From the NCBI RefSeq assembly GCF_022747945.1, contig NZ_JALDST010000001.1, positions 1,550,001-1,614,000 on the forward strand: DNA of 64,000 nucleotides, given 5' to 3'. The DNA is from Micromonospora sp. R77. GTDB lineage: Bacteria; Actinomycetota; Actinomycetes; Mycobacteriales; Micromonosporaceae. This document shows, in pieces, positions 1 through 64,000 of the stretch (the stretch's first letter is position 1; each line of letters begins with the position of its first letter). Below the pieces are notes generated by a model. The model saw nothing but the letters and a program-made list of their open reading frames with translations. It was not told the origin of the DNA and did not search any database. The translations under genes were made by a program, and so were the position numbers.

Positions 1-1400
1 TCTTCGGCACGCTCGCCGACGCCGACGCGATGATCGCCGAGGCGAAGAGCCGCGGCCTGCGGGTGATCGTCGACCTGGTGCCCAACCACACCTCCTCCGC
101 GCACCGCTGGTTCGTCGAGGCCCTGGCCGCCGCGCCGGGCAGCCCCGCCCGGCAGCGGTACGTCTTCCGGGACGGTAAGGGCCCGGACGGCGCCGAGCCG
201 CCGAACGACTGGCAGAGCGTCTTCGGCGGACCCGCCTGGACCCGGGTGGCCGACGGGCAGTGGTACCTGCACCTGTTCGACACCGGCCAGCCCGACCTGA
301 ACTGGGACAACCCCGAGGTCCGCACCGAGTTCCTGGACGTCCTGCGGTTCTGGCTGGACCGGGGCGTCGACGGTTTCCGGGTGGACGTGGCGCACGGCCT
401 GATCAAGCAGGCCGACCTGGCCGACTGGCAGGAGCCGCAGGAGATCCTCTCCGGCAACGAGGTGGACAAGCCGCGCCCGCCGATGTGGGACCAGGACGGC
501 GTGCACGAGATCTACCGGGAGTGGCGGCGGCTGCTCGACTCCTACGACGGCGAGCGGATCCTGGTCGCCGAGGCGTGGGTGGAGCCGGCCGAGCGGCTGG
601 CCCGCTACGTCCGCCCCGACGAGATGCACCAGGCGTTCAACTTCGAGTACCTGCTCGCCTCCTGGACCGCCCCGGCCCAGTACGCGGTGATCACCCGCTC
701 GCTGGAGGCCACCGACGCGGTGGGCGCCCCGACCACCTGGGTGCTCTCCAACCACGACGTGGTCCGGCACGCCTCCCGGCTCGGGCTGCCGATCAGTGGT
801 GGCCGCCCGAACGGCATCGGCATCGGCGACCCGCAGCCGGACGCCGCGCTCGGCCTGCGCCGGGCCCGCGCGGCCAGCCTGCTGATGCTGGCCCTGCCCG
901 GCTCCGCCTACCTCTACCAGGGCGAGGAGCTGGGCCTGCCGGAGCACACCACGCTGCCCGACGAGGCCCGCCAGGACCCGACCTGGGAGCGCAGCGGTCA
1001 CACCCAGCGCGGCCGGGACGGCTGCCGGGTGCCGATCCCGTGGGAGGCCGACGCCCCGTCGTACGGCTTCGGCCCGACCGACGCGAGCTGGCTGCCGCAG
1101 CCGGAGTCCTGGGCCGAGTACGCCCTCGACCGGCAGGAGGGCGTGCCCGGCTCGACGTACGAGCTGTACCGGACGGCGCTGCGGCTGCGGCACGAGCACG
1201 AGCTGGGCCGGGGCACGCTGCGCTGGCTCGCCTCCGGTGACGAGGTGCTGACCTTCACCAACAACGGCCTCACCGTGCTCACCAACTTCGGCACCGCCCC
1301 GGTGCCCGCGCCGGCCGGCGCGGAGCTGCTGGTGTCCAGCGCCCCCCTCGACGACGACGGCCGCGTCCCCACCGACGTCACGGCCTGGTTCCGCGCCTGA
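1..1400 (+). CDS. alpha-glucosidase / GH13 family hydrolase, 5' truncated by window edge
   Basis: The reading frame is open from base 3, so this is the C-terminal ~465 residues of a GH13 (alpha-amylase superfamily) enzyme that hydrolyses alpha-glucosidic bonds in maltose/isomaltose-type oligosaccharides, probably in the cytoplasm. Visible GH13 blocks in order are VIVDLVPNHTS (region II), GFRVDVAHG with the nucleophile Asp, ILVAEAWVEP with the acid/base Glu, and VLSNHDVVRH with the third Asp. A short beta-sandwich-like tail follows (VLTFTNNGLTVLTNFG). The gap between the nucleophile and general-acid blocks and the NHT loop fit oligo-glucosidases rather than secreted amylases. It converges on an MFS transporter across a strong hairpin. 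Exact substrate is not decidable from sequence; a trehalose- or sucrose-active GH13 is possible. Confidence 0.9.
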   Translation, partial: FGTLADADAMIAEAKSRGLRVIVDLVPNHTSSAHRWFVEALAAAPGSPARQRYVFRDGKGPDGAEPPNDWQSVFGGPAWTRVADGQWYLHLFDTGQPDLNWDNPEVRTEFLDVLRFWLDRGVDGFRVDVAHGLIKQADLADWQEPQEILSGNEVDKPRPPMWDQDGVHEIYREWRRLLDSYDGERILVAEAWVEPAERLARYVRPDEMHQAFNFEYLLASWTAPAQYAVITRSLEATDAVGAPTTWVLSNHDVVRHASRLGLPISGGRPNGIGIGDPQPDAALGLRRARAASLLMLALPGSAYLYQGEELGLPEHTTLPDEARQDPTWERSGHTQRGRDGCRVPIPWEADAPSYGFGPTDASWLPQPESWAEYALDRQEGVPGSTYELYRTALRLRHEHELGRGTLRWLASGDEVLTFTNNGLTVLTNFGTAPVPAPAGAELLVSSAPLDDDGRVPTDVTAWFRA

Positions 1401-1455
1401 CCCCTCACCCGCCCGCAACCCGCGCGACCGACCCGTCGCGCGACCGCACCGCAAT

Positions 1456-1505
1456 TTCACGGAAAGAGTGGCTTCCCGGCGTGGGGAGGCCACTCTTTCC
1501 GTGAA
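1456..1505. terminator. bidirectional hairpin between convergent genes
   Basis: A 17-bp perfect stem (1456-1472 with 1489-1505), extendable by five pairs including one G-U to a 6-nt loop, sits between the convergent GH13 and MFS genes. There is no long T tail. The arm contains CGGAAAGAGTGGC. It can act in both directions. Confidence 0.7.
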
Positions 1506-1570
1506 TGAGGGCGGTCGTGAATGAGGGCGGTCGCGGGTGGGGCGGTCGCGGCGGCGCGGAAGGAGCGCGG

Positions 1571-2983
1571 TCAGAGGTGGTCGGCGCGGCGGTGCAGGAG
1601 GGCGTGGACGGAGTCGATGTCGCCGGGTGAGGTGCGGGCGGCCAGCCAGTACATGATCCCGGTGGGGATGAAGAAGAGCTGGAAGGCGGCCAGCCCGACC
1701 GCGAAGTTCAGCGGCGGCGGGAACGCCGCCCGCAGCCCGTGGAAGGCCACCCCGACCAGGCCGTTGCCGGCCGCCCGGCCGACCCCGTTGACCAGGTTGC
1801 CGAGGCTGTAGACGGTGCCCCGGTGCTCGGGCGGGTTGACGTCGGCGATCAGCGCGAACCAGTTCGGCGAGTTCGCCGAGGTGAGCGCCAGCGCGACCAC
1901 GGCGGTGAGCAGGCTCAACCCCACCGTGGGCTCGGTGACCACGCTGGCCAGCACCGCGGCGATCACCGCGCCGGAGCCGGCGCCGTCCGGCACGTCGATG
2001 CGTACCGGCACGAAGAACAGGACCAGGTAGAACGGCAGCGCCGCGAGGATGCCCACCGCCGCGACCAGGGCCCGGCCGCTGGGGGTACGCCGTTGCAGCG
2101 CGTCGCCGGCCAGGCCACCCACGATGGAGAGCACCCCGCCGAGCTGGAACAGGGTGGCGAAGACGCTGCCCACCACCACGGCGGTGGCCGGCGAGTAGCC
2201 CTGCGCCCGGGCCCGCTCGGCGAAGAGCACCGGCAGCCAGACCAGCGAGCCGAACGCGGCCTGCGCGGTGAGCCCCTGCAGCACCAGCCAGCGGTTGGTC
2301 CGGCGGGCGAGGATCCGGGGCAGGTCGGCGCGGCTGATCCGGTAGTCGTACTCGGCCCCGGCGTCGATCGCGGCGGCCAGTTCCGGTTCGCTCTGGCCCC
2401 GGCGTACGTCGTAGGTGAACAGGTACGCCACCGTGGCGGCCAGCCCCAGCACGGCGAGCAGCGCGAACGGTCGCCGCCAGTCGACGGCGCCGAGGATGCC
2501 CCCGGTCAGCGTGCCGGCCAGCGTGCCGACCCCCTGGGACAGTCCCCAGAAGCTCATCACCAGGCCCCGCCGCCGCGGCGAGATCAGGTCGGTGACGACC
2601 GAGAAGCCGACCGAGCCGACCGCGCCCAGCCCGACCGCGGCGAGCAACTGGGCGGCCAGGAAGATCGGATAGTTCCCGGCCAGTGCGCTGCCGCCGGTGC
2701 CGGCCGCCCAGATCAGCGTGCCGACCATCAGCAGCGGCTTGCGGTCGGTGCGGTCGCCGACGTACGCCCAGCCCACTGCGGCCACCGCGCTGACCAGGAA
2801 GCTCGCCGCGGTGACCAGGCCGAGCAGGCGCTGCGACACGTCCAGCCCGGCGGAGATCGGCCCGTACAGGGGTGGGACCAGGCCGATCGCCACGTTGTCC
2901 AGCGACGCGAGGAGCACGAAGACGACGACGCTGTAGAGGCGGTGCGCCGCGTTCCCGCGTCGGGACGTCCTGCTGCCGGTCAT
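1571..2983 (-). CDS. MFS transporter
   Basis: A 470-residue integral membrane protein with about 12 hydrophobic segments, typical of the major facilitator superfamily. The N-terminal half has the A-loop-like motif VGWAYVGDRTDRKPLL between TM2 and TM3 and a second charged loop (SPRRRGLVMSFWG) after TM4; the C-terminal half repeats the pattern with PPEHRGTVYSLGNLVNG. The order resembles Spinster/sugar-phosphate-like MFS proteins, but the substrate is not evident. The start at 2983 gives a short basic N-terminus before TM1; no better downstream start is seen. It stands alone, converging on the GH13 gene, so a role in uptake of a related sugar is only a guess. Confidence 0.88.
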   Translation of the reverse strand: MTGSRTSRRGNAAHRLYSVVVFVLLASLDNVAIGLVPPLYGPISAGLDVSQRLLGLVTAASFLVSAVAAVGWAYVGDRTDRKPLLMVGTLIWAAGTGGSALAGNYPIFLAAQLLAAVGLGAVGSVGFSVVTDLISPRRRGLVMSFWGLSQGVGTLAGTLTGGILGAVDWRRPFALLAVLGLAATVAYLFTYDVRRGQSEPELAAAIDAGAEYDYRISRADLPRILARRTNRWLVLQGLTAQAAFGSLVWLPVLFAERARAQGYSPATAVVVGSVFATLFQLGGVLSIVGGLAGDALQRRTPSGRALVAAVGILAALPFYLVLFFVPVRIDVPDGAGSGAVIAAVLASVVTEPTVGLSLLTAVVALALTSANSPNWFALIADVNPPEHRGTVYSLGNLVNGVGRAAGNGLVGVAFHGLRAAFPPPLNFAVGLAAFQLFFIPTGIMYWLAARTSPGDIDSVHALLHRRADHL

Positions 2984-3130
2984 GTCCGGCAGCCAACCAG
3001 GAGCAGGTCACGGCCGGATGACGAACCCCTGCCGGCACGCCGGTCCGGTCACCCGTCCGGCCCGGCGACGGGGTCACCCCGCCGGGCCGGGCGAAGGGGT
3101 CACTCGGGGACCGGGCGGGCTCCCGACGGG

Positions 3131-4600
3131 TCACTCGCCGCCGGAGCGGTCGACGGTGTGGTCGCGGGCCCGCGCGTACTGCTCGCGGATGGCCGGGACG
3201 GGCTCGGCCGCGTACTCCTGCGTGTCGGCGAGGGTCCACTCCGGTGGCGCCGCGCCGCCCAGGGCGAGCCAGGCGGCCTGGCGGGCCGCGCCGTCGGCGA
3301 CGTACTCCCCGGGTGGCGGGACCACCACGGGCCGGCCGAAGACCTGCGGGGCGATCCGGCGTACGGCCGCCGAGCGGGCCCCGCCGCCGACCAGGACGAC
3401 CCGCTCCACGGTGGCGCCCTGGGCGGTCAACGCGTCCAGGCCGTCGGCGAGCGCGCAGAGCATCCCCTCGACGGCGGCCCGGGCCAGGTGGGCGGGGGTG
3501 GTGTTGGCCAGGGTCAGGCCGTGCACCGCCCCGGTGGCGAGTGGCTTGTTCGGGGTCCGCTCCCCCTCCAGGTAGGGCACCATGACCAGTCCGTCCGCGC
3601 CGGGCGGGGCGGCCAGTGCCAGCTCGCCCAGCTCGTCGAGGCCGACCCGCAGCAGGGTCGCCGCGGCGTCGAGCACCCGGGCCGCGTTGAGTGTGCAGAC
3701 CAGCGGCAGGAACCGGCCGGTGGCGTCGGCGAAGCCGGCCACCGCGCCGGACGGGTCGGCGGCGGGCGCGTCGGCCACCGCGAAGACCGTGCCGGAGGTG
3801 CCGATCGAGACGACCACGTCGCCGGGGCCGGCGCCGACGCCGAGCGCGGCGGCGGCGTTGTCCCCGGTGCCCGGGCCGAGCAGCACATCCGGTCCGCTCG
3901 CCGACGCCCGGTCGGTCGGCCCGGCACCGGCGAGGGCCGCCGGGTCCAGCCGGCCCGCCGGCTCGGCCGGGCCGAGCACGGTCGGCAGGTGCAGCCGCCG
4001 GCCGGAGGCCTGTTCGAGCAGGTCGAGGCGGTAGTCGCCGGTGGCCGGGGACCAGTAGCCGGTGCCGCTGGCGTCACCCCGGTCGGTGCGTAGCCCGGCC
4101 AGGCCGGGTGCACCGGCCAGCCGCCAGGTCAGCCAGTCGTGCGGCAGGCAGACCGCGGCCACCCGCTCGGCGTTCGCCGGCTCGTGCCGGGCCAGCCAGC
4201 GCAGCTTGGTGACGGTGAAGCTGGCCACCGGCACCGAACCGACCGCGTCCGCCCAGAACCGGCGGCCGACCGGCCCGCCACCCGCCTCGGCGATCAGCTC
4301 GTCGGCCGCGCCGGCCGAGCGGGTGTCGTTCCACAGCAGCGCCGGCCGGACCACCCGGCCGGCCTCGTCCAGGCAGACCATGCCGTGCTGCTGCCCGGCC
4401 ACCGAGACGGCCGCCACGTCGGCCAGCCCGCCGGCCGCCTCGACGGCCGTCGTCAGGGCCGTCCACCAGGCCTCCGGGTCGACCTCCGTGCCGTCCGGGT
4501 GCGGGGCGCGGCCCTGCCGGACCAGCGCGCCGGTCTCCGCGTCCCGGACGACCACCTTGCAGGACTGGGTGGAGGAGTCCACCCCGGCGACGAGCGGCAT
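3131..4600 (-). CDS. xylB: xylulokinase
   Basis: FGGY-family carbohydrate kinase of 489 residues that phosphorylates D-xylulose to xylulose 5-phosphate, the step after xylose isomerase. Seen: N-terminal phosphate-binding motif [15 protein letters not shown], the substrate-binding QQHGMVCLD region, LLWNDTRS, and the C-terminal FGGY signature region [25 protein letters not shown]. The open frame continues about 95 codons upstream, but that stretch overlaps xylA and has no kinase similarity. The ATG at 4600 starts exactly at the family N-terminus and follows the xylA stop by 11 bp, with GAGGCGGGC as a modest ribosome site. Co-transcription with xylA is therefore very likely. Confidence 0.93.
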
Positions 4601-4611
4601 GTCGGCCCGCC

Positions 4612-5799
4612 TCAGCGCGCGCCGAGCAGGTGCTCGACGGCGAGCTGGTTGAGCCGGACGAAGCCGTAACCCTTCGCGCCGGCCGGCTCCGGGTCGAAGT
4701 CCTCGAACGCGGACCGGTCGGCGAGCAGCTCGACGTGGCCCTCCCCCGGATTCAGCGTCGGCGTGGCCAGGTCGGCGACCCGGCTGGCGGCGAGGGCCTC
4801 GGCCACCTCCGGGTCGGCCCGGAACGCCGCGGCCCGCTCCTTGAGCAGCAGGTACGTCCGCATGTTCGCCTCGGCCGAGGCCCACACGCCGGTCATGTCC
4901 TCGGTGCGGGACGGCTTGTAGTCGAAGTGCCGGGGCCCGTCGTAGGCGGGGCCGCCGTCGGGGCCGCCGTGCTCCAGCAGGTCCACCAGGGCGAACGCGT
5001 TGAGCAGGTCACCGTGACCGAAGACCAGGTCCTGGTCGTACTTGATGCCGCGCTGGCCGTTGAGGTCGATGTGGAACAGCTTGCCCTGCCAGAGGGCCTG
5101 GGCGATGCCGTGCGCGAAGTTCAGCCCGGCCATCTGCTCGTGGCCGACCTCCGGGTTGAGCCCGACCAGCTCGGGGCGGGCCAGGGTGGAGATGAACGCG
5201 AGCGCGTGCCCGACGGTGGGCAGCAGGATGTCGCCGCGCGGCTCGTTCGGCTTGGGCTCGATGGCGAAGCGCAGGTCGTAGCCGTTGTCGACGACGTACT
5301 GGCAGAGCAGGTCGACGGCCTCCCGGTAGCGGTCCAGCGCGGCGCGGACGTCCTTGGCCAGGTCGTACTCGGCGCCCTCCCGGCCGCCCCACATGACGAA
5401 CGTCTTCGCGCCCAGCTCGGCGGCGAGGTCGACGTTGCGCAGCACCTTGCGCAGCGCGTACCGGCGGACGTCGCGGTCGTTGCTGGTGAAGCCGCCGTCC
5501 TTGAAGACGGGGTGGGTGAAGAGGTTCGTGGTGACCATCGGGACGACCAGGCCGGTCTCGTCGAGGGCCTTGCGGAACCGGGCCAGGTGGGCGTCGCGGG
5601 TGGCGGCGTCCGCGCCGAAGGGGACCAGGTCGTCGTCGTGGAAGGTGATCCCGTACGCGCCGAGCTCGGCCAGCCGGTGCACCGCCTCGACCGGGTCCAG
5701 CGCGGGGCGGGTGGGGTCGCCGAACGGGTCGCGGGCCTGCCAGCCCACCGTCCAGAGACCGAAGGAGAACTTGTCGGCGGGGGTGGGACGGGGTGCCAT
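4612..5799 (-). CDS. xylA: xylose isomerase
   Basis: Cytoplasmic metal-dependent isomerase interconverting D-xylose and D-xylulose; 395 residues, the normal actinobacterial (class I) length. Active-site blocks are clear: [13 protein letters not shown] with the catalytic His-Asp, [12 protein letters not shown], the metal-binding [28 protein letters not shown], and [16 protein letters not shown] with further metal ligands. An upstream in-frame start at 5826 would lie inside the promoter/operator; the ATG at 5799 is preceded by GGAGGT with a 5-nt spacer and gives the standard N-terminus ([15 protein letters not shown]). It is the first gene of xylAB and is divergent from a ROK regulator. Confidence 0.96.
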
Positions 5800-5825
5800 G
5801 GCAGACCTCCGGGGTGTCGTCCACA

Positions 5826-5850
5826 AATTTGTTCAGTGGTTGAATTAAAT
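5826..5850. promoter_or_regulatory. candidate ROK-regulator operator
   Basis: An imperfect inverted repeat, AATTTGTTCA - 5 nt - TGAATTAAAT (7 of 10 positions pair), covers the -10 box and start region of the xylA promoter. The TTTGTT/AAT-rich half-sites resemble operators of xylose-responsive ROK repressors. Its AT-richness stands out from the surrounding GC-rich DNA. Assignment to the adjacent regulator is inference. Confidence 0.6.
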
Positions 5851-5872
5851 GACCGCGGTGTGGCACTGTCAA
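5844..5872 (-). promoter_or_regulatory. xylA promoter, sigma70-type
   Basis: On the minus strand, TTGACA (5867-5872) and TTTAAT (5844-5849) are separated by exactly 17 bases, six out of six and five out of six matches to the vegetative consensus. Predicted transcription start is near 5837, giving a leader of about 38 nt before the xylA ATG. Confidence 0.75.
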
Positions 5873-5875
5873 GCG

Positions 5876-7107
5876 GTGACTAGCGCCAGCACCGCCGGAG
5901 CCGTCCGGCAGGGAACTCTGCGCGAGCTCAACCTCGCCGTGGTGCTCGGGCGGATCGCCGCCGCCGACCGTCCGCCGTCGCGGGCCGACCTCGCCGCCGC
6001 CACCGGGCTCACCCGGGCCACCGTCTCGGCCGTCGTCGAGGATCTGCTCGACGGCCGGCTGGTCGCCGAGGCCGACCCGGCACCGCGTACCGGGGCGGGC
6101 CGCCCGCGCGCGGCCTGGTGCTGGCCGACCACGGCCCGGCCGGGCTCGGCCTGGAGATCAACGTCGACTACCTCGCCGCCTGCGTGGTCGACCTGACCGG
6201 CACGGTCCGCCACCACGTGGTCGAACGCGCCGACCTGCGCCCGGTCTCCCCCGCCGACACGCTGGCCCGGCTCGCCGCGCTCGCCGCCGCCGCGCACACC
6301 GCGGCCGTACGCGACGGACTGACCCCGGCCGGCGCGGCCCTCGCCGTGCCCGGCCTGGTCGACGCCGACGGCCTGGTCCGGCTCGCGCCCAACCTCGGCT
6401 GGCGGGACGTCGACGTCCCGGGGCTGCTCGCCGGTCACCGGCTGGCCGAACCGGTGGACGGGATCCCGCCGCTGGTGGTCGAGAACGAGGCCAACCTGGC
6501 CGCCCTCGGCGAACTGCACGCCGGACCGCCCGGCGCCGGGAGCTTCCTGCACATCTCCGGCGAGATCGGCATCGGCGCCGGGATCGTCCTCGACGGCGCG
6601 CTCTACCGGGGTGCCCGCGGCTGGAGCGGCGAGATCGGTCACATCCCCGTACACCCGCAGGGGCGGCCGTGCCGGTGCGGCGGCCAGGGCTGCCTGGAGC
6701 GGTACGCGGGCCAGGAGGCCGTCCTCGCCGCCGCCGGACTGGCCGGCGCCGACCTGCCCGCCGACATCGCCGCCACCCGGCTGGCCGACCTGGCCCGGGC
6801 CGGTGACCCCGCCACCCTGACCGCGCTGACCGACGCGGGCACCGCCCTCGGGGTGGCCGTCGCGGGCGTGGTGAACCTGCTGGATCTGGACACCGTGGTC
6901 CTCGGCGGCGGATACGCCCCCCTCGCGCCGTGGCTGCGCCCGCCGGTGGTGGCCGAACTGTCCCGCCGGGTGCTCACCGCGGCCTGGTCCCCGGTGACCG
7001 TCCGCCCGGCGGCGCTCGGCGCCCGGTCCGCGGCCGTCGGCGGGGCCACCTCGGTGGTCCGCCGGATCATCGACCGACCGGCCGGCTGGCTCGCCCGGAC
7101 GCGCTGA
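5876..7107 (+). pseudogene. ROK-family transcriptional regulator (XylR-like), frameshifted
   Basis: Two overlapping frames together encode one ROK repressor of about 410 residues. The first frame holds the winged-helix part (RQGTLRELNLAVVLGRI, DLAAATGLTRATVSAVVEDLL, then GAGRP). The second starts at GLVLADHGPAGLGLEINVDYL and carries the sugar-kinase-like fold and zinc motif PCRCGGQGCLERYAG. The frames join in the alternating GC tract at 6104-6112; restoring one base gives a normal protein. The GTG at 5876 gives the usual N-terminus. It is divergent from xylA and expected to repress xylAB in response to xylose. Whether the frameshift is real or a sequencing error cannot be settled here. Confidence 0.85.
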
Positions 7108-7195
7108 CCCGGCCCGTTCCTCGATGGGCGATCGCCGTCCCGCGTCGGTACGCTTGCCCGGACGCCACCACCCGAGCGAGGAGTCCACGAACAGC

Positions 7196-7240
7196 ATGCG
7201 CACAGGTCGACGGACCCGGGCGCCCGGCGAGCAGCGGTGA
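7196..7240 (+). other. possible 14-codon leader ORF overlapping the phosphatase start
   Basis: An ATG preceded by GAGGAG (12-nt spacing) opens a 14-residue basic peptide (MRTGRRTRAPGEQR) whose TGA overlaps the GTG start of the phosphatase gene. The downstream gene has only a weak ribosome site of its own, so translational coupling is possible. It may equally be chance. Confidence 0.25.
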
Positions 7241-8907
7241 CGACCGCCCGCCGGGGTGGTCTCGCCGGACCGGTAAGCGGCGGCGGGCAGGCGTCCCGGC
7301 CCCGCACCCGGCGTCCCGCCGAGAGCCCGCTGCCGGCCGACTCGAGACTGGCCCGGGAACTGCTGGACGGTCTCGCCGAGGCGATCGTCACCACCGACCC
7401 CGCCGGCGTGGTGACCCTGGTCAACGCGATGGCGGTCGAACTCCTCCCCGACCTCACCCCCGGCACCGACCTGGCCCGCTGCGCGATCGACCCGCTGGCC
7501 CACGCGACGCGGTCCGGTGCCGACACCGTCGACCTGGAGCACCGCGGCCGCCGGTTGCGCGGGGTCCGCCGCGCCCTGGCCACTGGCTGCGCCTGGTACG
7601 TGCGGGACATCACCGAGGAGCAGGCCCGCACCGACGCGCTGCTGGCCGAGCGCTCCCGTACCGCCTTCCTGGCCCAGGCCGGCAGCCGGCTCGGCCTCTC
7701 CCTGCACCGGGACCAGACGCTGCGCACGGCCGCCACCCTGCCGGTGCCCTACCTCGCCGACGTCGCGCTGGTCGTCCACCGCCCGCCGCCGCCCGCCGAG
7801 GACCAGCCGCACTGGCTCCGGTACGCCGAGGGTGAACGCGCCCCGACCACCGGGATCGGCACCTGGGCGCTCGCCGACGCCGTGCCCGGACTCGCCGAGG
7901 CACTCGACGGTGACGCCACCGACCCCAGCCCGTGGCTGGACGCCGAACTGGCCCACCTGGCCGACCTGCTGCCCGACGGCTTCGGCCGGCCCGGCACGGT
8001 GCTGGTCAGCCCGATGCTCAGCGCCGGCGGCCCGGCCGGCGCGCTGCTGCTGATCCGCCACGCCGAACGCCCCGGTTTCGACCAGCGGGAGATCGAACTG
8101 GCCCGGGAGTTCGCCGCCCGCGCCGGTGCCGCCCTGGCCGCCGCGGACCTCTACGGCGAGCAGACCCACCTGGCCCGGGTGCTGCAGCACAGCCTGCTGC
8201 CGCCGGAGCTGCCCACGGTGCCCGGGATGCGACTGGCCGGTGGTTACCGCGCCGCCGGGGACAGCCTGCGCATCGGCGGCGACTTCTACGACGTGTTCCG
8301 CACCGCCTCAGGGGCGCTGTTCGCCCTCGGCGACGTCTGCGGCAAGGGCGTCGGCGCCGCCGTGCTGACCGGCCGGGTACGCCAGTCGTTGCAGACCCTG
8401 CGGCTGGTCGAACAGCGTCCGCTGGAGCTGATCGAGCTGCTCAACCGGGCGCTGCTCGACGCGCCCGACGCCGCCCGGCGCAGCCAGTTCACCACCCTGC
8501 TGCTCGGCGGGCTCACCCGCGAACCGGACGGCGGACTGCTGGTCACCCTGGCCGGCGGGGGTCACCCGTCGCCGCTGGTGGTCCGCGCCGACCGGACCGT
8601 CGAGCCGGTGCAGGTGGGCGGCATGCCCGTCGGCGCGTTCGCCACGGCCCGCTTCGCGGCGGCGCAGGTGCGGCTGGCGCCCGGAGAGGTGCTGCTCGCG
8701 TACACCGACGGGGTGACCGAGGCGCGGGGCGGTCCGGGCGAGCTGGCCATGTTCGGCGACGGCCGGCTGCTCTCCGCGGTCCGCTCGGTCGCCGGCCTGC
8801 CCCCGGCCGTGCTGGTCGAGCGGCTGCTGCAACTGGTCGACGAGTGGCTGGACGGGCAGGTCCACGACGACATCGCGATGCTGGCCGTGGCGGCGGCACC
8901 CGCGTGA
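7237..8907 (+). CDS. PAS-GAF-SpoIIE protein phosphatase
   Basis: A 556-residue cytoplasmic PP2C-type (SpoIIE/RsbU) Ser/Thr phosphatase with N-terminal sensor domains. Residues ~40-130 look like a PAS domain (LLDGLAEAIVTTDPAGVVTLVN, then WYVRDITEEQ). Residues ~135-295 look like a GAF domain. The catalytic domain follows a signalling helix (QTHLARVLQHSLLP) and keeps the metal ligands: IGGDFYDVF, GDVCGKGVGAAVL, LAYTDGVTEARGG and VHDDIAML. Such proteins normally dephosphorylate an anti-sigma-factor antagonist in partner-switching systems; no STAS or HATPase partner is nearby. Its stop overlaps the start of the next gene by 4 bp (GTGA), so the cobalamin-binding protein is very likely translated with it. 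Confidence 0.9.
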   Translation: MTTARRGGLAGPVSGGGQASRPRTRRPAESPLPADSRLARELLDGLAEAIVTTDPAGVVTLVNAMAVELLPDLTPGTDLARCAIDPLAHATRSGADTVDLEHRGRRLRGVRRALATGCAWYVRDITEEQARTDALLAERSRTAFLAQAGSRLGLSLHRDQTLRTAATLPVPYLADVALVVHRPPPPAEDQPHWLRYAEGERAPTTGIGTWALADAVPGLAEALDGDATDPSPWLDAELAHLADLLPDGFGRPGTVLVSPMLSAGGPAGALLLIRHAERPGFDQREIELAREFAARAGAALAAADLYGEQTHLARVLQHSLLPPELPTVPGMRLAGGYRAAGDSLRIGGDFYDVFRTASGALFALGDVCGKGVGAAVLTGRVRQSLQTLRLVEQRPLELIELLNRALLDAPDAARRSQFTTLLLGGLTREPDGGLLVTLAGGGHPSPLVVRADRTVEPVQVGGMPVGAFATARFAAAQVRLAPGEVLLAYTDGVTEARGGPGELAMFGDGRLLSAVRSVAGLPPAVLVERLLQLVDEWLDGQVHDDIAMLAVAAAPA

Positions 8908-9909
8908 GCGGGACGGCCACCGGTGGGATCGGGCCGGGCACCGTCGAGGCGTACCTCGACTGCCTGGACCGGGCCGACCAGGCCGACGCGGTCGACCTGG
9001 TGGCCGGGCTGCTCGACGCGGGTGTCCCGGTGGCCGACGTCCTGGTGGACGTGGTCGCCGAGGCACAGCGGGAGATCGGCCGACGCTGGCTGACCGGGTC
9101 CTGGAGCGTCGCCCGGGAACACGCCGCGACGCACGTCAGCGAGGTGGTGGTGGGTGCGGTGGCGGCCCGGGTCACCGCCGTCCCGCGCCGCGGACACGTG
9201 GTGACGGCCTGCGTCGAGGGCGAGTGGCACGCGCTGGCCGCCCGCATCGTGGCCGAGGTGGTCCGGGCAGCCGGCTGGCGGGTGACCTTCCTGGGCGCCA
9301 GCGTGCCCGCCCGGCACCTGGTCTCCTACCTGCACCAGACCGGACCCGACGCGGTGCTGCTCAGTTGCGTGCAGCCCACCCGCCTGATCCGCGCCGCCCG
9401 GATGGTGGAGTCCTGCCGTGCCGCGGGGGTGCCGGTCGTCGCGGGCGGCCCCGGCTTCGGCCCGGACGGCCGGTGGGCCGCCGGGATCGGGGCGGCGGCC
9501 TGGGGTGCCACCGCCCGGGGACGCGGTCCGGCTGCTGGACCGGCAGGTCTTCACCGACCACCACACCGGTCCCGGCGCGCCGGCCGGCGACGACGAGTAC
9601 GTGGCCGTGCTGCGCCGCCGCCGGGAGGTGGTCCACGCGGCCCTGCGCGCCGTCGACCCGGCCGAGGAGGCCGCCGAGGACATCGCCACCGGCGTGGCCC
9701 ACCTGGTGGACGCCCTGGCGGCGGCGATCCGGGTCGGTGACCCGGAGCTGCTGGTCGACCACGTCCGCTGGCAGGACGAGGCGCTCGCCGCACGCGGCGG
9801 CCGGCCGCTGCTCGACGCGGTGCTCGCGAGCTGCGCGCAGACCCTGGCCGAGCATCCCCGGGCCGGCCACCACCTGCGGCTCGCCCGGGCGGCGACCGCC
9901 CGGAACTGA
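8904..9909 (+). pseudogene. cobalamin (B12)-binding domain protein, frameshifted
   Basis: About 334 residues if one frameshift is repaired. Residues ~5-90 form the four-helix cap found before B12 domains (W..GSWSVAREHAATHVSE, the W/EH motif). Residues ~90-200 are a B12-binding Rossmann fold with CVEGEWHALAARIVAEV supplying the expected lower-ligand His (the canonical DxHxxG is relaxed to ExHxxA) and VPVVAGGPGFGPDG at the end. A helical C-terminal domain of ~130 residues follows. The frame changes at the GGGG run 9517-9520; dropping one G restores it. Overlap with the phosphatase gene suggests the two act together, with cobalamin (light, redox or B12 status) as the sensed input; this is inference. 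Sequencing error could explain the break. Confidence 0.82.
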
Positions 9910-9919
9910 GCGGGCCCGG

Positions 9920-10462
9920 TCAGGCGGTACGCGCCACCGGTGGGTGGCCGCCCGGCTCCGCCGACCGTTCCCCGGCGGACTGGAGGACCGGCCAGCTGCC
10001 CTCCCGGGTCTCCCGCCCCCGGACGACCTCGTTGAACTCCGCCACCCCCCGGATCAGCTCGGCCCGCCCCTCCGGGCTCATCCCGGCCAGCACCCGCTCC
10101 AGCCGGTCTCGGCGGGCGGCGCGCAGCTCGGCCAGGACGCGGACCGCCTCCGGGGTGAGGTGCAGGGAGATCTCCCGCCGGTCGAACCGGCCCGGTTCGC
10201 GCTCCAGCATGCCCGCCGCGACCAGCCGGTCGCAGAGTCGGCTGGCCGAGGAGAGCAGCATGTCCAGTTGGGTCGCCAGCCGGCGGAGGTTGATCCCGTC
10301 GTGCTGCTCGACGACCATGACAGCGCGTAACTGGGCGCCGGAGAGCCGGGTGCCGGTCCGCTCCCGGGCCGCCTCCCAGACAGCCAGCAGGGTGCCCGCC
10401 GCCTCGTCGAGAGCGGCAGCCATACTCGCTTCTGGTCCGTAGGGACCGTGTTCTTCGGCCAT
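9920..10462 (-). CDS. MarR-family transcriptional regulator
   Basis: A 180-residue winged-helix regulator. Seen: the MarR helical core with LSGAQLRAVMVVEQ, recognition segment LRRLATQLDMLLSSASRLCDRLVAAGMLERE, a wing (PGRFDRREISLHLTPEA), and the dimerisation helices flanking it. The open frame extends upstream to 10516, but the ATG at 10462 gives the family N-terminus. It is convergent with the B12-binding gene (10 bp apart) and divergent from the second phosphatase gene with 56 bp between starts, so it may control that gene. Ligand unknown. Confidence 0.88.
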   Translation of the reverse strand: MAEEHGPYGPEASMAAALDEAAGTLLAVWEAARERTGTRLSGAQLRAVMVVEQHDGINLRRLATQLDMLLSSASRLCDRLVAAGMLEREPGRFDRREISLHLTPEAVRVLAELRAARRDRLERVLAGMSPEGRAELIRGVAEFNEVVRGRETREGSWPVLQSAGERSAEPGGHPPVARTA

Positions 10463-10518
10463 GGTGGGCCCGAGACTACCCGGCCCATCAGGCCGACGAC
10501 CTGTGCAAAGGAGCAAAG

Positions 10519-11649
10519 ATGAGCGGACCGGAGGAACAGGCCCGCCGGACCCTCACCGAGGCACCGGCCGATCTTCTGCTCGACCGGCTCGCGGCCGAGC
10601 TGAAACGGTCGTACGGGATCGCCGAGGCGGAGCTGTTCCAGGTCGACTACCGGCTGTCGGTGCTGCTCCCGCTGCGCGGCGGCGAGTCGATCAGCGCGCC
10701 GGGGCACCCGGCCTGGCGGTGCTTCGACCACCAGGAGCCGATCGTCAACGACGGCACCGGATGGTTCCCGGTGGGCATGCGGGGCGAGCGGCGCGGGGTG
10801 CTGCGGCTGTCCCCGGTGCCCGCCGATCCCGCCGTCCTGCCCGCGCTGGACGAACTCGCCACCGCCTTCGGGCACGAGGTGGCCGCGGTGACCGCCAGCA
10901 CGGACGTCTACCTGTCCGCCCGGCGCACCCAGCGGCTCACGCTCGCCGCCGAGATGCAGTGGGAGCTGCTGCCCGGCCGCAGCCGGATCCGGCCGTCGTT
11001 CAGCCTGGCCGGTCAGCTCGAACCGGCGTACGCGGTGCGGGGCGACAGCTTCGACTGGTCCGACGACGGGCACCGGCTCTGGCTGACCGTGATCAACGGG
11101 GCCGGTGAGGGGGTGGCCGCCTCGCTGCTCACCACGCTCGCCACCCACGCGCTGCGCAACGCCCGCCGGGCCGAGCTGGACCTGGCCGACCAGGCCGCCC
11201 TGGCCGACCAGGCGATCTATGCCCTGCACCAGGGCGATCAGCACCTCTCCGCGCTGCTGGTCGAGCTGGACCTGGCCGAGGGCCGGCTGACCGTGGTCGA
11301 CGCCGGCTCGCCGCGGCTGCTCCTGCTCCGCGACGGCGACGTCAGCGAACAGAGCCTGGAGAAGCAGTTCCCGCTCGGCATGTTCGAGGACACCGACTAC
11401 CGGGAGCAGCACTTCCAGCTGCGCCGTGGGGACCGGCTCTTCGTGGTCAGCGACGGCGTCATCGACGCCACCGGGCAGCAGGTCCGGTACGGCGAGACGG
11501 CGCTGGACCGCTTCCTGCGCCGGACCGGGCCGATGGCACCGCTGGACGCCGTCCGGTCCCTCATCGGCGACCTGCGCGCCTTCGTCGCCGGTGACCTCGT
11601 CGACGACGCGGTGGTGGTCTGCCTCGACTGGCTCGGTCCGCAGCCCTGA
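10519..11649 (+). CDS. SpoIIE-type PP2C phosphatase
   Basis: 376 residues. The N-terminal ~140 residues resemble a GAF-like sensor, followed by a PP2C/SpoIIE domain: AEMQWELLPGRSRIRP, VRGDSFDWSDDG, VINGAGEGVAAS, VVDAGSPRLLLL, FVVSDGVIDA and LVDDAVVV. In the usual motif xxDxxGxG the first Asp is replaced by Asn (INGAGEG), so one metal ligand may be altered while the others stay. A strong AAAGGAG ribosome site lies 6 nt before the ATG. It is divergent from the MarR gene and converges on the sugar transferase gene. Likely another partner-switching phosphatase with cytoplasmic action; activity is uncertain because of the substitution. Confidence 0.87.
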   Translation: MSGPEEQARRTLTEAPADLLLDRLAAELKRSYGIAEAELFQVDYRLSVLLPLRGGESISAPGHPAWRCFDHQEPIVNDGTGWFPVGMRGERRGVLRLSPVPADPAVLPALDELATAFGHEVAAVTASTDVYLSARRTQRLTLAAEMQWELLPGRSRIRPSFSLAGQLEPAYAVRGDSFDWSDDGHRLWLTVINGAGEGVAASLLTTLATHALRNARRAELDLADQAALADQAIYALHQGDQHLSALLVELDLAEGRLTVVDAGSPRLLLLRDGDVSEQSLEKQFPLGMFEDTDYREQHFQLRRGDRLFVVSDGVIDATGQQVRYGETALDRFLRRTGPMAPLDAVRSLIGDLRAFVAGDLVDDAVVVCLDWLGPQP

Positions 11650-11659
11650 CCGCCGGCCG

Positions 11660-11690
11660 GCACCCCGGCACGCCTCGCGCGCCGGGGTGC
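11660..11690. terminator. hairpin between convergent genes
   Basis: GCACCCCGGC pairs with GCCGGGGTGC around an 11-nt loop in the 44-bp gap between two convergent stops. A 10-bp GC stem without a T tail. Confidence 0.5.
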
Positions 11691-11693
11691 GGC

Positions 11694-13178
11694 TCAGTAC
11701 GCGCCGCGGCTGTTGACCACCGCGCCGAAGGTCTTCCACAGGATGGTCAGGTCGGCGGCGAGCGACCAGTTCTCCACGTAGTAGAGGTCGAGCCGGATGC
11801 CGTCCTCCCAGCTCAGGTCGGACCGGCCACTGACCTGCCAGAGCCCGGTCATGCCGGGCTTGACCAGCAGGCGGCGGGCCACGTCGCCGTCGTACCGGGC
11901 CACCTCGCTGGGCAGCGGGGGGCGGGGTCCGACCAGGCTCATCTGGCCGAAGAGCACGTTGGCGAGCTGGGGCAGCTCGTCCAGCGACCACTTGCGCAGC
12001 AGCTTGCCGACGCGGGTGACCCGAGGGTCGTCGCGCATCTTGAACATCAGCCCGTCGGTCTCGTTCCGCGCGGCCAGCTCGGCCAGCAGGGCGTCGGCGT
12101 TGACCACCATGGTGCGGAACTTGAAGACGCCGAACTCCTTGCCGCCCTGGCCGACCCGGGTCTGCCGGAACAGCACCGGGCCCCGGCTGTCCAGCTTGAT
12201 GGCGAGCGCGATGAACAGCAGCACCGGCAGCAGCAGGGTCAGCGCGACGAACGAGATGGACCGGTCGACGAAGCCCTTGACCAGCTTCCGGGCGCCCCGG
12301 AACTCGGGTGCCTCGACGTGGATCAGCGGGAGGCCGGCCACCGGGCGGGTGTGGATGCGGGGGCCGGCGACGTCGGTCAGCGCGGGCGCGACGACCAGGT
12401 CGACACCGGTGCCCTCGAGCTGCCAGCCGAGTCGGCGCAGCCGGGTGGCGGTCAGCTCGCCGGAGGCGGTGACGGCCACGGTGTCGGCGCCGATGGCGGT
12501 GGCCGCCTCGGGGATGCCACGGAACGAGCCGACCACCGGCACGTCGCCGAGGCGCTGCGGCACCGGGGCGAGCAGGGCGTCGGGGATGCAGGCGCCGACC
12601 ACCTGATAGCCGGCGTACGGCTCGCGGCGCAGGGTGTGCACCAGTTCCAGCACGTGGGCGGTGTCGCCGACCACCAGCACCTTGCGGGACCAGCCGGCGC
12701 CCCGGTCGCGGGCCCGGTGCAGGCGCTTGCGGGCGGCGAACCGGGCCACCTCCAGTCCCAGGGTGCCGACCGCGAAGGAGATGCCCAGGAAGCCCCGGGA
12801 GACGCCGACGTCGGCGATGTAGCCGGCGATCGCGATGCCACCGGCCAACCGGAGACTGGCGGAGCTGACCCGGCGGTACTCGTCCGCGCCGTAGCCGAGC
12901 ACCCGGTCGTCATAGCAGCGCAGCGCCCGGAGCGAGATGAGCCAGACGAGCAGCAGGCCGGGCGCGACGACCACGTACGGGATCTTCGAGCCGCTCGGTT
13001 CCTCCTCGCCGAACCGGGCGACGTATCCCACCAGGATGGCCAGGGACAGCACGAAGGTGTCCAGGACCACCAGGAGCCGGACGTACGCCCGTTCGTCGGC
13101 ACGGCCCGCCGGTCCCGGACGGTGACCGCCCGGTCCGGACGAGGTCCTGGCGGGGGTCAACAGCGTCGCCGAGGTCAC
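11694..13178 (-). CDS. polyprenyl-phosphate sugar-1-phosphate transferase (exopolysaccharide initiation)
   Basis: A 494-residue WbaP/WcaJ-type (PssY-like) membrane enzyme that transfers a sugar phosphate from a UDP-sugar to undecaprenyl phosphate, starting extracellular glycan synthesis. Order: four N-terminal hydrophobic segments (~30-145), a CoA-binding-like Rossmann domain (~145-285, VLVVGDTAHVLELVHTL), one more membrane segment (ISFVALTLLLPVLLF), then the catalytic domain with DSRGPVLFRQTRVGQGGKEF, FKFRTM, WSLDELPQLANVL, SLVGPRPPLPSEV and KPGMTGLWQVSGRSDL. All signature residues are present. It is monocistronic as far as seen here; no glycosyltransferase cluster flanks it in this window. 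Confidence 0.93.
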   Translation of the reverse strand: MTSATLLTPARTSSGPGGHRPGPAGRADERAYVRLLVVLDTFVLSLAILVGYVARFGEEEPSGSKIPYVVVAPGLLLVWLISLRALRCYDDRVLGYGADEYRRVSSASLRLAGGIAIAGYIADVGVSRGFLGISFAVGTLGLEVARFAARKRLHRARDRGAGWSRKVLVVGDTAHVLELVHTLRREPYAGYQVVGACIPDALLAPVPQRLGDVPVVGSFRGIPEAATAIGADTVAVTASGELTATRLRRLGWQLEGTGVDLVVAPALTDVAGPRIHTRPVAGLPLIHVEAPEFRGARKLVKGFVDRSISFVALTLLLPVLLFIALAIKLDSRGPVLFRQTRVGQGGKEFGVFKFRTMVVNADALLAELAARNETDGLMFKMRDDPRVTRVGKLLRKWSLDELPQLANVLFGQMSLVGPRPPLPSEVARYDGDVARRLLVKPGMTGLWQVSGRSDLSWEDGIRLDLYYVENWSLAADLTILWKTFGAVVNSRGAY

Positions 13179-13340
13179 CGGCCCTCCCCACTTCGCTCAG
13201 GCCGGCCCCGGCGAGGCAGCCGGCCCCGGGCGGGATCGGCCGTGCCGGGGCACGTCGACATCTTGCCTCGATAATTATGAATGCCGATTGCTTCGGACGT
13301 ATTGCCGTCACTTTTCCCGACCCACCCGTGGCCGGGAAGC

Positions 13341-13374
13341 GTGCCGCCGTACCGGGTTCCCGGTACGGCGGCAC
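13341..13374. terminator. perfect 16-bp hairpin after the VWA gene
   Basis: GTGCCGCCGTACCGGG and its exact complement are separated by two bases, 20 nt beyond the stop of the solute-binding/VWA gene. It separates that gene from the sugar transferase. The remaining gap 13179-13340 contains an AT-rich patch (ATAATTAT, 13271-13278) that could belong to the transferase promoter, but no well-spaced -35 was found. Confidence 0.65.
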
Positions 13375-13394
13375 ACCCTATCCTGATTGGCGGC

Positions 13395-15167
13395 TCAGCG
13401 GGGTGCGTTCGGCCGCAGCGCGATCGCCTGGAGGAAGATGTCGCCGATCTTGGCCGGGTCCTCGGTGACGAAGGCGCCGCCCCCGGTGACCTTGGTGATG
13501 GACTTCAACTCGGCCTGACTGACGTCGGCACCGATACCGATGATGACCACCTGGACCGGCTGCTCCGGGTCCCTGATCTTGGCGAGCTGCTTGAGCAGCT
13601 CAGCCTGCGAGATCCCGTTGTCGTCGTCGTTCTTGCCGTCGGTGAAGAGCACCACCGAGTTGACCTTGCCCGGCTCCCACTCCCGCTGGACCTCCTTGTA
13701 GGCCGCCAGCATGGTGTCGTAGAGGCCGGTGTTGCCGTCGGACGGCCGGATCCCGGCCAGGCCCTGCTCCAGCGCGCCCCGGTTGCCGGACAGCGGGTTT
13801 ATCCCCACCAGCTGCCGGTAGTCGGTGTTGCCGTTCAGCTTGGTGGAGAAGGTCCAGAGCCCGATCGACCAGGAGTCGTCGAAGAGGCTCAGGCCCCGCC
13901 GGGCCGCCTCGACCGTGACCTGCTCGCGGTTCGCGCTGCCGGCGCTCGGCACCACCTGCTTCATCGAGCCGGAGACGTCGATGACGCAGAGCATCCGACC
14001 GGACTGGGTGGCCACGGACCAGGTGGCGGTGGCCCGCTGGATGGCGGCCGGGTCGAGACCCGCCGTGCCGCCCTGGCCGGTCGCCGGGACGGCACTCGCG
14101 CCGCCGTTGGCCGGGCTGGGGGCACCCTGGGGCGCCTTGAAACCGTCACCCCAGTTGCCGTCCGGCCCGCGCAGCGACTGGGCGGCCAGCCGGTCCCGGA
14201 AGTTCCGCTTGGTGAGCACCTCGAAGAGCACCTTCGCGGCCGACGCCTTCGCCGGCTCGATGCCGGGCAGCACCGCGAACGGGTAGTCCAGCGGCATCGG
14301 CGACGGCTCCAGATAGAGCGCGGCCAGCTGGATCGGCGGCTTGGTCTGGTTGTACGCGATCACGTCCTCTTCGGAGAGCGCCGCGGCACCGAGGCCGTTG
14401 GCGATCGCCGCCGGGTCGGACGAGCGCGGGAAGCGCGCGAGGAGGTCCTGCCGCAGCGCGGACCGACCGGTGGCCAGCGCCCGGAACGCGGCGGTCATCG
14501 CCTTCTGCGCGTCACCGCCGCCGCCGCTCGCCGCCGCGGTCAGCGAGAGCAGCCCGGAGAGGCCGGCCGCGTCCTGGGTCGGCTCGACGATGCCGGCGCG
14601 CAACGGCTTGCTGCTGGTTACCTGGCGCAGCAGGTCGGTCCAGGTCAGCTTCTTGTCGGGCCAGTTCAGCCGGGCCGAGGCCACCGGCTCGGGCACCGCC
14701 ACCACGATCGGGCTGCGGGCGATGGAGGCGCCGTTGGCCGGGGCGAAGGCGGTGGCCCCGCCGTTGCGCAGCCGCAGCAGCCAGGTCGAGGAGTCCGGCA
14801 CCCAGACGTCCGGCGTGACCGCGGTGCCGCTGGCCTGGCCGACCCCGGCCAGGGTGGCGCCGTGCTTGGTCGCCACCGCGGCGGCCACGTCCACCGGCTC
14901 GGCGGCGGTGACGTTGACGGCGAGGCAGGTGCCCCCGACCGCCGCTCCGTCGGCGACCCACTGGTCCGCCGCCGCCTTCACCGCCGGGGCGATCTCCGGG
15001 GCGGTCGCGACCGACAGCTGGATCTGTCCCGAGCACGAGGGCCCGGCCAGCTGCTGATAACCGAACCAGGAGCCGGCGACGACGGCGACGAGAGCAGTCG
15101 CCGTCGCGGCGGCACCTGCCCCGCGGAGGCTTGAACGCATGCGATGGCGGCCTGACACGCTGACCAT
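13395..15167 (-). CDS. substrate-binding and VWA domain protein, secreted/membrane-anchored
   Basis: 590 residues. A short basic start leads into one hydrophobic segment (~15-36), so it is exported and may stay anchored. Residues ~45-340 resemble a periplasmic solute-binding protein (IQLSVATAPEIAPAVKAAADQW, VWVPDSSTWLLRL, IARSPIVVAVPEPVA). Residues ~395-585 form a von Willebrand A domain with an intact MIDAS motif (MLCVIDVSGSMKQVV) plus the TDGKNDDDNG loop. The fused family is common in actinobacteria, with unknown ligand. The ATG at 15167 is used; 15140 is an alternative that shortens the N-terminus. It is single, with a terminator hairpin after it. Confidence 0.88.
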   Translation of the reverse strand: MVSVSGRHRMRSSLRGAGAAATATALVAVVAGSWFGYQQLAGPSCSGQIQLSVATAPEIAPAVKAAADQWVADGAAVGGTCLAVNVTAAEPVDVAAAVATKHGATLAGVGQASGTAVTPDVWVPDSSTWLLRLRNGGATAFAPANGASIARSPIVVAVPEPVASARLNWPDKKLTWTDLLRQVTSSKPLRAGIVEPTQDAAGLSGLLSLTAAASGGGGDAQKAMTAAFRALATGRSALRQDLLARFPRSSDPAAIANGLGAAALSEEDVIAYNQTKPPIQLAALYLEPSPMPLDYPFAVLPGIEPAKASAAKVLFEVLTKRNFRDRLAAQSLRGPDGNWGDGFKAPQGAPSPANGGASAVPATGQGGTAGLDPAAIQRATATWSVATQSGRMLCVIDVSGSMKQVVPSAGSANREQVTVEAARRGLSLFDDSWSIGLWTFSTKLNGNTDYRQLVGINPLSGNRGALEQGLAGIRPSDGNTGLYDTMLAAYKEVQREWEPGKVNSVVLFTDGKNDDDNGISQAELLKQLAKIRDPEQPVQVVIIGIGADVSQAELKSITKVTGGGAFVTEDPAKIGDIFLQAIALRPNAPR

Positions 15168-15321
15168 CTTGCGTATCTCGTGGGGTTACTGCCATAACCG
15201 TTCGGACGAAAGTTACGCAGGAGAAACAGTTGATCGCGAAACTGCTACGGTGAGTGGTCGCTCGGTCTCCTGCCGTGGCGTCGTCCACTCCGGAGGGTGC
15301 CGGACCGACCCCGCTGCGTGC

Positions 15322-16362
15322 TCACGACCAGGGCAGTACGCAGGTGGGGCTGGGCGTCAGCACCGGCTCCCCCACCGGCTCCGGCAACCCGTCGGCCGGA
15401 TCCACCCGGAACACCCGGATCATGTCGGCGCGCTCGTCGGCGACATAGAGATGCGCCCCGGCCAGGGCGAAGTGCCGTGGCCACTCGCCCCCGGTGTCGA
15501 CCTCGGCCACCAGCTCCGGTGCCGCACCGGCGAGCGAGAAGACCGAGACCGTGCCGACGCCCCGGTTGCCGACGTAGAGGAAGCGACCGTCCGCTCCGAC
15601 GGCGACCTCCGACGGCTGCACGTGCCCGGCCCGCCCGCTCGCCTCCACCCGCTGCCGCTGGTGCAGCGTGCCGTCGGAGAGGTCGTACGCGGTGACCGTG
15701 CCGTCCAGCTCGCCGACCAGCCAGCACCGCCGGCCGTCCGGGTGCCGGGCCAGGTGCCGGGGGCCCGTGCCGGCCGGGGTACGCACCCGCGGCGCGCGGG
15801 GCACCAGCCGACCGGAGGCGACGTCGAGGTCGTAGCGGTAGACCGAGTCGGTGCCCAGGTCGACGGCGAGCAGCGGCCCGCCGGCCGGATCGGGCGAGAC
15901 CATGTGGCAGTGGGCGCGGTCCTGCCGCTCCGGATCCGCGCCGTGCCCCTCGTGCCGGACCAGGTCGCTGCGGTCGCCCGGCACACCCTGCGCGTCGAGC
16001 GGGAAGACGGCCACGCTGCCCCCGCCGTAGTTGGCGACGAAGAGATGCCGACCGTCCGGCGCGACCGCCAGGTGACAGGGCTCGGCACCGCCGGTGGGCC
16101 GCACCCCGAGTTCGGTCAGCTCACCGTCGGGGGCCGCCCGGAAGGCGCTGACCTGCCCCTCGGACAGCTCGTTGACGGCATAGACCACCGGTAGCGCCGG
16201 GTGCCGGACGAGAAACGACGGCGACGGCGTCACCGCCGCCGTACCGATCGGGGTCAGCTCCCCCGACGCCGGGTCGCGCCGGGCGGCCTCGATTCCCGCG
16301 GCCCGCCCACCGCTGTCCGCCGTGTAGCCGCCGATGTGGACGATCTCGCCCTGACCGGTCAC
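15322..16362 (-). CDS. beta-propeller lactonase family protein (6-phosphogluconolactonase-like)
   Basis: 346 residues of repeated beta-propeller blades matching the YbhE/Lactonase family (Pfam Lactonase). Characteristic pieces are IVHIGGYT at the start, AEPCHLAVAPDGRHLFVANYGGGSVAVFPL, DRAHCHMVSPDPAGG, AGTGPRHLARHPDGRRCWLVGELDGTV and PSEVAVGADGRFLYVGNRG; the conserved His/Arg pairs are where the family expects its active site. No signal peptide is seen, so it is probably cytoplasmic. The GTG at 16362, preceded by GGAAGG, fits better than an upstream TTG at 16398. It may hydrolyse 6-phosphogluconolactone, but members of this family also act on other lactones. Confidence 0.85.
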   Translation of the reverse strand: MTGQGEIVHIGGYTADSGGRAAGIEAARRDPASGELTPIGTAAVTPSPSFLVRHPALPVVYAVNELSEGQVSAFRAAPDGELTELGVRPTGGAEPCHLAVAPDGRHLFVANYGGGSVAVFPLDAQGVPGDRSDLVRHEGHGADPERQDRAHCHMVSPDPAGGPLLAVDLGTDSVYRYDLDVASGRLVPRAPRVRTPAGTGPRHLARHPDGRRCWLVGELDGTVTAYDLSDGTLHQRQRVEASGRAGHVQPSEVAVGADGRFLYVGNRGVGTVSVFSLAGAAPELVAEVDTGGEWPRHFALAGAHLYVADERADMIRVFRVDPADGLPEPVGEPVLTPSPTCVLPWS

Positions 16363-16465
16363 CGGATCCCACCTTCCGCCGTTCCTCCGTCGATCCAACC
16401 AGAGGCTTCCCGGCGAGCCGGTGGTTCAGCCCTCTTTTCCGCGACCGGTTCGCCACCGGGTGACC

Positions 16466-17068
16466 TCAGCCGACCGGGACCGGCTCGCCCCGCTGCCGGG
16501 CGACGTGCTCGACCAGCGAGATCAGCACCAGCTTCCCGGACTGCCGGTCGCGGGCGTCGCAGAGCACCAGCGGCACGTCCAGGTCCAGGTCGAGCGCGTC
16601 CCGGACCGACTCCAGGCTGAACCGGCGGGACCCGTCGAAGCAGTTCACCCCGACCACGAACGGGATGTTCCGCTGCTCGAAGTAGTCGATCGACGGGAAG
16701 CAGTCGGCCAGCCGGCGGGTGTCGGCGAGCACCACCGCGCCGAGCGCCCCGAAGGCCAGCTCGTCCCAGAGGAACCAGAACCGGTCCTGGCCGGGGGTGC
16801 CGAAGAGATAGACCTGGAGATCGTCGTTGATGGTGATCCGGCCGAAGTCCATCGCCACCGTGGTCGTCGACTTTTGCTCCACCCCGGAGAGGTCGTCGGT
16901 GCCGATCCCGGCGTCGGTCAGCACCTCCTCGGTCTGCAACGGCCGGACCTCGCTCAACGCGCTGACCAGCGTCGTCTTGCCGGCCCCGAAACCGCCCGCG
17001 ATGAGGATCTTCAGGGCCAGCGGGACCGGCCGGCCGACCGCCTCCCGGTCACAGCGCACGGAGTCCAC
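16466..17068 (-). CDS. cvnD: conservon GTPase (CvnD-like ATP/GTP-binding protein)
   Basis: A 200-residue small GTPase of the conservon type. Walker A is ILIAGGFGAGKTTLVSAL (~15-32); further motifs are the switch-like TTVAMDFGRI, LFGTPGQDRFWFLWDEL and VGVNCFDG, where NCFDG replaces the classical NKxD. The GTG at 17068 (VDSVRCDREAVGRPVPLALK) matches the family N-terminus and overlaps the upstream DUF742 gene by 20 bp; a GTG at 17059 is possible. It is the last gene of the four-gene unit. In characterised conservons this GTPase cycles on a membrane-bound complex with the sensor kinase and the roadblock protein. Confidence 0.93.
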   Translation of the reverse strand: MDSVRCDREAVGRPVPLALKILIAGGFGAGKTTLVSALSEVRPLQTEEVLTDAGIGTDDLSGVEQKSTTTVAMDFGRITINDDLQVYLFGTPGQDRFWFLWDELAFGALGAVVLADTRRLADCFPSIDYFEQRNIPFVVGVNCFDGSRRFSLESVRDALDLDLDVPLVLCDARDRQSGKLVLISLVEHVARQRGEPVPVG

Positions 17069-17438
17069 TGACCACCGCCTTGAGGATGTTGTCGTCGGGC
17101 AGGTGGGAGGCGGCCGGCGGCCGGTGCACGGTGACCAGCCGGCGGGCCAGCAGGTCGCCGATGAGCACCCGGACCACACCGACCGCGAGGTCGAGGTCGG
17201 CCGCGAGGTCGGCCACCGCCACCGGCCGTCGGGCCAGCTCGACCAGGCGCCGGTGCTCCGGCTGCAACCCCGGCTGACCGACCGGGTCGGCGGACTCCGT
17301 GGCCAGCACGAAGGCGACCAGGTCGAAGCCCTCCACCGGCGGCCGGACCCGGCCGCCGGTCAGGGTGTACGGGCGCACGACCGGACCGGCGGCCGCGTCC
17401 AGCCACTCGTGCTGGGGTCCCGGCGACTCAGTCCGCAT
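17049..17438 (-). CDS. cvnC: DUF742 protein (CvnC-like)
   Basis: A 129-residue DUF742 protein. The N-terminal part has VVRPYTLTGGRVRP; the rest looks like a winged helix (HRRLVELARRPVAVADLAADLDLAVGVVRVLIGDLLARRLV) ending in the family signature PDDNILKAVVSGLRAL. It lies in the conservon between the roadblock and GTPase genes with overlaps on both sides (11 bp upstream, 20 bp downstream), so the proteins are produced together. Its biochemical role is not established; DNA or partner-protein binding is suggested by the fold. Confidence 0.93.
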   Translation of the reverse strand: MRTESPGPQHEWLDAAAGPVVRPYTLTGGRVRPPVEGFDLVAFVLATESADPVGQPGLQPEHRRLVELARRPVAVADLAADLDLAVGVVRVLIGDLLARRLVTVHRPPAASHLPDDNILKAVVSGLRAL

Positions 17439-17850
17439 GGGCCGTACCCGACGACGACCGGGCCGGGGCGCTGAGGTTCTCGCCCACCCGGATCACCAGC
17501 ATCGCCATCTCGTACGCGACCAGGCCGATGTCCGCGTCCGCCTCGCTCACCACGGCCAGGCAGGCGCCCTGGCCGGCGGCGGTGACGAAGAGGTACGCGG
17601 AGTCCATCTCCACCACGGTCTGCCGGACCGCCCCGCCGGCCAGGTGCCGGGTGGCGCCCTTCGCCAGGCTGGAGAAGCCGGAGGCCAGCGCACAGAGGTG
17701 CTCCGCGTCGGTCCGGTCCAGCTCGGCGGAGGCTCCGAGCAGCAGCCCGTCCGCCGAGAGCACCACGGCCTGGCGGGCGGCCGGGACCCGGGCCACCAAC
17801 TCGTCGAGCAACCAGTCGAGATCGGCGTTCTGCCTCGTCGTGTGCACCAC
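17428..17850 (-). CDS. cvnB: roadblock/LC7 domain protein (CvnB-like)
   Basis: A 140-residue roadblock/LC7 protein, the likely GTPase-regulating partner of the conservon. Seen: LDWLLDELVARVPAARQAVVLSADGLLLGAS at the N-terminus and the strand-helix pattern VVEMDSAYLFVTAAGQGACLAVVSEADADIGLVAYEM typical of the fold. The GTG at 17850 shares one base with the TAG of the histidine-kinase gene, implying coupled translation. Cytoplasmic, probably recruited to the sensor protein at the membrane. Confidence 0.93.
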   Translation of the reverse strand: MVHTTRQNADLDWLLDELVARVPAARQAVVLSADGLLLGASAELDRTDAEHLCALASGFSSLAKGATRHLAGGAVRQTVVEMDSAYLFVTAAGQGACLAVVSEADADIGLVAYEMAMLVIRVGENLSAPARSSSGTAHAD

Positions 17851-20198
17851 TAGGCGTCCCTCTCAGTTGCGTTCGGCAGGTCCGGAGCCACCGACGGCTC
17901 CGGCGGGGAGGACTCGTCCGCCCGGTCCGGCCCGATCGGCTTGACCTGGGCGAGCGGGACGGTCGGGGCGGTCATCGCCCGCGCACCGTCCCGTCGGCCC
18001 CGCGCCGTACCGGCCTGGAGGGCGGACATCGTCCGGCGTACCTCCTCCGGCGGGCGGGGCGCCGGGGTGTCCGCGACGGCCGGCCGGGGCCGGGCCGGGC
18101 CGCGTCGGCGTACCCGGCGGGGCAGGCCGTCGCCGTCCGCGGGCGCCTCGACGCCTGAGCCCCGGCCTGCCGCGAAGGGCAGCACCGGGGTGCCCGACTC
18201 GGACCGGTCCCGGGTCGGGCGGGCGTTGCGCGGCCGGGGCAGGGTGCTCAGCCGGGTCACCTTGGCCATCCGCTGGTCGCCGGTCGACCCGCCGTCCCGA
18301 CCGGCCGGCCCCACGGCCGGCTCGTCGGTGACCAGGTCGGCCGGGACGAGCACGACGGCGGTGACCCCGCCCGGGGTGGCCGGGCGCAGCTGGACCCGGA
18401 CGCCGTGCCGGGCGGCGAGCCGGGCGACCACGAAGTGGCCGAGCCGGGCGCTGTCGGCCGGGTCGAAGTCGGGCGAGCGGGACAGCCGCCGGTTGGCGTC
18501 GTCGAGCGCCTGCGGCGACATGCCGAGGCCGTGGTCGGTGACCTCGATGGCGTACCCGTTGGACACGGCCTGACCGGTGACGTCGACCCGGGTGCCGGGC
18601 GGGGAGAAGGCGGTGGCGTTCTCGATCAGCTCGGCGAGCAGGTGGATGACGTCACCGACCGCCCGGCCCAGCACCCCGGCGGGCTGCACTTCCCCGACGT
18701 CCACCCGGTCGTACGACTCCACCTCGGAGATCGCGCCGCGGATCACGTCGACCGTGGCGACCGGGTTGCGCCAGCCCCGGCCGGGCGCGGCACCGGCGAG
18801 GATGACGAGATCCTCGGCGTGCCGGCGCAGCCGGGTGGCGAGGTGGTCGACCTGGAAGAGGCCGGCCAGCTCGTCCGGGTCCTCGGTGTGCCGTTCCAGC
18901 CGGTCGAGCAGGGCGAGTTGCCGGTGCACCAGGCCCTGGCTGCGCCGGGCGATGTTGAGGAAGACGTCGTTCAGCCCGCGGCGCAGGGTGACCTCGTCCA
19001 CGGCGGCCTGGACGGCGGTCCGTCGTACCTCGTTGAAGGCCCGGCCCACCTGGCCGATCTCGTCGGCGCCATGGTCCAGCTCGGGGGCCTCCCGGGCGAC
19101 GTCGACCTCCTCGCCGCGGCGCAGCCGGGCGACCACGTCGGGCAGCCGCTGCTCGGCCATCTCCAGCGCGGCGGTGCGGACCCCGGTCAGCCGCCGGGCC
19201 AGCGACCGGCCGACCCGGAGCGCCACCAGTACGCAGACCACGATCGCGGCCAGGCCGAGCAGCCCGGCGGCGGCGAGGCGGATCAGGATGCCGACCGCCA
19301 TCGGGACGGAGCGTTCGGCCAGCCCGTCGGCCTGGCTCAGCTCGAAGTCGCGCAACTCCCGCTGGACGGTCGCCTGGCTGGCCTCCCAGGTGCGTACGTC
19401 GAGCCGGGTGGGCAGGTCGGGGGTGCGGACCAGGGAGTCCTGGAGGCCGCGCAGCCGGACGAAGGCCTCCCCCTCGGTCAGCCGCTGGTAGGCCGCGCGC
19501 CCCGGGCCGGGCAGGTCGGCGACCGCGGTCTCGGCGAGGAACCGCTGGTTGTTGATGGTCTGCACGACCTGGGCGTGCTCACCCTCGGCGTACCGGCCGG
19601 CGGTGAGCGCGCCGGCCAGCAACGCGTCGGTCTGGCCGAGCAGCTCGCGGGATCGGCCGAGCGCGGTGAGCGCCAGCGCCTCCCGGTTGAGCTGCATGTC
19701 GGGCAGGGTGGCCATGGCGGAGAACGCCTGGAAGGCCGAGGAGATCATTCCGCTGTAGAGGCCGAGCGCCCCGGCCCGGTCCACCTGCCGCCGGTCGATG
19801 AAGCCACGCCCGGCGGGCAGCGCGTCCAACGCGCCGGCGAGCTGGTCCAGTCGGGTGTCGAGCAGGTCGCCGGCCGCGTCCCGCAGGTCGTCGCCGTCGA
19901 TCCGGCGGCGCAGGTCGGCCACCGCCCGGTCGGTACGCAGCCGCTGCTCGGTCAGGGCCGGCAGGTCGGTCGTGCCGGCGAGTTCGACCACCGAGAGCCG
20001 GCGTTCGCGTTGCAGCTCGGCGACGACGGTCTCGCCGGGCCGGCCGAGGTCATAGAGGAGGGTGCGCGCGGCGAGCAGGTCGAGGGCCGGCCCGAAGGTG
20101 AGCGTGGTGGCGAAGATCCACAGTGCCAGCAGCGCGCTCACCGGCCCGATGACCAGCGCGGTCAGCTTGGCGCGGATCGGCCAGTCGCGGGTGTTCAT
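17850..20198 (-). CDS. cvnA: nitrate/nitrite-sensing-type histidine kinase (CvnA-like)
   Basis: 782 residues. A first membrane segment (~10-33), an extracytoplasmic NIT-type sensing region (~35-310), a second membrane segment (~318-342), and a HAMP region leading to the kinase part. The dimerisation region lacks a classical phospho-acceptor block but has FLNIARRSQGLVHRQLALLDRLE, typical of conservon kinases. The ATPase domain shows IHLLAELIENATAFSPPGTRVDV (N box), EVTDHGLGMS and ARLGHFVVARLAARHGVRVQL. The C-terminal ~130 residues are Pro/Arg-rich and disordered. ATG 20198 is chosen because the open frame upstream is unconstrained. First gene of the cvnABCD operon; no cvnE-type P450 follows. 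Confidence 0.92.
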   Translation of the reverse strand: MNTRDWPIRAKLTALVIGPVSALLALWIFATTLTFGPALDLLAARTLLYDLGRPGETVVAELQRERRLSVVELAGTTDLPALTEQRLRTDRAVADLRRRIDGDDLRDAAGDLLDTRLDQLAGALDALPAGRGFIDRRQVDRAGALGLYSGMISSAFQAFSAMATLPDMQLNREALALTALGRSRELLGQTDALLAGALTAGRYAEGEHAQVVQTINNQRFLAETAVADLPGPGRAAYQRLTEGEAFVRLRGLQDSLVRTPDLPTRLDVRTWEASQATVQRELRDFELSQADGLAERSVPMAVGILIRLAAAGLLGLAAIVVCVLVALRVGRSLARRLTGVRTAALEMAEQRLPDVVARLRRGEEVDVAREAPELDHGADEIGQVGRAFNEVRRTAVQAAVDEVTLRRGLNDVFLNIARRSQGLVHRQLALLDRLERHTEDPDELAGLFQVDHLATRLRRHAEDLVILAGAAPGRGWRNPVATVDVIRGAISEVESYDRVDVGEVQPAGVLGRAVGDVIHLLAELIENATAFSPPGTRVDVTGQAVSNGYAIEVTDHGLGMSPQALDDANRRLSRSPDFDPADSARLGHFVVARLAARHGVRVQLRPATPGGVTAVVLVPADLVTDEPAVGPAGRDGGSTGDQRMAKVTRLSTLPRPRNARPTRDRSESGTPVLPFAAGRGSGVEAPADGDGLPRRVRRRGPARPRPAVADTPAPRPPEEVRRTMSALQAGTARGRRDGARAMTAPTVPLAQVKPIGPDRADESSPPEPSVAPDLPNATERDA

Positions 20199-20487
20199 CA
20201 GACCTCGCCCGGAAGGTGTCGCAGGGGTGGCACCGGGACCGGACCGGGCGGTGTCCCGGCCGCGGCGCCGGGCCCCGGCTCGGGCACCCTGGGAAGGATA
20301 CGTAATCCATTCGCGATGCACTACCGGCCGTCTCGGTGGTCCCTACCGTCCGCTGGCACCCTCCACACCGGTTCCCGGCGTCCCGATGCCTGAAAGCCGC
20401 GAGAGTGGGGAATCGGCCAGGAAAGTGGCCCGGATCGGGATTGGCGATCACCGGACGGAGGGAATACCAGCGGGCGAAGGAGGAGCC

Positions 20488-21078
20488 ATGTCGCCCACGC
20501 AGGTAGTCGTCATAGTCGTCGTCGTTCTGGTGCTCGCGGCGCTGGCCGCGTTCGCCGTGGTGGCGAGCCGTCGCCGAGCCCTCAGGCAGCGCTTCGGGCC
20601 CGAGTACGACCGGGTCGTGCAGGAGCGGGACAGCCGCAGCGCCGCCGAGCGGGAGCTGCGGGACCGGGAACGCCGGCACGCCGAGCTGGAACTCACCCCG
20701 CTCAGCCCGGAGTCCCGGACGAAGTACGCCGCCGCCTGGGAGGAACTCCAGGTCCGGTTCGTCGACTCCCCGGCGGAGACCGTCGGTGACGCCGACGAGT
20801 TGGTCAGCCGGCTGATCGCCGAGCGGGGCTACCCGACCGGCGACTTCTCCGACCAGATCGCGCACCTCTCGGTCGAGCACGCCCGCACCCTCACCCACTA
20901 CCGCGACGCCCACGAGATCCGGCTGCGCAACGAGCGCGGCGAGGCCAGCACCGAGGAGCTGCGCCAGGCGGTCGTGCACTACCGGGCCCTCTTCGCCGAC
21001 CTGCTCGGCACGGACCCGGTCGGCCAGCAGCCCGAGCAGCACCACCCCGACCACCAGCCCGACGTCACGAGCCGCTGA
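20488..21078 (+). CDS. membrane-anchored protein of unknown function, paralogue of the next gene
   Basis: 196 residues with one N-terminal membrane span (QVVVIVVVVLVLAALAAFAVVA, ~5-26) followed by a charged helical region and a conserved-looking C-terminal domain (~75-180): WEELQVRFVDSPAETVGDADELVSRL and HYRDAHEIR...ELRQAVVHYRALFADLLG. The same block occurs at the end of the next protein. A perfect GAAGGAGGA ribosome site precedes the ATG. I cannot name the function; the pair starts 289 bp from the divergent conservon kinase gene. Confidence 0.8.
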   Translation: MSPTQVVVIVVVVLVLAALAAFAVVASRRRALRQRFGPEYDRVVQERDSRSAAERELRDRERRHAELELTPLSPESRTKYAAAWEELQVRFVDSPAETVGDADELVSRLIAERGYPTGDFSDQIAHLSVEHARTLTHYRDAHEIRLRNERGEASTEELRQAVVHYRALFADLLGTDPVGQQPEQHHPDHQPDVTSR

Positions 21079-21088
21079 GGAGGCTGCG

Positions 21089-22062
21089 ATGCGTTCCGAA
21101 GAGCAGCAGGTCACGAACGGGCACCCGGAGGCCGTCCGGTCCGCACCGGTGCCGGTGCCGCACCCGGAGGACGTACCCGGGGAGACCCGGCGCGACCGGG
21201 CCGCCCGCGCCGACGTACCGGAGGACGCGCTGGACGACCGGGGCACCTTCGACGACCCGGCGGTCGCCGACGGGCGCCGGGCCGCCGATCCGGACGAGAC
21301 CCGGGGGTACGACGCGCGGGAGCTCCGCGCCGCATCGGCGGCCGACGCCGACCGGGACGGCCGGCCCGAGTTCCACGAGCCCGCCCCGCTGCCGACCGCC
21401 TTCGGCGCACCACGGTCGGCGACGCGGTGGCCGCCTCGGCGATGGCGAGCGGCCGTCCGGAGGACGAGCGGGACCCGCGCGCCGAGGACACCGCCATGCC
21501 GGGCGACGGCGCTCCCGGGCGGACCGACGCGTTCGACGACGAGCGGGCCGACCCGACGGCCGGCGACCGGTTGCACGACCGGGACCGGTGGGCGGCCGAG
21601 CACGCCGGCGACGGGGACCACCGGGTGGCGGAGCGGGACGACGACGCGCCGCGTGCCGGTGCCGCCGGGTACGGCAGCGCCGAGCCGACCATGGTCGACC
21701 CGGACACCGACACCGCGACGGGCGGTGCCGGCGTCGCGGCGGGTGCGGGACTGGCCGGGGCGGCCCGCCCCACCCCCGGTGCGGTGCCCGCGGACGCCGC
21801 CACGCTCTTCGACCCGGCGACCGCGCAGGGCTTCCGGGACCGCTGGCGCGGCGTGCAGCTCCGCTTCGTGGACGACCCGAAGGCCGCCGTCGGTGAGGCG
21901 CAGTCGCTGGTCGAGGAGGCCATCGAGGCGCTCTCCGCCGCGCTGCGCGCGCAGAAGAGCAAGCTGGGCGGCTGGCAGGAGTCCGGCTCGGCGGACACCG
22001 AGCAGCTGCGGGTGGCCGTACGCGACTACCGGGACTTCCTGGACCGCGTCCTCGGTCGCTGA
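21089..22062 (+). pseudogene. paralogous hydrophilic protein of unknown function, frameshifted
   Basis: Two frames join into ~324 residues. The first ~110 residues are acidic and disordered; the frame changes near 21404-21412, where one added base links FGA... to VGDAVAASAMASG in the other frame. The C-terminal domain (WRGVQLRFVDDPKAAVGEAQSLVEEAIEAL ... LRVAVRDYRDFLDRVLG) closely parallels the upstream neighbour, 10 bp away, so the pair is a tandem duplication with different N-termini: one membrane-anchored, one soluble. Unknown function; likely a co-transcribed partner. The break may be a sequencing error. Confidence 0.7.
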
Positions 22063-22071
22063 GCCCCGTAC

Positions 22072-22103
22072 GGACGCCCCGGCCGGCTCCGGCCGGGGCG
22101 TCC
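22072..22103 (+). terminator. 15-bp GC hairpin after the paralogue pair
   Basis: GGACGCCCCGGCCGG and its exact complement flank a 2-nt loop, 10 nt after the stop, followed by TGCTGTCCG. Separates the pair from the transporter gene. Confidence 0.65.
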
Positions 22104-22190
22104 TGCTGTCCGTTTCCTGCCCGGCAGGCATGAAGGTCCGGACATCGGGGTAGGAGCCGCGCACTACCGGCGTGGAAGAGGGGTGGCGGG

Positions 22191-23852
22191 ATGGGCGACG
22201 GCGGCGGCCTGCGGTTGAACATGAACGCGCTGGACTACGGCATCCTGGCGCTCTATTTCGTCACCGTGCTGGGGGTCGGCTTCGCCGCCCGTCGGGCGAT
22301 CCGGACCAGCGTCGACTTCTTCCTCTCCGGGCGGTCGCTGCCCGCGTGGGTGACCGGCCTGGCGTTCGTCTCGGCGAACCTCGGCGCCCTGGAGATCATC
22401 GGGATGGCCGCCAACGGCGCCCAGTACGGCGCGATGACGGTCCACTACTACTGGATCGGCGCCGTGCCGGCGATGGTCTTCCTCGGCATCGTGATGATGC
22501 CCTTCTACTACGGCTCCCGGGTGCGCAGCGTCCCGGAATACCTGCGGCTGCGGTTCAACCGGCCGACGCACCTGCTCAACGCGATCACCTTCGCCGTGGC
22601 GCAGATGCTCATCGCCGGGGTGAACCTCTACGCCCTCGCGCTGATCATGCAGGCGCTGCTCGGCTGGCCGCTCTGGGTGGCGATCATCGTCGGCGCGGTG
22701 ATCGTGCTGGCGTACATCACCATCGGCGGGCTCTCCGGCGCGATCTACAACGAGGTGCTCCAGTTCTTCGTGATCGTGGCCGGGCTGGTGCCGATCACCG
22801 TGCTCGGCCTGGTCAAGGTCGGCGGGGTCAACGGTCTGATGGACGCGGTCCGGGACTCGAAGCTCGGCGAGGCCGGCCTGCACGCCTGGCAGGGCACCGG
22901 CAGCACCGACAACCCGCTCGGCGCGCACTGGCTCGGCATCGTCTTCGGTCTCGGCTTCGTGCTCTCCTTCGGCTACTGGACCACCAACTTCGCCGAGGTG
23001 CAGCGCGCCCTGTCGGCCAAGAACATGAGCGCCGCCCGGCGGACGCCGATCATCGCCGCGTACCCGAAGCTGCTGATCCCGGCGGTCACCGTGATCCCCG
23101 GCCTGATCGCCCTGGTCACCGTGAAGGGGCTGGGCGCCGAGTCCGGCGACATGGTCTACAACAACGCGATCCCGCTGCTCATGCGCGACCTGCTCCCCAA
23201 CGGCGTGCTGGGCGTCGCGGTGACCGGCCTGGTCGCGTCCTTCATGGCCGGCATGGCGGCCAACGTGAGCGGCTTCAACACCGTCTTCACGTACGACATC
23301 TGGCAGGAGTACGTCCGCCGGGACCGGGGGGACGAGTACTACCTGCGGATCGGCCGGATCGCGACGGTGGTCGGGGTGCTCGCCGGCATCGGTACGGCGT
23401 TCATCGCCGCCGGCTTCAGCAACATCATGAACTACATCCAGGCGCTCTTCTCGGTCTTCAACGCCCCGCTCTTCGCCACCTTCATCATCGGCATGTTCTG
23501 GAAGCGGATGAGCGCGCTGGCCGGCTTCTGGTCGCTGCTGTCCGGCACGGTCGTGGCGGTGGCGACCTACCTGCTCTACAAGACCGGGGTGCTGAGCTTC
23601 AACTCCGACCTGGAGGAGAGCTTCTGGGGTGCCGGGCTCGCCTTCGTCACGGTGGCCGTCGTCGCCGCGGTCATCACCCCGCTCACCCGGCCCAAGCGCA
23701 ACGAGGAGTTGGAGGGCCTGGTGTACGGCATGGGCGGCGTCGACCTGAAGGCCGACGTGCTGGCCGGCGACCAGGTCTGGTGGCGTTCCCCGGTGCTGCT
23801 CGGGGCGATCGCGGTGGTCCTGGCCGCGCTCTTCTACATCCCGGTCTTCTGA
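22191..23852 (+). CDS. sodium:solute symporter family transporter (SSS)
   Basis: A 553-residue membrane protein with about 14 predicted helices. Family features are the N-terminal region VDFFLSGRSLPAWVTGLAFVSANLGALEIIGMA, which supplies sodium-site residues, the signature YITIGGLSGAIYNEVLQFFVIVAGL and the later GLVASFMAGMAANVSGFNTVFTYDIW. These match sugar-type (SGLT-like) members more than proline or pantothenate carriers. The ATG follows GAAGAGGGG. It is followed after 29 bp by a small membrane protein gene, probably in the same transcript. Substrate likely a sugar; unproven. Confidence 0.9.
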   Translation: MGDGGGLRLNMNALDYGILALYFVTVLGVGFAARRAIRTSVDFFLSGRSLPAWVTGLAFVSANLGALEIIGMAANGAQYGAMTVHYYWIGAVPAMVFLGIVMMPFYYGSRVRSVPEYLRLRFNRPTHLLNAITFAVAQMLIAGVNLYALALIMQALLGWPLWVAIIVGAVIVLAYITIGGLSGAIYNEVLQFFVIVAGLVPITVLGLVKVGGVNGLMDAVRDSKLGEAGLHAWQGTGSTDNPLGAHWLGIVFGLGFVLSFGYWTTNFAEVQRALSAKNMSAARRTPIIAAYPKLLIPAVTVIPGLIALVTVKGLGAESGDMVYNNAIPLLMRDLLPNGVLGVAVTGLVASFMAGMAANVSGFNTVFTYDIWQEYVRRDRGDEYYLRIGRIATVVGVLAGIGTAFIAAGFSNIMNYIQALFSVFNAPLFATFIIGMFWKRMSALAGFWSLLSGTVVAVATYLLYKTGVLSFNSDLEESFWGAGLAFVTVAVVAAVITPLTRPKRNEELEGLVYGMGGVDLKADVLAGDQVWWRSPVLLGAIAVVLAALFYIPVF

Positions 23853-23881
23853 TCCGGCCACCCACCCTGAGGAGGTTGACC

Positions 23882-24187
23882 ATGGACCACCGCAACGAGC
23901 GGGCGCACGACCCGCAGGTCGAGGAGACCGAGGCCGAGCGCGCCCGGTCCGCCGCGGCCCGGCTCTTCGACATCCGCCGGGTGATCGGTGGGCTCTTCGT
24001 CGCGTACGGGGTGATCGTCGGCCTGGTCGGGATCTTCGACTCGGCAGCCGAGATCGACAAGGCGCAGGGGGTACGGATCAACCTCTGGGCCGGGCTGGCG
24101 ATGCTCGCCTTCGGGCTGCTGATGCTGCTCTGGCAGTGGCTGCGCCCGCTCCGGCCGCCGACCACCGAGGAGGCCCGGGAGGTCTGA
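23882..24187 (+). CDS. small two-helix membrane protein
   Basis: 101 residues: a charged N-terminus (HDPQVEETEAERARS), then VIGGLFVAYGVIVGLVGIF and LWAGLAMLAFGLLMLLWQW as two membrane helices, and a short basic/acidic tail. GAGGAGGTTGACC precedes the ATG, 29 bp after the SSS transporter, so it may be an accessory subunit. I do not recognise a named family. Confidence 0.75.
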   Translation: MDHRNERAHDPQVEETEAERARSAAARLFDIRRVIGGLFVAYGVIVGLVGIFDSAAEIDKAQGVRINLWAGLAMLAFGLLMLLWQWLRPLRPPTTEEAREV

Positions 24188-24258
24188 CCTTCCCGCATGG
24201 CCCGCCCCCGACGGGGTACCCGGGACGAGGGAACGTGTCCGGGACGAGGAGGGTCATC

Positions 24259-24630
24259 ATGACTGATCGGGACCGACCGCTGGAGGAGACGCCCGAGGCG
24301 GCCGCCGCGGTGGACGACGACAGCACCGTGCCGCAGCTCCGGACCGGCGGCACCGACCCGGACAATCCTGTCTTCACCGAGCCCGACGGCGCGGTACCCG
24401 ACACCGGCTCCCCCGACCTGCTGGGCGACCCGTACGCGGCCGGCACCGGGGCGACCGGGACGGGCACCGGCGCCGGCGGCGACAACATCCGTACCGGCGC
24501 GGAACAACCGTGGGAACCGGAGGACCTGGTGATGGCCCGGGGCCAGGACCTCACCCCCGAGAACCTCGACCGCGCCCGCCGCGACCTGGCCGAACTGGGC
24601 CCCGCCGCCATCGAAAAAACCGTCCCCTGA
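24259..24630 (+). CDS. small acidic hypothetical protein
   Basis: 123 residues, strongly acidic and Gly/Thr-rich in the middle (GTGATGTGTGAGG), with a more regular C-terminus (LTPENLDRARRDLAELGPAAIEKTVP). No membrane span or signal peptide. GAGGAGGG precedes the ATG. Probably third in the transporter transcript. Function unknown. Confidence 0.6.
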   Translation: MTDRDRPLEETPEAAAAVDDDSTVPQLRTGGTDPDNPVFTEPDGAVPDTGSPDLLGDPYAAGTGATGTGTGAGGDNIRTGAEQPWEPEDLVMARGQDLTPENLDRARRDLAELGPAAIEKTVP

Positions 24631-24666
24631 CCCCCTCCCCTCCCCTCCCCACCCCACCCGAACTGG

Positions 24667-24727
24667 GTTGATCATGGGGTTGGCGGCAGTTCCGGAGATC
24701 GAAAACGCCGCCAACCCCATGATCGAC
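24667..24727. repeat. intergenic palindrome, GATCATGG type
   Basis: A 20-bp stem with one G-U type mismatch (24667-24686 with 24708-24727) and a 21-nt loop; arm core TGATCATGGGGTTGGCGG. It shares the GATCATGG end with the palindrome at 61713-61792, suggesting a dispersed family. The flanks 24631-24660 and 24728-24795 are C-rich or G-rich low-complexity DNA. Confidence 0.7.
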
Positions 24728-24795
24728 CGGGAGGTCGGGTGAGCGGGGAGCGGGACGGGAGGGGACGGGGGACGGGACGGGGGACGGGACGGCGG

Positions 24796-24836
24796 GGGCC
24801 CCTGGTCCGACCGGTGCGCGGTCGGACCAGGGGCCC
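24796..24836 (-). terminator. cellulase terminator hairpin
   Basis: A perfect 17-bp stem (GGGCCCCTGGTCCGACC and its complement) with a 7-nt loop, 62 nt beyond the cellulase stop. Confidence 0.7.
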
Positions 24837-24898
24837 GTGGGAACCTGCCGCGGCGGTGCCTCACTCCCGCTGCGGCGGGTAGGCCTGCCGGTTCTTCG

Positions 24899-26716
24899 TC
24901 AGAGCGCCGGGTAGGCGTTCTTCATGAGCTCCTGGAACTGCGCGGAGAACCAGGCGCCGGAGATCGGCGCGTTCGGCAGGGCGCCGCTCATGCTGTTGCC
25001 GTTGCGGGCGTTACCGGTGTAGGTCGGGTCGCACATCCGGTCGAAGCCCTTGCCCTCGTTGTTCGGGATGAGGGTGCTGGAGCCGTCCGACTCACCCGGG
25101 GGCTTCACCCAGACGTAGGCGTCGATGCCCGGCTCCGGGTTGGCCTTCGGACGCTCGCCGAGGCCGGCCCCGGCCTGGTTGCACCAGTTGCCGGCGTGGA
25201 TCCGGCGGTCGATGCGGCCACCGTTGACGTAGGTGTCGACGCTGGTCGTCGCGCCCGGGCCGGTGGGCCGGGCGGTGCCGCCCCAACCGTTGCGGGAGGT
25301 GTCGATCAGCATGCCGATGTTGCTGTCGAAGCCGATGGAGACCAGCTTGTTGCGGAACGCCTGGGCGAACGTGAGCTCGTCGACGTACTGGTTCCAGTCG
25401 ATCCACTTGGACTGCCGCACGGTCTGGCCGTTCACCGAGTCGGTGATCTTGATGTACGGCTCCTTGAGCGCGGAGTAGTTCGCCGTGTTCACGATGAAGC
25501 CATGCACGTTGTGCACCGTGCTGCCGGACGCGGTGGCGGCGGCCAGGAGCTGGTTGGCGGTCGGGCCGAAGTTGCTGTCCCAGCCGATCCAGCCGTGGTG
25601 CGCGGCGTCGATGTAGTTGTAGGTGTTGCCGAGGGCGCCCAGCTTGTTCAGGGCGTAGCCGACACCGTTCACGTAGGCGCCGTTGGCCTTGACCGTGTCG
25701 CACATCGCGGTGCCGCCTGGCTGGCCGGAGGTGTTGGTCACCAGGTTGGGCAGCGAGTCGATCTCGATGATGTTGACGATCCGCAGGCCGGCGTACTTCG
25801 GGTCGGCCTGGATCGCGGCGATCGGGTCGATGTACTCGCTCTTGTAGCGGGGCAGGTCGTCCGGACCCAGCTCACCGTTGGAGGCCAGCGCGGCGCAGTC
25901 CCGGCCGGGCAGGTTGTAGATGACGAACTGGATGTAGCCGGCGCCCTGGGCGAGGGCCTTGTCCAGGTGGTCCCGGACGCCCATCGCACCGTTGGAGCTG
26001 CTGTCGGTGGTGCCCTTGATGGCGGCGATCCGGTCCAGCCACACCGCGGTCGGGTTGTTCGAGACCCGGCTGCCGCCCGGCTCGGCGTCCGCCTTGGCCT
26101 TCCACTCCGGGTTCACGTACCCCTTGACCCCGGCGTAGGGGTTGTCCACCTTCTGCCCCGGCGGGGTGGTGGTGGGCGGCGGGGTCGTGGGCGGCGGGGT
26201 GGTGGGCGGGGGCGTCGTCGGCGGCGGGGTCGTCGGCGGCGGAGTCGTCGGCGGCGTGCTGGTGGGCGGGGTCGTGGTCGGCGGGGTGCCGCCGTTGCAG
26301 ACCGTGCCGTTCAGGGTGAACTGGGTCGGCTTCGGGTTGGTGCCGCTCCAGGCGCCGTTGAACCCGATGGTGGTGCTGGCGCCGCTGGCCAGCGAGCCGT
26401 TGTAGGACTCGTTGGTGGCGGTGACGTTCTGGCCGGTCTGCGACCACTTGGCCGACCAGCCCTGCTGCACCTTCTGGCTGGTGGTCGGGAACGTGAAGCC
26501 GAGGTTCCACGAGCTGACCGGGTCACCGAGGTTCTTGATGGTGACGGTGCCGGTGAAGCCACCCGGCCAGTCGCTGGTGGTGTAGTCCACCTGACACTGC
26601 GTCGCGGCCTGCGCCGCGGTGACCGGGAGGGTCACCAGTCCGCCCGCGACCAGGACGCTCGCGCCGGTCAGCGCGATCGCCCGGTTTCGGCCGGACAGCC
26701 TTCTCCACACATTCAT
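24899..26716 (-). CDS. secreted GH6 cellulase with CBM2
   Basis: 605 residues. A signal peptide (~1-38, ending AQAAT), a family 2 cellulose-binding module (~40-140; CQVDYTTSDWPGGFTG, GWSAKWSQTGQNVTATN), a Pro/Thr linker of PPTT repeats (~145-190), then a GH6 catalytic domain (~195-605). Catalytic signatures: VIYNLPGRDCAALASNGE, IIEIDSLPNLV and WVKPPGESDGSS; GMLIDTSRNGWGG also matches the family. The enzyme cleaves beta-1,4-glucan from cellulose outside the cell; features suggest a cellobiohydrolase, but endo-action is not excluded. ATG 26716 follows AAGGAG and gives the signal peptide; the longer open frame upstream has no such start. A CebR-type operator lies about 260 bp upstream. Confidence 0.95.
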   Translation of the reverse strand: MNVWRRLSGRNRAIALTGASVLVAGGLVTLPVTAAQAATQCQVDYTTSDWPGGFTGTVTIKNLGDPVSSWNLGFTFPTTSQKVQQGWSAKWSQTGQNVTATNESYNGSLASGASTTIGFNGAWSGTNPKPTQFTLNGTVCNGGTPPTTTPPTSTPPTTPPPTTPPPTTPPPTTPPPTTPPPTTTPPGQKVDNPYAGVKGYVNPEWKAKADAEPGGSRVSNNPTAVWLDRIAAIKGTTDSSSNGAMGVRDHLDKALAQGAGYIQFVIYNLPGRDCAALASNGELGPDDLPRYKSEYIDPIAAIQADPKYAGLRIVNIIEIDSLPNLVTNTSGQPGGTAMCDTVKANGAYVNGVGYALNKLGALGNTYNYIDAAHHGWIGWDSNFGPTANQLLAAATASGSTVHNVHGFIVNTANYSALKEPYIKITDSVNGQTVRQSKWIDWNQYVDELTFAQAFRNKLVSIGFDSNIGMLIDTSRNGWGGTARPTGPGATTSVDTYVNGGRIDRRIHAGNWCNQAGAGLGERPKANPEPGIDAYVWVKPPGESDGSSTLIPNNEGKGFDRMCDPTYTGNARNGNSMSGALPNAPISGAWFSAQFQELMKNAYPAL

Positions 26717-26961
26717 GCCACTGATCTCCTTGGGCGAGACCGGATCCGCGTACGGCCCGGCGAAATGGCCCGCTGGACGTCCGGTACGGACGACCGTCGG
26801 CACCACGGGGGTGTATTTCGGGGGATGCCCGACCCGGACGGTCGGACGGGTGGTGGTGGTGACGCGACCGGCGCGACGGCCGGTCGGACTGCCCGATGTC
26901 GCCCGGTTGACCCGGATGCCCTCGACACCTGACCTCGCGGTGTGGCTCCCCGAACCGCGTG

Positions 26962-26996
26962 CAGCGATTCTTACATGGGAGCGCTTCCATGGCAAT
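26962..26996 (-). promoter_or_regulatory. cellulase promoter with CebR-like operator
   Basis: On the minus strand, TTGCCA and TAAGAAT are about 16 bases apart and the spacer is filled by TGGAAGCGCTCCCA (plus strand 26976-26989), one mismatch from the CebR operator TGGGAGCGCTCCCA that controls cellulases in Streptomyces and Thermobifida. The extended near-palindrome is CATGGGAGCGCTTCCATG. The predicted leader to the cellulase ATG is about 240 nt. The rest of 26717-27287 shows no gene I can support. Confidence 0.75.
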
Positions 26997-27287
26997 GGTT
27001 CGATACCCGCCGGACACCTGGCGGCCACCGGACGGCGCGGCACGACCGGGCCGCAGCCGCCCGAGCAGCCCGGAACGCACTGGTCAGGGGGCGGCCCACC
27101 CGACGGGGGCGCAACCGCTGAGCAGGGCGCAACACCGTCATAGGCGGCGTAGCACTCCTATGGCCCTTAGCTTCCGCAAACTCCAATACGCGAATCTTTC
27201 CTCGGATAAGTCGCGAATCGGTCTAACGTCGGACGTAGCTCGACTGTCGTCGGGCTCAGGACGAAGAGGGATGGAGTGACGCAAGTC

Positions 27288-28544
27288 ATGGCTAACAAGA
27301 TGCTCGGGAAGGTCGTCGCGGGTGCCGCCCTCGGCGGCGCGTCCCTGCTGGTGTTCAGCCCCGCAATCGCGTACGCGGACGGCCACCACAGCGAGGACGA
27401 AGGCAAGGTCTTCGCCAAGCCGCACGCGGTGCGTGCCGGTGACGAGGTCAAGCTGCTCGAGATCTGCCCGGAGGCGCAGGAACACGCCTTCGTCTGGTCC
27501 AAGGTCACCGGGAAGGTCAAGCTCCACCCGGCACGCGAGGACGGCGGCGAGGAGCACGGCGGCTGGAAGGGCGAGAAGGATGCCGACCACGGCCCCGACG
27601 GCAAGGACCGGCACGGCGACTGGAAGGGCGAAGAGGACGCCGACCAGGGCCCCGACGGCAAGGACCGGCACGGCCGGGAGGAAGAGGGCAAGGGCGAGGA
27701 GCAGGGCAAGGACGAACACGGCAAGGGCGAAGAGCAGGGCAAGGACGAACACGGCAAGGACGAAAAGGGCAAGGACGAACACGGCAAGGGCGAGGAGCAG
27801 GGCAAGGACGAGCACCAGCCGCCGGCCGAGGGCGGCCAGCCCCCGGCGCCGGGCGGCAAGGGCGGCGGCATGATGGCCGACGACAGCCACGACTGGGCGA
27901 GCTACGAAGAGGCCGGCCAGGGCGACGAGTACGGCCGTGACGGCAAGATGAAGCACGGGTCGGAGTACGGCCAGGAGTCCGGGTACGGCGCGAAGGGCGA
28001 CCGCGGCTCCGAGTACGGCTCGAAGAAGGACCACGAGTCCGAGTACGGCCAGGAGTCGGAGTACGGCTCGCACAAGGGCTACGGCTCCGAGTACGGCCAG
28101 GAGTCGGAGTACGGCTCGCACAAGGGCTACGGCTCCGAGTACGGCCAGGAGTCCGAGTACGGCTCGCACAAGGGCTACGGCTCCGAGTACGGCCAGGAAT
28201 CCGAGTACGGCTCGCACAAGGGCTACGAGTCCGAGTACGGCATGGGCGACGAGCACGGCCGTGGCGAGGACAAGGGGAGCTGGGAGCACCAGAAGGACTT
28301 CGTCTACTACGGCGAGGCCCACGTCTCCGAGGACGCCCGTCCGGGCAAGTACGAGCTCAAGGGCTCGTGCGGCGAGGGCGAGCTGGTCGTCCTGCCCAAG
28401 GGTCACGTCGACGGCGGTGACGGTGGCATGACCACCACCAGCACCGACCGGAGCATGGCCGCCGGCGGGGCGGGCATGGTCGGCGCGGCCGCCCTGGGTG
28501 GCATCGTGCTGATGCGTCGGCGCCGGGCCAATGGGCTCGTCTGA
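27288..28544 (+). CDS. secreted, C-terminally anchored repeat protein (probable sortase-linked wall protein)
   Basis: 418 residues. Signal peptide ~1-31 (GASLLVFSPAIAYADG). A short beta-rich segment with one Cys follows (VRAGDEVKLLEICPE). Then ~260 residues of charged low-complexity sequence: KDEHGKGEEQ-type acidic/basic runs and four tandem 16-residue units SEYGQESEYGSHKGYG. The beta-rich sequence resumes with the second Cys (YGEAHVSEDARPGKYELKGSCGEGELVVLPKG), then a hydrophobic segment and a RRRR tail. No LPXTG-like motif is evident. The gene overlaps the sortase gene by 14 bp. A GTG at 27276 is an alternative start. Likely a surface protein; the function of the repeats is unknown. Confidence 0.85.
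   Translation: MANKMLGKVVAGAALGGASLLVFSPAIAYADGHHSEDEGKVFAKPHAVRAGDEVKLLEICPEAQEHAFVWSKVTGKVKLHPAREDGGEEHGGWKGEKDADHGPDGKDRHGDWKGEEDADQGPDGKDRHGREEEGKGEEQGKDEHGKGEEQGKDEHGKDEKGKDEHGKGEEQGKDEHQPPAEGGQPPAPGGKGGGMMADDSHDWASYEEAGQGDEYGRDGKMKHGSEYGQESGYGAKGDRGSEYGSKKDHESEYGQESEYGSHKGYGSEYGQESEYGSHKGYGSEYGQESEYGSHKGYGSEYGQESEYGSHKGYESEYGMGDEHGRGEDKGSWEHQKDFVYYGEAHVSEDARPGKYELKGSCGEGELVVLPKGHVDGGDGGMTTTSTDRSMAAGGAGMVGAAALGGIVLMRRRRANGLV
28038..28229 (+). repeat. four tandem 48-bp coding repeats
   Basis: Units begin at 28038, 28086, 28134 and 28182, each encoding SEYGQESEYGSHKGYG with almost no base changes; the last residue of unit 4 is E. Degenerate copies precede them (SEYGQESGYG, SEYGSKKDHE). 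Near-identity at DNA level implies recent expansion. Confidence 0.9.
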
Positions 28545-29301
28545 CCTGACGGCGACACCGGCCGGCGGCCGTCACGGGAGACCGTGGCGCGCCGCCGGCG
28601 CGGCCGTCGTCGTCCTGCTCGCCATGGCGGGATCCGGCATGATCGGCGCGTCCGTGCGGACCGTGCCGCCGCCCCGCCCGCCCCAGCCGCTGGCCCAGGC
28701 CGGACCCGCCGACCCGGTCACCACCGCACCGGGGGGCGCCGAGGGCACCGACCCCGACGGCCTCGACCCGGACGCCGCCGACCAGGCGACCACCGAGGAC
28801 CCGGCGCCGGAGTCCACCGGACCGGACGCCGCCCCCACCGGACTGCCCCGGTCCGCCCCGACGACCATCTCGATCCCCCGGATCGGCGTACAGGCCGACA
28901 TCATGTCGCTCGGCACCAATGCCGACGGCACCGTTCAGGTCCCCCCGCTGGACCAGGCCCAGCGGGCCGGCTGGTACTCCCCCGGCCCCAGCCCCGGCGA
29001 GGTCGGCAACGCCGTGGTCGTCGGCCACGTCGACTCGGCCAAGCTCGGACCGGCGGTCTTCTTCAACCTCGGTTCGTTGAAGCCGGGCGACCCGATCACG
29101 ATCACCCGCCAGGACGGCTCCCAGGTCACCTTCACCGTCGACGAGGTGAAGTCGTACCCGAAGACGGCGTTCCCCACCGACCTGGTCTACGGCCCCGGCG
29201 ACAAGCCCGCGCTGCGGGTGGTGACCTGCGGCGGTGTCTTCGACCGCGCCGCCGGCAGCTACCTGGACAACGTCATCGTCTTCGCCAGCATGACGACATG
29301 A
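28531..29301 (+). CDS. class F sortase
   Basis: 256 residues: an N-terminal membrane anchor (~23-42), a Pro/Asp-rich linker to ~110, then a sortase beta-barrel. Catalytic His is in VVVGHVDSA and Cys in LRVVTCGGVFDRAAGSYLDNVIVFA; the Arg of FDR or the SYLDN segment closes the site. The short domain and the arrangement GHVDSA...VVTCGG fit class F (actinobacterial) sortases rather than class E. ATG 28531 lies inside the preceding gene, so the two are translationally coupled and the upstream protein is its probable substrate. Class F sortases have few verified substrates, which makes the pairing informative. Confidence 0.9.
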   Translation: MGSSDLTATPAGGRHGRPWRAAGAAVVVLLAMAGSGMIGASVRTVPPPRPPQPLAQAGPADPVTTAPGGAEGTDPDGLDPDAADQATTEDPAPESTGPDAAPTGLPRSAPTTISIPRIGVQADIMSLGTNADGTVQVPPLDQAQRAGWYSPGPSPGEVGNAVVVGHVDSAKLGPAVFFNLGSLKPGDPITITRQDGSQVTFTVDEVKSYPKTAFPTDLVYGPGDKPALRVVTCGGVFDRAAGSYLDNVIVFASMTT

Positions 29302-29330
29302 CGCCGACCGGCACGGCGCGGCCGTGCGGG

Positions 29331-32300
29331 TCAGGCCGCGGCGGAGGTCCGCACCAGGGTACGGATCTGCCGCAGCAGCACCGACAGGGCGGCCAGGTCG
29401 GCCCGGGACTCGTCGAACTCCCCCATCGCCCGGTGCGCCCGGTGGATCGAGGTGGCGTTCGCCTGCTCCCACTCCTGCACCCGCTCGTGCGGCGGCAGGC
29501 TGTCCGCCGTGGAGTCCAGGACCTCCGCGGTGAGCGCGGCCAGCGCGGCGTAGAGGTCGTAGCGCAGCGCCATCCGGGCCAGCGTCTGCCAGCGGTCCTC
29601 CCGCGGCAGCAGGGAGATCTTCGACAGCAGCGAGTCCACCCGGAACCGGTCCGACAGCACGAAGTAGACCCCGGCCACCTCGTTGACGTCCCGGCCGGTG
29701 GCCTGGGCGGTCTCCACCACGTCGAGCAGCCCGAAGCTGTACATCAGGCGGGTCGCCTGCTCGGCCAGCTCGCGCGGCAGCCCCTTCCCGGTCATCGAGT
29801 CGATGTGGGCGACGATCGCCTCCCGCTCGCTGCCGTAGAAGAGGTTCTCCAGACCGGGCAGCAGGCGGGCGACCCCGTCCCGCAGCCGGCTGATCTCCGC
29901 CGGGACGTCGATCGGCGATCGCCGGTTGGTCACCAGCCAGCGCACCGCGCGGTCGAGCAGCCGCCGGGTGTCCAGGTAGACGTTCGTCTGCAACTCCGGC
30001 GAGACCCGGTTGTCCAGCGCCTCGACCGCGTCCCAGAGGTCCCGCAGCCCGAACACCTCGCTGACCACCACGTAGGCGCGCAGCACGTCCGCCGCCGAGG
30101 CGGCCGTCTCCTCGACCACCCGGAAGACGAACGAGATGCCGCCCCGGTTGATCACCTCGTTGACCAGCACGGTGGTGACGATGTCCCGGCGCAGCCGGTG
30201 CTGGCCCATCCGGTCGGCGAAGCGCTCGCGCAGCGGCGTCGGGAAGTAGTTGACCAGGATGTCGGTCGTCCACTCCTCGTCGGCCAGCCCCTCGCCCACG
30301 ATCTCCCGCTCCAGCACGATCTTGACGTACGCCAGCAGCACCGCGAACTCGGGCGCGGTCAGTCCGGACTCGGTCCGGACCGCCAGTTCCTCGTCCGGCG
30401 GCAGCGCCTCCAGCGCCCGGTCGAGCTGGCCGGCCCGCTCCAGCTCGTTGATCATCCGGCGGTGCACCGGGAGCAGCGAGGCGGCCTGCGCCTGGGCGTT
30501 GTTGATCGCCCGGGCCTGGTCGTAGTTGTCCCGCAGCACCAGCTCGGCGACCTCGTCGGTCATCTGCGCCAGCAACTCGTCCCGCTGCGGCACGTCCAGC
30601 GCCCCGTCGGCGACCGCCGTGTTCAGCAGGATCTTGATGTTCACCTCGTGGTCGGAGCAGTCCACCCCGGCCGCGTTGTCGATGAAGTCGGTGTAGATCC
30701 GGCCGCCGGTCAACGCGTACTCGATCCGGCCGAGCTGGGTGCAGCCCAGGTTGCCGCCCTCGCCGACCACCCGGCAGCGCAGGCTCTTGCCGTCCACCCG
30801 GATCGCGTCGTTGGACTTGTCCCCCACCTCGGCGTTGGTCTGCGTCGACGCCTTCACGTAGGTGCCGATGCCGCCGTTCCAGAACAGGTCCACCGGTGCG
30901 GTCAGGATCGCCTTCATCAGCTCCTGCGGCGAGAGCTGCGTGACGTCGTCGTCCAGCCCGATCGCCGCCCGGACCTGCGGGGTGAGCGGAATGGACTTCG
31001 CGGTACGCGGGAAGATGCCGCCGCCGGCCGAGATCAGCTCCGGGTCGTAGTCCTCCCAGGACGAGCGGGGCAGGTCGAACAGCCGCTTCCGCTCGGCGTA
31101 CGAGGTGGCCGCGTCCGGGTCCGGGTCCAGGAAGATGTGCCGGTGGTCGAAGGCCGCCACCAACCGGATGTGCTCCGACAGCAGCATCCCGTTGCCGAAC
31201 ACGTCGCCGGACATGTCACCGACGCCGACCACGGTGAAGTCCTGGGTCTGGGTGTCGTGCCCCATCTCCCGGAAGTGCCGCTTCACCGACTCCCACGCAC
31301 CCCGGGCGGTGATGCCCATCCGCTTGTGGTCGTACCCGGCCGAGCCGCCGGAGGCGAACGCGTCGCCCAGCCAGAAGCAGTGCGCGGCGGAGATCTCGTT
31401 GGCGATGTCGGAGAACGTCGCGGTGCCCTTGTCCGCCGCCACCACCAGGTACGGGTCGTCCGCGTCGTGCCGGACCACGTCGTCCGGCGGGACGATCCGG
31501 CCGCCGACGATGTTGTCGGTGACGTCGAGCAGCGCGCCGACGAACTCCTTGTAGCAGGCCACCGCCTCGTCCCGGTCGCCCGGCTTCTGCTTGAGCACGA
31601 AGCCGCCCTTGGCGCCCACCGGCACGATCACGGCGTTCTTCACCATCTGCGCCTTGACCAGGCCGAGCACCTCGGTACGGAAGTCCTCCCGCCGGTCGGA
31701 CCAGCGCAGCCCGCCCCGGGCCACCGGCCCGAACCGCAGGTGCACACCCTCGAACCGGGGCGAGTAGACGAAGATCTCGAACTTGGGGCGCGGCGCCGGC
31801 AGCTCCGGGATCGCCTGCGGGTCCAGTTTGAACGCCACGAACGACTTCGGTCGCCCGCCCACCGGCTTCTGGTAGAAGCTGGTCCGCAGGGTGGCCTGGA
31901 TCAGCGTCAGGTACGACCGCAGGATCCGGTCCTGGTCGAGACTGGCCACGTCGTCCAGTGCCTCGCCGATCGCGGCGACCAGCTCGCCGCTGCGCTGCCG
32001 GCGCTCGTCGAGCGTCTCCGGGCCGGGCGCGAACCGGGCCTCGAAGAGCTCCACCAGCAGCCCGGCGATCCGCGGGTACGCGATGAAGGTCTGCTCCATG
32101 TACTCCTGCGAGAAGACCGTGCCGGTCTGACGCAGGTACTTGGCGTACGCCCGCAGCACCACCGCCTGCCGCCAGGTCAGCCCGGCGCGCAGCACCAGCT
32201 CGTTGAAGCCGTCCACCTCGGCCTCGCCGCGCCACGCCGCCGCGAACGCGTTCTCCACGTGCGGGCGTACCTCGGCCAGCTCCTGGTGCCCCTCGGGCAG

Positions 32301-34391
32301 GCGCAGCCCGAAGTCGTACAGGAAGACCTGGCCGTCGATCCGGTCCACCTCGTACGGGTGCTCGTCCACCACCCGGACGCCGAGGGAGTGCAGCACCGGC
32401 AGCACGGCGGAGAGCATCATCGGCTCGCCGTACCGGTAGACCTTGAACCGGACGTCCATCGTCTCGTCGACGTCCGCCTCGCCGGCCCGCCCGGTCCGGG
32501 GCGCCAGCTGCTTGCGGAACAGGTGCATCTCGAGCTGGCCGGGCTCCTCCAGCAGCTCCAGCTTGGCCAGGTCCTTCATCGCCTCGTACGGCGTGTGCCC
32601 GTCCTTGTAGCCCTCCGGGAAGGCGTCGGCGTACCGGCTGAACAGGTGCTTGGCCTGCTCGTCGCCGAGCTTGCGCTCCAGCACCAGCCGGTAGTCGTCG
32701 TCCCACAGCCGGGTGGCGTCCGCCAGCTCCTCGGCCAGCAGGTCGGCGTCGATGTCGCCGGGCGGGTTGGTCGGGTCGGTCCGGACGATGAAGTGCACCC
32801 GGGCGAGCATCGACTCGGTGACCCGGGTGGTGTAGTCGACCCCGACCCCGTTCAGCTCGCGCAGCAGGATGTCCTGCATGCGCAGCCGGTTCTGGGTGGT
32901 GAACCGGTCCCGGGGCAGATAGATCAGGCAGGAGATGAACCGCCCGTACGCGTCCCGGCGCAGGAACACCCGCAGCTGCCGGCGACCCGCCATCCGCAGC
33001 ACGCCGATCACCGCGTGGTAGAGGTCGTCGGTCTTGATCTGGAACAGCTCGTCGCGCGGGTAGGTCTCCAGGATCTGGAGCAGGTCCTTGCCGGAGTGGC
33101 TGCGCAGGCTCAGGCCCGAGCGGTCCAGCACCTCGGCGACCTTCCGCCGGACCACCGGCAGCTCCTGCACGCTGGTCCGGTACGCCGCGGTGGAGAACAG
33201 GCCCAGGAACCGCCGCTCGCCGACCACCTCGCCGGCCTCGTTGAAGATCTTGAAGCCGATGTAGTCCAGGTAGGCCGACCGGTGCACGGTGGCCCGGGAG
33301 TTCGCCTTGGTGATGATGAGCAGGCGCTTCTCCAGCACCCGCTCGTGCGCCTCCGGCGTCATCGAGTTCAGCGACCGCGCCTCCGGCGAGTCGGAGCGCA
33401 GGATGCCCAGCCCGGTGCCGAGCACCGCCTCCAACGCCTGGCCGCCGTCGGCCCCGTCGGTGTCGACCAGCCGGTATTCGCGGTAGCCGAGGAAGGTGAA
33501 GTGGTCGTGCGCCAGCCAGCGCAGCAGCTCGACCGAGTCGGTGATGTCCTTCTCCGGCACCGGCGGACGGCTGTCGGAGGTGCGGGCGGCGGCCAACTCG
33601 TCGGCGAGCGCCAGGGCCCGCTGGCGCATCTTCGGCCAGTCCTCCACGGCCTCCCGGACGTCGGTGAGCACCCGCTGCAGCTCGCGGCGCAGCTTCTCCC
33701 GCTCGGCCGGGTCCCGGACCGGGTCGATCTCGACCCGCATCCAGCTCTCGACCAGGTCACCGGCGATCGCGTCGTCCGGCTCGACGTCGGCGGAGACCTC
33801 GGTCAGCCGGCCCAGCGGCTCCCGGCGGACCACCACCAGCGGGTGCACCAGCAGGTGTACGTCGAGGTGGTGCGCGTTGAGCAGCGCGGTCACCGAGTCG
33901 ACCAGGAACGGCATGTCGTCGGTGACGATCTCGACGACCGTGTGGTGCTGGTCGGCGTGCGGTTCGTGGATCCGCAGCTTCAGCTCGCCCGGTACCCGCT
34001 GCTGGGCCAGGTCACGGTGCGCCCGGGCCGCGTCGAGCATCTCCTCGGCGGTGAAGCCGATCAGCTCCTCGTCCGGCGCGAACCGCCAGAACCGGTCCAC
34101 CAGGGTCGCCGCGTCGTGGTCGTCACCGGCCAGCGCGACGGCCTGGGCCACCAGGCGCTCCGCGTTGGGCACCGGCTCGTCGAGTTCGGTGTCCTCCACG
34201 TCGTCGCCCAGCGCCGGTGCCGGCAGACCGAGGTCGTAGAGGGTGTCGATACTCGAACCGGTCACCCCGGTCACTCCTGTGTCGAGATGCCCGTAGCCAT
34301 CTCCGTCGGTCGCCGAATCGAAGCTGTCGTCCCGGCCGGTGTCAGCCTGCCGGAGGTCGGGTCCCGGTTTGATCGCCGGACGCCGGTCCAT
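29331..34391 (-). CDS. gdh: NAD-specific glutamate dehydrogenase, large (180-kDa) class
   Basis: 1686 residues, the normal size for the 180-kDa class (GdhB-type) that oxidatively deaminates glutamate to 2-oxoglutarate with NAD. The N-terminal ~750 residues contain the ACT-like regulatory regions (HTVVEIVTDDMPFLVDSVTALLN). The catalytic part includes RFGPVARGGLRWSDRREDFRTEVLGLVKAQMVKNAVIVPVGAKGGFV with the conserved Lys residues, followed by the nucleotide-binding part (VVGVGDMSGDVFGNGMLLS) and a long C-terminal helical domain. ATG 34391 has GAGGGGAG at good spacing; the GTG at 34400 does not. Monocistronic. Role: amino-acid catabolism. Confidence 0.96.
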   Translation of the reverse strand: MDRRPAIKPGPDLRQADTGRDDSFDSATDGDGYGHLDTGVTGVTGSSIDTLYDLGLPAPALGDDVEDTELDEPVPNAERLVAQAVALAGDDHDAATLVDRFWRFAPDEELIGFTAEEMLDAARAHRDLAQQRVPGELKLRIHEPHADQHHTVVEIVTDDMPFLVDSVTALLNAHHLDVHLLVHPLVVVRREPLGRLTEVSADVEPDDAIAGDLVESWMRVEIDPVRDPAEREKLRRELQRVLTDVREAVEDWPKMRQRALALADELAAARTSDSRPPVPEKDITDSVELLRWLAHDHFTFLGYREYRLVDTDGADGGQALEAVLGTGLGILRSDSPEARSLNSMTPEAHERVLEKRLLIITKANSRATVHRSAYLDYIGFKIFNEAGEVVGERRFLGLFSTAAYRTSVQELPVVRRKVAEVLDRSGLSLRSHSGKDLLQILETYPRDELFQIKTDDLYHAVIGVLRMAGRRQLRVFLRRDAYGRFISCLIYLPRDRFTTQNRLRMQDILLRELNGVGVDYTTRVTESMLARVHFIVRTDPTNPPGDIDADLLAEELADATRLWDDDYRLVLERKLGDEQAKHLFSRYADAFPEGYKDGHTPYEAMKDLAKLELLEEPGQLEMHLFRKQLAPRTGRAGEADVDETMDVRFKVYRYGEPMMLSAVLPVLHSLGVRVVDEHPYEVDRIDGQVFLYDFGLRLPEGHQELAEVRPHVENAFAAAWRGEAEVDGFNELVLRAGLTWRQAVVLRAYAKYLRQTGTVFSQEYMEQTFIAYPRIAGLLVELFEARFAPGPETLDERRQRSGELVAAIGEALDDVASLDQDRILRSYLTLIQATLRTSFYQKPVGGRPKSFVAFKLDPQAIPELPAPRPKFEIFVYSPRFEGVHLRFGPVARGGLRWSDRREDFRTEVLGLVKAQMVKNAVIVPVGAKGGFVLKQKPGDRDEAVACYKEFVGALLDVTDNIVGGRIVPPDDVVRHDADDPYLVVAADKGTATFSDIANEISAAHCFWLGDAFASGGSAGYDHKRMGITARGAWESVKRHFREMGHDTQTQDFTVVGVGDMSGDVFGNGMLLSEHIRLVAAFDHRHIFLDPDPDAATSYAERKRLFDLPRSSWEDYDPELISAGGGIFPRTAKSIPLTPQVRAAIGLDDDVTQLSPQELMKAILTAPVDLFWNGGIGTYVKASTQTNAEVGDKSNDAIRVDGKSLRCRVVGEGGNLGCTQLGRIEYALTGGRIYTDFIDNAAGVDCSDHEVNIKILLNTAVADGALDVPQRDELLAQMTDEVAELVLRDNYDQARAINNAQAQAASLLPVHRRMINELERAGQLDRALEALPPDEELAVRTESGLTAPEFAVLLAYVKIVLEREIVGEGLADEEWTTDILVNYFPTPLRERFADRMGQHRLRRDIVTTVLVNEVINRGGISFVFRVVEETAASAADVLRAYVVVSEVFGLRDLWDAVEALDNRVSPELQTNVYLDTRRLLDRAVRWLVTNRRSPIDVPAEISRLRDGVARLLPGLENLFYGSEREAIVAHIDSMTGKGLPRELAEQATRLMYSFGLLDVVETAQATGRDVNEVAGVYFVLSDRFRVDSLLSKISLLPREDRWQTLARMALRYDLYAALAALTAEVLDSTADSLPPHERVQEWEQANATSIHRAHRAMGEFDESRADLAALSVLLRQIRTLVRTSAAA

Positions 34392-34677
34392 CGGTGCCAC
34401 TCCCCTCGACCCACCGCGTTGTGGGTCACTCTGCCGCCCAGCCTAGGCCCTGCCGCTCTGTCCGTATGTCGGCGGACCACTGGCCGGACGTCCGGATCGG
34501 GACTCTGTCCTTTCACCCGTTGCGGGTCCGTGGTCGGCCGGTCGCGGAGTACCCCGTCGGGATGTTCATCACACTGACCCTGACCGCTCTTTCCGCACGT
34601 CCCGGCCGTGGCGGGGCAGTACGGAGGCCGGCGACGTACTAGCGTGCAGGGCAGTTTCGCACCGGAGGGACCGTTTC

Positions 34678-36645
34678 ATGCCCCTGTCGTACCCCGTTCG
34701 TGGCCGCTCACCCCGCTCCCGCCGGGCGCTCGCGGCGCTGGCCGCCACCGCGCTGGCCGCCGGTGCGGTGACCGGGTGTTCCGGGGAGGACGGACCGGAC
34801 AGCACCGCCGACGCCTTCCTGACCGGCTGGCGCTCCGGCGACCTCCAGGCGGTCGGCTTCGTCGACCCGACCGGGGCCCGGGTGCCGGCCGCCGACGTGA
34901 CGAAGGAGATCAAGGCCCTCTCCGGTGAGCTCGCGGCCACCCCACCGCAGCTGACCCGCCGGGGTGACGCGAAGGTCACCGCGGACATCGCGACCACCCC
35001 GGTCGAGGTCGCCTGGACGCTACCCGGCGGGACCCGCTGGGCGTACGAGCGGCCGGTGCGGCTCAAGCGCGGCAAGGACGACCAGTGGCAGGTGATCTGG
35101 GAGCCGCAGATCGTCCAGGAGAAGCTGGAGGCCGGCGACCGGCTGGCCCTGCGCCGGCAACCCGGCACCCGGGCCGCGATCCTCGACGCCGCCGGTGCCC
35201 CGGTCGTCGCGCCCCGCCCGGTGGTCCGGGTCGGCGTGCAGCCCGGCGAGGTCACCGACGTCAAGGCCCTGAGCCGGCAACTGGGTGCCGCGTTCGCCGC
35301 GATCAAACCCGCGCTCACCCCGCCGGTCGACCTGTCCGACCTGCCGAAACGTCTCAGCGAGGCCGAGCCGGGCGCCTTCGTCGAAGTGGTGACGCTGCGC
35401 GAGGAGGCGTACCGGCAGATCAAGTCGCGGATCTACGACCTGCCGGGCACCAAGTTCCAGGCCGACAAGCTGGACCTCGCACCGACCCGGGAGTTCGCCC
35501 GGGCGCTGCTCGGCTCCGTCGATCCCGCCCAGGCCGACGACCTGGCGGCCCACCCCGACCGCTACGTCGCCGGTGACCTGGTCGGCCACGGCGGCCTCCA
35601 GGGTCGCTACGACGACCGGCTGCGCGGGGCCCCGGGGCTCACCGTGGTCACCGAACACCCCAAGCCCGGCGAGCCGGGCACGGCGACCGGCACCGAGGTG
35701 TTCCGCGTCGAGCCCCGGCCCGGCCAGCCGCTGAAGACCACCCTCGACGTGGCCACCCAGAACGCCGCCGACGCGGCGCTGCGCGGGGAGAAGCGCCGCT
35801 CCGCCCTGGTGGCGGTCCGGGTGGGCGACGGCGCCGTGCTGGCCGCCGCGAACGGTCCCGGCCCGGCCGGGGAGAACCTGGCCTTCACCGCCCAGGTGCC
35901 ACCCGGCTCGACGTTCAAGATGGTCAGCGCGCTCGGGCTGCTGGACCGCGGCGCGGTGACCGCCGACGCGACGGTCCCCTGCCCGAAGACGTTCGTGGTG
36001 GACGGCCGGTCCTTCAAGAACTCGGACGACTTCGTCCTCGGGCCGGTCCCGTTCCGCACCGACTTCGCGAAGTCCTGCAACACCGCGTTCGCCTCGCTGG
36101 CACCGAAACTCGGCCCGGACGGGCTGGTCACCACGGGTCGTACCCTCGGTCTGGAATCGACCTGGGACCTCGGCGCGGACGTCTTCACCGGGAAGGTCTC
36201 CACCGGCGGTTCGGCCACCGAGCAGGCCGCCGCCGCGATCGGCCAGGGCACCACCGTGGTCAGCCCGCTCGCCATGGCCGGCGCCACCGCCGCCGTCGCC
36301 CGGGGCCACTGGGAGCAGCCGAAGCTGGTGCTCGACCCCGCCCCGCAGCAGCCGGCCGCGGCCGGACCGCAGCTCAGGCCCGAGTCCGTCACGGCCCTGA
36401 AGACCATGATGCGCGAGGTGGTCACCGCCGGCACCGGCAGCGCGCTGAAGGACGTCCCCGGCCAGCCGGTGTACGGCAAGACCGGCACCGCCGAGTACGA
36501 CAACAACCCGGCCCACACCCACGCCTGGTTCGTCGGCTGGCAGGGTGACGTGGTGTTCGCGGTCTTCGTCGAGCAGGGCGGCTCCAGCACCACCAGCGCG
36601 GTCCCCATCGCCGAACGCTTCCTCCGCGCCCTCCCGCCCCGCTGA
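34678..36645 (+). CDS. penicillin-binding protein, lipoprotein, with MecA-type N-terminal domain
   Basis: 655 residues. A lipobox (LAAGAVTGCSG, Cys ~36) indicates a membrane lipoprotein. Residues ~45-150 look like the NTF2-like MecA_N domain (ADAFLTGWRSGDLQAVGF), ~155-330 a PBP dimerisation region, and ~350-655 a transpeptidase domain. Active-site motifs are intact: STFKMVSAL (SxxK), SCNTAF (SxN) and YGKTGTAEYD (KTG). It crosslinks peptidoglycan at the outer membrane face. The N-terminal domain is also found in beta-lactam-insensitive PBP2a-like proteins, but that does not prove resistance. Divergent from the gdh gene by about 290 bp. Confidence 0.93.
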   Translation: MPLSYPVRGRSPRSRRALAALAATALAAGAVTGCSGEDGPDSTADAFLTGWRSGDLQAVGFVDPTGARVPAADVTKEIKALSGELAATPPQLTRRGDAKVTADIATTPVEVAWTLPGGTRWAYERPVRLKRGKDDQWQVIWEPQIVQEKLEAGDRLALRRQPGTRAAILDAAGAPVVAPRPVVRVGVQPGEVTDVKALSRQLGAAFAAIKPALTPPVDLSDLPKRLSEAEPGAFVEVVTLREEAYRQIKSRIYDLPGTKFQADKLDLAPTREFARALLGSVDPAQADDLAAHPDRYVAGDLVGHGGLQGRYDDRLRGAPGLTVVTEHPKPGEPGTATGTEVFRVEPRPGQPLKTTLDVATQNAADAALRGEKRRSALVAVRVGDGAVLAAANGPGPAGENLAFTAQVPPGSTFKMVSALGLLDRGAVTADATVPCPKTFVVDGRSFKNSDDFVLGPVPFRTDFAKSCNTAFASLAPKLGPDGLVTTGRTLGLESTWDLGADVFTGKVSTGGSATEQAAAAIGQGTTVVSPLAMAGATAAVARGHWEQPKLVLDPAPQQPAAAGPQLRPESVTALKTMMREVVTAGTGSALKDVPGQPVYGKTGTAEYDNNPAHTHAWFVGWQGDVVFAVFVEQGGSSTTSAVPIAERFLRALPPR

Positions 36646-36727
36646 CCCGCCCCGGCACCCCTCGCCCACCCGGAGCCCGCGTCCCACGACCGCCGCGCCT
36701 GCGCACCGCGCGGGCCTGCTCGTTACG

Positions 36728-36806
36728 CAAGACCGTGCTCGCACGTGGAAGTAGTGGCCTCGTCGTCGCAGCGAGAGCACTACTTCCGGGGTCGAGCGCG
36801 ATCTTG
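36728..36806. repeat. 35-bp imperfect intergenic palindrome
   Basis: Arms 36728-36762 and 36772-36806 pair through GGAAGTAGTG/CACTACTTCC and CAAGANCGNGCTCG blocks around a 9-nt loop. It lies between the PBP stop and the convergent ureohydrolase stop, so it may also terminate transcription both ways. Confidence 0.65.
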
Positions 36807-36827
36807 AAGCGGCGGGCCGCGCGATGC

Positions 36828-38225
36828 TCAGGCGATGTCGAGGCCGGGCTTCGACGGGGTCGGGCCGCCGGTGGGGGTGGTCGCCTCGTCCTCAACGGGC
36901 ACCCGGCGCAGCAGTCCCGGCCCGGCCGACGCGGCGGGTTCGTCCGACCCGCCATGTGCCTCGCCGGAAACCCGGCGCAGCAGTCCCGGCCCGACCGACG
37001 CCGGCGGGCCGACGGGCTCGGGAGCCTCGGGCAGCGCCTCTCCGCCCCTCGGCGCGAGCAGGTCGGGGTCGGTGGCGCCCGACCGGCCACCGGCCTCGGT
37101 CGACGGCAACGAGCCGCCCCGCTCCCCGGTACCCACCGGAACCGGAGCACCCCCGGGAGCCGGAACGACCCCGGGAGCCGGGGCCACCGCAGGAGCCGGG
37201 GCCACCGCGGGGACCGGAGCGACCGGCGGCAGGACCGCGCGTTCGGCCGGGCGCCCGTTGCTCCGCCGGGGTGAGGGCGCAGCCGGCAGCAGCCGGGGCG
37301 GTACGGCGGCCGGGGCGGAGACCGGCGCCAGCCCCGCCACCACGGTGTTGACGATCTCGGCCGCGTACGACCCGTCGGGGTCGTAGTCGGGGTCGAAGAC
37401 GGTGAGCTCGACGCCGAGGCAGTGCGGGGTGTCCACCAGGCCGGCGAGCAGGATCTCCAGCTCGGCGAAGGCGATGCCGCCCGGGTCGGGGGCGTCGACC
37501 GCCGGCATGACGGCGGGGTCGAGCACGTCCACGTCGATGTGCACCCAGTAGCCGGCGCAGTCGGCGAGCTGCTCGTGCGCCCACTGGGCGGTCCGCGCGG
37601 CGCCCTCCGCCCGCAGTGCCGGCACCGGCCGGGTGGTGATCCCGGCGGCCTGGAGGTCGAGCCGGTACTCGTCCTGGGCCCGGATGCCGAGGACCACCAC
37701 GTCGACGTCGCGGAAGTAGGGGCGGCGGCCCTCGATGGCGGCCAGGTCGGCCTGTCCCCGCCCGGTCACCAGGGCCAGGTCCTCCCCGGCCGCCGCGCCC
37801 ACGTACGAGGCGTTGCCGGGGTGCCGGAAGTCGGAGTGACCGTCGACGAAGACCAGCCCGATCCGGCCGCCGACCGCCTCACCGAGCCGGTGCATGGCCA
37901 GTGCCGAGCCGAGCAGCACCGAGCAGTCGCCGCCGAGCACCAGTGGGAACTCGCCGCGGTCGATGATGGCGCCGATCCGGTCGGCCAGCGTGACCGAATA
38001 GCCGGAGATCTCCCGGGCGTGGCAGACGCCGTCGCCGGGGCGCCAGTCACCCGGGTCGTACCGGGGCGGGGTGAGGCAGCCGGCGTCGCGGGCCCGCAGC
38101 CGGGCGAGCAGCTCGTGGTCGCGCAGCGCGCCCGGGGCCTTGGCGCAGCCGGGCACCGAGGTGGCGGTGGGCGGCCGCAGGCCGAGGTTGGTGGGCGCGT
38201 CGAGGACGGCGATCCGGCGCATCAT
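36828..38225 (-). CDS. arginase/agmatinase (ureohydrolase) family protein with Pro-rich C-terminal tail
   Basis: 465 residues. Residues ~1-300 are a ureohydrolase fold with the binuclear metal motifs: [31 protein letters not shown] and [20 protein letters not shown]. The usual GGDH is GGDC-S here, so one metal ligand differs; with the other Asp/His ligands intact, hydrolysis of a guanidino substrate is plausible but the substrate is unknown. Residues ~300-465 are a Pro/Ala/Val-rich tail ([12 protein letters not shown]) with two copies of [11 protein letters not shown] 38225, followed by a second ATG, has GGGAG nearby. The thioredoxin-like gene lies just upstream in the same direction. Confidence 0.85.
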
Positions 38226-38289
38226 GGGCTCCCGTCCTCGATGGTGGGCGGGCCGGCCGGAACGCCGGCCCGCGCTGACGTGCGTGGAC

Positions 38290-39209
38290 TCAGAACAGGG
38301 CGCTGGCCAGGGCCCGGCGCGCCGAGGCGACGGCGGGGTCCTCCGGTCCGGCGATGGTGAAGAGGCTGACCAGGTGCTGGCGTACCTTTTCCCGGTCGTC
38401 GCCGGCGGTCCGCCGGACCAGGCCGACGAGCCGGCGGTAGGCCTGCTCGGCCATGCCGCTGAGCACCTCGATGTCGGCGGCGAGGAGCTGCGCCTCGACG
38501 TCGTCGGGGCGCCCTCGGCGGCGGTGAGCGCGGCCTGCGGGTCGGCGCCGGCGACCCGGCGGGCCAGGCCGACCTGGGCGAGGCCGGCCTCGGCCGCCGC
38601 GTCCGCCGGGGTCTCGGCCAGGATCTTCTTGTACGCCCGCTCGGCGGCGTCCAGGTCGCCGCTCATCAGCGCGTCGTCGGCCTCGTCGAGGCGGGGGTCC
38701 TCCGGCTCGGTGACGGCGACGCCGCCGGCCTTGAGCACCGCACCGATCCACTGGCGGAGCTGGGCCTCCGGCACCACGCCGGAGAAGGCGTCGATCGGCT
38801 GGCCGCCGACCACCGCGTAGACCATCGGGATGCCCTGCACCCGGAACATCTGGGCGATCCTCGGGTTGGCGTCCACGTCGACCTTGGCCAGCACCCACGC
38901 GCCGTCGCCCTCGGCGGCGAGCCGCTCCAGCACCGGGGAGAGCTGCTTGCACGGCTCGCACCACTCGGCCCAGAAGTCGACGATCACCGGGGTGCTGAGG
39001 GATCGCTCCAGCACCTCCGACTGGAATGTCGCCTCGGACACGTCGATCACGGCCACCCCGCCGCCGCCGGCGGGTGCGCCCGGAAGGCCGGTGGGCGGCC
39101 CGGACTGGGTCGGTGTGGTGGGACGGGCAGGGGCCGGAGTGCTGCGCAGCGCGCTGAGGTCGACCGCGCCGCGGGTGAAGATCGACGAGGTGATCCGTGG
39201 GTCGCTCAT
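38290..39209 (-). pseudogene. thioredoxin-TPR protein (CnoX/YbbN-like), frameshifted
   Basis: About 306 residues after repair. A disordered Pro/Thr N-terminus (~1-45), a thioredoxin domain (~50-160) with [23 protein letters not shown] (WCEPC active site) and [10 protein letters not shown], then TPR-like helices ([24 protein letters not shown]) continuing in another frame ([28 protein letters not shown] ... [10 protein letters not shown]). The break falls at the four-base run 38506-38509; one extra base restores the frame. The domain order matches chaperone-holdase/redox proteins of the YbbN family, cytoplasmic. Sequencing error is quite possible. Confidence 0.85.
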
Positions 39210-39291
39210 GGTTACCTAGTCTCGCACGTGTGCCGCGCAACTCAGATCAACCGCGACGGCGACAGTTGCAACTCTCACGCCTGGCCAGATG

Positions 39292-39343
39292 CAAGGAGGG
39301 GCCCCTTGTTAACACCCGTCTGTTAACAAGGGGCCCCTCCTTG
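39292..39343. terminator. 23-bp perfect palindrome after icmA
   Basis: Arms 39292-39314 and 39321-39343 are exact complements around a 6-nt loop; the arm contains GGAGGGGCCCCTTGTTAAC. It begins 3 nt after the icmA stop and so acts as its terminator, but its size and exactness suggest a dispersed repeat. Confidence 0.75.
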
Positions 39344-39346
39344 TCG

Positions 39347-41035
39347 TCAGAAGCGGGCGGGCTCGCGGTAGACGCCCCACTCGGCGCGCAGCGCGTCGCA
39401 GATCTCGCCGAGGGTGGCCTCGGCGCGGACCGCGTCGAGCATGGCGGGGATCATGTTGCCGTCGGTCCGGCCGACCTCGACCATGCGGGCGATGGCGGCC
39501 TTGACCGCCGCGTCGTCCCGGGCGGTCTTGCGCTCGGCCAGCACCCGGCGCTGCTCCAGCTCCACCTCGTGCGAGATGCGCAGGATCTCCAGGTCCTTGG
39601 CGAGGGTGCCGGTGTGGCAGTTGACCCCGACGATCCGCTTGTCGCCCTTCTCCAGCGCCTGCTGGTAGACGAAGGCGGACTCGGCGATGTGGCCGGTGAA
39701 CCAGCCGTCCTCGATGCCGCGCAGGATGCCGGAGGTCATCGGGCCGATCTGGTGCGGGCCCTCGCCACCGAGCTGGCGGATCCGGGCGAAGATCTCTTCC
39801 GCCTCCGCCTCGATGGAGTCGGTGAGCGCCTCGACGTACCAGGAGCCGCCGAGCGGGTCGGCCACGTTGACCACGCCGGTCTCCTCCATCAGCACCTGCT
39901 GGGTACGCAGGGCGATCTCGGCGGACTCGTCGGTGGGCAGCGCGAGGGTCTCGTCCAGGGCGTTGGTGTGCAGCGAGTTGGTGCCGCCGAGCACCGCGGC
40001 CAGCGCCTCGACGGCGGTGCGGACCACGTTGTTGACCGGCTGCTGGGCGGTCAGCGACACTCCGGCGGTCTGCGTGTGGAACCGCAGCCAGAGCGCCTTC
40101 TCGCTGGTGGCCCCGTAGACGTCGCGCAGCCAGCGGGCCCAGATCCGGCGGGCCGCGCGGAACTTGGCGATCTCCTCGAAGAAGTCCACGTGGGAGTCGA
40201 AGAAGAAGCTCAGGCCGGGGGCGAAGACGTTGACGTCCAGCCCGCGCGACAGGCCCAGCTCGACGTACCCGAACCCGTCGGCGAGGGTGTACGCCAGCTC
40301 CTGCGCGGCGGTCGCGCCGGCCTCGCGGATGTGGTAGCCGGAGACGGAGAGCGGCTTGTAGCGCGGGATCTCGGCGGCGCAGTACTCCATCAGGTCGCCG
40401 ATGAGGCGCAGGTGCGGCTCGGGGTCGAAGAGCCACTCCTTCTGCGCGATGTACTCCTTGAAGATGTCGGTCTGCAGCGTGCCGTCCAGCCTGGACAGGT
40501 CGGCGCCCTGCCGCTCGGCGGCGACCAGGTACATGCAGAAGACCGGCACGGCCGGACCGGAGATGGTCATCGAGGTGGTCACGCCGGCCAGGTCGATGCC
40601 GTCGAAGAGCACCTCCATGTCGGCGGCCGAGTCGATGGCCACGCCGCAGTGCCCGACCTCGCCGAGCGCCTGCGGGTCGTCCGAGTCGCGGCCCATCAGG
40701 GTGGGCATGTCGAAGGCGACGGAGAGCCCCCCGCCGCCCGCGCCGAGGATCATCTTGTAGCGCTCGTTGGTCTGCTGGGCGTTGCCGAAGCCGGCGAACT
40801 GCCGGATGGTCCAGGTCCGCCCGCGGTAGCCGGTCGGGTGGAGCCCCCGGGTGTACGGGAACTCGCCCGGCCAGCCGATCCGCTCGAAGCCCGGGTACGC
40901 GGTGCCCTCGGGCGGGCCGTACACCGGCTCCACGGGCGTTCCGGACAGGGTGGTGAAGTCGGCGTCCCGCTTGCGCGCGGCGTCGTACCGGGCCTGCCAG
41001 CGTGCCCGTCCGGCGGCGATCTCGTCGGCGTTCAT
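39347..41035 (-). CDS. icmA: isobutyryl-CoA mutase-type large subunit
   Basis: 562 residues, no B12-binding domain, the size of IcmA (radical B12 acyl-CoA mutase large subunit). TIM-barrel blocks: [71 protein letters not shown] and [15 protein letters not shown]. Two substrate-determining positions follow isobutyryl-CoA mutase, not methylmalonyl-CoA mutase: Phe80 and Gln198 in this protein (Tyr and Arg in MCM). Reaction: reversible butyryl-CoA/isobutyryl-CoA rearrangement, needing a separate B12-binding small subunit not found here. ATG 41035 follows GAGGAGGAG. A TetR-type operator lies 52-70 bp upstream. Confidence 0.9.
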
Positions 41036-41087
41036 GCGCGGGGCTCCTCCTCGAGTCCTCGACTGGACCCCGAGTGTAGAACGACAA

Positions 41088-41105
41088 CCTGAACGATCGC
41101 TAAGG
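41088..41105. promoter_or_regulatory. acyl-CoA operator site 1 (icmA)
   Basis: CCTGAACGATCGCTAAGG, an imperfect inverted repeat of CCTkArCG half-sites. Reads CCTTAGCGATCGTTCAGG toward icmA. The same sequence recurs with few changes at four other places in this window. Confidence 0.7.
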
Positions 41106-41127
41106 CAACTCACTCACCCACCCCCCC

Positions 41128-41502
41128 TTGTGCCCTCCCCTCGCCCACCAGCCGCAGCGGATGCGCCGGGCCACCACGCCCGGCGACCGGGTCCTGGCCT
41201 ACGTGGCGGCCAACCTCCACCTGGTCGCCAAGGGCGAGCACGGGGTCGTCCGCGGGCTGTCGGCGATCGCCTCCCCGGAAGTGCTCGCCGAGCCCAGCGG
41301 TCGGCTCCACGAACAGCTGCGCGCCCCGCTCGTGGCGGCCCTCGCCGAGCACGGCGCACCCGACCCGACCGGCACCGCCGAACTCATCCAGGCGATCGTC
41401 TACACCGCCTCCTACATGATCGAGAACTGCGTCGGGGAGGCCAAGGCCCGCTCGCTCGCGCGTGGGCTGCTGGAGCCGTACCTGCGGCAACCGACCGGCT
41501 GA
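41128..41502 (+). pseudogene. TetR-family regulator remnant, ligand-binding half only
   Basis: Only ~124 residues remain, matching the C-terminal ligand/dimer half of a TetR regulator (GDRVLAYVAANLHLVAKGEHGVVRGLSAI ... LIQAIVYTASYMIENCVGEAKARSLARGLLEPYL). The N-terminal helix-turn-helix (~70 residues) is absent: the DNA directly upstream is the icmA operator and C-rich junk (41106-41127), leaving no room before icmA. The natural arrangement would be a divergent tetR-icmA pair. A GTG at 41128 could still start a truncated peptide without DNA binding. Confidence 0.65.
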
Positions 41503-41561
41503 CCGCAAACGTCCCCGGGCGGCGGAATCCGGTCGTCCCATTCGGAACGGTGCGGTCCGGA

Positions 41562-41819
41562 TCAGGTGTAGAGCACCAGGTGCCAGTGCGGCGTGTGGGT
41601 GGCGGAATAGTTGCACGCGTAGTCGCGGTACGGCGAGTTCGGCTGATCGACCGCATTGCTTCCAGCCTGGTAGCAGGCGGTGCTGGAGGTGAACCAGCCG
41701 CCGTTCACCGTGCTGGCGCTCGCGGCTGCCGCCGTCGTCGCCAACGTCAGCGACACGGCGCCGACGACGAGCGCGCCGGAAACGCCGAGCCGGGTGGCCA
41801 TTGTTCCGATTCTAGTCAC
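41562..41819 (-). CDS. small secreted peptide with two cysteines
   Basis: 85 residues. A signal peptide (~1-36; LVVGAVSLTLATTAAAASAS) then ~49 mature residues with an aromatic/Cys pattern (GGWFTSSTACYQAGSNAVDQ and DYACNYSATHTPHWHLVLYT); the two Cys probably form a disulfide. GTG 41819 has AGGAAAGG at good spacing and a well-formed promoter upstream; ATG 41801 is possible. Composition is less GC-biased in the mature part than its neighbours. No named family recognised; looks like an exported small protein of unknown function. Confidence 0.7.
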   Translation of the reverse strand: MTRIGTMATRLGVSGALVVGAVSLTLATTAAAASASTVNGGWFTSSTACYQAGSNAVDQPNSPYRDYACNYSATHTPHWHLVLYT

Positions 41820-41900
41820 GGTATGCCTTTCCTGCCTCGATTCGGAGACCGCGCCCCGCGCGACAGAATGCGTCCGGGTCCGAGATCAGTTCGTCGTTCC

Positions 41901-41929
41901 TGTATACACGGGTACATCGCGGCATTCAA
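41901..41929 (-). promoter_or_regulatory. promoter of the small secreted peptide gene
   Basis: Minus strand TTGAAT (41924-41929) and TATACA (41901-41906) separated by 17 bases; transcription would start near 41894, about 75 nt before the GTG. The surrounding 41880-41945 is AT-richer than the window average. Confidence 0.55.
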
Positions 41930-41996
41930 GACTGGCAATGCGTCGCCCGTGAAAGGAAGGTGGCGTCCACCGCCGTCCGGCTCACCACCCCGGGTC

Positions 41997-42158
41997 GGAC
42001 AGGGTGGTGAAGTCCGCGTCCCGCCTGCGCGCGGCGTCGTACGGGCCTGCCCGCGCGCTCGTCCGGCGGCGATCTCGTCGGCGTTCATCCGCGGGGCTCC
42101 TCCTCGGCTCCTCGCCTGGAGTCCGCTTGTGGAACGCCTGCCTGAACGATCGCCAAGG
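41997..42158 (-). pseudogene. decayed duplicate of the icmA 5' region
   Basis: 162 bp that align with 40943-41105 (icmA first ~31 codons, ribosome site and operator) at roughly 85% identity. It can still be read as [16 protein letters not shown] before indels destroy the frame. The duplicate includes the operator copy CCTGAACGATCGCCAAGG. The rest of the copied gene is missing, so this is a non-coding relic. Confidence 0.8.
42141..42158. promoter_or_regulatory. acyl-CoA operator site 2 (in the icmA relic)
   Basis: CCTGAACGATCGCCAAGG, one base different from site 1. No intact gene starts beside it; it may still titrate the regulator. Confidence 0.55.
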
Positions 42159-42183
42159 ATGTTCGTACCGGCCGGTAACCGGG

Positions 42184-42597
42184 TCAGGTCGAGGGCACCG
42201 CCGGACCGCCCAGGGCCACGTCGTCCACCCGGATGTTGATCTCGTCGACCCGCAGCCCGTACGCCTCGACCGCCGACGTCACCGCGGCCCGGACGCCGTC
42301 GGTCACCTCGGGCACCGGCCGGCCGCCGTCGATCACCAGCACCAGGTTGACCACGGCGGCCCCGTTCGTGACGTGCGCCGAGCAGCCCCGCCGCGCGTCG
42401 CCCACCTGGTCCAGCCCGACCCGGTCGAGCACCGCGTTGAAGAACCGGGCCACGTCGCCGCCCAGCTCGGCCACCCCGGGCACCGACTTCGCGGCGGCCA
42501 CCGCGATCTTCTCCACCACCTCGTCGGAGACGTGCGTCGCGCCGCCCGCCACCGCGCTCGGCACCACCGACAGCTCCTGGGTCGCCTCGTCCGCCAT
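42184..42597 (-). CDS. Asp23/Gls24 family envelope stress protein
   Basis: 137 residues of the Asp23/Gls24 (DUF322) family: GGATHVSDEVVEKIAVAAAKSVPGVAELGG, GCSAHVTNGAAVVNLVLVIDGGRPVPEVTDGVRAAVTSAVEAYGLRVDEINIRVDDV. Such proteins attach to the membrane through an AmaP-like partner or act in envelope stress; no partner gene is near. ATG 42597 has GGGGAG five bases upstream; the open frame extends back without support. It follows meaB by 72 bp in the same direction. Confidence 0.88.
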   Translation of the reverse strand: MADEATQELSVVPSAVAGGATHVSDEVVEKIAVAAAKSVPGVAELGGDVARFFNAVLDRVGLDQVGDARRGCSAHVTNGAAVVNLVLVIDGGRPVPEVTDGVRAAVTSAVEAYGLRVDEINIRVDDVALGGPAVPST

Positions 42598-42669
42598 GCT
42601 CTCCCCACAACGTCGCACCGCCCCACGGGTGCCGTGAGGCGGTGCGAGCGTACTAGGTGGACGGCGCGT

Positions 42670-43674
42670 TCAGGAGCCGAGCTGCGCCAGCAGTTCGTCG
42701 GCCGCCGCGTACGGGTCGAGTGCGCCCTGCGCCACCTTCGCGGCGAGCGTCGGCAGTTCCGTACCGTCGCGCAGCGAACCGATCCGGGCGCGCAGCGCGC
42801 CGAGCGCGATGGCCTCGATCTCGGCGGCGGCCCGCGTCTCCCGGCGGCGGCGCAGCTCGTCGTGCTGCTCCAGCCAGCCGCGGTGCTTGTCGATGGCGGC
42901 GGCGATGTCGTCGATGCCCTCGCCCCGGGCGGCGATCGACCGGACCACCTGCGGTCGCCACTCCCCCGGGCCGCGCTCGCCCAGCGCGATCATGCCCTGG
43001 ATGTCGCGGACGGTGGCGTCGGCGCCGTCCCGGTCGGCCTTGTTGACCACGAAGACGTCGGCGATCTCCAGGATGCCGGCCTTGACCGCCTGGATCGCGT
43101 CGCCCATGCCGGGGGCGAGCAGCACCAGCGTGGTGTCCGCGAGGGAGGCCACCTCGACCTCCGCCTGGCCGACGCCGACGGTCTCCACCAGCACCACGTC
43201 GCAGCCGGCGCCCTCCAGCACGCGGACCGCCTGCGGCGTCGCCGCGGAGAGCCCGCCGAGGTGGCCCCGGCTGGACATCGAGCGGATGTAGACGCCCGGG
43301 TCGGTGGCGTGGTCCTGCATCCGGACCCGGTCGCCGAGGATCGCCCCGCCGGTGAACGGGCTGGACGGGTCGATGGCCAGCACCCCGACCCGGTGGCCGC
43401 GCGCCCGCAGCGCCCGGACCAGCTCGTTGGTGGTGGTGGACTTGCCCACGCCCGGCGAGCCGGTCAGGCCGACCACCTGGGCCTGGCCGGCGTACGGCGC
43501 GAGGGCCGCCGCGACCTGCGGCAGCACCTCGTCGCCGGACTCGACCAGGGTGATCAGCCGGGCCACCGCGCGGGGGTCACCGTCGCGGGCCCGTTCCACC
43601 AGCATGGGTACGTCCCGACTGCGGCGCACCGATCCGGTGGCCGCCGTCGGGGCGTGGTCGACCGCTTCGCTCAC
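42670..43674 (-). CDS. meaB: B12-mutase chaperone GTPase MeaB
   Basis: About 334 residues of the G3E GTPase MeaB/ArgK that gates cobalamin loading and protects acyl-CoA mutases. Walker A is VVGLTGSPGVGKSTTTNELV; other motifs are LAIDPSSPFTGGAILGDRVRM, SMSSRGHLGG, DVVLVETVGVGQAEVEV and FVVNKADRDG, plus the C-terminal helical dimer arm. GTG 43674 (VSEAVDHAPTA) leaves 46 bp after the thiolase stop; an earlier GTG at 43737 would overlap it by 17 bp. Probably co-transcribed with thiolase. Likely serves the IcmA- and MeaA-type mutases of this window. Confidence 0.92.
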   Translation of the reverse strand: MSEAVDHAPTAATGSVRRSRDVPMLVERARDGDPRAVARLITLVESGDEVLPQVAAALAPYAGQAQVVGLTGSPGVGKSTTTNELVRALRARGHRVGVLAIDPSSPFTGGAILGDRVRMQDHATDPGVYIRSMSSRGHLGGLSAATPQAVRVLEGAGCDVVLVETVGVGQAEVEVASLADTTLVLLAPGMGDAIQAVKAGILEIADVFVVNKADRDGADATVRDIQGMIALGERGPGEWRPQVVRSIAARGEGIDDIAAAIDKHRGWLEQHDELRRRRETRAAAEIEAIALGALRARIGSLRDGTELPTLAAKVAQGALDPYAAADELLAQLGS

Positions 43675-43720
43675 TGCACCACTCTCGCTCAGTACCGCCG
43701 AGGCTCGCCGGACGGGGTCG

Positions 43721-44917
43721 TCACTCGGTCTCGGCACCGGTGGGCACGTGAATGATCAGCGCGTCGCCCTGACCGCCGCCGCCGCAGAGCGCCGCCGCGC
43801 CGGTGCCGCCACCGCGCCGCTTCAGCTCCAGCGCGAGGGTGAGCACCAGCCGGGCCCCGGACATGCCGATCGGGTGGCCCAGTGCGATCGCGCCGCCGTT
43901 GACGTTGATCTTGTCGGTGCTGATCCCGAGGTCCCGCGCGGACTGGATGCCGACCTGCGCGAACGCCTCGTTGATCTCGATCAGGTCGAGGTCGTCGACG
44001 CTCAGGCCGCCCTTCTTCAGGGCGTGCTGGATGGCGTTGGACGGCTGCGAGTGCAGGGAGTTGTCCGGGCCGGCCACGTTGCCGTGCGCGCCGATCTCGG
44101 CGAGCCAGGTCAGCCCCAGCTCCTTGGCCTTCGCCTTGCTCATCACGACCACCGCGGCGGCGCCGTCGGAGATCGGCGAGGAGCTGCCGGCGGTGATGGT
44201 GCCGTCCTTGGCGAACGCCGGGCGCAGCTTGGCCAGCGACTCGGCGGTGGTGTCCGGGCGGATGCCCTCGTCCTCGCTGATCACCAGCGGGTCGCCCTTG
44301 CGCTGCGGGATGATCACCGGGGTGATCTCGTCGGCGAAGTGGCCGTTCTTCTGGGCGGCGGCGGCGCGCTGGTGGCTGGCGGCGGAGAAGGCGTCCTGCT
44401 CCTCGCGGGTGATGCCGTGCTTCGCGCCGAGCCGCTCGGTGGACTCGCCCATCGAGCAGCAGTCCCAGGCGTCGGTGAGCCCGTCGAGGGCCATGTGGTC
44501 GGAGATCGTGACGTCGCCGTACTTGTAGCCGGTGCGCTGGCCGCGCAGCAGGTGCGGGGCGTTGGTCATCGACTCCATGCCGCCGGCCACCACGATGTCG
44601 AACTCGCCGGCCCGGATGAGCTGGTCGGCCAGGGCGATCGCGTCCAGGCCGGAGAGGCAGACCTTGTTGATGGTCAGCGCCGGCACGGACATCGGGATGC
44701 CCGCCTCCACGGCCGCCTGGCGAGCCGGGATCTGGCCGGTGCCGGCCTGGAGCACCTGTCCCATGATCACGTACTGCACCTGGTCGGGGGCGACGCCGGC
44801 CCGCTCCAGTGCGGCCTTGATGGCCACCCCGCCGAGCTTCGTCGCCGGGAGGTCCTTGAGGTTGCCGAGCAGGCGCCCCATGGGGGTCCGCGCGCCGCTG
44901 ACGATCACCGAAGCCAT
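43721..44917 (-). CDS. acetyl-CoA C-acetyltransferase (thiolase)
   Basis: 398 residues of biosynthetic thiolase that condenses two acetyl-CoA to acetoacetyl-CoA, the entry to the ethylmalonyl-CoA pathway. Catalytic motifs: acyl-Cys in [45 protein letters not shown] with the base His, and [13 protein letters not shown] with the second Cys. GGAGG lies six bases before ATG 44917. Divergent from mce over a 63-bp gap holding an acyl-CoA operator; followed by meaB. Function is firm; naming (atoB/phaA/fadA) is not. Confidence 0.95.
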
Positions 44918-44950
44918 TGCCTGCCTCCGAGGGGGGTGCCGACCTGTACG

Positions 44951-44968
44951 CCTTAACGATTGTTCGGT
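44951..44968. promoter_or_regulatory. acyl-CoA operator site 3 (thiolase-mce)
   Basis: CCTTAACGATTGTTCGGT, matching site 1 (reverse complement CCTTAGCGATCGTTCAGG) at 14 of 18 positions, in the divergent gap between thiolase and mce; it can serve both genes. Confidence 0.65.
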
Positions 44969-44974
44969 CAGACT
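44969..44974 (+). promoter_or_regulatory. candidate -10 box of a leaderless mce transcript
   Basis: CAGACT with six bases to the mce ATG and no Shine-Dalgarno sequence; the same spacing as the TAGACT before the aldehyde dehydrogenase and TACCCT before nucS. Confidence 0.4.
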
Positions 44975-44980
44975 AGCGCC

Positions 44981-45451
44981 ATGGCTGAGAACTCCCCCGT
45001 CGAGCCCGCTGCGGACTACGTCACAGACATCGGGCTGCGCCGCATCGACCACGTCGGGATCGCCGTCGCCGACCTGGACGCCGCGATCGACTTCTACCGC
45101 CGCACCTTCGGGATGCGCTGCGTACACACCGAGACGAACGCCGAGCAGGGCGTCCGGGAGGCGATGCTGGCCGTCGGCCCGACCGCCGAGGGCGGCTACC
45201 TGCAGCTGCTCGCCCCGCTCTCCCCGGAGTCCACCATCGCGAAGTTCCTGGACCGCAACGGGCCGGGGGTGCAGCAGGTCGCGTACACGGTGGCGGACAT
45301 CGACGCGGCCTGCAAGGCGCTGCGCGACCGGGGCGTCCGGGTGCTCTACGAGACCCCGAAGCGCGGCACCGCCGGCTCCCGGGTCAACTTCGTCCACCCG
45401 AAGGACGCCGGCGGCGTCCTGGTCGAACTGGTCGAGCCCGCCGACCACTGA
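44981..45451 (+). CDS. mce: methylmalonyl-CoA epimerase
   Basis: 156 residues of the VOC fold that epimerises (2R)/(2S)-methylmalonyl-CoA and, in this pathway, ethylmalonyl-CoA. Metal and base residues are in the usual places: [54 protein letters not shown] and [11 protein letters not shown] 44981 gives the usual N-terminus. No ribosome site is visible, consistent with a leaderless mRNA. Divergent from thiolase, followed by a hairpin and then ccr. Confidence 0.93.
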
Positions 45452-45464
45452 CCCCCGCCGCGCT

Positions 45465-45519
45465 CGGCAACGGGTGCGTTTCTGGTCGCTCGGACGACCG
45501 GAGACGCACCCGTTTGCCG
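45465..45519. terminator. hairpin after mce
   Basis: CGGCAACGGGTGCGTTTCTG pairs with its near complement (45495-45519) with one bulge and two wobble pairs, loop of 6 nt. A ~24-bp arm; may be another dispersed palindrome acting as a terminator. Confidence 0.55.
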
Positions 45520-45657
45520 TCACCGCGGAGTTCGTCGGGAGCTGGCGGGACGGACAGCTTCCCGAACAGTGGGAAGAGGCGCGGCAGTGCGCGGTTCCGC
45601 GTTCCCACGGACAGCTCCACGCATCGGTCGATGCAGTTTTTCACACAGGACTTCCGA

Positions 45658-45675
45658 CCCTAGCTACCGTTCAGT
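45658..45675. promoter_or_regulatory. acyl-CoA operator site 4 (ccr)
   Basis: CCCTAGCTACCGTTCAGT, 14 of 18 matches to site 1 read in the same sense (CCTTAGCGATCGTTCAGG), 133 bp before the ccr start. Confidence 0.5.
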
Positions 45676-45807
45676 AACGTCCGCCCTCACAGGAGCGGCG
45701 ACCGGTGCGGATGTGTCGATCACCGACATGGCGGTCCCGGCGTACCGGCGCCGACTATGGCAGCACCGCCCCCGCCCGACGCGGGTGCGGAGGAACGGGA
45801 GGGCACC

Positions 45808-47163
45808 GTGCAGGACATCCTCGAAGCGATCATGGCGGCGGAGGGCTCGGCGCAGCCGGAGCGGGAACTCGCCGGCCTCGCCGGCCTGCCGGTACCGGAG
45901 AGCTACCGCGGCGTGGTCGTCCGCGCGGAGGACACCCGGATGTTCGACGGGATGGCCACCCGCGACAAGGACCCGCGCAAGGCGCTGCACGTCCAGGAGG
46001 TGCCCACCCCGGAGCTCGCCCCGGGCGAGGCCCTGGTCGCGGTGATGGCCAGCGCCATCAACTACAACACGGTCTGGACCAGCATCTTCGAGCCGATGTC
46101 CACCTTCAAGTTCCTCCAGCGCTACGGCCGGCTCTCCGAGCTGACCCGCCGGCACGACCTGCCGTACCACGTGGTCGGGTCGGACGCGGCCGGCGTGGTG
46201 CTGCGGACCGGGCCGGGCGTGACGAAGTGGAAGGCCGGCGACGAGGTGGTCGCGCACTGCCTCTCCGTCGAGCTGGAGGACTCGGCCGGCCACGACGACA
46301 CCATGCTCGACCCGCAGCAGCGGATCTGGGGCTTCGAGACCAACTTCGGCGGCCTCGCCGAGCTGTGCGTCGTCAAGGCCAACCAGCTGATGCCGAAGCC
46401 GCGCCACCTGAGCTGGGAGGAGGCCGCCAGCCCGGGGCTGGTCAACTCCACCGCGTACCGGCAGCTGGTCTCGCACCACGGGGCCAACATGAAGCAGGGC
46501 GACGTGGTGCTGATCTGGGGCGCCTCCGGCGGCCTGGGCGGCTACGCCACCCAGATGGCGCTCAACGGCGGGGCGATCCCGGTCTGCGTGGTCTCCTCGC
46601 CGGAGAAGGCCGAGCTGTGCCGGTCGATGGGCGCCGAGCTGGTCATCGACCGCTCCGCCGAGGGCTTCCGGTTCTGGAAGGACGAGCAGACCCAGGACCA
46701 GGACGAGTGGCGCCGCTTCGGCGAGCGGATCCGGGAGCTGACCGGCGGCGAGGACCCGGACATCGTCTTCGAGCACCCCGGCCGGGAGACCTTCGGCGCC
46801 AGCGTCTATGTCGCGAAGAAGGGTGGCACCATCGTCACCTGCGCCTCCACCAGCGGCTTCATGCACCAGTACGACAACCGCTATCTCTGGATGCACCTCA
46901 AGCGGATCGTCGGCAGCCACTTCGCCAACTACCACGAGGCCTGGCAGGCCAACCGGCTCGTCGCGCTGGGCCAGATCCACCCGACGGTGTCCAAGACCTA
47001 TCCGCTGGAGCAGACCGGCCAGGCCGCGTACGAGGTGCACCGCAACGCGCACCAGGGCAAGGTCGGGGTCCGCTGCCTCGCCCCGACCGACGGTCTCGGC
47101 GTACGGGACACCGGGCTGCGCTCCCGGCACGAGACGGCGATCAACCGGTTCCGGGGCCACTGA
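45808..47163 (+). CDS. ccr: crotonyl-CoA carboxylase/reductase
   Basis: 451 residues of the medium-chain reductase family enzyme that converts crotonyl-CoA, NADPH and CO2 to ethylmalonyl-CoA. Seen: the CO2-pocket segments INYNTVW, GFETNFGG and HFANYHEAW; NADPH-binding LIWGASGGLGGYATQMAL; and the ccr-specific insert FWKDEQTQDQDEWRRFGERI. GTG 45808 is chosen: GGGAGGG sits four bases before it and VQDILEAIMAAEG is the family N-terminus, while ATG 45757 adds 17 unlike residues. Central gene of the pathway; preceded by an acyl-CoA operator. Confidence 0.95.
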   Translation: MQDILEAIMAAEGSAQPERELAGLAGLPVPESYRGVVVRAEDTRMFDGMATRDKDPRKALHVQEVPTPELAPGEALVAVMASAINYNTVWTSIFEPMSTFKFLQRYGRLSELTRRHDLPYHVVGSDAAGVVLRTGPGVTKWKAGDEVVAHCLSVELEDSAGHDDTMLDPQQRIWGFETNFGGLAELCVVKANQLMPKPRHLSWEEAASPGLVNSTAYRQLVSHHGANMKQGDVVLIWGASGGLGGYATQMALNGGAIPVCVVSSPEKAELCRSMGAELVIDRSAEGFRFWKDEQTQDQDEWRRFGERIRELTGGEDPDIVFEHPGRETFGASVYVAKKGGTIVTCASTSGFMHQYDNRYLWMHLKRIVGSHFANYHEAWQANRLVALGQIHPTVSKTYPLEQTGQAAYEVHRNAHQGKVGVRCLAPTDGLGVRDTGLRSRHETAINRFRGH

Positions 47164-47252
47164 TCCGACCGGGTGACCCCGGCGTGACCATTGCGGTGAG
47201 CGGGCCAATCCCTTTCCACCGCACCGGGAGACCATTCGAGTGAGTCGGCGAC

Positions 47253-47286
47253 AAAGGGCCGCGGGGCAGGTCCCCGCGGCCCTTTT
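47253..47286 (+). terminator. rho-independent terminator of ccr
   Basis: AAAGGGCCGCGGGG pairs perfectly with CCCCGCGGCCCTTT (loop 5 nt) and is followed by TTTT. It also shields the next gene from ccr read-through. Confidence 0.8.
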
Positions 47287-47443
47287 CCCGGTCACCCGGA
47301 GTATCGACCGACCCGCCCGGGAGCTGCCAAGATCGCCGTTCGGTCCGGTCCCGGCGGGCATGGTGAGTTGACCATGTAATGAGGACACGAAAGCTCCGGA
47401 CCGCTCTTGCGAAGCACCCCGGGGGGTCTGGGAGTATGTCCCA

Positions 47444-48697
47444 ATGCCCCAGCAGCAGTCCTCCCCTCTTGCGTTCTTCGATAACGCGAACTCGCAGCCC
47501 GATTTCACCGTTGGCCTGCGCGGCTACAACACCGGTCAGGTCGATGACTTCATCGGTCGGCTGACCGCCGCGCTGACCCAGTCCGAGCAGGCCCGCGCCG
47601 AGGCCGAGCAGCGGATGAACGACGCCCAGCGTCGGCTCCGGCAGGCCGAGCAGCGGCAGAGCGGGCTGGAGCAGAAGCTCGCCGACACCAACAAGCAGCT
47701 CGAGGAGAACAGCCGGCCCACCCTCTCCGGCCTCGGCACCCGGGTCGAGCAGATCCTCCGGCTGGCCGAGGAGCAGGCCAACGACCACCGCAACGAGGCC
47801 AAGCGGGAGTCGGAGGGCATCCTCTCCGCCGCCCGCCTCGAGGCCCGCGAGATCACCGACAAGGCGCGCGCCGAGGCGGCCGCCATGAAGGCCACCGCCG
47901 AGCGGGAGGCCGGCAACGTCCGGACCACCGCCGAGCGGGAGGCCGCCGAGGTCCGGGTGCAGGCCCGCCGCGAGGCCGACACGCTGCGCGCCGACGCCGA
48001 CCGGGAGACCAAGCAGCTGCGTACGGTCACCGCGCACGAGGTGGCCGAGCTGAAGTCCACCGTCGAGCGTGAGGTCGCCACCCTCCGGGCCACCGCCGAG
48101 CGGGAGATCACCCAGCAGCGGGCGAAGGCCGCCCGGGAGGCCGAGGAGAAGCGCGCCGAGGCGACCAAGCTGCTCACCGACGCCCGCGACAAGCGCGACA
48201 AGGACCTCCAGGCCCTGGAGCTCCAGCTCGCCGAGCGGCGGGAGAAGGCCGAGCGCGAGGAGTCGGAGCGGCACGCCGCCCAGGTCGCGCAGACCCAGAA
48301 GCTGGTCGGCGAGGCCGAGCAGCGGGCCCGGGCCGCCCAGGAGCGGGCCAAGGAGATCGAGCAGCGGGCCGAGGCCCGCCGGGTCGAGTCGGAGCGCACC
48401 GCCAACGAGACGGTCGAGAAGGCCAAGGCGCTGGCCGAGAAGACCCTCAACGAGGCCAAGGCCGAGTCGCAGCGCCTGCTCAGCGAGGCCCGCACCGAGG
48501 CCGAGCTGACCACCCAGGCCGCCCGCCGCGAGGTCGAGGACCTCACCCGGCAGAAGGACGCGGTCACCTCCCAGCTCGGCCAGATGCTCTCCGGTCTCGC
48601 CGGCATCGTGCCGGGCGTCCCGGCGGCCCCGGCCAAGGCCGAGCCGGCCAAGGCGGAGGGTACCGAGAAGCGGGTCGCCGCCGAATCCGCCAGCTGA
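47444..48697 (+). CDS. filP: FilP-like DivIVA-domain coiled-coil protein
   Basis: 417 residues. The N-terminus (~15-75) is DivIVA/Wag31-like (FTVGLRGYNTGQVDDFIGRLTAALTQ), then SGLGTRVEQILRLAEEQANDHRNEAKRE. Residues 151-238 form eight 11-residue units of TAEREAAEVRV type (a hendecad coiled coil), followed by further coiled coil and a C-terminal MLSGLAGIVPGVP region. This layout matches actinobacterial FilP (often annotated cellulose-binding protein), a polar-growth cytoskeletal filament. GGGAG lies 9 bases before the ATG. The next gene is a paralogous, longer coiled-coil protein; in Streptomyces filP and scy lie beside mce and thiolase, as here. Confidence 0.85.
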   Translation: MPQQQSSPLAFFDNANSQPDFTVGLRGYNTGQVDDFIGRLTAALTQSEQARAEAEQRMNDAQRRLRQAEQRQSGLEQKLADTNKQLEENSRPTLSGLGTRVEQILRLAEEQANDHRNEAKRESEGILSAARLEAREITDKARAEAAAMKATAEREAGNVRTTAEREAAEVRVQARREADTLRADADRETKQLRTVTAHEVAELKSTVEREVATLRATAEREITQQRAKAAREAEEKRAEATKLLTDARDKRDKDLQALELQLAERREKAEREESERHAAQVAQTQKLVGEAEQRARAAQERAKEIEQRAEARRVESERTANETVEKAKALAEKTLNEAKAESQRLLSEARTEAELTTQAARREVEDLTRQKDAVTSQLGQMLSGLAGIVPGVPAAPAKAEPAKAEGTEKRVAAESAS

Positions 48698-48866
48698 GCA
48701 CCACCCGCAGCGGGGCATGAGCCACGGCGCGGGGTGACACCGGGTGACCGGTGGATCCCCGCGCCGTCATGCGTTCCCGGGTCCGTTACGTCGCATCAGT
48801 GAAGTAGCTCCCAACAGGGCCGTCCGTATCGCCCCAGCAGAGCCGGATGCGTGTGAGGATGGGGGC

Positions 48867-50903
48867 ATGTCGCACGGCGAGGAACTGTTCGCTCTCTCCG
48901 GGGACGTGACCACGGAGCCCAGCTTCGAGTCCGCTCTGAAGGGGTACGCGAAACGACAGGTCGACCGGTACGTCGCTCGCGCGGAACACGAGATCGCAAC
49001 CCTCACCGCCGAGCGGGAGCAGGCGTACACCCAGATCCACAAGCTGGCCGGGCAGGTCGAGGTGCTGCAACGCGACCTCGCCCAGGTGCGCAAGCAGGTG
49101 GGCGTGGTGGACCGGGCCTCGTTCCGGCATCTCGGGCCCCGGGTGGAGCAGATTCTCGCGATGGCCGAGGAGCAGGCCGACGACATCGTGGCCGCCGCCA
49201 ACGAGGAGATCGAGGCACGCCGGGCCGCCGCCGAGCACATCATCGCCGAGGCCCGGGAGCAGGCCGCCCAGGCCCTCAAGGACTTCGAGATCGCCCTCGC
49301 CGCCCGGCGGGCCGAGGAGGAGCGGCACACCGCCGCCCGCAAGGCCGAGGCGGAGTCCACCCTCAAGGCCGCCAAGGAGCAGGCCGGCAAGCTCCGCAAG
49401 GACGCCGCCGACGAGGCGACCGCCCTGCGCCGGACCGCCCAGGAGGCGCTGGCCAAGGCGCAGCAGGAGGCCACCCAGCTCCGGGACACCGCCAAGGAGA
49501 TCCACGCCCGCGCCCAGCAGGAGTCCGCCCGGCTGCGCGAGGCGGCCAAGGAGGCACTCGCCAAGGCCCAGCAGGAGGCCACCCAGCTCCGCGAGGCGGC
49601 CAAGGAGGTGCACGCCAAGGCCCAGCAGGAGGCGAAGCGGCTCACCGACTCCGCCGCCGAGGCCGGCCGGGCCACCCACGCCAAGGCGCTCCAGGAGGCC
49701 AAGAAGATCGTCGACGACGCGGAGGAGGCGGCGAAGGCCACCCGCGGCCGGGCCCGGACCGAGGCCAACCGGCTGACGACCGAGGCCGCCGAGGCCGGCA
49801 AGCGCAACCGGGCCGAGGTCGAGGCGTACGTCCAACGGATGCGGAGCGAGACCGAGGCGTACGTGCAGCAGGCCCGGGCGCAGACCCAGCAGGAGCTGGG
49901 CGCCTGGCGGGCCGGGGTGGAGCAGGAGGTCAACTCCCGGCGGGAGGCGGCCGACAAGGAGCTGGCCCAGCGCCGCGCCGCCGCCGAGCAGGAGTTCGCC
50001 AAGCGCCGCGACGAGCTGGACAAGCAGCACAGCACCCGGCACGCCGAGCTGGAGAAGCTGCACACGAGCCGGCAGGCCGAGTTGGAGCAGGCGTACACGG
50101 CCCGCCGGCACGAGATCGAGCAGGGGGCCGAGGCGATCCGCCAAGCCGCCGAGGCCGACGCGACGACCCTGCGGCAGCGGGCCGAGGACGAGTCCGCCGA
50201 GCTGCTGCGCCGGGCCGAGGCCGAGGCGGGCGACCGGCGCCGCAAGGCCGACGAGCACGTCGCCGCGTCCCGCCGCCAGTTCGAGGAGTACGCGGCCACC
50301 ACGCAGCAGCACCTGGCCACCACCCAGCAGCACCTTGCCGCCACCCAGCAGGAGGTGGCCGCCGGCCGGCAGCAGCTCGCCCAGGTGATGCTGGAGATCG
50401 CCCAGGCCCAGCAGGAGCTGGCCGACCTGCGGACCGAGACGTGGAAGTCCCGGCAGGAGTCGGACGAGCTCCAGCGCAGACTGGCCGAGCTCCAACTCCA
50501 GGGGACCACCGGGAAGCCCGGTGCCGGCCTCGCGGCCACTCCCGTCTCGGCGGACGGCGTCGGCAGGAAGGCGGGCACCGGGACCAAGGAGCCCGCCACC
50601 GGGGCGAAGGAGCCGGTCACCGCGACCAGGGAGGCCACCGGGAAGGAGACCGGCGCCGCGGCGCCGGTCGCCGACGCGGGGAAGGCGCGGCCGGTCGGCG
50701 AGCCGGTGACCACGATGGACGGCGCCGGCGCGACCGCCGGGGTGGACGGTGAGCCGACGGTGGCCGCCGTGCCCGGTGAGGGCGGCCGGGGCGCCACTCC
50801 CACGAAGATCACCAGCACCGGTGAGAACGGCAAGCGGCCGACGAAGCCCACCGTCGACGAGCGCAGCGCCAAGCCGAGCACCGTCACCGTCGAGTCCGAC
50901 TGA
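48867..50903 (+). CDS. Scy-like long coiled-coil protein
   Basis: 678 residues. The N-terminus (FESALKGYAKRQVDRYVARAEHEIATLTAERE) is DivIVA-like and HLGPRVEQILAMAEEQADD parallels the block in the preceding FilP-like protein. The middle carries 17-residue repeats (AKAQQEATQLRDTAKEI, RAQQESARLREAAKEAL, AKAQQEATQLREAAKEV), three of which make the 51-residue period described for Scy. Long Glu/Gln/Arg coiled coil follows to ~590, then a disordered Gly/Thr/Val tail. Predicted cytoplasmic, polar-growth scaffold. GTGAGGATGGG precedes ATG 48867. Shorter than the ~1300-residue Scy of Streptomyces, so orthology is tentative. Confidence 0.85.
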   Translation: MSHGEELFALSGDVTTEPSFESALKGYAKRQVDRYVARAEHEIATLTAEREQAYTQIHKLAGQVEVLQRDLAQVRKQVGVVDRASFRHLGPRVEQILAMAEEQADDIVAAANEEIEARRAAAEHIIAEAREQAAQALKDFEIALAARRAEEERHTAARKAEAESTLKAAKEQAGKLRKDAADEATALRRTAQEALAKAQQEATQLRDTAKEIHARAQQESARLREAAKEALAKAQQEATQLREAAKEVHAKAQQEAKRLTDSAAEAGRATHAKALQEAKKIVDDAEEAAKATRGRARTEANRLTTEAAEAGKRNRAEVEAYVQRMRSETEAYVQQARAQTQQELGAWRAGVEQEVNSRREAADKELAQRRAAAEQEFAKRRDELDKQHSTRHAELEKLHTSRQAELEQAYTARRHEIEQGAEAIRQAAEADATTLRQRAEDESAELLRRAEAEAGDRRRKADEHVAASRRQFEEYAATTQQHLATTQQHLAATQQEVAAGRQQLAQVMLEIAQAQQELADLRTETWKSRQESDELQRRLAELQLQGTTGKPGAGLAATPVSADGVGRKAGTGTKEPATGAKEPVTATREATGKETGAAAPVADAGKARPVGEPVTTMDGAGATAGVDGEPTVAAVPGEGGRGATPTKITSTGENGKRPTKPTVDERSAKPSTVTVESD

Positions 50904-51024
50904 TTTCGCCGACCCTCGGCCTGCCGAAGACCGGTCGAGGGCTCGGGCCGCCAGGTCGACGGAGGCCGCCCTCGGGCTCATCCTCCGCGAGGGGGTCCTC
51001 CCCCGGCAGGAGTCCCGCTGAGCC

Positions 51025-51834
51025 TCAGCCGGCCTGGCGCTGCTGCGGCCCGGGGACCGGGGTGTCCGCGAAGGAGGCGACCGTCCGGTCCGCGTACGCG
51101 CTGACGTCGCCGGTCTCCACCGGGCCGTCCCAGGTGGTCGGCAGGGGCACCGGCACCGCCGGGTTGACCCGGCGGACGATCTCGTCGAGCACGGTCTCCG
51201 CGTCGCCGACCCAGAGGTGCTTGGCACCGGGCACCCCGACCACCTCGGCCTGCGGCACCGCCGCGAACCGCTCCCGCGCCTCGTCGGGGCGCAGGTAGTC
51301 GTCGAACTCGGGCACCAGCGCGGTGAGCGGCTTGCCGCTGGAGGCCCACTGGGTCAGGTCGTCCGGCGCGGAGTAGCGCAGCGGCGGGGAGAGCAGGATC
51401 GCGCCGGCCACCGCCGGGTCGCAGCCGTACTTCAGGGTCAGGTCGGTGCCGAACGACCAGCCGACCAGCCAGATGTTCGGCAGCTCGGCGAACTCCGCGT
51501 ACTCGATGGCGGCGGCGACGTCGAAGCGCTCGCCGACCGCGTTGTCGAAGGCGCCCGCGCTGGTGCCGCGGACGCTGCTGGTGCCCCGGGTGTTGAACCG
51601 GAGCACGGCCAGGTCGGCCAGGGCGGGCAGCCGCCAGGCCGCCTTGCGGAACACGTGGCTGTCCATCATCCCGCCGTGGGTGGGCAGCGGGTGCAGGCAG
51701 ACCAGGGTGCCGGCGGGCTCCCGGTCCAGCGGCCGGGCCAGCTCACCGACCAGCGTCAGCCCGTCGGCGGTGTGCAGCTCGATGTCCTCCCGGTGACCGG
51801 GCAGGATCGTCGACGCGCGGATCGGTGTGCTCAC
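51025..51834 (-). CDS. alpha/beta hydrolase
   Basis: 269 residues with an alpha/beta hydrolase fold: substrate lid region DIELHTADGLTLVGELARP, LVCLHPLPTHGGMMDSHVFRK with the oxyanion loop, LRFNTRGTSS, nucleophile elbow WLVGWSFGTDL (Ser), VPEFDDYLRPDE and KHLWVGDAETVLDEI with the His. It resembles the YfhR/BAAT-like group acting on small esters or peptides, probably cytoplasmic. GTG 51834 is used, GTG 51855 is an alternative. Alone between the scy-like gene and a small zinc-ribbon protein. Confidence 0.87.
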   Translation of the reverse strand: MSTPIRASTILPGHREDIELHTADGLTLVGELARPLDREPAGTLVCLHPLPTHGGMMDSHVFRKAAWRLPALADLAVLRFNTRGTSSVRGTSAGAFDNAVGERFDVAAAIEYAEFAELPNIWLVGWSFGTDLTLKYGCDPAVAGAILLSPPLRYSAPDDLTQWASSGKPLTALVPEFDDYLRPDEARERFAAVPQAEVVGVPGAKHLWVGDAETVLDEIVRRVNPAVPVPLPTTWDGPVETGDVSAYADRTVASFADTPVPGPQQRQAG

Positions 51835-51900
51835 CGTCCCAGTCTCGCGCGTCACCGCCCGCGCCGCCCGCCCGGGCGGAAACCGGGTGATCCAGATCGC

Positions 51901-52227
51901 TCAGCCGTGCCGGGGAGCGCCCCGACCGCGCTGGATCACCGGCCCGCGCCGGTCCCGGGCCCGCCAGCAGCCGCTGTGCCAGTGCCGCCGGTCGGTGAGG
52001 TCACCCCGGTCGTCCGCCGGCCAGGCCACCAGGTGCGGCACGCCGGGGCGGATCTCCTGGTCACAGCCGGGACAACGGTACGTCTTGGTCGACGCCCCGC
52101 CGCTGATCCCGCGTACCTGCCAGTCGCCGTCGCGCCACTGCTGCACGGTGGGCACGCCCTGGCGGGCCCGGTCGGAGTCCAGCTGGGTGGTCTCGTCCCG
52201 GCGGGGGCGGTTGCGACGGGGGCTCAC
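51901..52227 (-). CDS. small zinc-ribbon-like protein
   Basis: 108 residues, basic N-terminus (SPRRNRPRRDE), then a likely zinc site: YRCPGCDQEIRPGVPHLVAW followed by RRHWHSGCWRARD (CxxC...HxxHxxC pattern). Widespread but uncharacterised in actinobacteria; I give no function. GTG 52227 is chosen by the family-like start; GTG 52233 is also possible. Confidence 0.75.
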   Translation of the reverse strand: MSPRRNRPRRDETTQLDSDRARQGVPTVQQWRDGDWQVRGISGGASTKTYRCPGCDQEIRPGVPHLVAWPADDRGDLTDRRHWHSGCWRARDRRGPVIQRGRGAPRHG

Positions 52228-52296
52228 GGTCACCAAGCGTACGGGCCGGCGGCGGGACCGGCCCGGGTCGGGCGGGTCCCGCCGAGGCGGCTGGCG

Positions 52297-53359
52297 TCAA
52301 CCCCAGGTCTCCGGGCGGGTCGGGTCGCCGGCCACCTGCGCGCCGGCCAGGACGGCCGCCGCGTCCAACTCGGTGAAGCCGGGGGTCGGCCAACCGTACT
52401 CGGCCGTGAGGCGTGCCTTCGGGAAGCCGAGCAGCTCCAGCCGCTTGAGGTCACCCAGGGCGTACCGGACGGCCGGCCGCCCGTTGATGGCGGTGTCCCC
52501 CTTCCTCGGCGAGTCGGCCAGGCCGACCGCGTACCGGTAGGTGACGCCCATCCGCTCCTCGGCGGGGCCGGTGATGGTGAACCGGGCGGTCAGCAGGTTC
52601 GGGAAGGTGCTCGCGTCGACCGCGCAGGCGGTGACGTGCGCGCCGGCCGGCAGGGAGCTCAGCCGCAGCGGCCCGCCGCAGCGCCGGGCCTCGGTCAGCC
52701 GGAGCGCACCGGCCACGGCGCGCAGACCCGCGTCGTCGGACGCCCGAACGGTGGCGCGGGCGTACACCCCGGGGGCGGGGCGCCACAACCGGACCTGGAG
52801 CGCCCCGCCGTCGCCGGCCACCTGGACCCGCCGACCGTCGAACGCCGAGTCGAGGGCCAGCCGGGACACGTCCACCGGCATCCCGTCGAGGCTGTACCGC
52901 CGCAGCGCCGTCGCCGAACGGGCCAGCTCCAGGGTGACCGGCTGCCCCACGCCGAGGTCGAGCCGGACCGCCTCCACCTCCTGCTCGACCTGCCAGGCCA
53001 GGTAGCGGCCCTTGGCGGGGGCGATGCCGAAGTGCAGCACCCCCGGGTCGGTGCCGACCACCTGCGGTGCGGCGGCGGCCCCGGCGCGGCCGGGAACACC
53101 GGTGGCACCGGGTTCGGCGCGGCCGGGGTCACCGGCCCGGCTCCGGTGCGCAGCCGGTCCACGCCGGGCAGCCCCGGGCCGGCGGTCAGGCCGGCCCCGA
53201 GCACCGCCACCAGCGCGAGGCCGCCGCCGGCCACGGCGAGCCGCCGGTGCCGCCGGGCCGCCCGCCGGCCACCGCCCGCGCGGTGAGCCGGTCGATGTCC
53301 ACCGGGCGCTCGGCGCGCTCCCGCAGGGTACGAAGGATCTGCTGGTCGAGGTCGGTCAC
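52297..53359 (-). pseudogene. ECF-sigma-linked membrane protein (anti-sigma-like), two frameshifts
   Basis: Three frames make one product of ~354 residues. Part 1: TDLDQQILRTLRERAERPVDIDRLTARAVAGG. Part 2: a transmembrane segment (LAVAGGGLALVAVLGAGL) and Pro-rich linker. Part 3: an extracytoplasmic domain from VGTDPGVLHFG to the end. The frames break in C runs 53261-53263 and 53079-53082, each repaired by one base. It begins inside the sigma gene stop (GTGA overlap) and so forms an operon with it; the layout (short cytoplasmic part, one span, outer domain) suits an anti-sigma or sensor partner, but I see no zinc-type anti-sigma motif. Confidence 0.7.
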
Positions 53360-53850
53360 GGCCGGCTCCCGTGGGTCATCGGGGCGCCGACGCGCTCCCG
53401 GAGATGGGCGAGCGCCCGCATCGCGTGGGTGCGGACGGTGACCGGGGAGCAGTCGAGGATCTGCGCGATCGTCGGGTCGTCGAGGTCCTCGTAGTAGCGC
53501 AGCACCAGCACGGCGCGCTGCCGGTCGGGCAGGCCGAGGATGAGCCGCCACAGCTCGTCCCGCTCGACCGTCTCGTCGTCGAGGTGGCCGCGCTGCGCCC
53601 GGTCCTCGAACGTGGCGGTGGCCACCTCACGGCTGGACCGGCGCCGCCACCACGAGGCGTTCGCGTTGACCAGCATCCGCCGGACGTAGACGTCGGGCCG
53701 GTCGGCCCGGTCGATCTTCCGCCAGTGCACGTACGCGCGGGCCAGCACGTCCTGGGTCAGGTCCTCGGCCCGGTGCTCGTCGCCGGTCAGCAGCCGGGCC
53801 AGGCGGATCAGGGCCGGGCCGCGGCTGCCGACGTACTCCTCGAAGGTCAC
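53356..53850 (-). CDS. ECF RNA polymerase sigma factor, SigE-like family
   Basis: 164 residues with sigma2 (FEEYVGSRGPALIRLARLLTGDEHRAEDLTQDVLARAYVHWRKI) and sigma4 (LGLPDRQRAVLVLRYYEDLDDPTIAQILDCSPVTVRTHAMRALAHLRE) domains of an SigE-type extracytoplasmic function sigma factor. GTG 53850; no clear ribosome site. Its 3' end overlaps the membrane partner gene by 4 bp. Signal unknown. No promoter of the ECF -35/-10 kind was recognised nearby. Confidence 0.92.
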   Translation of the reverse strand: MTFEEYVGSRGPALIRLARLLTGDEHRAEDLTQDVLARAYVHWRKIDRADRPDVYVRRMLVNANASWWRRRSSREVATATFEDRAQRGHLDDETVERDELWRLILGLPDRQRAVLVLRYYEDLDDPTIAQILDCSPVTVRTHAMRALAHLRERVGAPMTHGSRP

Positions 53851-53891
53851 ACCCTCATGACGCCGTCACCGGCGTGCGGCGTTGACCCGGG

Positions 53892-55682
53892 TCAGCGGTT
53901 GGTGTGGTCGCGGAAGCCGCGACCGCTCTTGCGGCCGAGGTAGCCGGCCGTGACCAGGTGCTCCAGCAGCGGCGCGGGGGCGAAGCCCGGCTCCCGCAGC
54001 TCCAGGTAGAGCTCCCGCTGGATGGCCAGCGAGACGTCCAGGCCGACGACGTCGAGCAGTTCGAACGGCCCCATCGGGTAGCCACAGCCGAGCTTCATCG
54101 CGTGGTCGATGTCGTCGGCGGTGGAGTAGCTCGCCTCCAGCATCTTCACCGCGTCGTTCAGGTACGGGAAGAGCAGCGCGTTGACGATGAAGCCGGACCG
54201 GTCGCCGCAGACCACGCCGGTCTTGCCGAGCGCCGCGCAGACCGCGCGGGCGGTGGCGGTGGTCTCCGCCGAGGTGCGGATGGTCTGCACCACCTCGACC
54301 AGCGGCATGATCGGCGCCGGGTTGAAGAAGTGCAGGCCGACCACGTCGGCGGGGCGCTGGGTGGCCATCGCGACGTCGATCACCGGCAGCGACGAGGTGG
54401 TGGTGGCGAGCACGACGCCCGGCTTGCAGATCTCGTCCAGGCTGGCGAAGAGGGCCTTCTTGACGCTCAGCTCCTCGACCACCGCCTCGACCACCAGGTC
54501 GACGTCGGCGAGGTGGTCCAGCGTGGCGGACCAGTTGATCCGGCCGAGTGCCGCGTCCCGGTCGGCCTCGCTGAGCTTGCCGCGTACCACGCCCTTGTTG
54601 AGCGAGGTCTTCACCGTCTCGAAGACCTTGGCGGACTTCTCCGCGCCCCGGGTCACCGAGACGACCTCGTAGCCGGCCTTCGCGAAGACCTCGATGATGC
54701 CGGTGGCCATCGTGCCGGAGCCGACCACGCCGACCTTCGCGATGGCCCGCGCGCCGTCGGCGAGCGCGGGCCCCGTCGTGGTCGGGGTCTGCTCGTCGGG
54801 TACGACCCTCGGCGAACCGGGCTTCTCGTAGGTGTAGAAGCCCCGGCCGGACTTCCGGCCGAGCAGCCCGGCGGTGACCATCTGCTTGATCAGCGGCACC
54901 GGGGCGTGCCGGCGGTCCCGCCCGCCGCGCCGGTACATGGTGTCCAGGATCTCGTAGGCGGTGTCCAGGCCGATCAGGTCCATCAGCGCGAGCGGGCCCA
55001 TCGGCAGCCCGCAGCCGAGCTTCATCGCGGCGTCGATGTCCTCGCGGGTGGCGTACCTGCCCTCGAACATGCTCACCGCGTGGTTGAGGTAGCCGAAGAG
55101 CAGCGCGTTGGCGATGAAGCCGGCGCGGTCGCTGATCGTGACGTCGACCTTGCCGAGCCGCTCGCACAGCGCCTCGACGTCGGCCACCACGTCGGCGGAG
55201 GTGACCACCGTGCGGACCACCTCGACGAGCTTCATCACCGGCGCCGGGTTGAAGAAGTGGATGCCGATGACCTGGTGGGGCCGGGTGGTGGCGACCGAGA
55301 TCTCGGTGACGCTCAGCGACGAGGTGTTGGTGGCGAGGATGGCCTCGGGCTTGCAGACCCGGTCCAGCTCGGCGAAGATCCGCTGCTTCAGGTCGAGCTG
55401 CTCGGGGACCGCCTCGATCACCAGGTCGACCGAGTGCAGCGCGTCCAGCCCGACCTGGAAGTCGACCCGGGCGTGCAGGGCGTCCCGGTCCGCCTCGGCG
55501 AGCTTGCCCTTGGCGACGGCCCGGTCCGTGGAGCCCTTCAGGGTGGCCCGGCCGCGCTCCAGCGCGTTCGCCGAGATCTCCACGGCCACCACGTCGACGC
55601 CGTTGCGGGCGAAGACCTCGACGATGCCGGCACCCATGGTGCCCAGACCCACCACACCGACGCTGGTGAACTCGCGCGCCAC
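53892..55682 (-). CDS. tandem 3-hydroxyacyl-CoA dehydrogenase
   Basis: 596 residues containing two complete 3-hydroxyacyl-CoA dehydrogenase modules in one chain. Each half has a GxGxMGxG-type NAD site (VGVVGLGTMGAGIVEVF and VGVVGSGTMATGIIEVF), IEAVPEQL or VEAVVEEL, HFFNPAPVMKLVEVVRT with the catalytic His-Asn, and a C-terminal dimerisation region ending LGRKSGRGFYTYEK and LGRKSGRGFRDH. It oxidises or reduces (3S)-hydroxybutyryl-CoA in the pathway. GTG 55682 has GGGAGG at good spacing, and an acyl-CoA operator lies 33-50 bp upstream. Confidence 0.93.
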   Translation of the reverse strand: MAREFTSVGVVGLGTMGAGIVEVFARNGVDVVAVEISANALERGRATLKGSTDRAVAKGKLAEADRDALHARVDFQVGLDALHSVDLVIEAVPEQLDLKQRIFAELDRVCKPEAILATNTSSLSVTEISVATTRPHQVIGIHFFNPAPVMKLVEVVRTVVTSADVVADVEALCERLGKVDVTISDRAGFIANALLFGYLNHAVSMFEGRYATREDIDAAMKLGCGLPMGPLALMDLIGLDTAYEILDTMYRRGGRDRRHAPVPLIKQMVTAGLLGRKSGRGFYTYEKPGSPRVVPDEQTPTTTGPALADGARAIAKVGVVGSGTMATGIIEVFAKAGYEVVSVTRGAEKSAKVFETVKTSLNKGVVRGKLSEADRDAALGRINWSATLDHLADVDLVVEAVVEELSVKKALFASLDEICKPGVVLATTTSSLPVIDVAMATQRPADVVGLHFFNPAPIMPLVEVVQTIRTSAETTATARAVCAALGKTGVVCGDRSGFIVNALLFPYLNDAVKMLEASYSTADDIDHAMKLGCGYPMGPFELLDVVGLDVSLAIQRELYLELREPGFAPAPLLEHLVTAGYLGRKSGRGFRDHTNR

Positions 55683-55714
55683 GACCGGCCTCCCAGAAAG
55701 CTCCGCGCCGCCGA

Positions 55715-55732
55715 CATGAACGGCCGCTAAGG
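55715..55732. promoter_or_regulatory. acyl-CoA operator site 5 (3-hydroxyacyl-CoA dehydrogenase)
   Basis: CATGAACGGCCGCTAAGG; read toward the gene it is CCTTAGCGGCCGTTCATG, 15 of 18 identical to site 1. Confidence 0.65.
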
Positions 55733-55801
55733 TTATGCGCCGGAGTCTGCCACGTGACGCTGGGTTGTCGAGACGCCGTGGGATATTTCACGCAGGACGC
55801 C

Positions 55802-56875
55802 TCAGGGCGTCGCGGGCACCCCCGTGAGGGCCAGCAGCTCCGCCACGAACTCCGCCGGACGCTCCAGGTGCGGGCTGTGCCCACAGCCGGGCAGGACCAC
55901 CTCCCGGTACGTCCCGCCGGCCGCCGCGTAGCGCTCCAGCACCGCCCGGGTCTGCCCGACCATCGGCTGCGGCGGGCAGTCGTCCGCCCCCGGCCAGCCC
56001 GGCACCACCCCCAACTGCCCCAGGTGGGCCAGGTCGAACAGCGAGGTGTCCGAGACGATCACGTCGGCGTCGCCGCGTACCCAGGTGACCGGGGGCTTCA
56101 CCGCGGCGGAGACCAGGTCGTCGGCGACCCGGAAGTGGGCCGGCGCGAGGGCGTTGAGCACGCCCCGCTCCCCCGGCGCGGTGCCCGGCCAGTGCGCCGA
56201 GGCGACCGCCGTACCCGGATAGTTGTCGTCCCCGACGGCGGTGGAGAGCATGCTCTCCAGCAGCAGTTCCTCGTCGGCGCCGAGCGAGGCCGGGTCGGCG
56301 ACGTAGGTGGCCCGCAGCACGTTGCGGGGGCTGGTCGGGGCGTCGTCGCTCCGGTCACCGGCGGCGAGCCGGGCGACGAAGTCCGGGTTGACCGTGCCGG
56401 CCCCGGTGCCGGCGAAGTCCGGCGTGGTGGGGCTGCCGTCGAGGTCGCGGGTGCCGCCGAAGCCGTACGGGGAGACCGGCGCCTCCAGCAGCAGGGCGGC
56501 CACCCGCTCGGGGCGGGCGGTCAGCAGGCGCATCGCCACGCCGCCGCCCAGGGAGTGCCCGACCACGACCGGCCGGGCCTCGGGGGCGAAGAGCCCCGGT
56601 ACGTCGAGCAGGGCGGCGACGTCGTCGGCGAGGTCGGCGAGCCCCCGGGTGGCGTCCACCGGGGCGGTCTGCGTGTCGCCGTAACCGCGCAGGTCGGGCG
56701 CGACCACCCGGAGCGTCGCGGGGAGCCGCCGGATCAGCGGCTCCCAGAACGCCGACGACGAGGCGTTACCGTGCACGAGCAGCACCGGTACGCCGTCCGG
56801 CGGCCCGGCCACCCGGACCGCCTGGGTGATGCCGTTGGCGGACACGGTGTGCGCTGCGCTCTCCATCCGCGGCAT
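55802..56875 (-). CDS. alpha/beta hydrolase
   Basis: 357 residues with VLLVHGNASSSAFWEPLIRRL, PDLRGYGDT, nucleophile motif VVVGHSLGGGVAMRLL (Ser) and the C-terminal PGCGHSPHLERPAEFV (His). The early part after the start (VSANGITQAVRVAG) fits the family. Substrate unknown; a hydrolase of lactones, esters or epoxides is possible. ATG 56875 is used; ATG 56866 is nearly equivalent. No ribosome site stands out. Convergent gene arrangement does not suggest a partner. Confidence 0.88.
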   Translation of the reverse strand: MPRMESAAHTVSANGITQAVRVAGPPDGVPVLLVHGNASSSAFWEPLIRRLPATLRVVAPDLRGYGDTQTAPVDATRGLADLADDVAALLDVPGLFAPEARPVVVGHSLGGGVAMRLLTARPERVAALLLEAPVSPYGFGGTRDLDGSPTTPDFAGTGAGTVNPDFVARLAAGDRSDDAPTSPRNVLRATYVADPASLGADEELLLESMLSTAVGDDNYPGTAVASAHWPGTAPGERGVLNALAPAHFRVADDLVSAAVKPPVTWVRGDADVIVSDTSLFDLAHLGQLGVVPGWPGADDCPPQPMVGQTRAVLERYAAAGGTYREVVLPGCGHSPHLERPAEFVAELLALTGVPATP

Positions 56876-56949
56876 GCTGCCACGGCACCGCGGTGCGGTC
56901 CATGTGCCGGACCCCCACGACCCGGCACCGGACGGTGTGCCCCGTACGG

Positions 56950-57414
56950 TCAGCGACCGCCCGGGAGCGCCGGTTCCCCGCTCCACGCCTCGGCGGCCGG
57001 CCGACCGGCGGGCGAGGTGGCGATGGGCAGCGGCACGGTCGGCCGACGGTGGTCGGTACGCGGCGCGGAGAAGCGCAGCCCCACCGGGTCGGTCCGGGCC
57101 AGCCCGGGGTCGAAGAAGCGCAGGTCGGTGCGGCCGATCCGGATCACGTCACCGTCGGTGAGGTATTCCGGGCCGGCGATCCGGCGGTCGTTGAGCCAGG
57201 TGCCGTTGGTCGAACCCAGATCCATCAGCACCACGCCGTCGGCGGTGAGCGTGACGCTGGCGTGCCGCCGGCTCAGGTGCGGATCCGCGAGCGGGATGTC
57301 GACAGTCGGCGCCCGGCCGATGACCTGCGGTCGGTGCGAGACCCGGAAGCTCACCCCCCGCGTCGGCCCGCCGGCCACCGTCAACAACGGCATCAGTTCC
57401 GGATGATCCTCCAT
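56950..57414 (-). CDS. FHA domain protein
   Basis: 154 residues. An FHA phosphothreonine-binding domain spans ~15-110: VIGRAPTVDIPLADPHLSRRHASVTL, then VLMDLGSTNGTWLNDRRI. The C-terminal ~45 residues are disordered and Pro-rich. ATG 57414 has GGAGG before it; the open frame continues upstream without support. It could recognise a Thr-phosphorylated partner of a Pknase, none of which is in this window. Confidence 0.88.
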   Translation of the reverse strand: MEDHPELMPLLTVAGGPTRGVSFRVSHRPQVIGRAPTVDIPLADPHLSRRHASVTLTADGVVLMDLGSTNGTWLNDRRIAGPEYLTDGDVIRIGRTDLRFFDPGLARTDPVGLRFSAPRTDHRRPTVPLPIATSPAGRPAAEAWSGEPALPGGR

Positions 57415-57641
57415 GGACAGTCCTCCACCCCACCGGTCGCCCCGCGCGCCAGCCTGCCACCTCATGATGCGGGACCCCACCACCGCGCGGCTACCTCCTG
57501 ATCCCCGGGCGGTCAACTCCCGTTCGCCGGTTCGGCGGGTGCACGTGGTTCGATCCCCCGGCCGCAGCGGGGTGCAGCGACGTCGATGTCGGGCGGTCCG
57601 ATCCGCCGACCGGAGCCCTACCGGCGGGTAATCTGCGGGTC

Positions 57642-57647
57642 TAGACT
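57642..57647 (+). promoter_or_regulatory. -10 box of a leaderless aldehyde dehydrogenase transcript
   Basis: TAGACT six bases before the ATG and no Shine-Dalgarno sequence. -35 is unclear. Confidence 0.5.
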
Positions 57648-57653
57648 TCCGCC

Positions 57654-59156
57654 ATGACGGCTGTGCATGCCCCGGGTACCCCGGTCATCGAGGACGGACG
57701 ACTGGTCTCGACGAGCCCGGCGACGGGCGCGGAAGCCGGACGCTTCCCGGTGGCGACCGCCGAGGACGTCGAGCGCGCGGTCGCGCGGGCCCGCCCGGCC
57801 GGCGAGTGGTGGGCCGGGCTCGGCTTCACCGGCCGGCGGGACCGGCTGCTGCGCTGGCGCTCCGTGCTCGCCCGCCGGATCGAGGAACTGGCCGACCTGA
57901 TGCACCTCGAGGGCGGCAAGCCGGTCGGCGACGCCGTCGTCGAGATCCTCACCGCGCTCGAACACGTCGACTGGGCCGCCCGCAACGCCCCGCGGGTGCT
58001 CGGGCCCCGCAAGGTCCGCTCCCGGCTGATCCTCGCCGAGTTCACCGGTCACCTCGAATACCAGCCGTACGGCGTGGTCGGCGTGATCGGTCCGTGGAAC
58101 TACCCGGTCTTCACCCCGATCGGCTCCGCCGCGTACGCCCTCGCCGCCGGCAACGCCGTGGTCTTCAAGCCCAGCGAGTACACCCCGGCGGTCGGGCAGT
58201 GGCTGGTGGACCGGTTCGCCGAGGTGGTGCCCGAGCAGCCGGTCCTCACCGCCGTGCACGGCCTCGGCGACACCGGCGCCGCGCTGTGCCGCTCCGGCGT
58301 GGGCAAGCTGGCCTTCACCGGCTCCACCCGCACCGCCAGGAAGGTGATGGCGGCCTGCGCCGAGACGCTGACCCCGGTGCTGCTGGAGGCGGGCGGCAAG
58401 GACGCCATGATCGTGGACGCCGACGCCGACCTGGACGCCGCCGCCGAGGCGTGCGTCTGGGGCGCGCTCACCAACGCCGGCCAGACCTGCATCGGCATCG
58501 AACGGGTCTACGCCGTGGACCAGGTCTTCGACACCTTCGTCGACAAGGTGGTGGCCCGCGCGGGCCGGCTGACCGTCGGCCCCGACGGCGCCGACCTCGG
58601 CCCGATCACCATGCCGGCCCAGATCGACATCATCCGGCGGCACATCGACGACGCGGTCGCCCGGGGCGGGCGGGCGGTGCTCGGCGGGCCCGACGCGGTC
58701 CAGCCGCCGTACGTCCACCCGACCGTGCTGGTGGACGTGCCGGAGGACTCGGCCGCCGTCCGCGAGGAGACGTTCGGCCCGACCATCACCGTCAACCGGG
58801 TCCGCGACGTCGACGAGGCCGTCGAACGCGCCAACGCCCTCCCGTACGGCCTGGGTGGTTCGGTCTTCGGCCGCAAGCGGGCGGTGGCGGCCGCGCGGCG
58901 GCTGCGCTCCGGGATGGCGGCGGTCAACTCGACGCTCACCTTCGCCGGGATGTCCACGCTGCCGTTCGGCGGCGTCGGCGACTCCGGCATCGGCCGGATC
59001 CACGGCGAGGACGGGCTGCGCGAGTTCGGCCTGGCCAAGTCGGTCACCCGGCGACGGGCCCGCTCGCTGCTGCCGTCGATGACCTTCGAGCGCACCCCGG
59101 CGGACATCGCGCGCCTGGTCAAGGTCGCCAAGCTGATGTACGGCCGGAACCGCTGA
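57654..59156 (+). CDS. aldehyde dehydrogenase family protein
   Basis: 500 residues of NAD(P)-dependent aldehyde dehydrogenase. Seen: GVVGVIGPWNYPVFTPIGSAAYALAAGNAVVFKPSEYTP, FTGSTRTARKVM, catalytic Glu in PVLLEAGGKDAM and catalytic Cys in LTNAGQTCIGIERV, then PYGLGGSVFG and LPFGGVGDSGIG near the end. Length and order are complete, so an active enzyme converting an aldehyde to an acid is expected; the substrate is not clear and a CoA-acylating type is unlikely. Transcript probably leaderless. Convergent with nucS across a hairpin. Confidence 0.93.
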   Translation: MTAVHAPGTPVIEDGRLVSTSPATGAEAGRFPVATAEDVERAVARARPAGEWWAGLGFTGRRDRLLRWRSVLARRIEELADLMHLEGGKPVGDAVVEILTALEHVDWAARNAPRVLGPRKVRSRLILAEFTGHLEYQPYGVVGVIGPWNYPVFTPIGSAAYALAAGNAVVFKPSEYTPAVGQWLVDRFAEVVPEQPVLTAVHGLGDTGAALCRSGVGKLAFTGSTRTARKVMAACAETLTPVLLEAGGKDAMIVDADADLDAAAEACVWGALTNAGQTCIGIERVYAVDQVFDTFVDKVVARAGRLTVGPDGADLGPITMPAQIDIIRRHIDDAVARGGRAVLGGPDAVQPPYVHPTVLVDVPEDSAAVREETFGPTITVNRVRDVDEAVERANALPYGLGGSVFGRKRAVAAARRLRSGMAAVNSTLTFAGMSTLPFGGVGDSGIGRIHGEDGLREFGLAKSVTRRRARSLLPSMTFERTPADIARLVKVAKLMYGRNR

Positions 59157-59169
59157 CGCACTCCGGGTC

Positions 59170-59196
59170 GGCGCGCGGGGGTCCGCCCCGCGCGCC
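59170..59196. terminator. bidirectional hairpin between aldehyde dehydrogenase and nucS
   Basis: GGCGCGCGGGG and CCCCGCGCGCC pair exactly with a 5-nt loop in the 42-bp gap between convergent stops. Confidence 0.55.
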
Positions 59197-59198
59197 GC

Positions 59199-59858
59199 TC
59201 AGAACAGGGTCAGCTCGTCCCGCTCGATGCCGCGCAGCTTGTCGTAGTCGACCACCACGCAGCGGATGCCCCGGTCGGTGGCGAGCACCCGGGCCTGCGG
59301 CTTGATCTCCTGCGCCGCGAAGACGCCGGTCACCGGGGCGAGCAGCGGGTCCCGGTTCATCAGCTCCAGATAGCGGGTGAGCTGCTCCACGCCGTCGATC
59401 TCGCCGCGCCGCTTCACCTCGACGGCGACGGCGCCGGAGTTGGCGTCCCGGCAGAGCAGGTCGACCGGCCCGATCGCCGTCATGTACTCCCGGCGGACCA
59501 GCGTGTACCCCTCGCCGAGGGTGCCCGGGTTGGCCGCCAGCAACTCCTGCAGGTGCGCCTCGACGCCGTCCTTGCGCAGCCCCGGGTCCAGACCCAGCTC
59601 GTACGAGGTGTCCTGGAAGATCTCCTCCAGGGTGATCCGCAGCTCCTCACCGGCCTTGTTGACGACCCGCCACACCCCGGGGGCCTCCTCCAACCGGCAC
59701 GGAGGGCTCATCCAGTTCAACGGCTTGTATGCCCGGTCGTCCGCGTGGATCGACACCGAGCCGTCCGCCTTCACCATGAGCAGCCGGGTGGCCGGCGGCA
59801 GGTGTGCCGAGAGCCGTCCGACGTAGTCCACCGAGCACTTCGCAATCACCAACCGCAC
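59199..59858 (-). CDS. nucS: NucS/EndoMS mismatch endonuclease
   Basis: 219 residues, standard length. NucS cuts both strands at mismatches and replaces MutS/MutL in many actinobacteria. Family blocks: [48 protein letters not shown], and the nuclease core [43 protein letters not shown] with Asp, Glu and Lys of the PD-(D/E)xK type, then the C-terminal [30 protein letters not shown] 59858 starts the family N-terminus. TACCCT (59865-59870, minus) is six bases upstream, so the transcript may be leaderless. Confidence 0.94.
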
Positions 59859-59864
59859 CCGACG

Positions 59865-59870
59865 AGGGTA
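59865..59870 (-). promoter_or_regulatory. -10 box of a leaderless nucS transcript
   Basis: TACCCT on the minus strand ends six bases before the GTG. No Shine-Dalgarno sequence is present. Confidence 0.4.
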
Positions 59871-59926
59871 GCCGAGACCCCCGCCGGCGCCGACGAGCGC
59901 CACTGGCACGGCGGTGCGATATTGAG

Positions 59927-60547
59927 ATGGTGTTCGAAGTCCTCACCGGTTCCGGTCTCGCCGCCTCCGCCGGCCTGAACGCATACATCCCGCTGCTCCT
60001 GATGGGTCTGCTGGCCCGCTACACCGACCTGGTCGACCTGCCCAGTGGCTGGCAGTGGCTCGGCAACGGCTGGGTCATCCTGATCCTCGCGGTGCTGCTC
60101 GCCGTCGAGGTGGTCGCCGACAAGGTGCCCGTGGTCGACCACGTCAACGACGTGGTGCAGACGGTCGTCCGGCCCACCGCCGGTGGCCTCGCCTTCGGTG
60201 CCGGATCGAGCTCCGAGACCGTCACGGTCAGCAACCCGGACACCTTCTTCTCCTCGCACCAGTGGGTGCCGGTGGTGACCGGTGTGCTGATCGCCCTCGG
60301 CGTGCACCTGCTCAAGTCGGCCGCCCGCCCGGTGATCAACGCGACCACGGCCGGCTTCGGCGCACCCGTCGCCAGCACCGCCGAGGACGCGACGAGCGTG
60401 GTCATGTCGGTGGCGGCGATCCTCCTGCCGGTGCTGGTGCTGGCGTTCCTGGTCGGCTTCGTGGCGTTCCTCTTCTGGTTCCTGCGCCGACGCAAGGACC
60501 GGCGTCGGGAGCGTCAGGCGGCTCGTGCTGCGGGGTTCCGGGTCTGA
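59927..60547 (+). CDS. DUF4126 membrane protein
   Basis: 206 residues with hydrophobic segments at the N-terminus ([24 protein letters not shown]), centre ([18 protein letters not shown]), [17 protein letters not shown], and near the C-terminus ([27 protein letters not shown]), then a basic tail. This pattern and the motif LNAYIPLL match DUF4126. Function unknown. Divergent from nucS by 68 bp. The gap 60548-60685 after it contains no gene I can support. Confidence 0.85.
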
Positions 60548-60685
60548 TCTCTGGTTTCATTGGTTGCGGTCGAGGGCTGGGGGCGACCGTGCCCCGCTCC
60601 GGGCGGTCAGGCTTGATCCCTGCGCCGGGCACGGTCGCCCCCAGCCCCGCCGCGCGCCCGGTCCGCGGAGATCCATGGACGGATA

Positions 60686-60729
60686 CGCCGCTGGCCGGCA
60701 CCCCGGGTTCGGGGTGCCGGCCAGCGGCG
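60686..60729 (-). terminator. 19-bp perfect hairpin after the secreted protein gene
   Basis: CGCCGCTGGCCGGCACCCC pairs exactly with its complement around a 6-nt loop, 14 nt beyond the stop. Confidence 0.7.
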
Positions 60730-60742
60730 GTTGCTCCTTGGC

Positions 60743-61330
60743 TCAGCTGGTCCAGTGCTGGGCGACGAGGTCGGCGGCCTGCTGCTCCCACTGCGCGTAC
60801 GCGTCCGGGTACGCGGACACCTGCACGGTCTGGGCGGCGTCGGTCAGCGGCATGTCCTGCCACCCGTCGACCTGCTTCAACCCCTTCAGGAACGCCAGCG
60901 TCGAGTGCTCGGGGTCGGTGATCTGCTCCGGCGTACCCCAACCACTGGACGGGCGCTGCTGGAACAGACCCAGCGAGTCATGATCGTTCTTGTCACCCAG
61001 GTGGCCCAGGTTCTCCAGCTTCGACTCCTGCAGACTCGTCGCGATCGAGATGACCGCGGCCCGCTCCGGCAGACCCGCCTTCTTCGTCGCGGCGATGATC
61101 GCCTTCGCGTTCGACACCTGCTCGCCGTTCAGGTCGATGTGCGACTGCGCGCCCTGCACACCGTGCGGGATCAGCTTGCTCGTGTCGGGCTTGTCGGCCT
61201 GCACCGCCGCGACCGGCTTACCGGCCGCCACGGGAGTGTCGGCGTGAGCGGCGATCGGACCGGCGAACACACCACCGGCGAAAGCCAGACCAGCAATACC
61301 CAGCACACTCTTACGCAGCATCGTGTTCAT
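60743..61330 (-). CDS. secreted lytic-transglycosylase-like protein
   Basis: 195 residues: signal peptide (~1-30, ending AAHA-DT), a short Ala/Pro linker, then a domain with ISIATSLQESKLENLGHL (Glu as catalytic candidate), DSLGLFQQRPSSGWGTPEQ, DPEHSTLAFLKGLKQVDGW and QVSAYPDAYAQWEQQA. The ATSLQESKL and GLFQQR..GWG pattern recurs in actinobacterial secreted muralytic-like proteins, suggesting a peptidoglycan-acting enzyme, not proved. ATG 61330 follows GAGGAG. A long structured leader is upstream. Confidence 0.82.
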   Translation of the reverse strand: MNTMLRKSVLGIAGLAFAGGVFAGPIAAHADTPVAAGKPVAAVQADKPDTSKLIPHGVQGAQSHIDLNGEQVSNAKAIIAATKKAGLPERAAVISIATSLQESKLENLGHLGDKNDHDSLGLFQQRPSSGWGTPEQITDPEHSTLAFLKGLKQVDGWQDMPLTDAAQTVQVSAYPDAYAQWEQQAADLVAQHWTS

Positions 61331-61620
61331 CGAAAGCTCCTCGGGGGTCGGCGCTCCCCATAGGGGCGGGGAACGCAAGCACCGTCAGGCGCTCACACAC
61401 AAAGGGGGAAGTCTTCGTCCGGCTGGCTCGCGGGGCGGGGGGGGCCTCTTCGCGGCACCGGGACCAGGTGTAACGACCGGCCGCCCACCCGCCTTCCGGG
61501 GTCAGCACCCGACGTGTGGCCTGCACCAGCCTGCCGGTGGGCTCGTTCACCGGGTGCTGGTGCTCGGTCGTACGGGGACTGTAACGACCCGCCCCCCGCC
61601 ACGATTCCGGCCTGACGATG
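61331..61620 (-). promoter_or_regulatory. structured 5' leader of the secreted protein gene
   Basis: A GC-rich stretch of ~290 nt without an ORF that I can support. CACCAGC (61524-61530) pairs with GCTGGTG (61556-61562) and CCGGTG with CACCGG inside it. CGGGTGCTG (61551-61559) can instead pair with CAGCACCCG (61503-61511), so two structures exclude each other. Two GTAACGACC copies lie at 61470-61478 and 61581-61589. It does not match a riboswitch I know. Confidence 0.35.
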
Positions 61621-61712
61621 GCCCCGGTCACCCCCCGACCCGGACAGCCGCCCAGAAACCGCCCACCCGGCCCCGACAACCGACCGCCAACGGACCCGGT
61701 CTGCACCCCCGG

Positions 61713-61792
61713 CGCGTCGATCATGGAGCAGTGGTGCCCAATAGGTGACTTTCACGGCTTTCGTTCACCACCACAACTCCATGATCGACGCG
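61713..61792. repeat. intergenic palindrome, GATCATGG type
   Basis: CGCGTCGATCATGGAG (61713-61728) pairs perfectly with 61777-61792, and GTGGTG/CACCAC inside extends it. Related to the palindrome at 24667-24727 by its GATCATGG end. Region 61793-61953 otherwise shows only a TAGAAT -10-like box (61920-61925) for the next gene. Confidence 0.65.
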
Positions 61793-61953
61793 AGGCGTGC
61801 TGCGCGCGACGGGGGGTCTGCTCCGCGTCGGCGCGCTCGTGGTCTCGTCCACGTCTCGGGCGGAAGGCGGGTGACGGGGAAGGCGGTGAAAGGGCGGGTG
61901 GAGCAAACGGTCAAATGCCTAGAATTGGGGCACCGAGCCTAAGGAGGGTCGCC

Positions 61954-62250
61954 ATGACCGCGGCGATTCAGATGCCCCGGGTCCAGGAGTGCACCGTCGC
62001 GTCCTGCGCCTACAACCACACCAACGACTGCCACGCCTTCGCCATCACGATCGCCAGCAGCGACCACGCCCACTGCCACACCTTCGTCGACATGCCGGTA
62101 CGCGGCGGCAACGACCAGCTGGTCGCGCAGGTGGGGGCCTGCACCCGGTCGGACTGCCAGCACAACTCGGGCCTCGAGTGCCACGCCCCGGCGATCAGCG
62201 TCGGCCCGGCCACGGACCTGGCCGACTGCCTCACCTACCAGAGCCGCTGA
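61954..62250 (+). CDS. DUF1540 cysteine-rich protein
   Basis: 98 residues containing two similar Cys/His-rich units: CTVASCAYNHTNDCHAFAI...CHTF and CTRSDCQHNSGLECHAPAI...CLTY. Spacing of Cys is conserved (CxxxxC, then xC, then C), so each unit probably binds a metal ion, the DUF1540 pattern. A strong AAGGAGGGTCGCC ribosome site precedes the ATG. Soluble, function unknown. Confidence 0.85.
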   Translation: MTAAIQMPRVQECTVASCAYNHTNDCHAFAITIASSDHAHCHTFVDMPVRGGNDQLVAQVGACTRSDCQHNSGLECHAPAISVGPATDLADCLTYQSR

Positions 62251-62282
62251 ACCCACCGGCGCCACCGAACCCCACCGGCCCC

Positions 62283-62318
62283 CGAACCCACCGGCCCCAC
62301 CGAACCCACCGGCCCCAC
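62283..62318. repeat. 18-bp tandem repeat after the DUF1540 gene
   Basis: CGAACCCACCGGCCCCAC occurs twice head to tail, inside a wider stretch (62252-62450) of degenerate ACCGGCGCC/ACCGAACCC low-complexity sequence that holds no gene. Confidence 0.6.
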
Positions 62319-62465
62319 CGCTGCGCCGACCACCGGCGCCGCTGAACCACCGGTGCGCCGACCACAAGCGCCACCGAGCCAGCGGCGCCAGGGAACCCGC
62401 CAGAGCCGCCGAACCCGCCGACACCGCTGGACCCGCCGGCCGCCGATGGCCGGCGGGGCTGACTC

Positions 62466-64000
62466 TCAGCTCAGGTCGTTGGCCTCGCGGATCACGGTGA
62501 CGAGGTCGTCGATGATGTCGGTGAGCGCGAAGTCCTTCGGGGTGAAGACGCGGGCCACCCCGGCGGCGCGCAGCGTGTCGGCGTCGGCGGCGGGGATGAT
62601 GCCGCCGACGACCACGGGCAGGTCGGGGCGGCCGGCGGCGCGCAGCCCGTCGAGGACCGCCGGCACGGCGGCCAGGTGCGAGCCGGAGAGGACGGAGAGG
62701 CCGACGAGGTCGACGTCCTCCTCGACGGCGGCGGCGACGATCTGCCCGGCGGTGAGCCGGATGCCCTGGTAGACCACCTCGAAGCCGGCGTCGCGGGCGC
62801 GTACCGCGATCTGCTCGGCGCCGTTGGAGTGGCCGTCCAGGCCGGGCTTGCCGACCAGCAGCCGCAGCCGGCCGCTGCCGAGTTCGCGGGCCGTCGCGGT
62901 GACCCGCTCGCGGACGGTGGCCAGTCCCGCGTCGCCGCCGGCACCGGCACCGCCGGCGAGGCCGGTGGGCGCCGGTACTCGCCGAAGACCTGGCGCAGGG
63001 CGGCCGACCACTCGCCGGTGGTCACCCCGACCCGCACGCACTCCAGGGTCGCCGGCATCAGGTTCGTGGTGGTCGCGGCCTCCGCGCGGAGCCGGGCCAG
63101 CGCCGCGTCGACCGCCGCGTCGTCCCGCCCGGCCCGCCATTCGCGTACGGCGGTGACGGCGGCGGCCTCGACGGCCGGGTCGACCTGTTCGACGGCCTCG
63201 GCACCCGCCGCGGTCAGCGGCGACGGCTCGGTCTCGGTGAAGCGGTTGACGCCGACCACCACGTCGGCGCCGGACTCGATCCGCCGACGCCGCTCGGCGA
63301 GCGAGGCGACCAGGGCGCTCTTGAGGTAGCCGGTCTCCACGGCGGCCACCACGCCGCCCATCTCCAGCACCTTGTCCAGCTCGACCCGGGCCCCGTTGAC
63401 GATGTCGTCGACCAGCGCGGTCATCACGTGCGAGCCGGAGAAGAGGTCGGGGTATTCGAGCAGGTCCGACTCGTACGCCAGGACCTGCTGCATCCGCAGC
63501 GACCACTGCTGGTCCCAGGGGCGGGGCAGGCCGAGCGCCTCGTTCCAGGCGGGCAGCTGCACGGCGCGGGCGCGGGCGTCCCGGGAGAAGGTCACGCCGA
63601 GCATCTCCAGCACGATGCGCTGGATGTTGTTCTCCGGCTGCGCCTCGGTGAGGCCGAGCGAGTTGACCTGCACGCCGTACCGGAAGCGGCGCTGCTTGGG
63701 GTTCTGCACGCCGTAACGCTCGCGGGTGATCTCGTCCCAGAGCGCGCCGAACGCGCGCATCTTGGCGATCTCCTCGACGAAGCGCACCCCGGCGTTGACG
63801 AAGAAGGAGATCCGCTGGACGACGTCACCCATCCGCTCGGCGGGCACCTGACCGGAGTCGCGGACCGCGTCGAGCACGGCGACCGCGGTGGCGAGGGCGA
63901 AGCCGACCTCCTGCACCGGCGTCGCGCCGGCCTCCTGGAGGTGGTACGAGCAGATGTTGACCGGGTTCCACTTCGGCATCGTCTTCAGCGTGTGGGCGAC
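62466..64000 (-). pseudogene. meaA: MeaA-type (ethylmalonyl-CoA) mutase, frameshifted and cut by window edge
   Basis: The C-terminal ~510 residues of a B12-dependent acyl-CoA mutase with its own B12 domain. Barrel blocks match MeaA: MPKWNPVNICSYHLQEAGATPVQE and VQVNSLGLTEAQPENNIQRIVLEML. The B12 domain has VGKPGLDGHSNGAEQIAVRARDAG (DxHxxG, His as lower ligand) and VVVGGIIPAADADTLRAAGVARVF. The frames break at the three-base run 62967-62969; one added base joins GEYRRP to TGLAGG. Reaction: ethylmalonyl-CoA to methylsuccinyl-CoA. The N-terminus lies beyond the window. Confidence 0.87.

Follow-up and report, generated by a model that had tools for sequence, protein, structure and literature searches.

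Recurrent operator-like sites before acyl-CoA genes of Micromonospora sp. R77 and a candidate AccR/BkaR-type TetR repressor

AccR of Streptomyces avermitilis is a TetR repressor of short-chain acyl-CoA metabolism, and its release by short acyl-CoAs has been reported (Lyu et al. 2020; passages available from PMC10933834, PMC8546615, and PMC8176718). In mycobacteria, BkaR (MSMEG_4718 / Rv2506) is described, in the available parts of PMC3920632, as an autoregulated TetR dimer that adjoins accD1/accA1, with the core GTTA(N)T(N4)A(N)TAAC. PccD of Saccharopolyspora erythraea, with a namesake in Mycolicibacterium, is a TetR repressor of propionyl-CoA carboxylase genes and is described as a BkaR homologue. 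CcrR of the proteobacterium Methylobacterium extorquens (PMC4207312) is, according to the cited title, an activator of one gene. Searches of the open-licence literature yielded no paper in which an AccR-type TetR controls icmA, ccr, or mce.

The window, a stretch of 64,000 nucleotides from Micromonospora sp. R77, was originally predicted to carry an 18-bp near-palindrome at 41088-41105, 42141-42158, 44951-44968, 45658-45675, and 55715-55732, and all five sequences are present. Their identities to that 18-mer are 18, 17, 14, 14, and 15 of 18 bases, in this order; the claim that sites 1, 2, 3, and 5 match at 14 or more therefore holds, but site 4, which had been set apart as weaker, also reaches 14. 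The recurrence is confirmed, although the useful core of the box is shorter, at 16 bp, and reads approximately CTTARCG-NN-CGTTCAG. Three window sites lie within three mismatches of the 18-mer, compared with 0.02 expected from 100 shuffles. A symmetric 16-bp matrix with a threshold score of 12.5 gives exactly five window matches, while 200 first-order Markov resamples of the window averaged 0.27 and never exceeded 2. The same five are the top window matches with a matrix from other genomes, reduced by leaving out sequences unique to this genome or identical to site 1 (scores of 26.3, 19.7, 18.1, 16.5, and 12.2); the sixth match is far lower, at 7.0.

Two features could suggest chance recurrence or a conserved promoter sequence that is no operator: the boxes overlap likely -10/-35 elements, as judged by eye, and the ccr site of this genome is weak. 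However, the box is a near-palindrome common to unrelated promoters, and in 20 syntenic regions of relatives, the promoters of meaB, the asp23-like gene, and two divIVA-like neighbours have no site, scoring below 7. Among 169 other genes in these regions, a single one exceeds 8, where the ccr site is picked up from the side of the divergent gene. Given five window matches against 0.27 expected and control promoters without the site, we rejected chance recurrence, and the explanation as a whole is highly improbable.

Operator 1 (41089..41104, minus strand; core CTTAGCGATCGTTCAG; matrix score 26.8) lies in the promoter of an icmA-like gene for the large subunit of a B12-dependent acyl-CoA mutase (39347..41035, minus strand; PF01642, 677 bits; TIGR00641, 655 bits). 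Operator 3 (44952..44967, plus strand; CTTAACGATTGTTCGG; 21.3) occupies the divergent promoter between an acetyl-CoA C-acyltransferase (thiolase) gene and mce. The former (43721..44917, minus strand) matches PF00108 and PF02803, as well as TIGR01930 at 462 bits, scored on 43721-44908, its start codon at 44917 being read by eye; the latter encodes methylmalonyl-CoA epimerase (44981..45451, plus strand; TIGR03081, 145 bits, cut-off 115). Operator 4 (45659..45674, plus strand; CCTAGCTACCGTTCAG) is the weakest of the five by matrix, at 12.7, and lies in the promoter of ccr, encoding crotonyl-CoA carboxylase/reductase (45757..47163, plus strand, with a start at 45757 or 45808; TIGR01751, 612 bits on 45808-47163, cut-off 379). 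Operator 5 (55716..55731, minus strand; CTTAGCGGCCGTTCAT; 15.5) is found in the promoter of a gene for a fused, double 3-hydroxyacyl-CoA dehydrogenase (53892..55682, minus strand), which has two PF02737 stretches and matches NF005875 and NF004474.

Operator 2 (42142..42157, minus strand; CTTGGCGATCGTTCAG; 19.8) lies inside a duplicated icmA promoter, with no gene start called within 350 bp downstream. The icmA relic proposed there is real: the icmA 5' end and promoter (40942..41105, minus strand; repeat families D1 and D2) recur as a decayed copy at 41996..42158 (minus strand; 86% identity over 117 nt and 94% over 50 nt), forming a 164-bp duplication with a spacing of 1053-1054 bp. Between the copies is a TetR C-terminal remnant (41161..41502, plus strand) with no Pfam family match. 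Of 40 other genomes, 4 encode homologues, and the best three homologues adjoin ABC-transporter genes. We rejected this remnant beside icmA as the regulator because its intact relatives adjoin such transporter genes.

A candidate regulator is encoded 1.26 Mb away, outside the window, where an AccR-like TetR gene (G000:C1:2848533-2849120) stands directly before accA1-hmgL. The protein has an N-terminal DNA-binding domain (PF00440, 63 bits) and is single-copy in 57 of 61 Micromonosporaceae genomes; no relative was found on viral contigs. Its closest solved structures are 4g12, 6yj2, and 6yl2, which we take to be BkaR, at about 147 bits, followed by 9b7y (Mce3R) at 99.8. The match to NCBIfam NF050111 (SACE_7040 family), at 225.9 bits, falls below the cut-off of 250. 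The protein shares 45-55% identity with TetRs of other actinobacteria, mostly divergent from an accD1-like gene (27 loci), and these relatives have palindromes in the 16-bp register published for AccR and BkaR. The sequence CTTAACGATCGTTAAG, a 16-bp palindrome with TTA/TAA half-sites in this register, occurs at accD1 on contigs of four genomes (G050, G052, G053, and G088), three times placed before the accD1 gene. The AccR-like TetR belongs to the same protein group as AccR and BkaR, its predicted operator being a variant of theirs, and the original statement that no named regulator has exactly this box is thereby superseded. The accA1 gene follows the TetR gene in this genome and, by the gene calls, in 29 of 30 Micromonosporaceae loci, a count that includes our own. 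Of the 30 loci, 20 have a site either in front of the TetR gene or in the gap before accA1, and in 15 it is upstream, where it could serve autoregulation; in our genome, it is present only between the two genes. The surroundings of the TetR gene in the other 10 loci contain no site at a score of at least 11.5.

Conservation of the sites extends well beyond the window. The icmA site is kept in 28 of 30 Micromonosporaceae loci, own included, and the icmB site in 24 of 30; icmA and icmB, the subunit genes of one mutase, are 306 kb apart and each has a site. The thiolase/mce site recurs in all promoters of relatives (19/19 thiolase, 18/18 mce), and Operator 5 has a counterpart in two of three syntenic relatives and in G097 (locus L111). 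Close ccr homologues in other Micromonosporaceae genomes carry the site in seven of nine cases, the exceptions being G061 and G057, and it forms a conserved island in an alignment of four ccr promoters, own included; three more distant Micromonosporaceae copies (56-71% identity; G012, G059, and G049) have none. Sites also precede the TetR gene, accA1, accD1, hmgL, and etfB in the family. Across the 61 Micromonosporaceae genomes, the exact pattern gave 60 strand matches versus 4 for the reversed pattern. These represent 54 distinct places, 34 adjoining icmA and 20 elsewhere, 15 of the latter preceding an accR-like gene, accA1, accD1, hmgL, etfB, thiolase, or 3-hydroxyacyl-CoA dehydrogenase genes and five being unassigned. 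In the Streptomyces tested, the site was absent from icmA (0/10) and ccr (0/9), a difference that looks new.

Within the R77 genome, 18 places score at least 15.4, none of them inside genes. Twelve precede acyl-CoA or branched-chain amino acid enzymes, one is the icmA promoter copy, and five are other or uncertain, so that the pathway bias is present genome-wide. The original view, that a TetR-type dimer has its predicted operators in front of genes belonging to one pathway, is supported and withstands the refutation test proposed with it. The greater part of the likely regulon is located beyond the window, e.g., accA1, accD1, icmB, and acyl-CoA dehydrogenase genes; a 3-hydroxybutyryl-CoA dehydrogenase gene with a site is located 4 kb beyond the window end. 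At up to two mismatches, the genome gave 62 strand matches versus 39 for the reversed pattern, indicating that loose matches are mostly noise. Further sites, surveyed in this genome alone, are found at ppdK, ilvE, an HpcH/HpaI gene, a biotin carboxylase gene, and two acyl-CoA dehydrogenase genes. By eye, the gene behind a site at 3528872 resembles a MaoC-type hydratase, but it has no match in Pfam, NCBIfam, or PDB.

In a second explanation, the sites are real but another TetR binds all or some of them (e.g., those of icmA and ccr), leaving the AccR-like TetR to control only its own leucine-degradation cluster. Against this, one and the same 16-bp box precedes icmA, accA1, accD1, and the gene of the AccR-like TetR. 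The genome contains at least 22 TetR matches, some TetR loci lack a site at the TetR gene, and the accD1 sites are symmetric whereas those of icmA hardly vary and are asymmetric (CTTAGCG..CGTTCAG), as if selected differently. Nevertheless, no TetR in the window adjoins a site except the ABC-linked remnant, and the TetR is missing jointly with close icmA and icmB homologues from genus g49 (G072 and G098, both fragmented genomes). Against the AccR-like TetR as the regulator stand the 10 loci with no site near its gene, the position of the R77 site behind that gene, the weak ccr site of R77 and the ccr copies that have none, the noise among loose matches, and the NCBIfam score below the cut-off. 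In addition, G042 keeps the exact icmA site, but no TetR orthologue was found in its assembly, which is 94% complete in 810 contigs. Overall, we regard another TetR as unlikely. The five sites are likely to be operators of the AccR-like TetR, a predicted repressor of the AccR/BkaR type, and very probably they would be binding sites of a single repressor responsive to short acyl-CoAs.

From these sequences we infer TetR binding, repression, and ligands as follows. At the icmA, thiolase/mce, ccr, and 3-hydroxyacyl-CoA dehydrogenase genes, the 16-bp near-palindrome overlaps the core promoter or lies next to it, and a TetR dimer bound there would block transcription. Short acyl-CoAs accumulating from leucine/valine or acetate/butyrate metabolism would bind the TetR C-terminal domain, and the ligand-bound dimer would release DNA. 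This might jointly switch on the breakdown of leucine, the interconversion of butyryl-CoA and isobutyryl-CoA, and the way into the ethylmalonyl-CoA pathway.

Residue 48, which lies within the recognition helix of the TetR fold, is R or K in 47/47 TetRs of other families and H in 42/42 of Micromonosporaceae. Operators of other families have G..C as their outermost base pair, whereas those of Micromonosporaceae have C in one or both halves: the best site near the TetR gene has C at both outer positions in 17 of 26 loci, at one in nine, and G at both in none. Residue 48 and the outermost base pair are correlated, which likewise looks new, and residue 48 may be the cause of the altered base preference. 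Even with the right regulator, this link could reflect shared ancestry, both features having changed once in one clade, unconnected. As H versus R/K separates one family from all others sampled, a single event may suffice, and operators of other families also differ mutually in their inner bases. The thiolase/mce promoter, common to both groups, speaks against this, with C..G in 18/18 Micromonosporaceae loci and G..C in 11/16 outside, as does the helix position of residue 48; we consider shared ancestry a less probable but serious alternative. The Micromonosporaceae repressor helix and operators seem to have changed together while the gene set grew. There is perhaps an even chance that, in the family ancestor, R/K became H48, the outer base pair changed regulon-wide, including the orthologous thiolase/mce promoter, and the rewired repressor gained control of isobutyryl-CoA mutase, with its two unlinked subunit genes, and of ethylmalonyl-CoA entry. 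It would then act throughout the family as an acyl-CoA switch that connects the degradation of branched-chain amino acids with C2/C4 assimilation and the supply of polyketide extenders.

These acyl-CoA pools feed many of the polyketides that Micromonosporaceae produce. If the model is correct, leucine breakdown, isobutyryl-CoA mutase, epimerase, thiolase, and ccr would all answer to a single predicted repressor, giving a model of carbon control that can be tested and an easy target for engineering. Likewise, a regulon-wide coupling between a single helix residue and a single operator base pair would clearly illustrate how transcription factor and operator coevolve in nature.

Among the described systems, CcrR, compared by its description only, is similarly a TetR-family protein acting on an ethylmalonyl-CoA pathway gene. 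PccD was rejected as the best name because its box as given in the available S. erythraea text, T/ATGACGG/CTGT/CTGT/A, is unlike the Micromonosporaceae box. BkaR shares the position of its gene beside acyl-CoA carboxylase genes and a 16-bp operator core; its regulon, in the portions available, is reported as branched-chain keto-acid degradation, with G as the outer base and R as the helix residue (sequences of the solved structures). AccR, as far as the accessible passages describe it, likewise is a TetR tied to accD1/accA1-hmgL genes with targets in short acyl-CoA metabolism, and its box, GTTAA-N6-TTAAC, is a 16-bp palindrome in the same register. Unlike AccR, the Micromonosporaceae repressor has H48 instead of R and an operator with C at one or both outer positions, and unlike in the Streptomyces tested, icmA and ccr carry sites in Micromonosporaceae.

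The original prediction had assigned a shared near-palindrome to five positions, and all five predicted operators are present there. Their 16-bp cores lie at 41089–41104 before icmA (site 1, CTTAGCGATCGTTCAG), 42142–42157 in the promoter copy of the icmA relic (site 2, CTTGGCGATCGTTCAG), 44952–44967 at the thiolase/mce promoter (site 3, CTTAACGATTGTTCGG), 45659–45674 at ccr (site 4, CCTAGCTACCGTTCAG), and 55716–55731 at the double 3-hydroxyacyl-CoA dehydrogenase gene (site 5, CTTAGCGGCCGTTCAT). With a symmetric matrix, exactly these five sites in the window scored at least 12.5, as compared with 0.27 expected and a maximum of 2 in 200 Markov resamples. A matrix built without site 1 and without sequences found only in the own genome ranked the same five first to fifth, with 12.2 for the fifth and a drop to 7.0 for the sixth. 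On visual inspection, the operators lie over or next to likely −10 or −35 elements, which suits steric repression. The mutase, epimerase, thiolase, dehydrogenase, and Ccr connect valine and leucine breakdown, butyryl-CoA, and the ethylmalonyl-CoA pathway. A further B12-dependent mutase gene, perhaps encoding ethylmalonyl-CoA mutase, occupies 62492–64000 and continues past the window end (locus L024, to contig position 1614471); no operator scoring at least 11.5 precedes it.

The complete genome (7.14 Mb, 73% G+C) was scanned with CTTARCGNNCGTTMAG, allowing up to 2 mismatches, and with the reversed pattern as a control. We obtained 62 strand matches versus 39 for the reversed pattern, corresponding to 50 distinct places, all but one (on contig 3) located on contig 1. 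Gene context, with genes called by a GC-frame script, was read for 48 of the 49 contig-1 places; the remaining one, 5888498, was too close to the end of its locus there but fell within a gene in a separate gene call, and the contig-3 place was scored apart. Eighteen places scored at least 15.4, none of them inside a called gene. Twelve of these precede pathway genes, namely icmA, accD1, accA1, thiolase/mce, icmB, ilvE, the double dehydrogenase, a biotin carboxylase, a 3-hydroxybutyryl-CoA dehydrogenase, two acyl-CoA dehydrogenases, and an HpcH/HpaI (lyase-like) gene, and a thirteenth is in the copied icmA promoter. Of the remaining five, one each is at ppdK, at the gene behind site 3528872, and at a peptidase gene that has an acyl-CoA dehydrogenase-like gene after it; for the last two, 319234 and 2177247, the gene context revealed no evident pathway link. 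Below 15.4, ccr (12.7) was the only pathway gene. The strong ppdK site (23.5; L028, contig 1, 1323394–1323409), located 28 bp before this pyruvate phosphate dikinase gene, possibly links acyl-CoA supply to gluconeogenesis. The palindrome at 319234–319249 (24.9; L118, contig 1) neighbours an NRPS-like gene, lacks a gene start less than 150 bp away, and is perhaps the box of another TetR.

Conservation was assessed in a sample of relatives from family f1, taken to be Micromonosporaceae, using the 30 best-scoring loci, a choice biased toward close relatives. The icmA site was detected in 28 of these 30, own included, 18–111 bp before the called start, and was absent in L057 and L063. For icmB, 306 kb from icmA, 24 of the 30 best-scoring loci, own included, carry a site scoring at least 10, mostly GTTACCGTTCGTTMAG. 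Among 20 syntenic regions, the icmA site scored at least 16 in 18, one common site of at least 14.4 lay before thiolase (19/19) and mce (18/18), and sites were found at ccr (5/5; 8.7–16.2) and the double dehydrogenase (2/3). In the same regions, nothing above 6.5 was detected at meaB (19), an asp23-like gene (12), or two divIVA-like genes (19 and 18), and the single one of 169 other genes to exceed 8 did so through the ccr site, from which it diverges. Close ccr homologues (at least 81% identity in the homologue search) have the site in seven of nine other family genomes; it is weak in G070 (8.7), 286 bp upstream in G055, and absent in G061 and G057. Three distant family copies (56–71%; G012, G059, and G049), taken for putative other-purpose paralogues, have no site. 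In four aligned ccr promoters, CCCTAGCTACCGTTCAGTAAC forms an island with one change.

Exact matches to the operator pattern were present in 45 of 61 family genomes (60 strand matches versus 4 reversed), at 54 distinct places, of which 34 adjoin icmA matches by coordinates. The other 20 were fetched and their genes named by eye from the proteins. Fifteen precede pathway or regulator genes: accR-like TetR (4), accD1 (4), etfB (2), and, once each, accA1, hmgL, a thiolase, a 3-hydroxybutyryl-CoA dehydrogenase, and the double dehydrogenase; L103, L104, L107, L109, and L115 fall outside these fifteen. If they belong to the regulon, the sites upstream of etfB (electron-transfer flavoprotein; L098 and L108, two genomes) would place the electron acceptor of acyl-CoA dehydrogenases under the same control.

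The icmA 5′ end and promoter (40942–41105) are repeated at 41996–42158, with 86–94% identity and a spacing of 1053–1054 bp. Within the insert between the copies (41105–41996) are the C-terminal remnant of a TetR and a short frame that looks secreted-peptide-like by eye. The insert looks recent, because in the 19 relatives measured 10–295 bp separate icmA from the nearest called upstream gene; the copies on either side hint at its mode of origin. The remnant, with matches in 5 of the 41 genomes searched (the own one among them), was rejected as the regulator, since the genes for its three best intact homologues are located behind those of ABC transporters, in loci where no such operator was found.

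The candidate regulator is instead a single-copy AccR/BkaR-type TetR outside the window (contig 1, 2848533–2849120), standing before accA1 and hmgL; the next match in its own genome has an E value of 2.5e-11. Of 61 family genomes, 57 have an orthologue (61–99% identity); none was found in G042, G044, G072, and G098 (69–94% complete; 430–1080 contigs). G042 has an exact icmA site despite this. In the fragmented G072 and G098 (genus g49), close icmA and icmB homologues were likewise not found, which fits joint loss. Of the 30 best-scoring family loci, 15 have a site 74–121 bp upstream of the TetR gene and 6 have a site in the gap before accA1, with one locus counted in both groups; 10 have no site of at least 11.5 nearby. 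Bound to its operators, the predicted repressor would block transcription sterically.

Outside the family, neither site type was detected at icmA in 14 of 14 loci, nor any site at the best ccr copy of nine genomes of genus g80, taken to be Streptomyces. At the thiolase/mce promoter, the site has C..G in all 18 family loci. Of 16 outside loci, 11 have G..C, including all 10 Streptomyces, and the five Streptosporangiaceae-like ones have no site. Eight of the eleven score 10.5 (random stretches: 95% level 10.0, 99% level 12.1) and share one sequence at a similar place. Control of icmA and ccr thus looks to have been gained in Micromonosporaceae, and that of thiolase/mce may be older.

At residue 48 of the recognition helix (x in GPALYxHF), all 42 Micromonosporaceae loci have H, all 47 other-family loci have R (42) or K (5), and the 80 named Streptomyces loci all have R. 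The score selecting the best operator near TetR ignores the outermost base; reading each half 5′ to 3′, G is at both outer positions in all 43 other-family loci having an operator and in none of 26 such Micromonosporaceae loci, where C is at both in 17 and at one in 9. This correlation of residue and base sets a single clade apart from the others and may reflect one historical change.

A class-wide search found TetR homologues in 152 of 296 genomes. Among the loci returned with sequence, 27 from other families have the gene mostly divergent from an accD1-like gene, with palindromes at or near GTTARYG-NN-CRYTAAC, often paired. These fit the GTTAA-N6-TTAAC motif of Streptomyces avermitilis AccR (Lyu et al. 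2020, via PMC10933834, PMC8546615, and PMC8176718) and the register of mycobacterial BkaR (PMC3920632). Methylcrotonyl-, propionyl-, and acetyl-CoA, reported as ligands of S. avermitilis AccR, would by analogy be candidate ligands here. In S. albus, the locus number of an AccR homologue is reported to adjoin those of a carboxylase pair. The exact motif occurred in 9 of 10 Streptomyces genomes, with 0 control matches, in the TetR/accD1 gap and, in four (L241, L243, L245, and L249), also before an enoyl-CoA hydratase-like gene, in agreement with the AccR targets echA8 and echA9 that have been reported.
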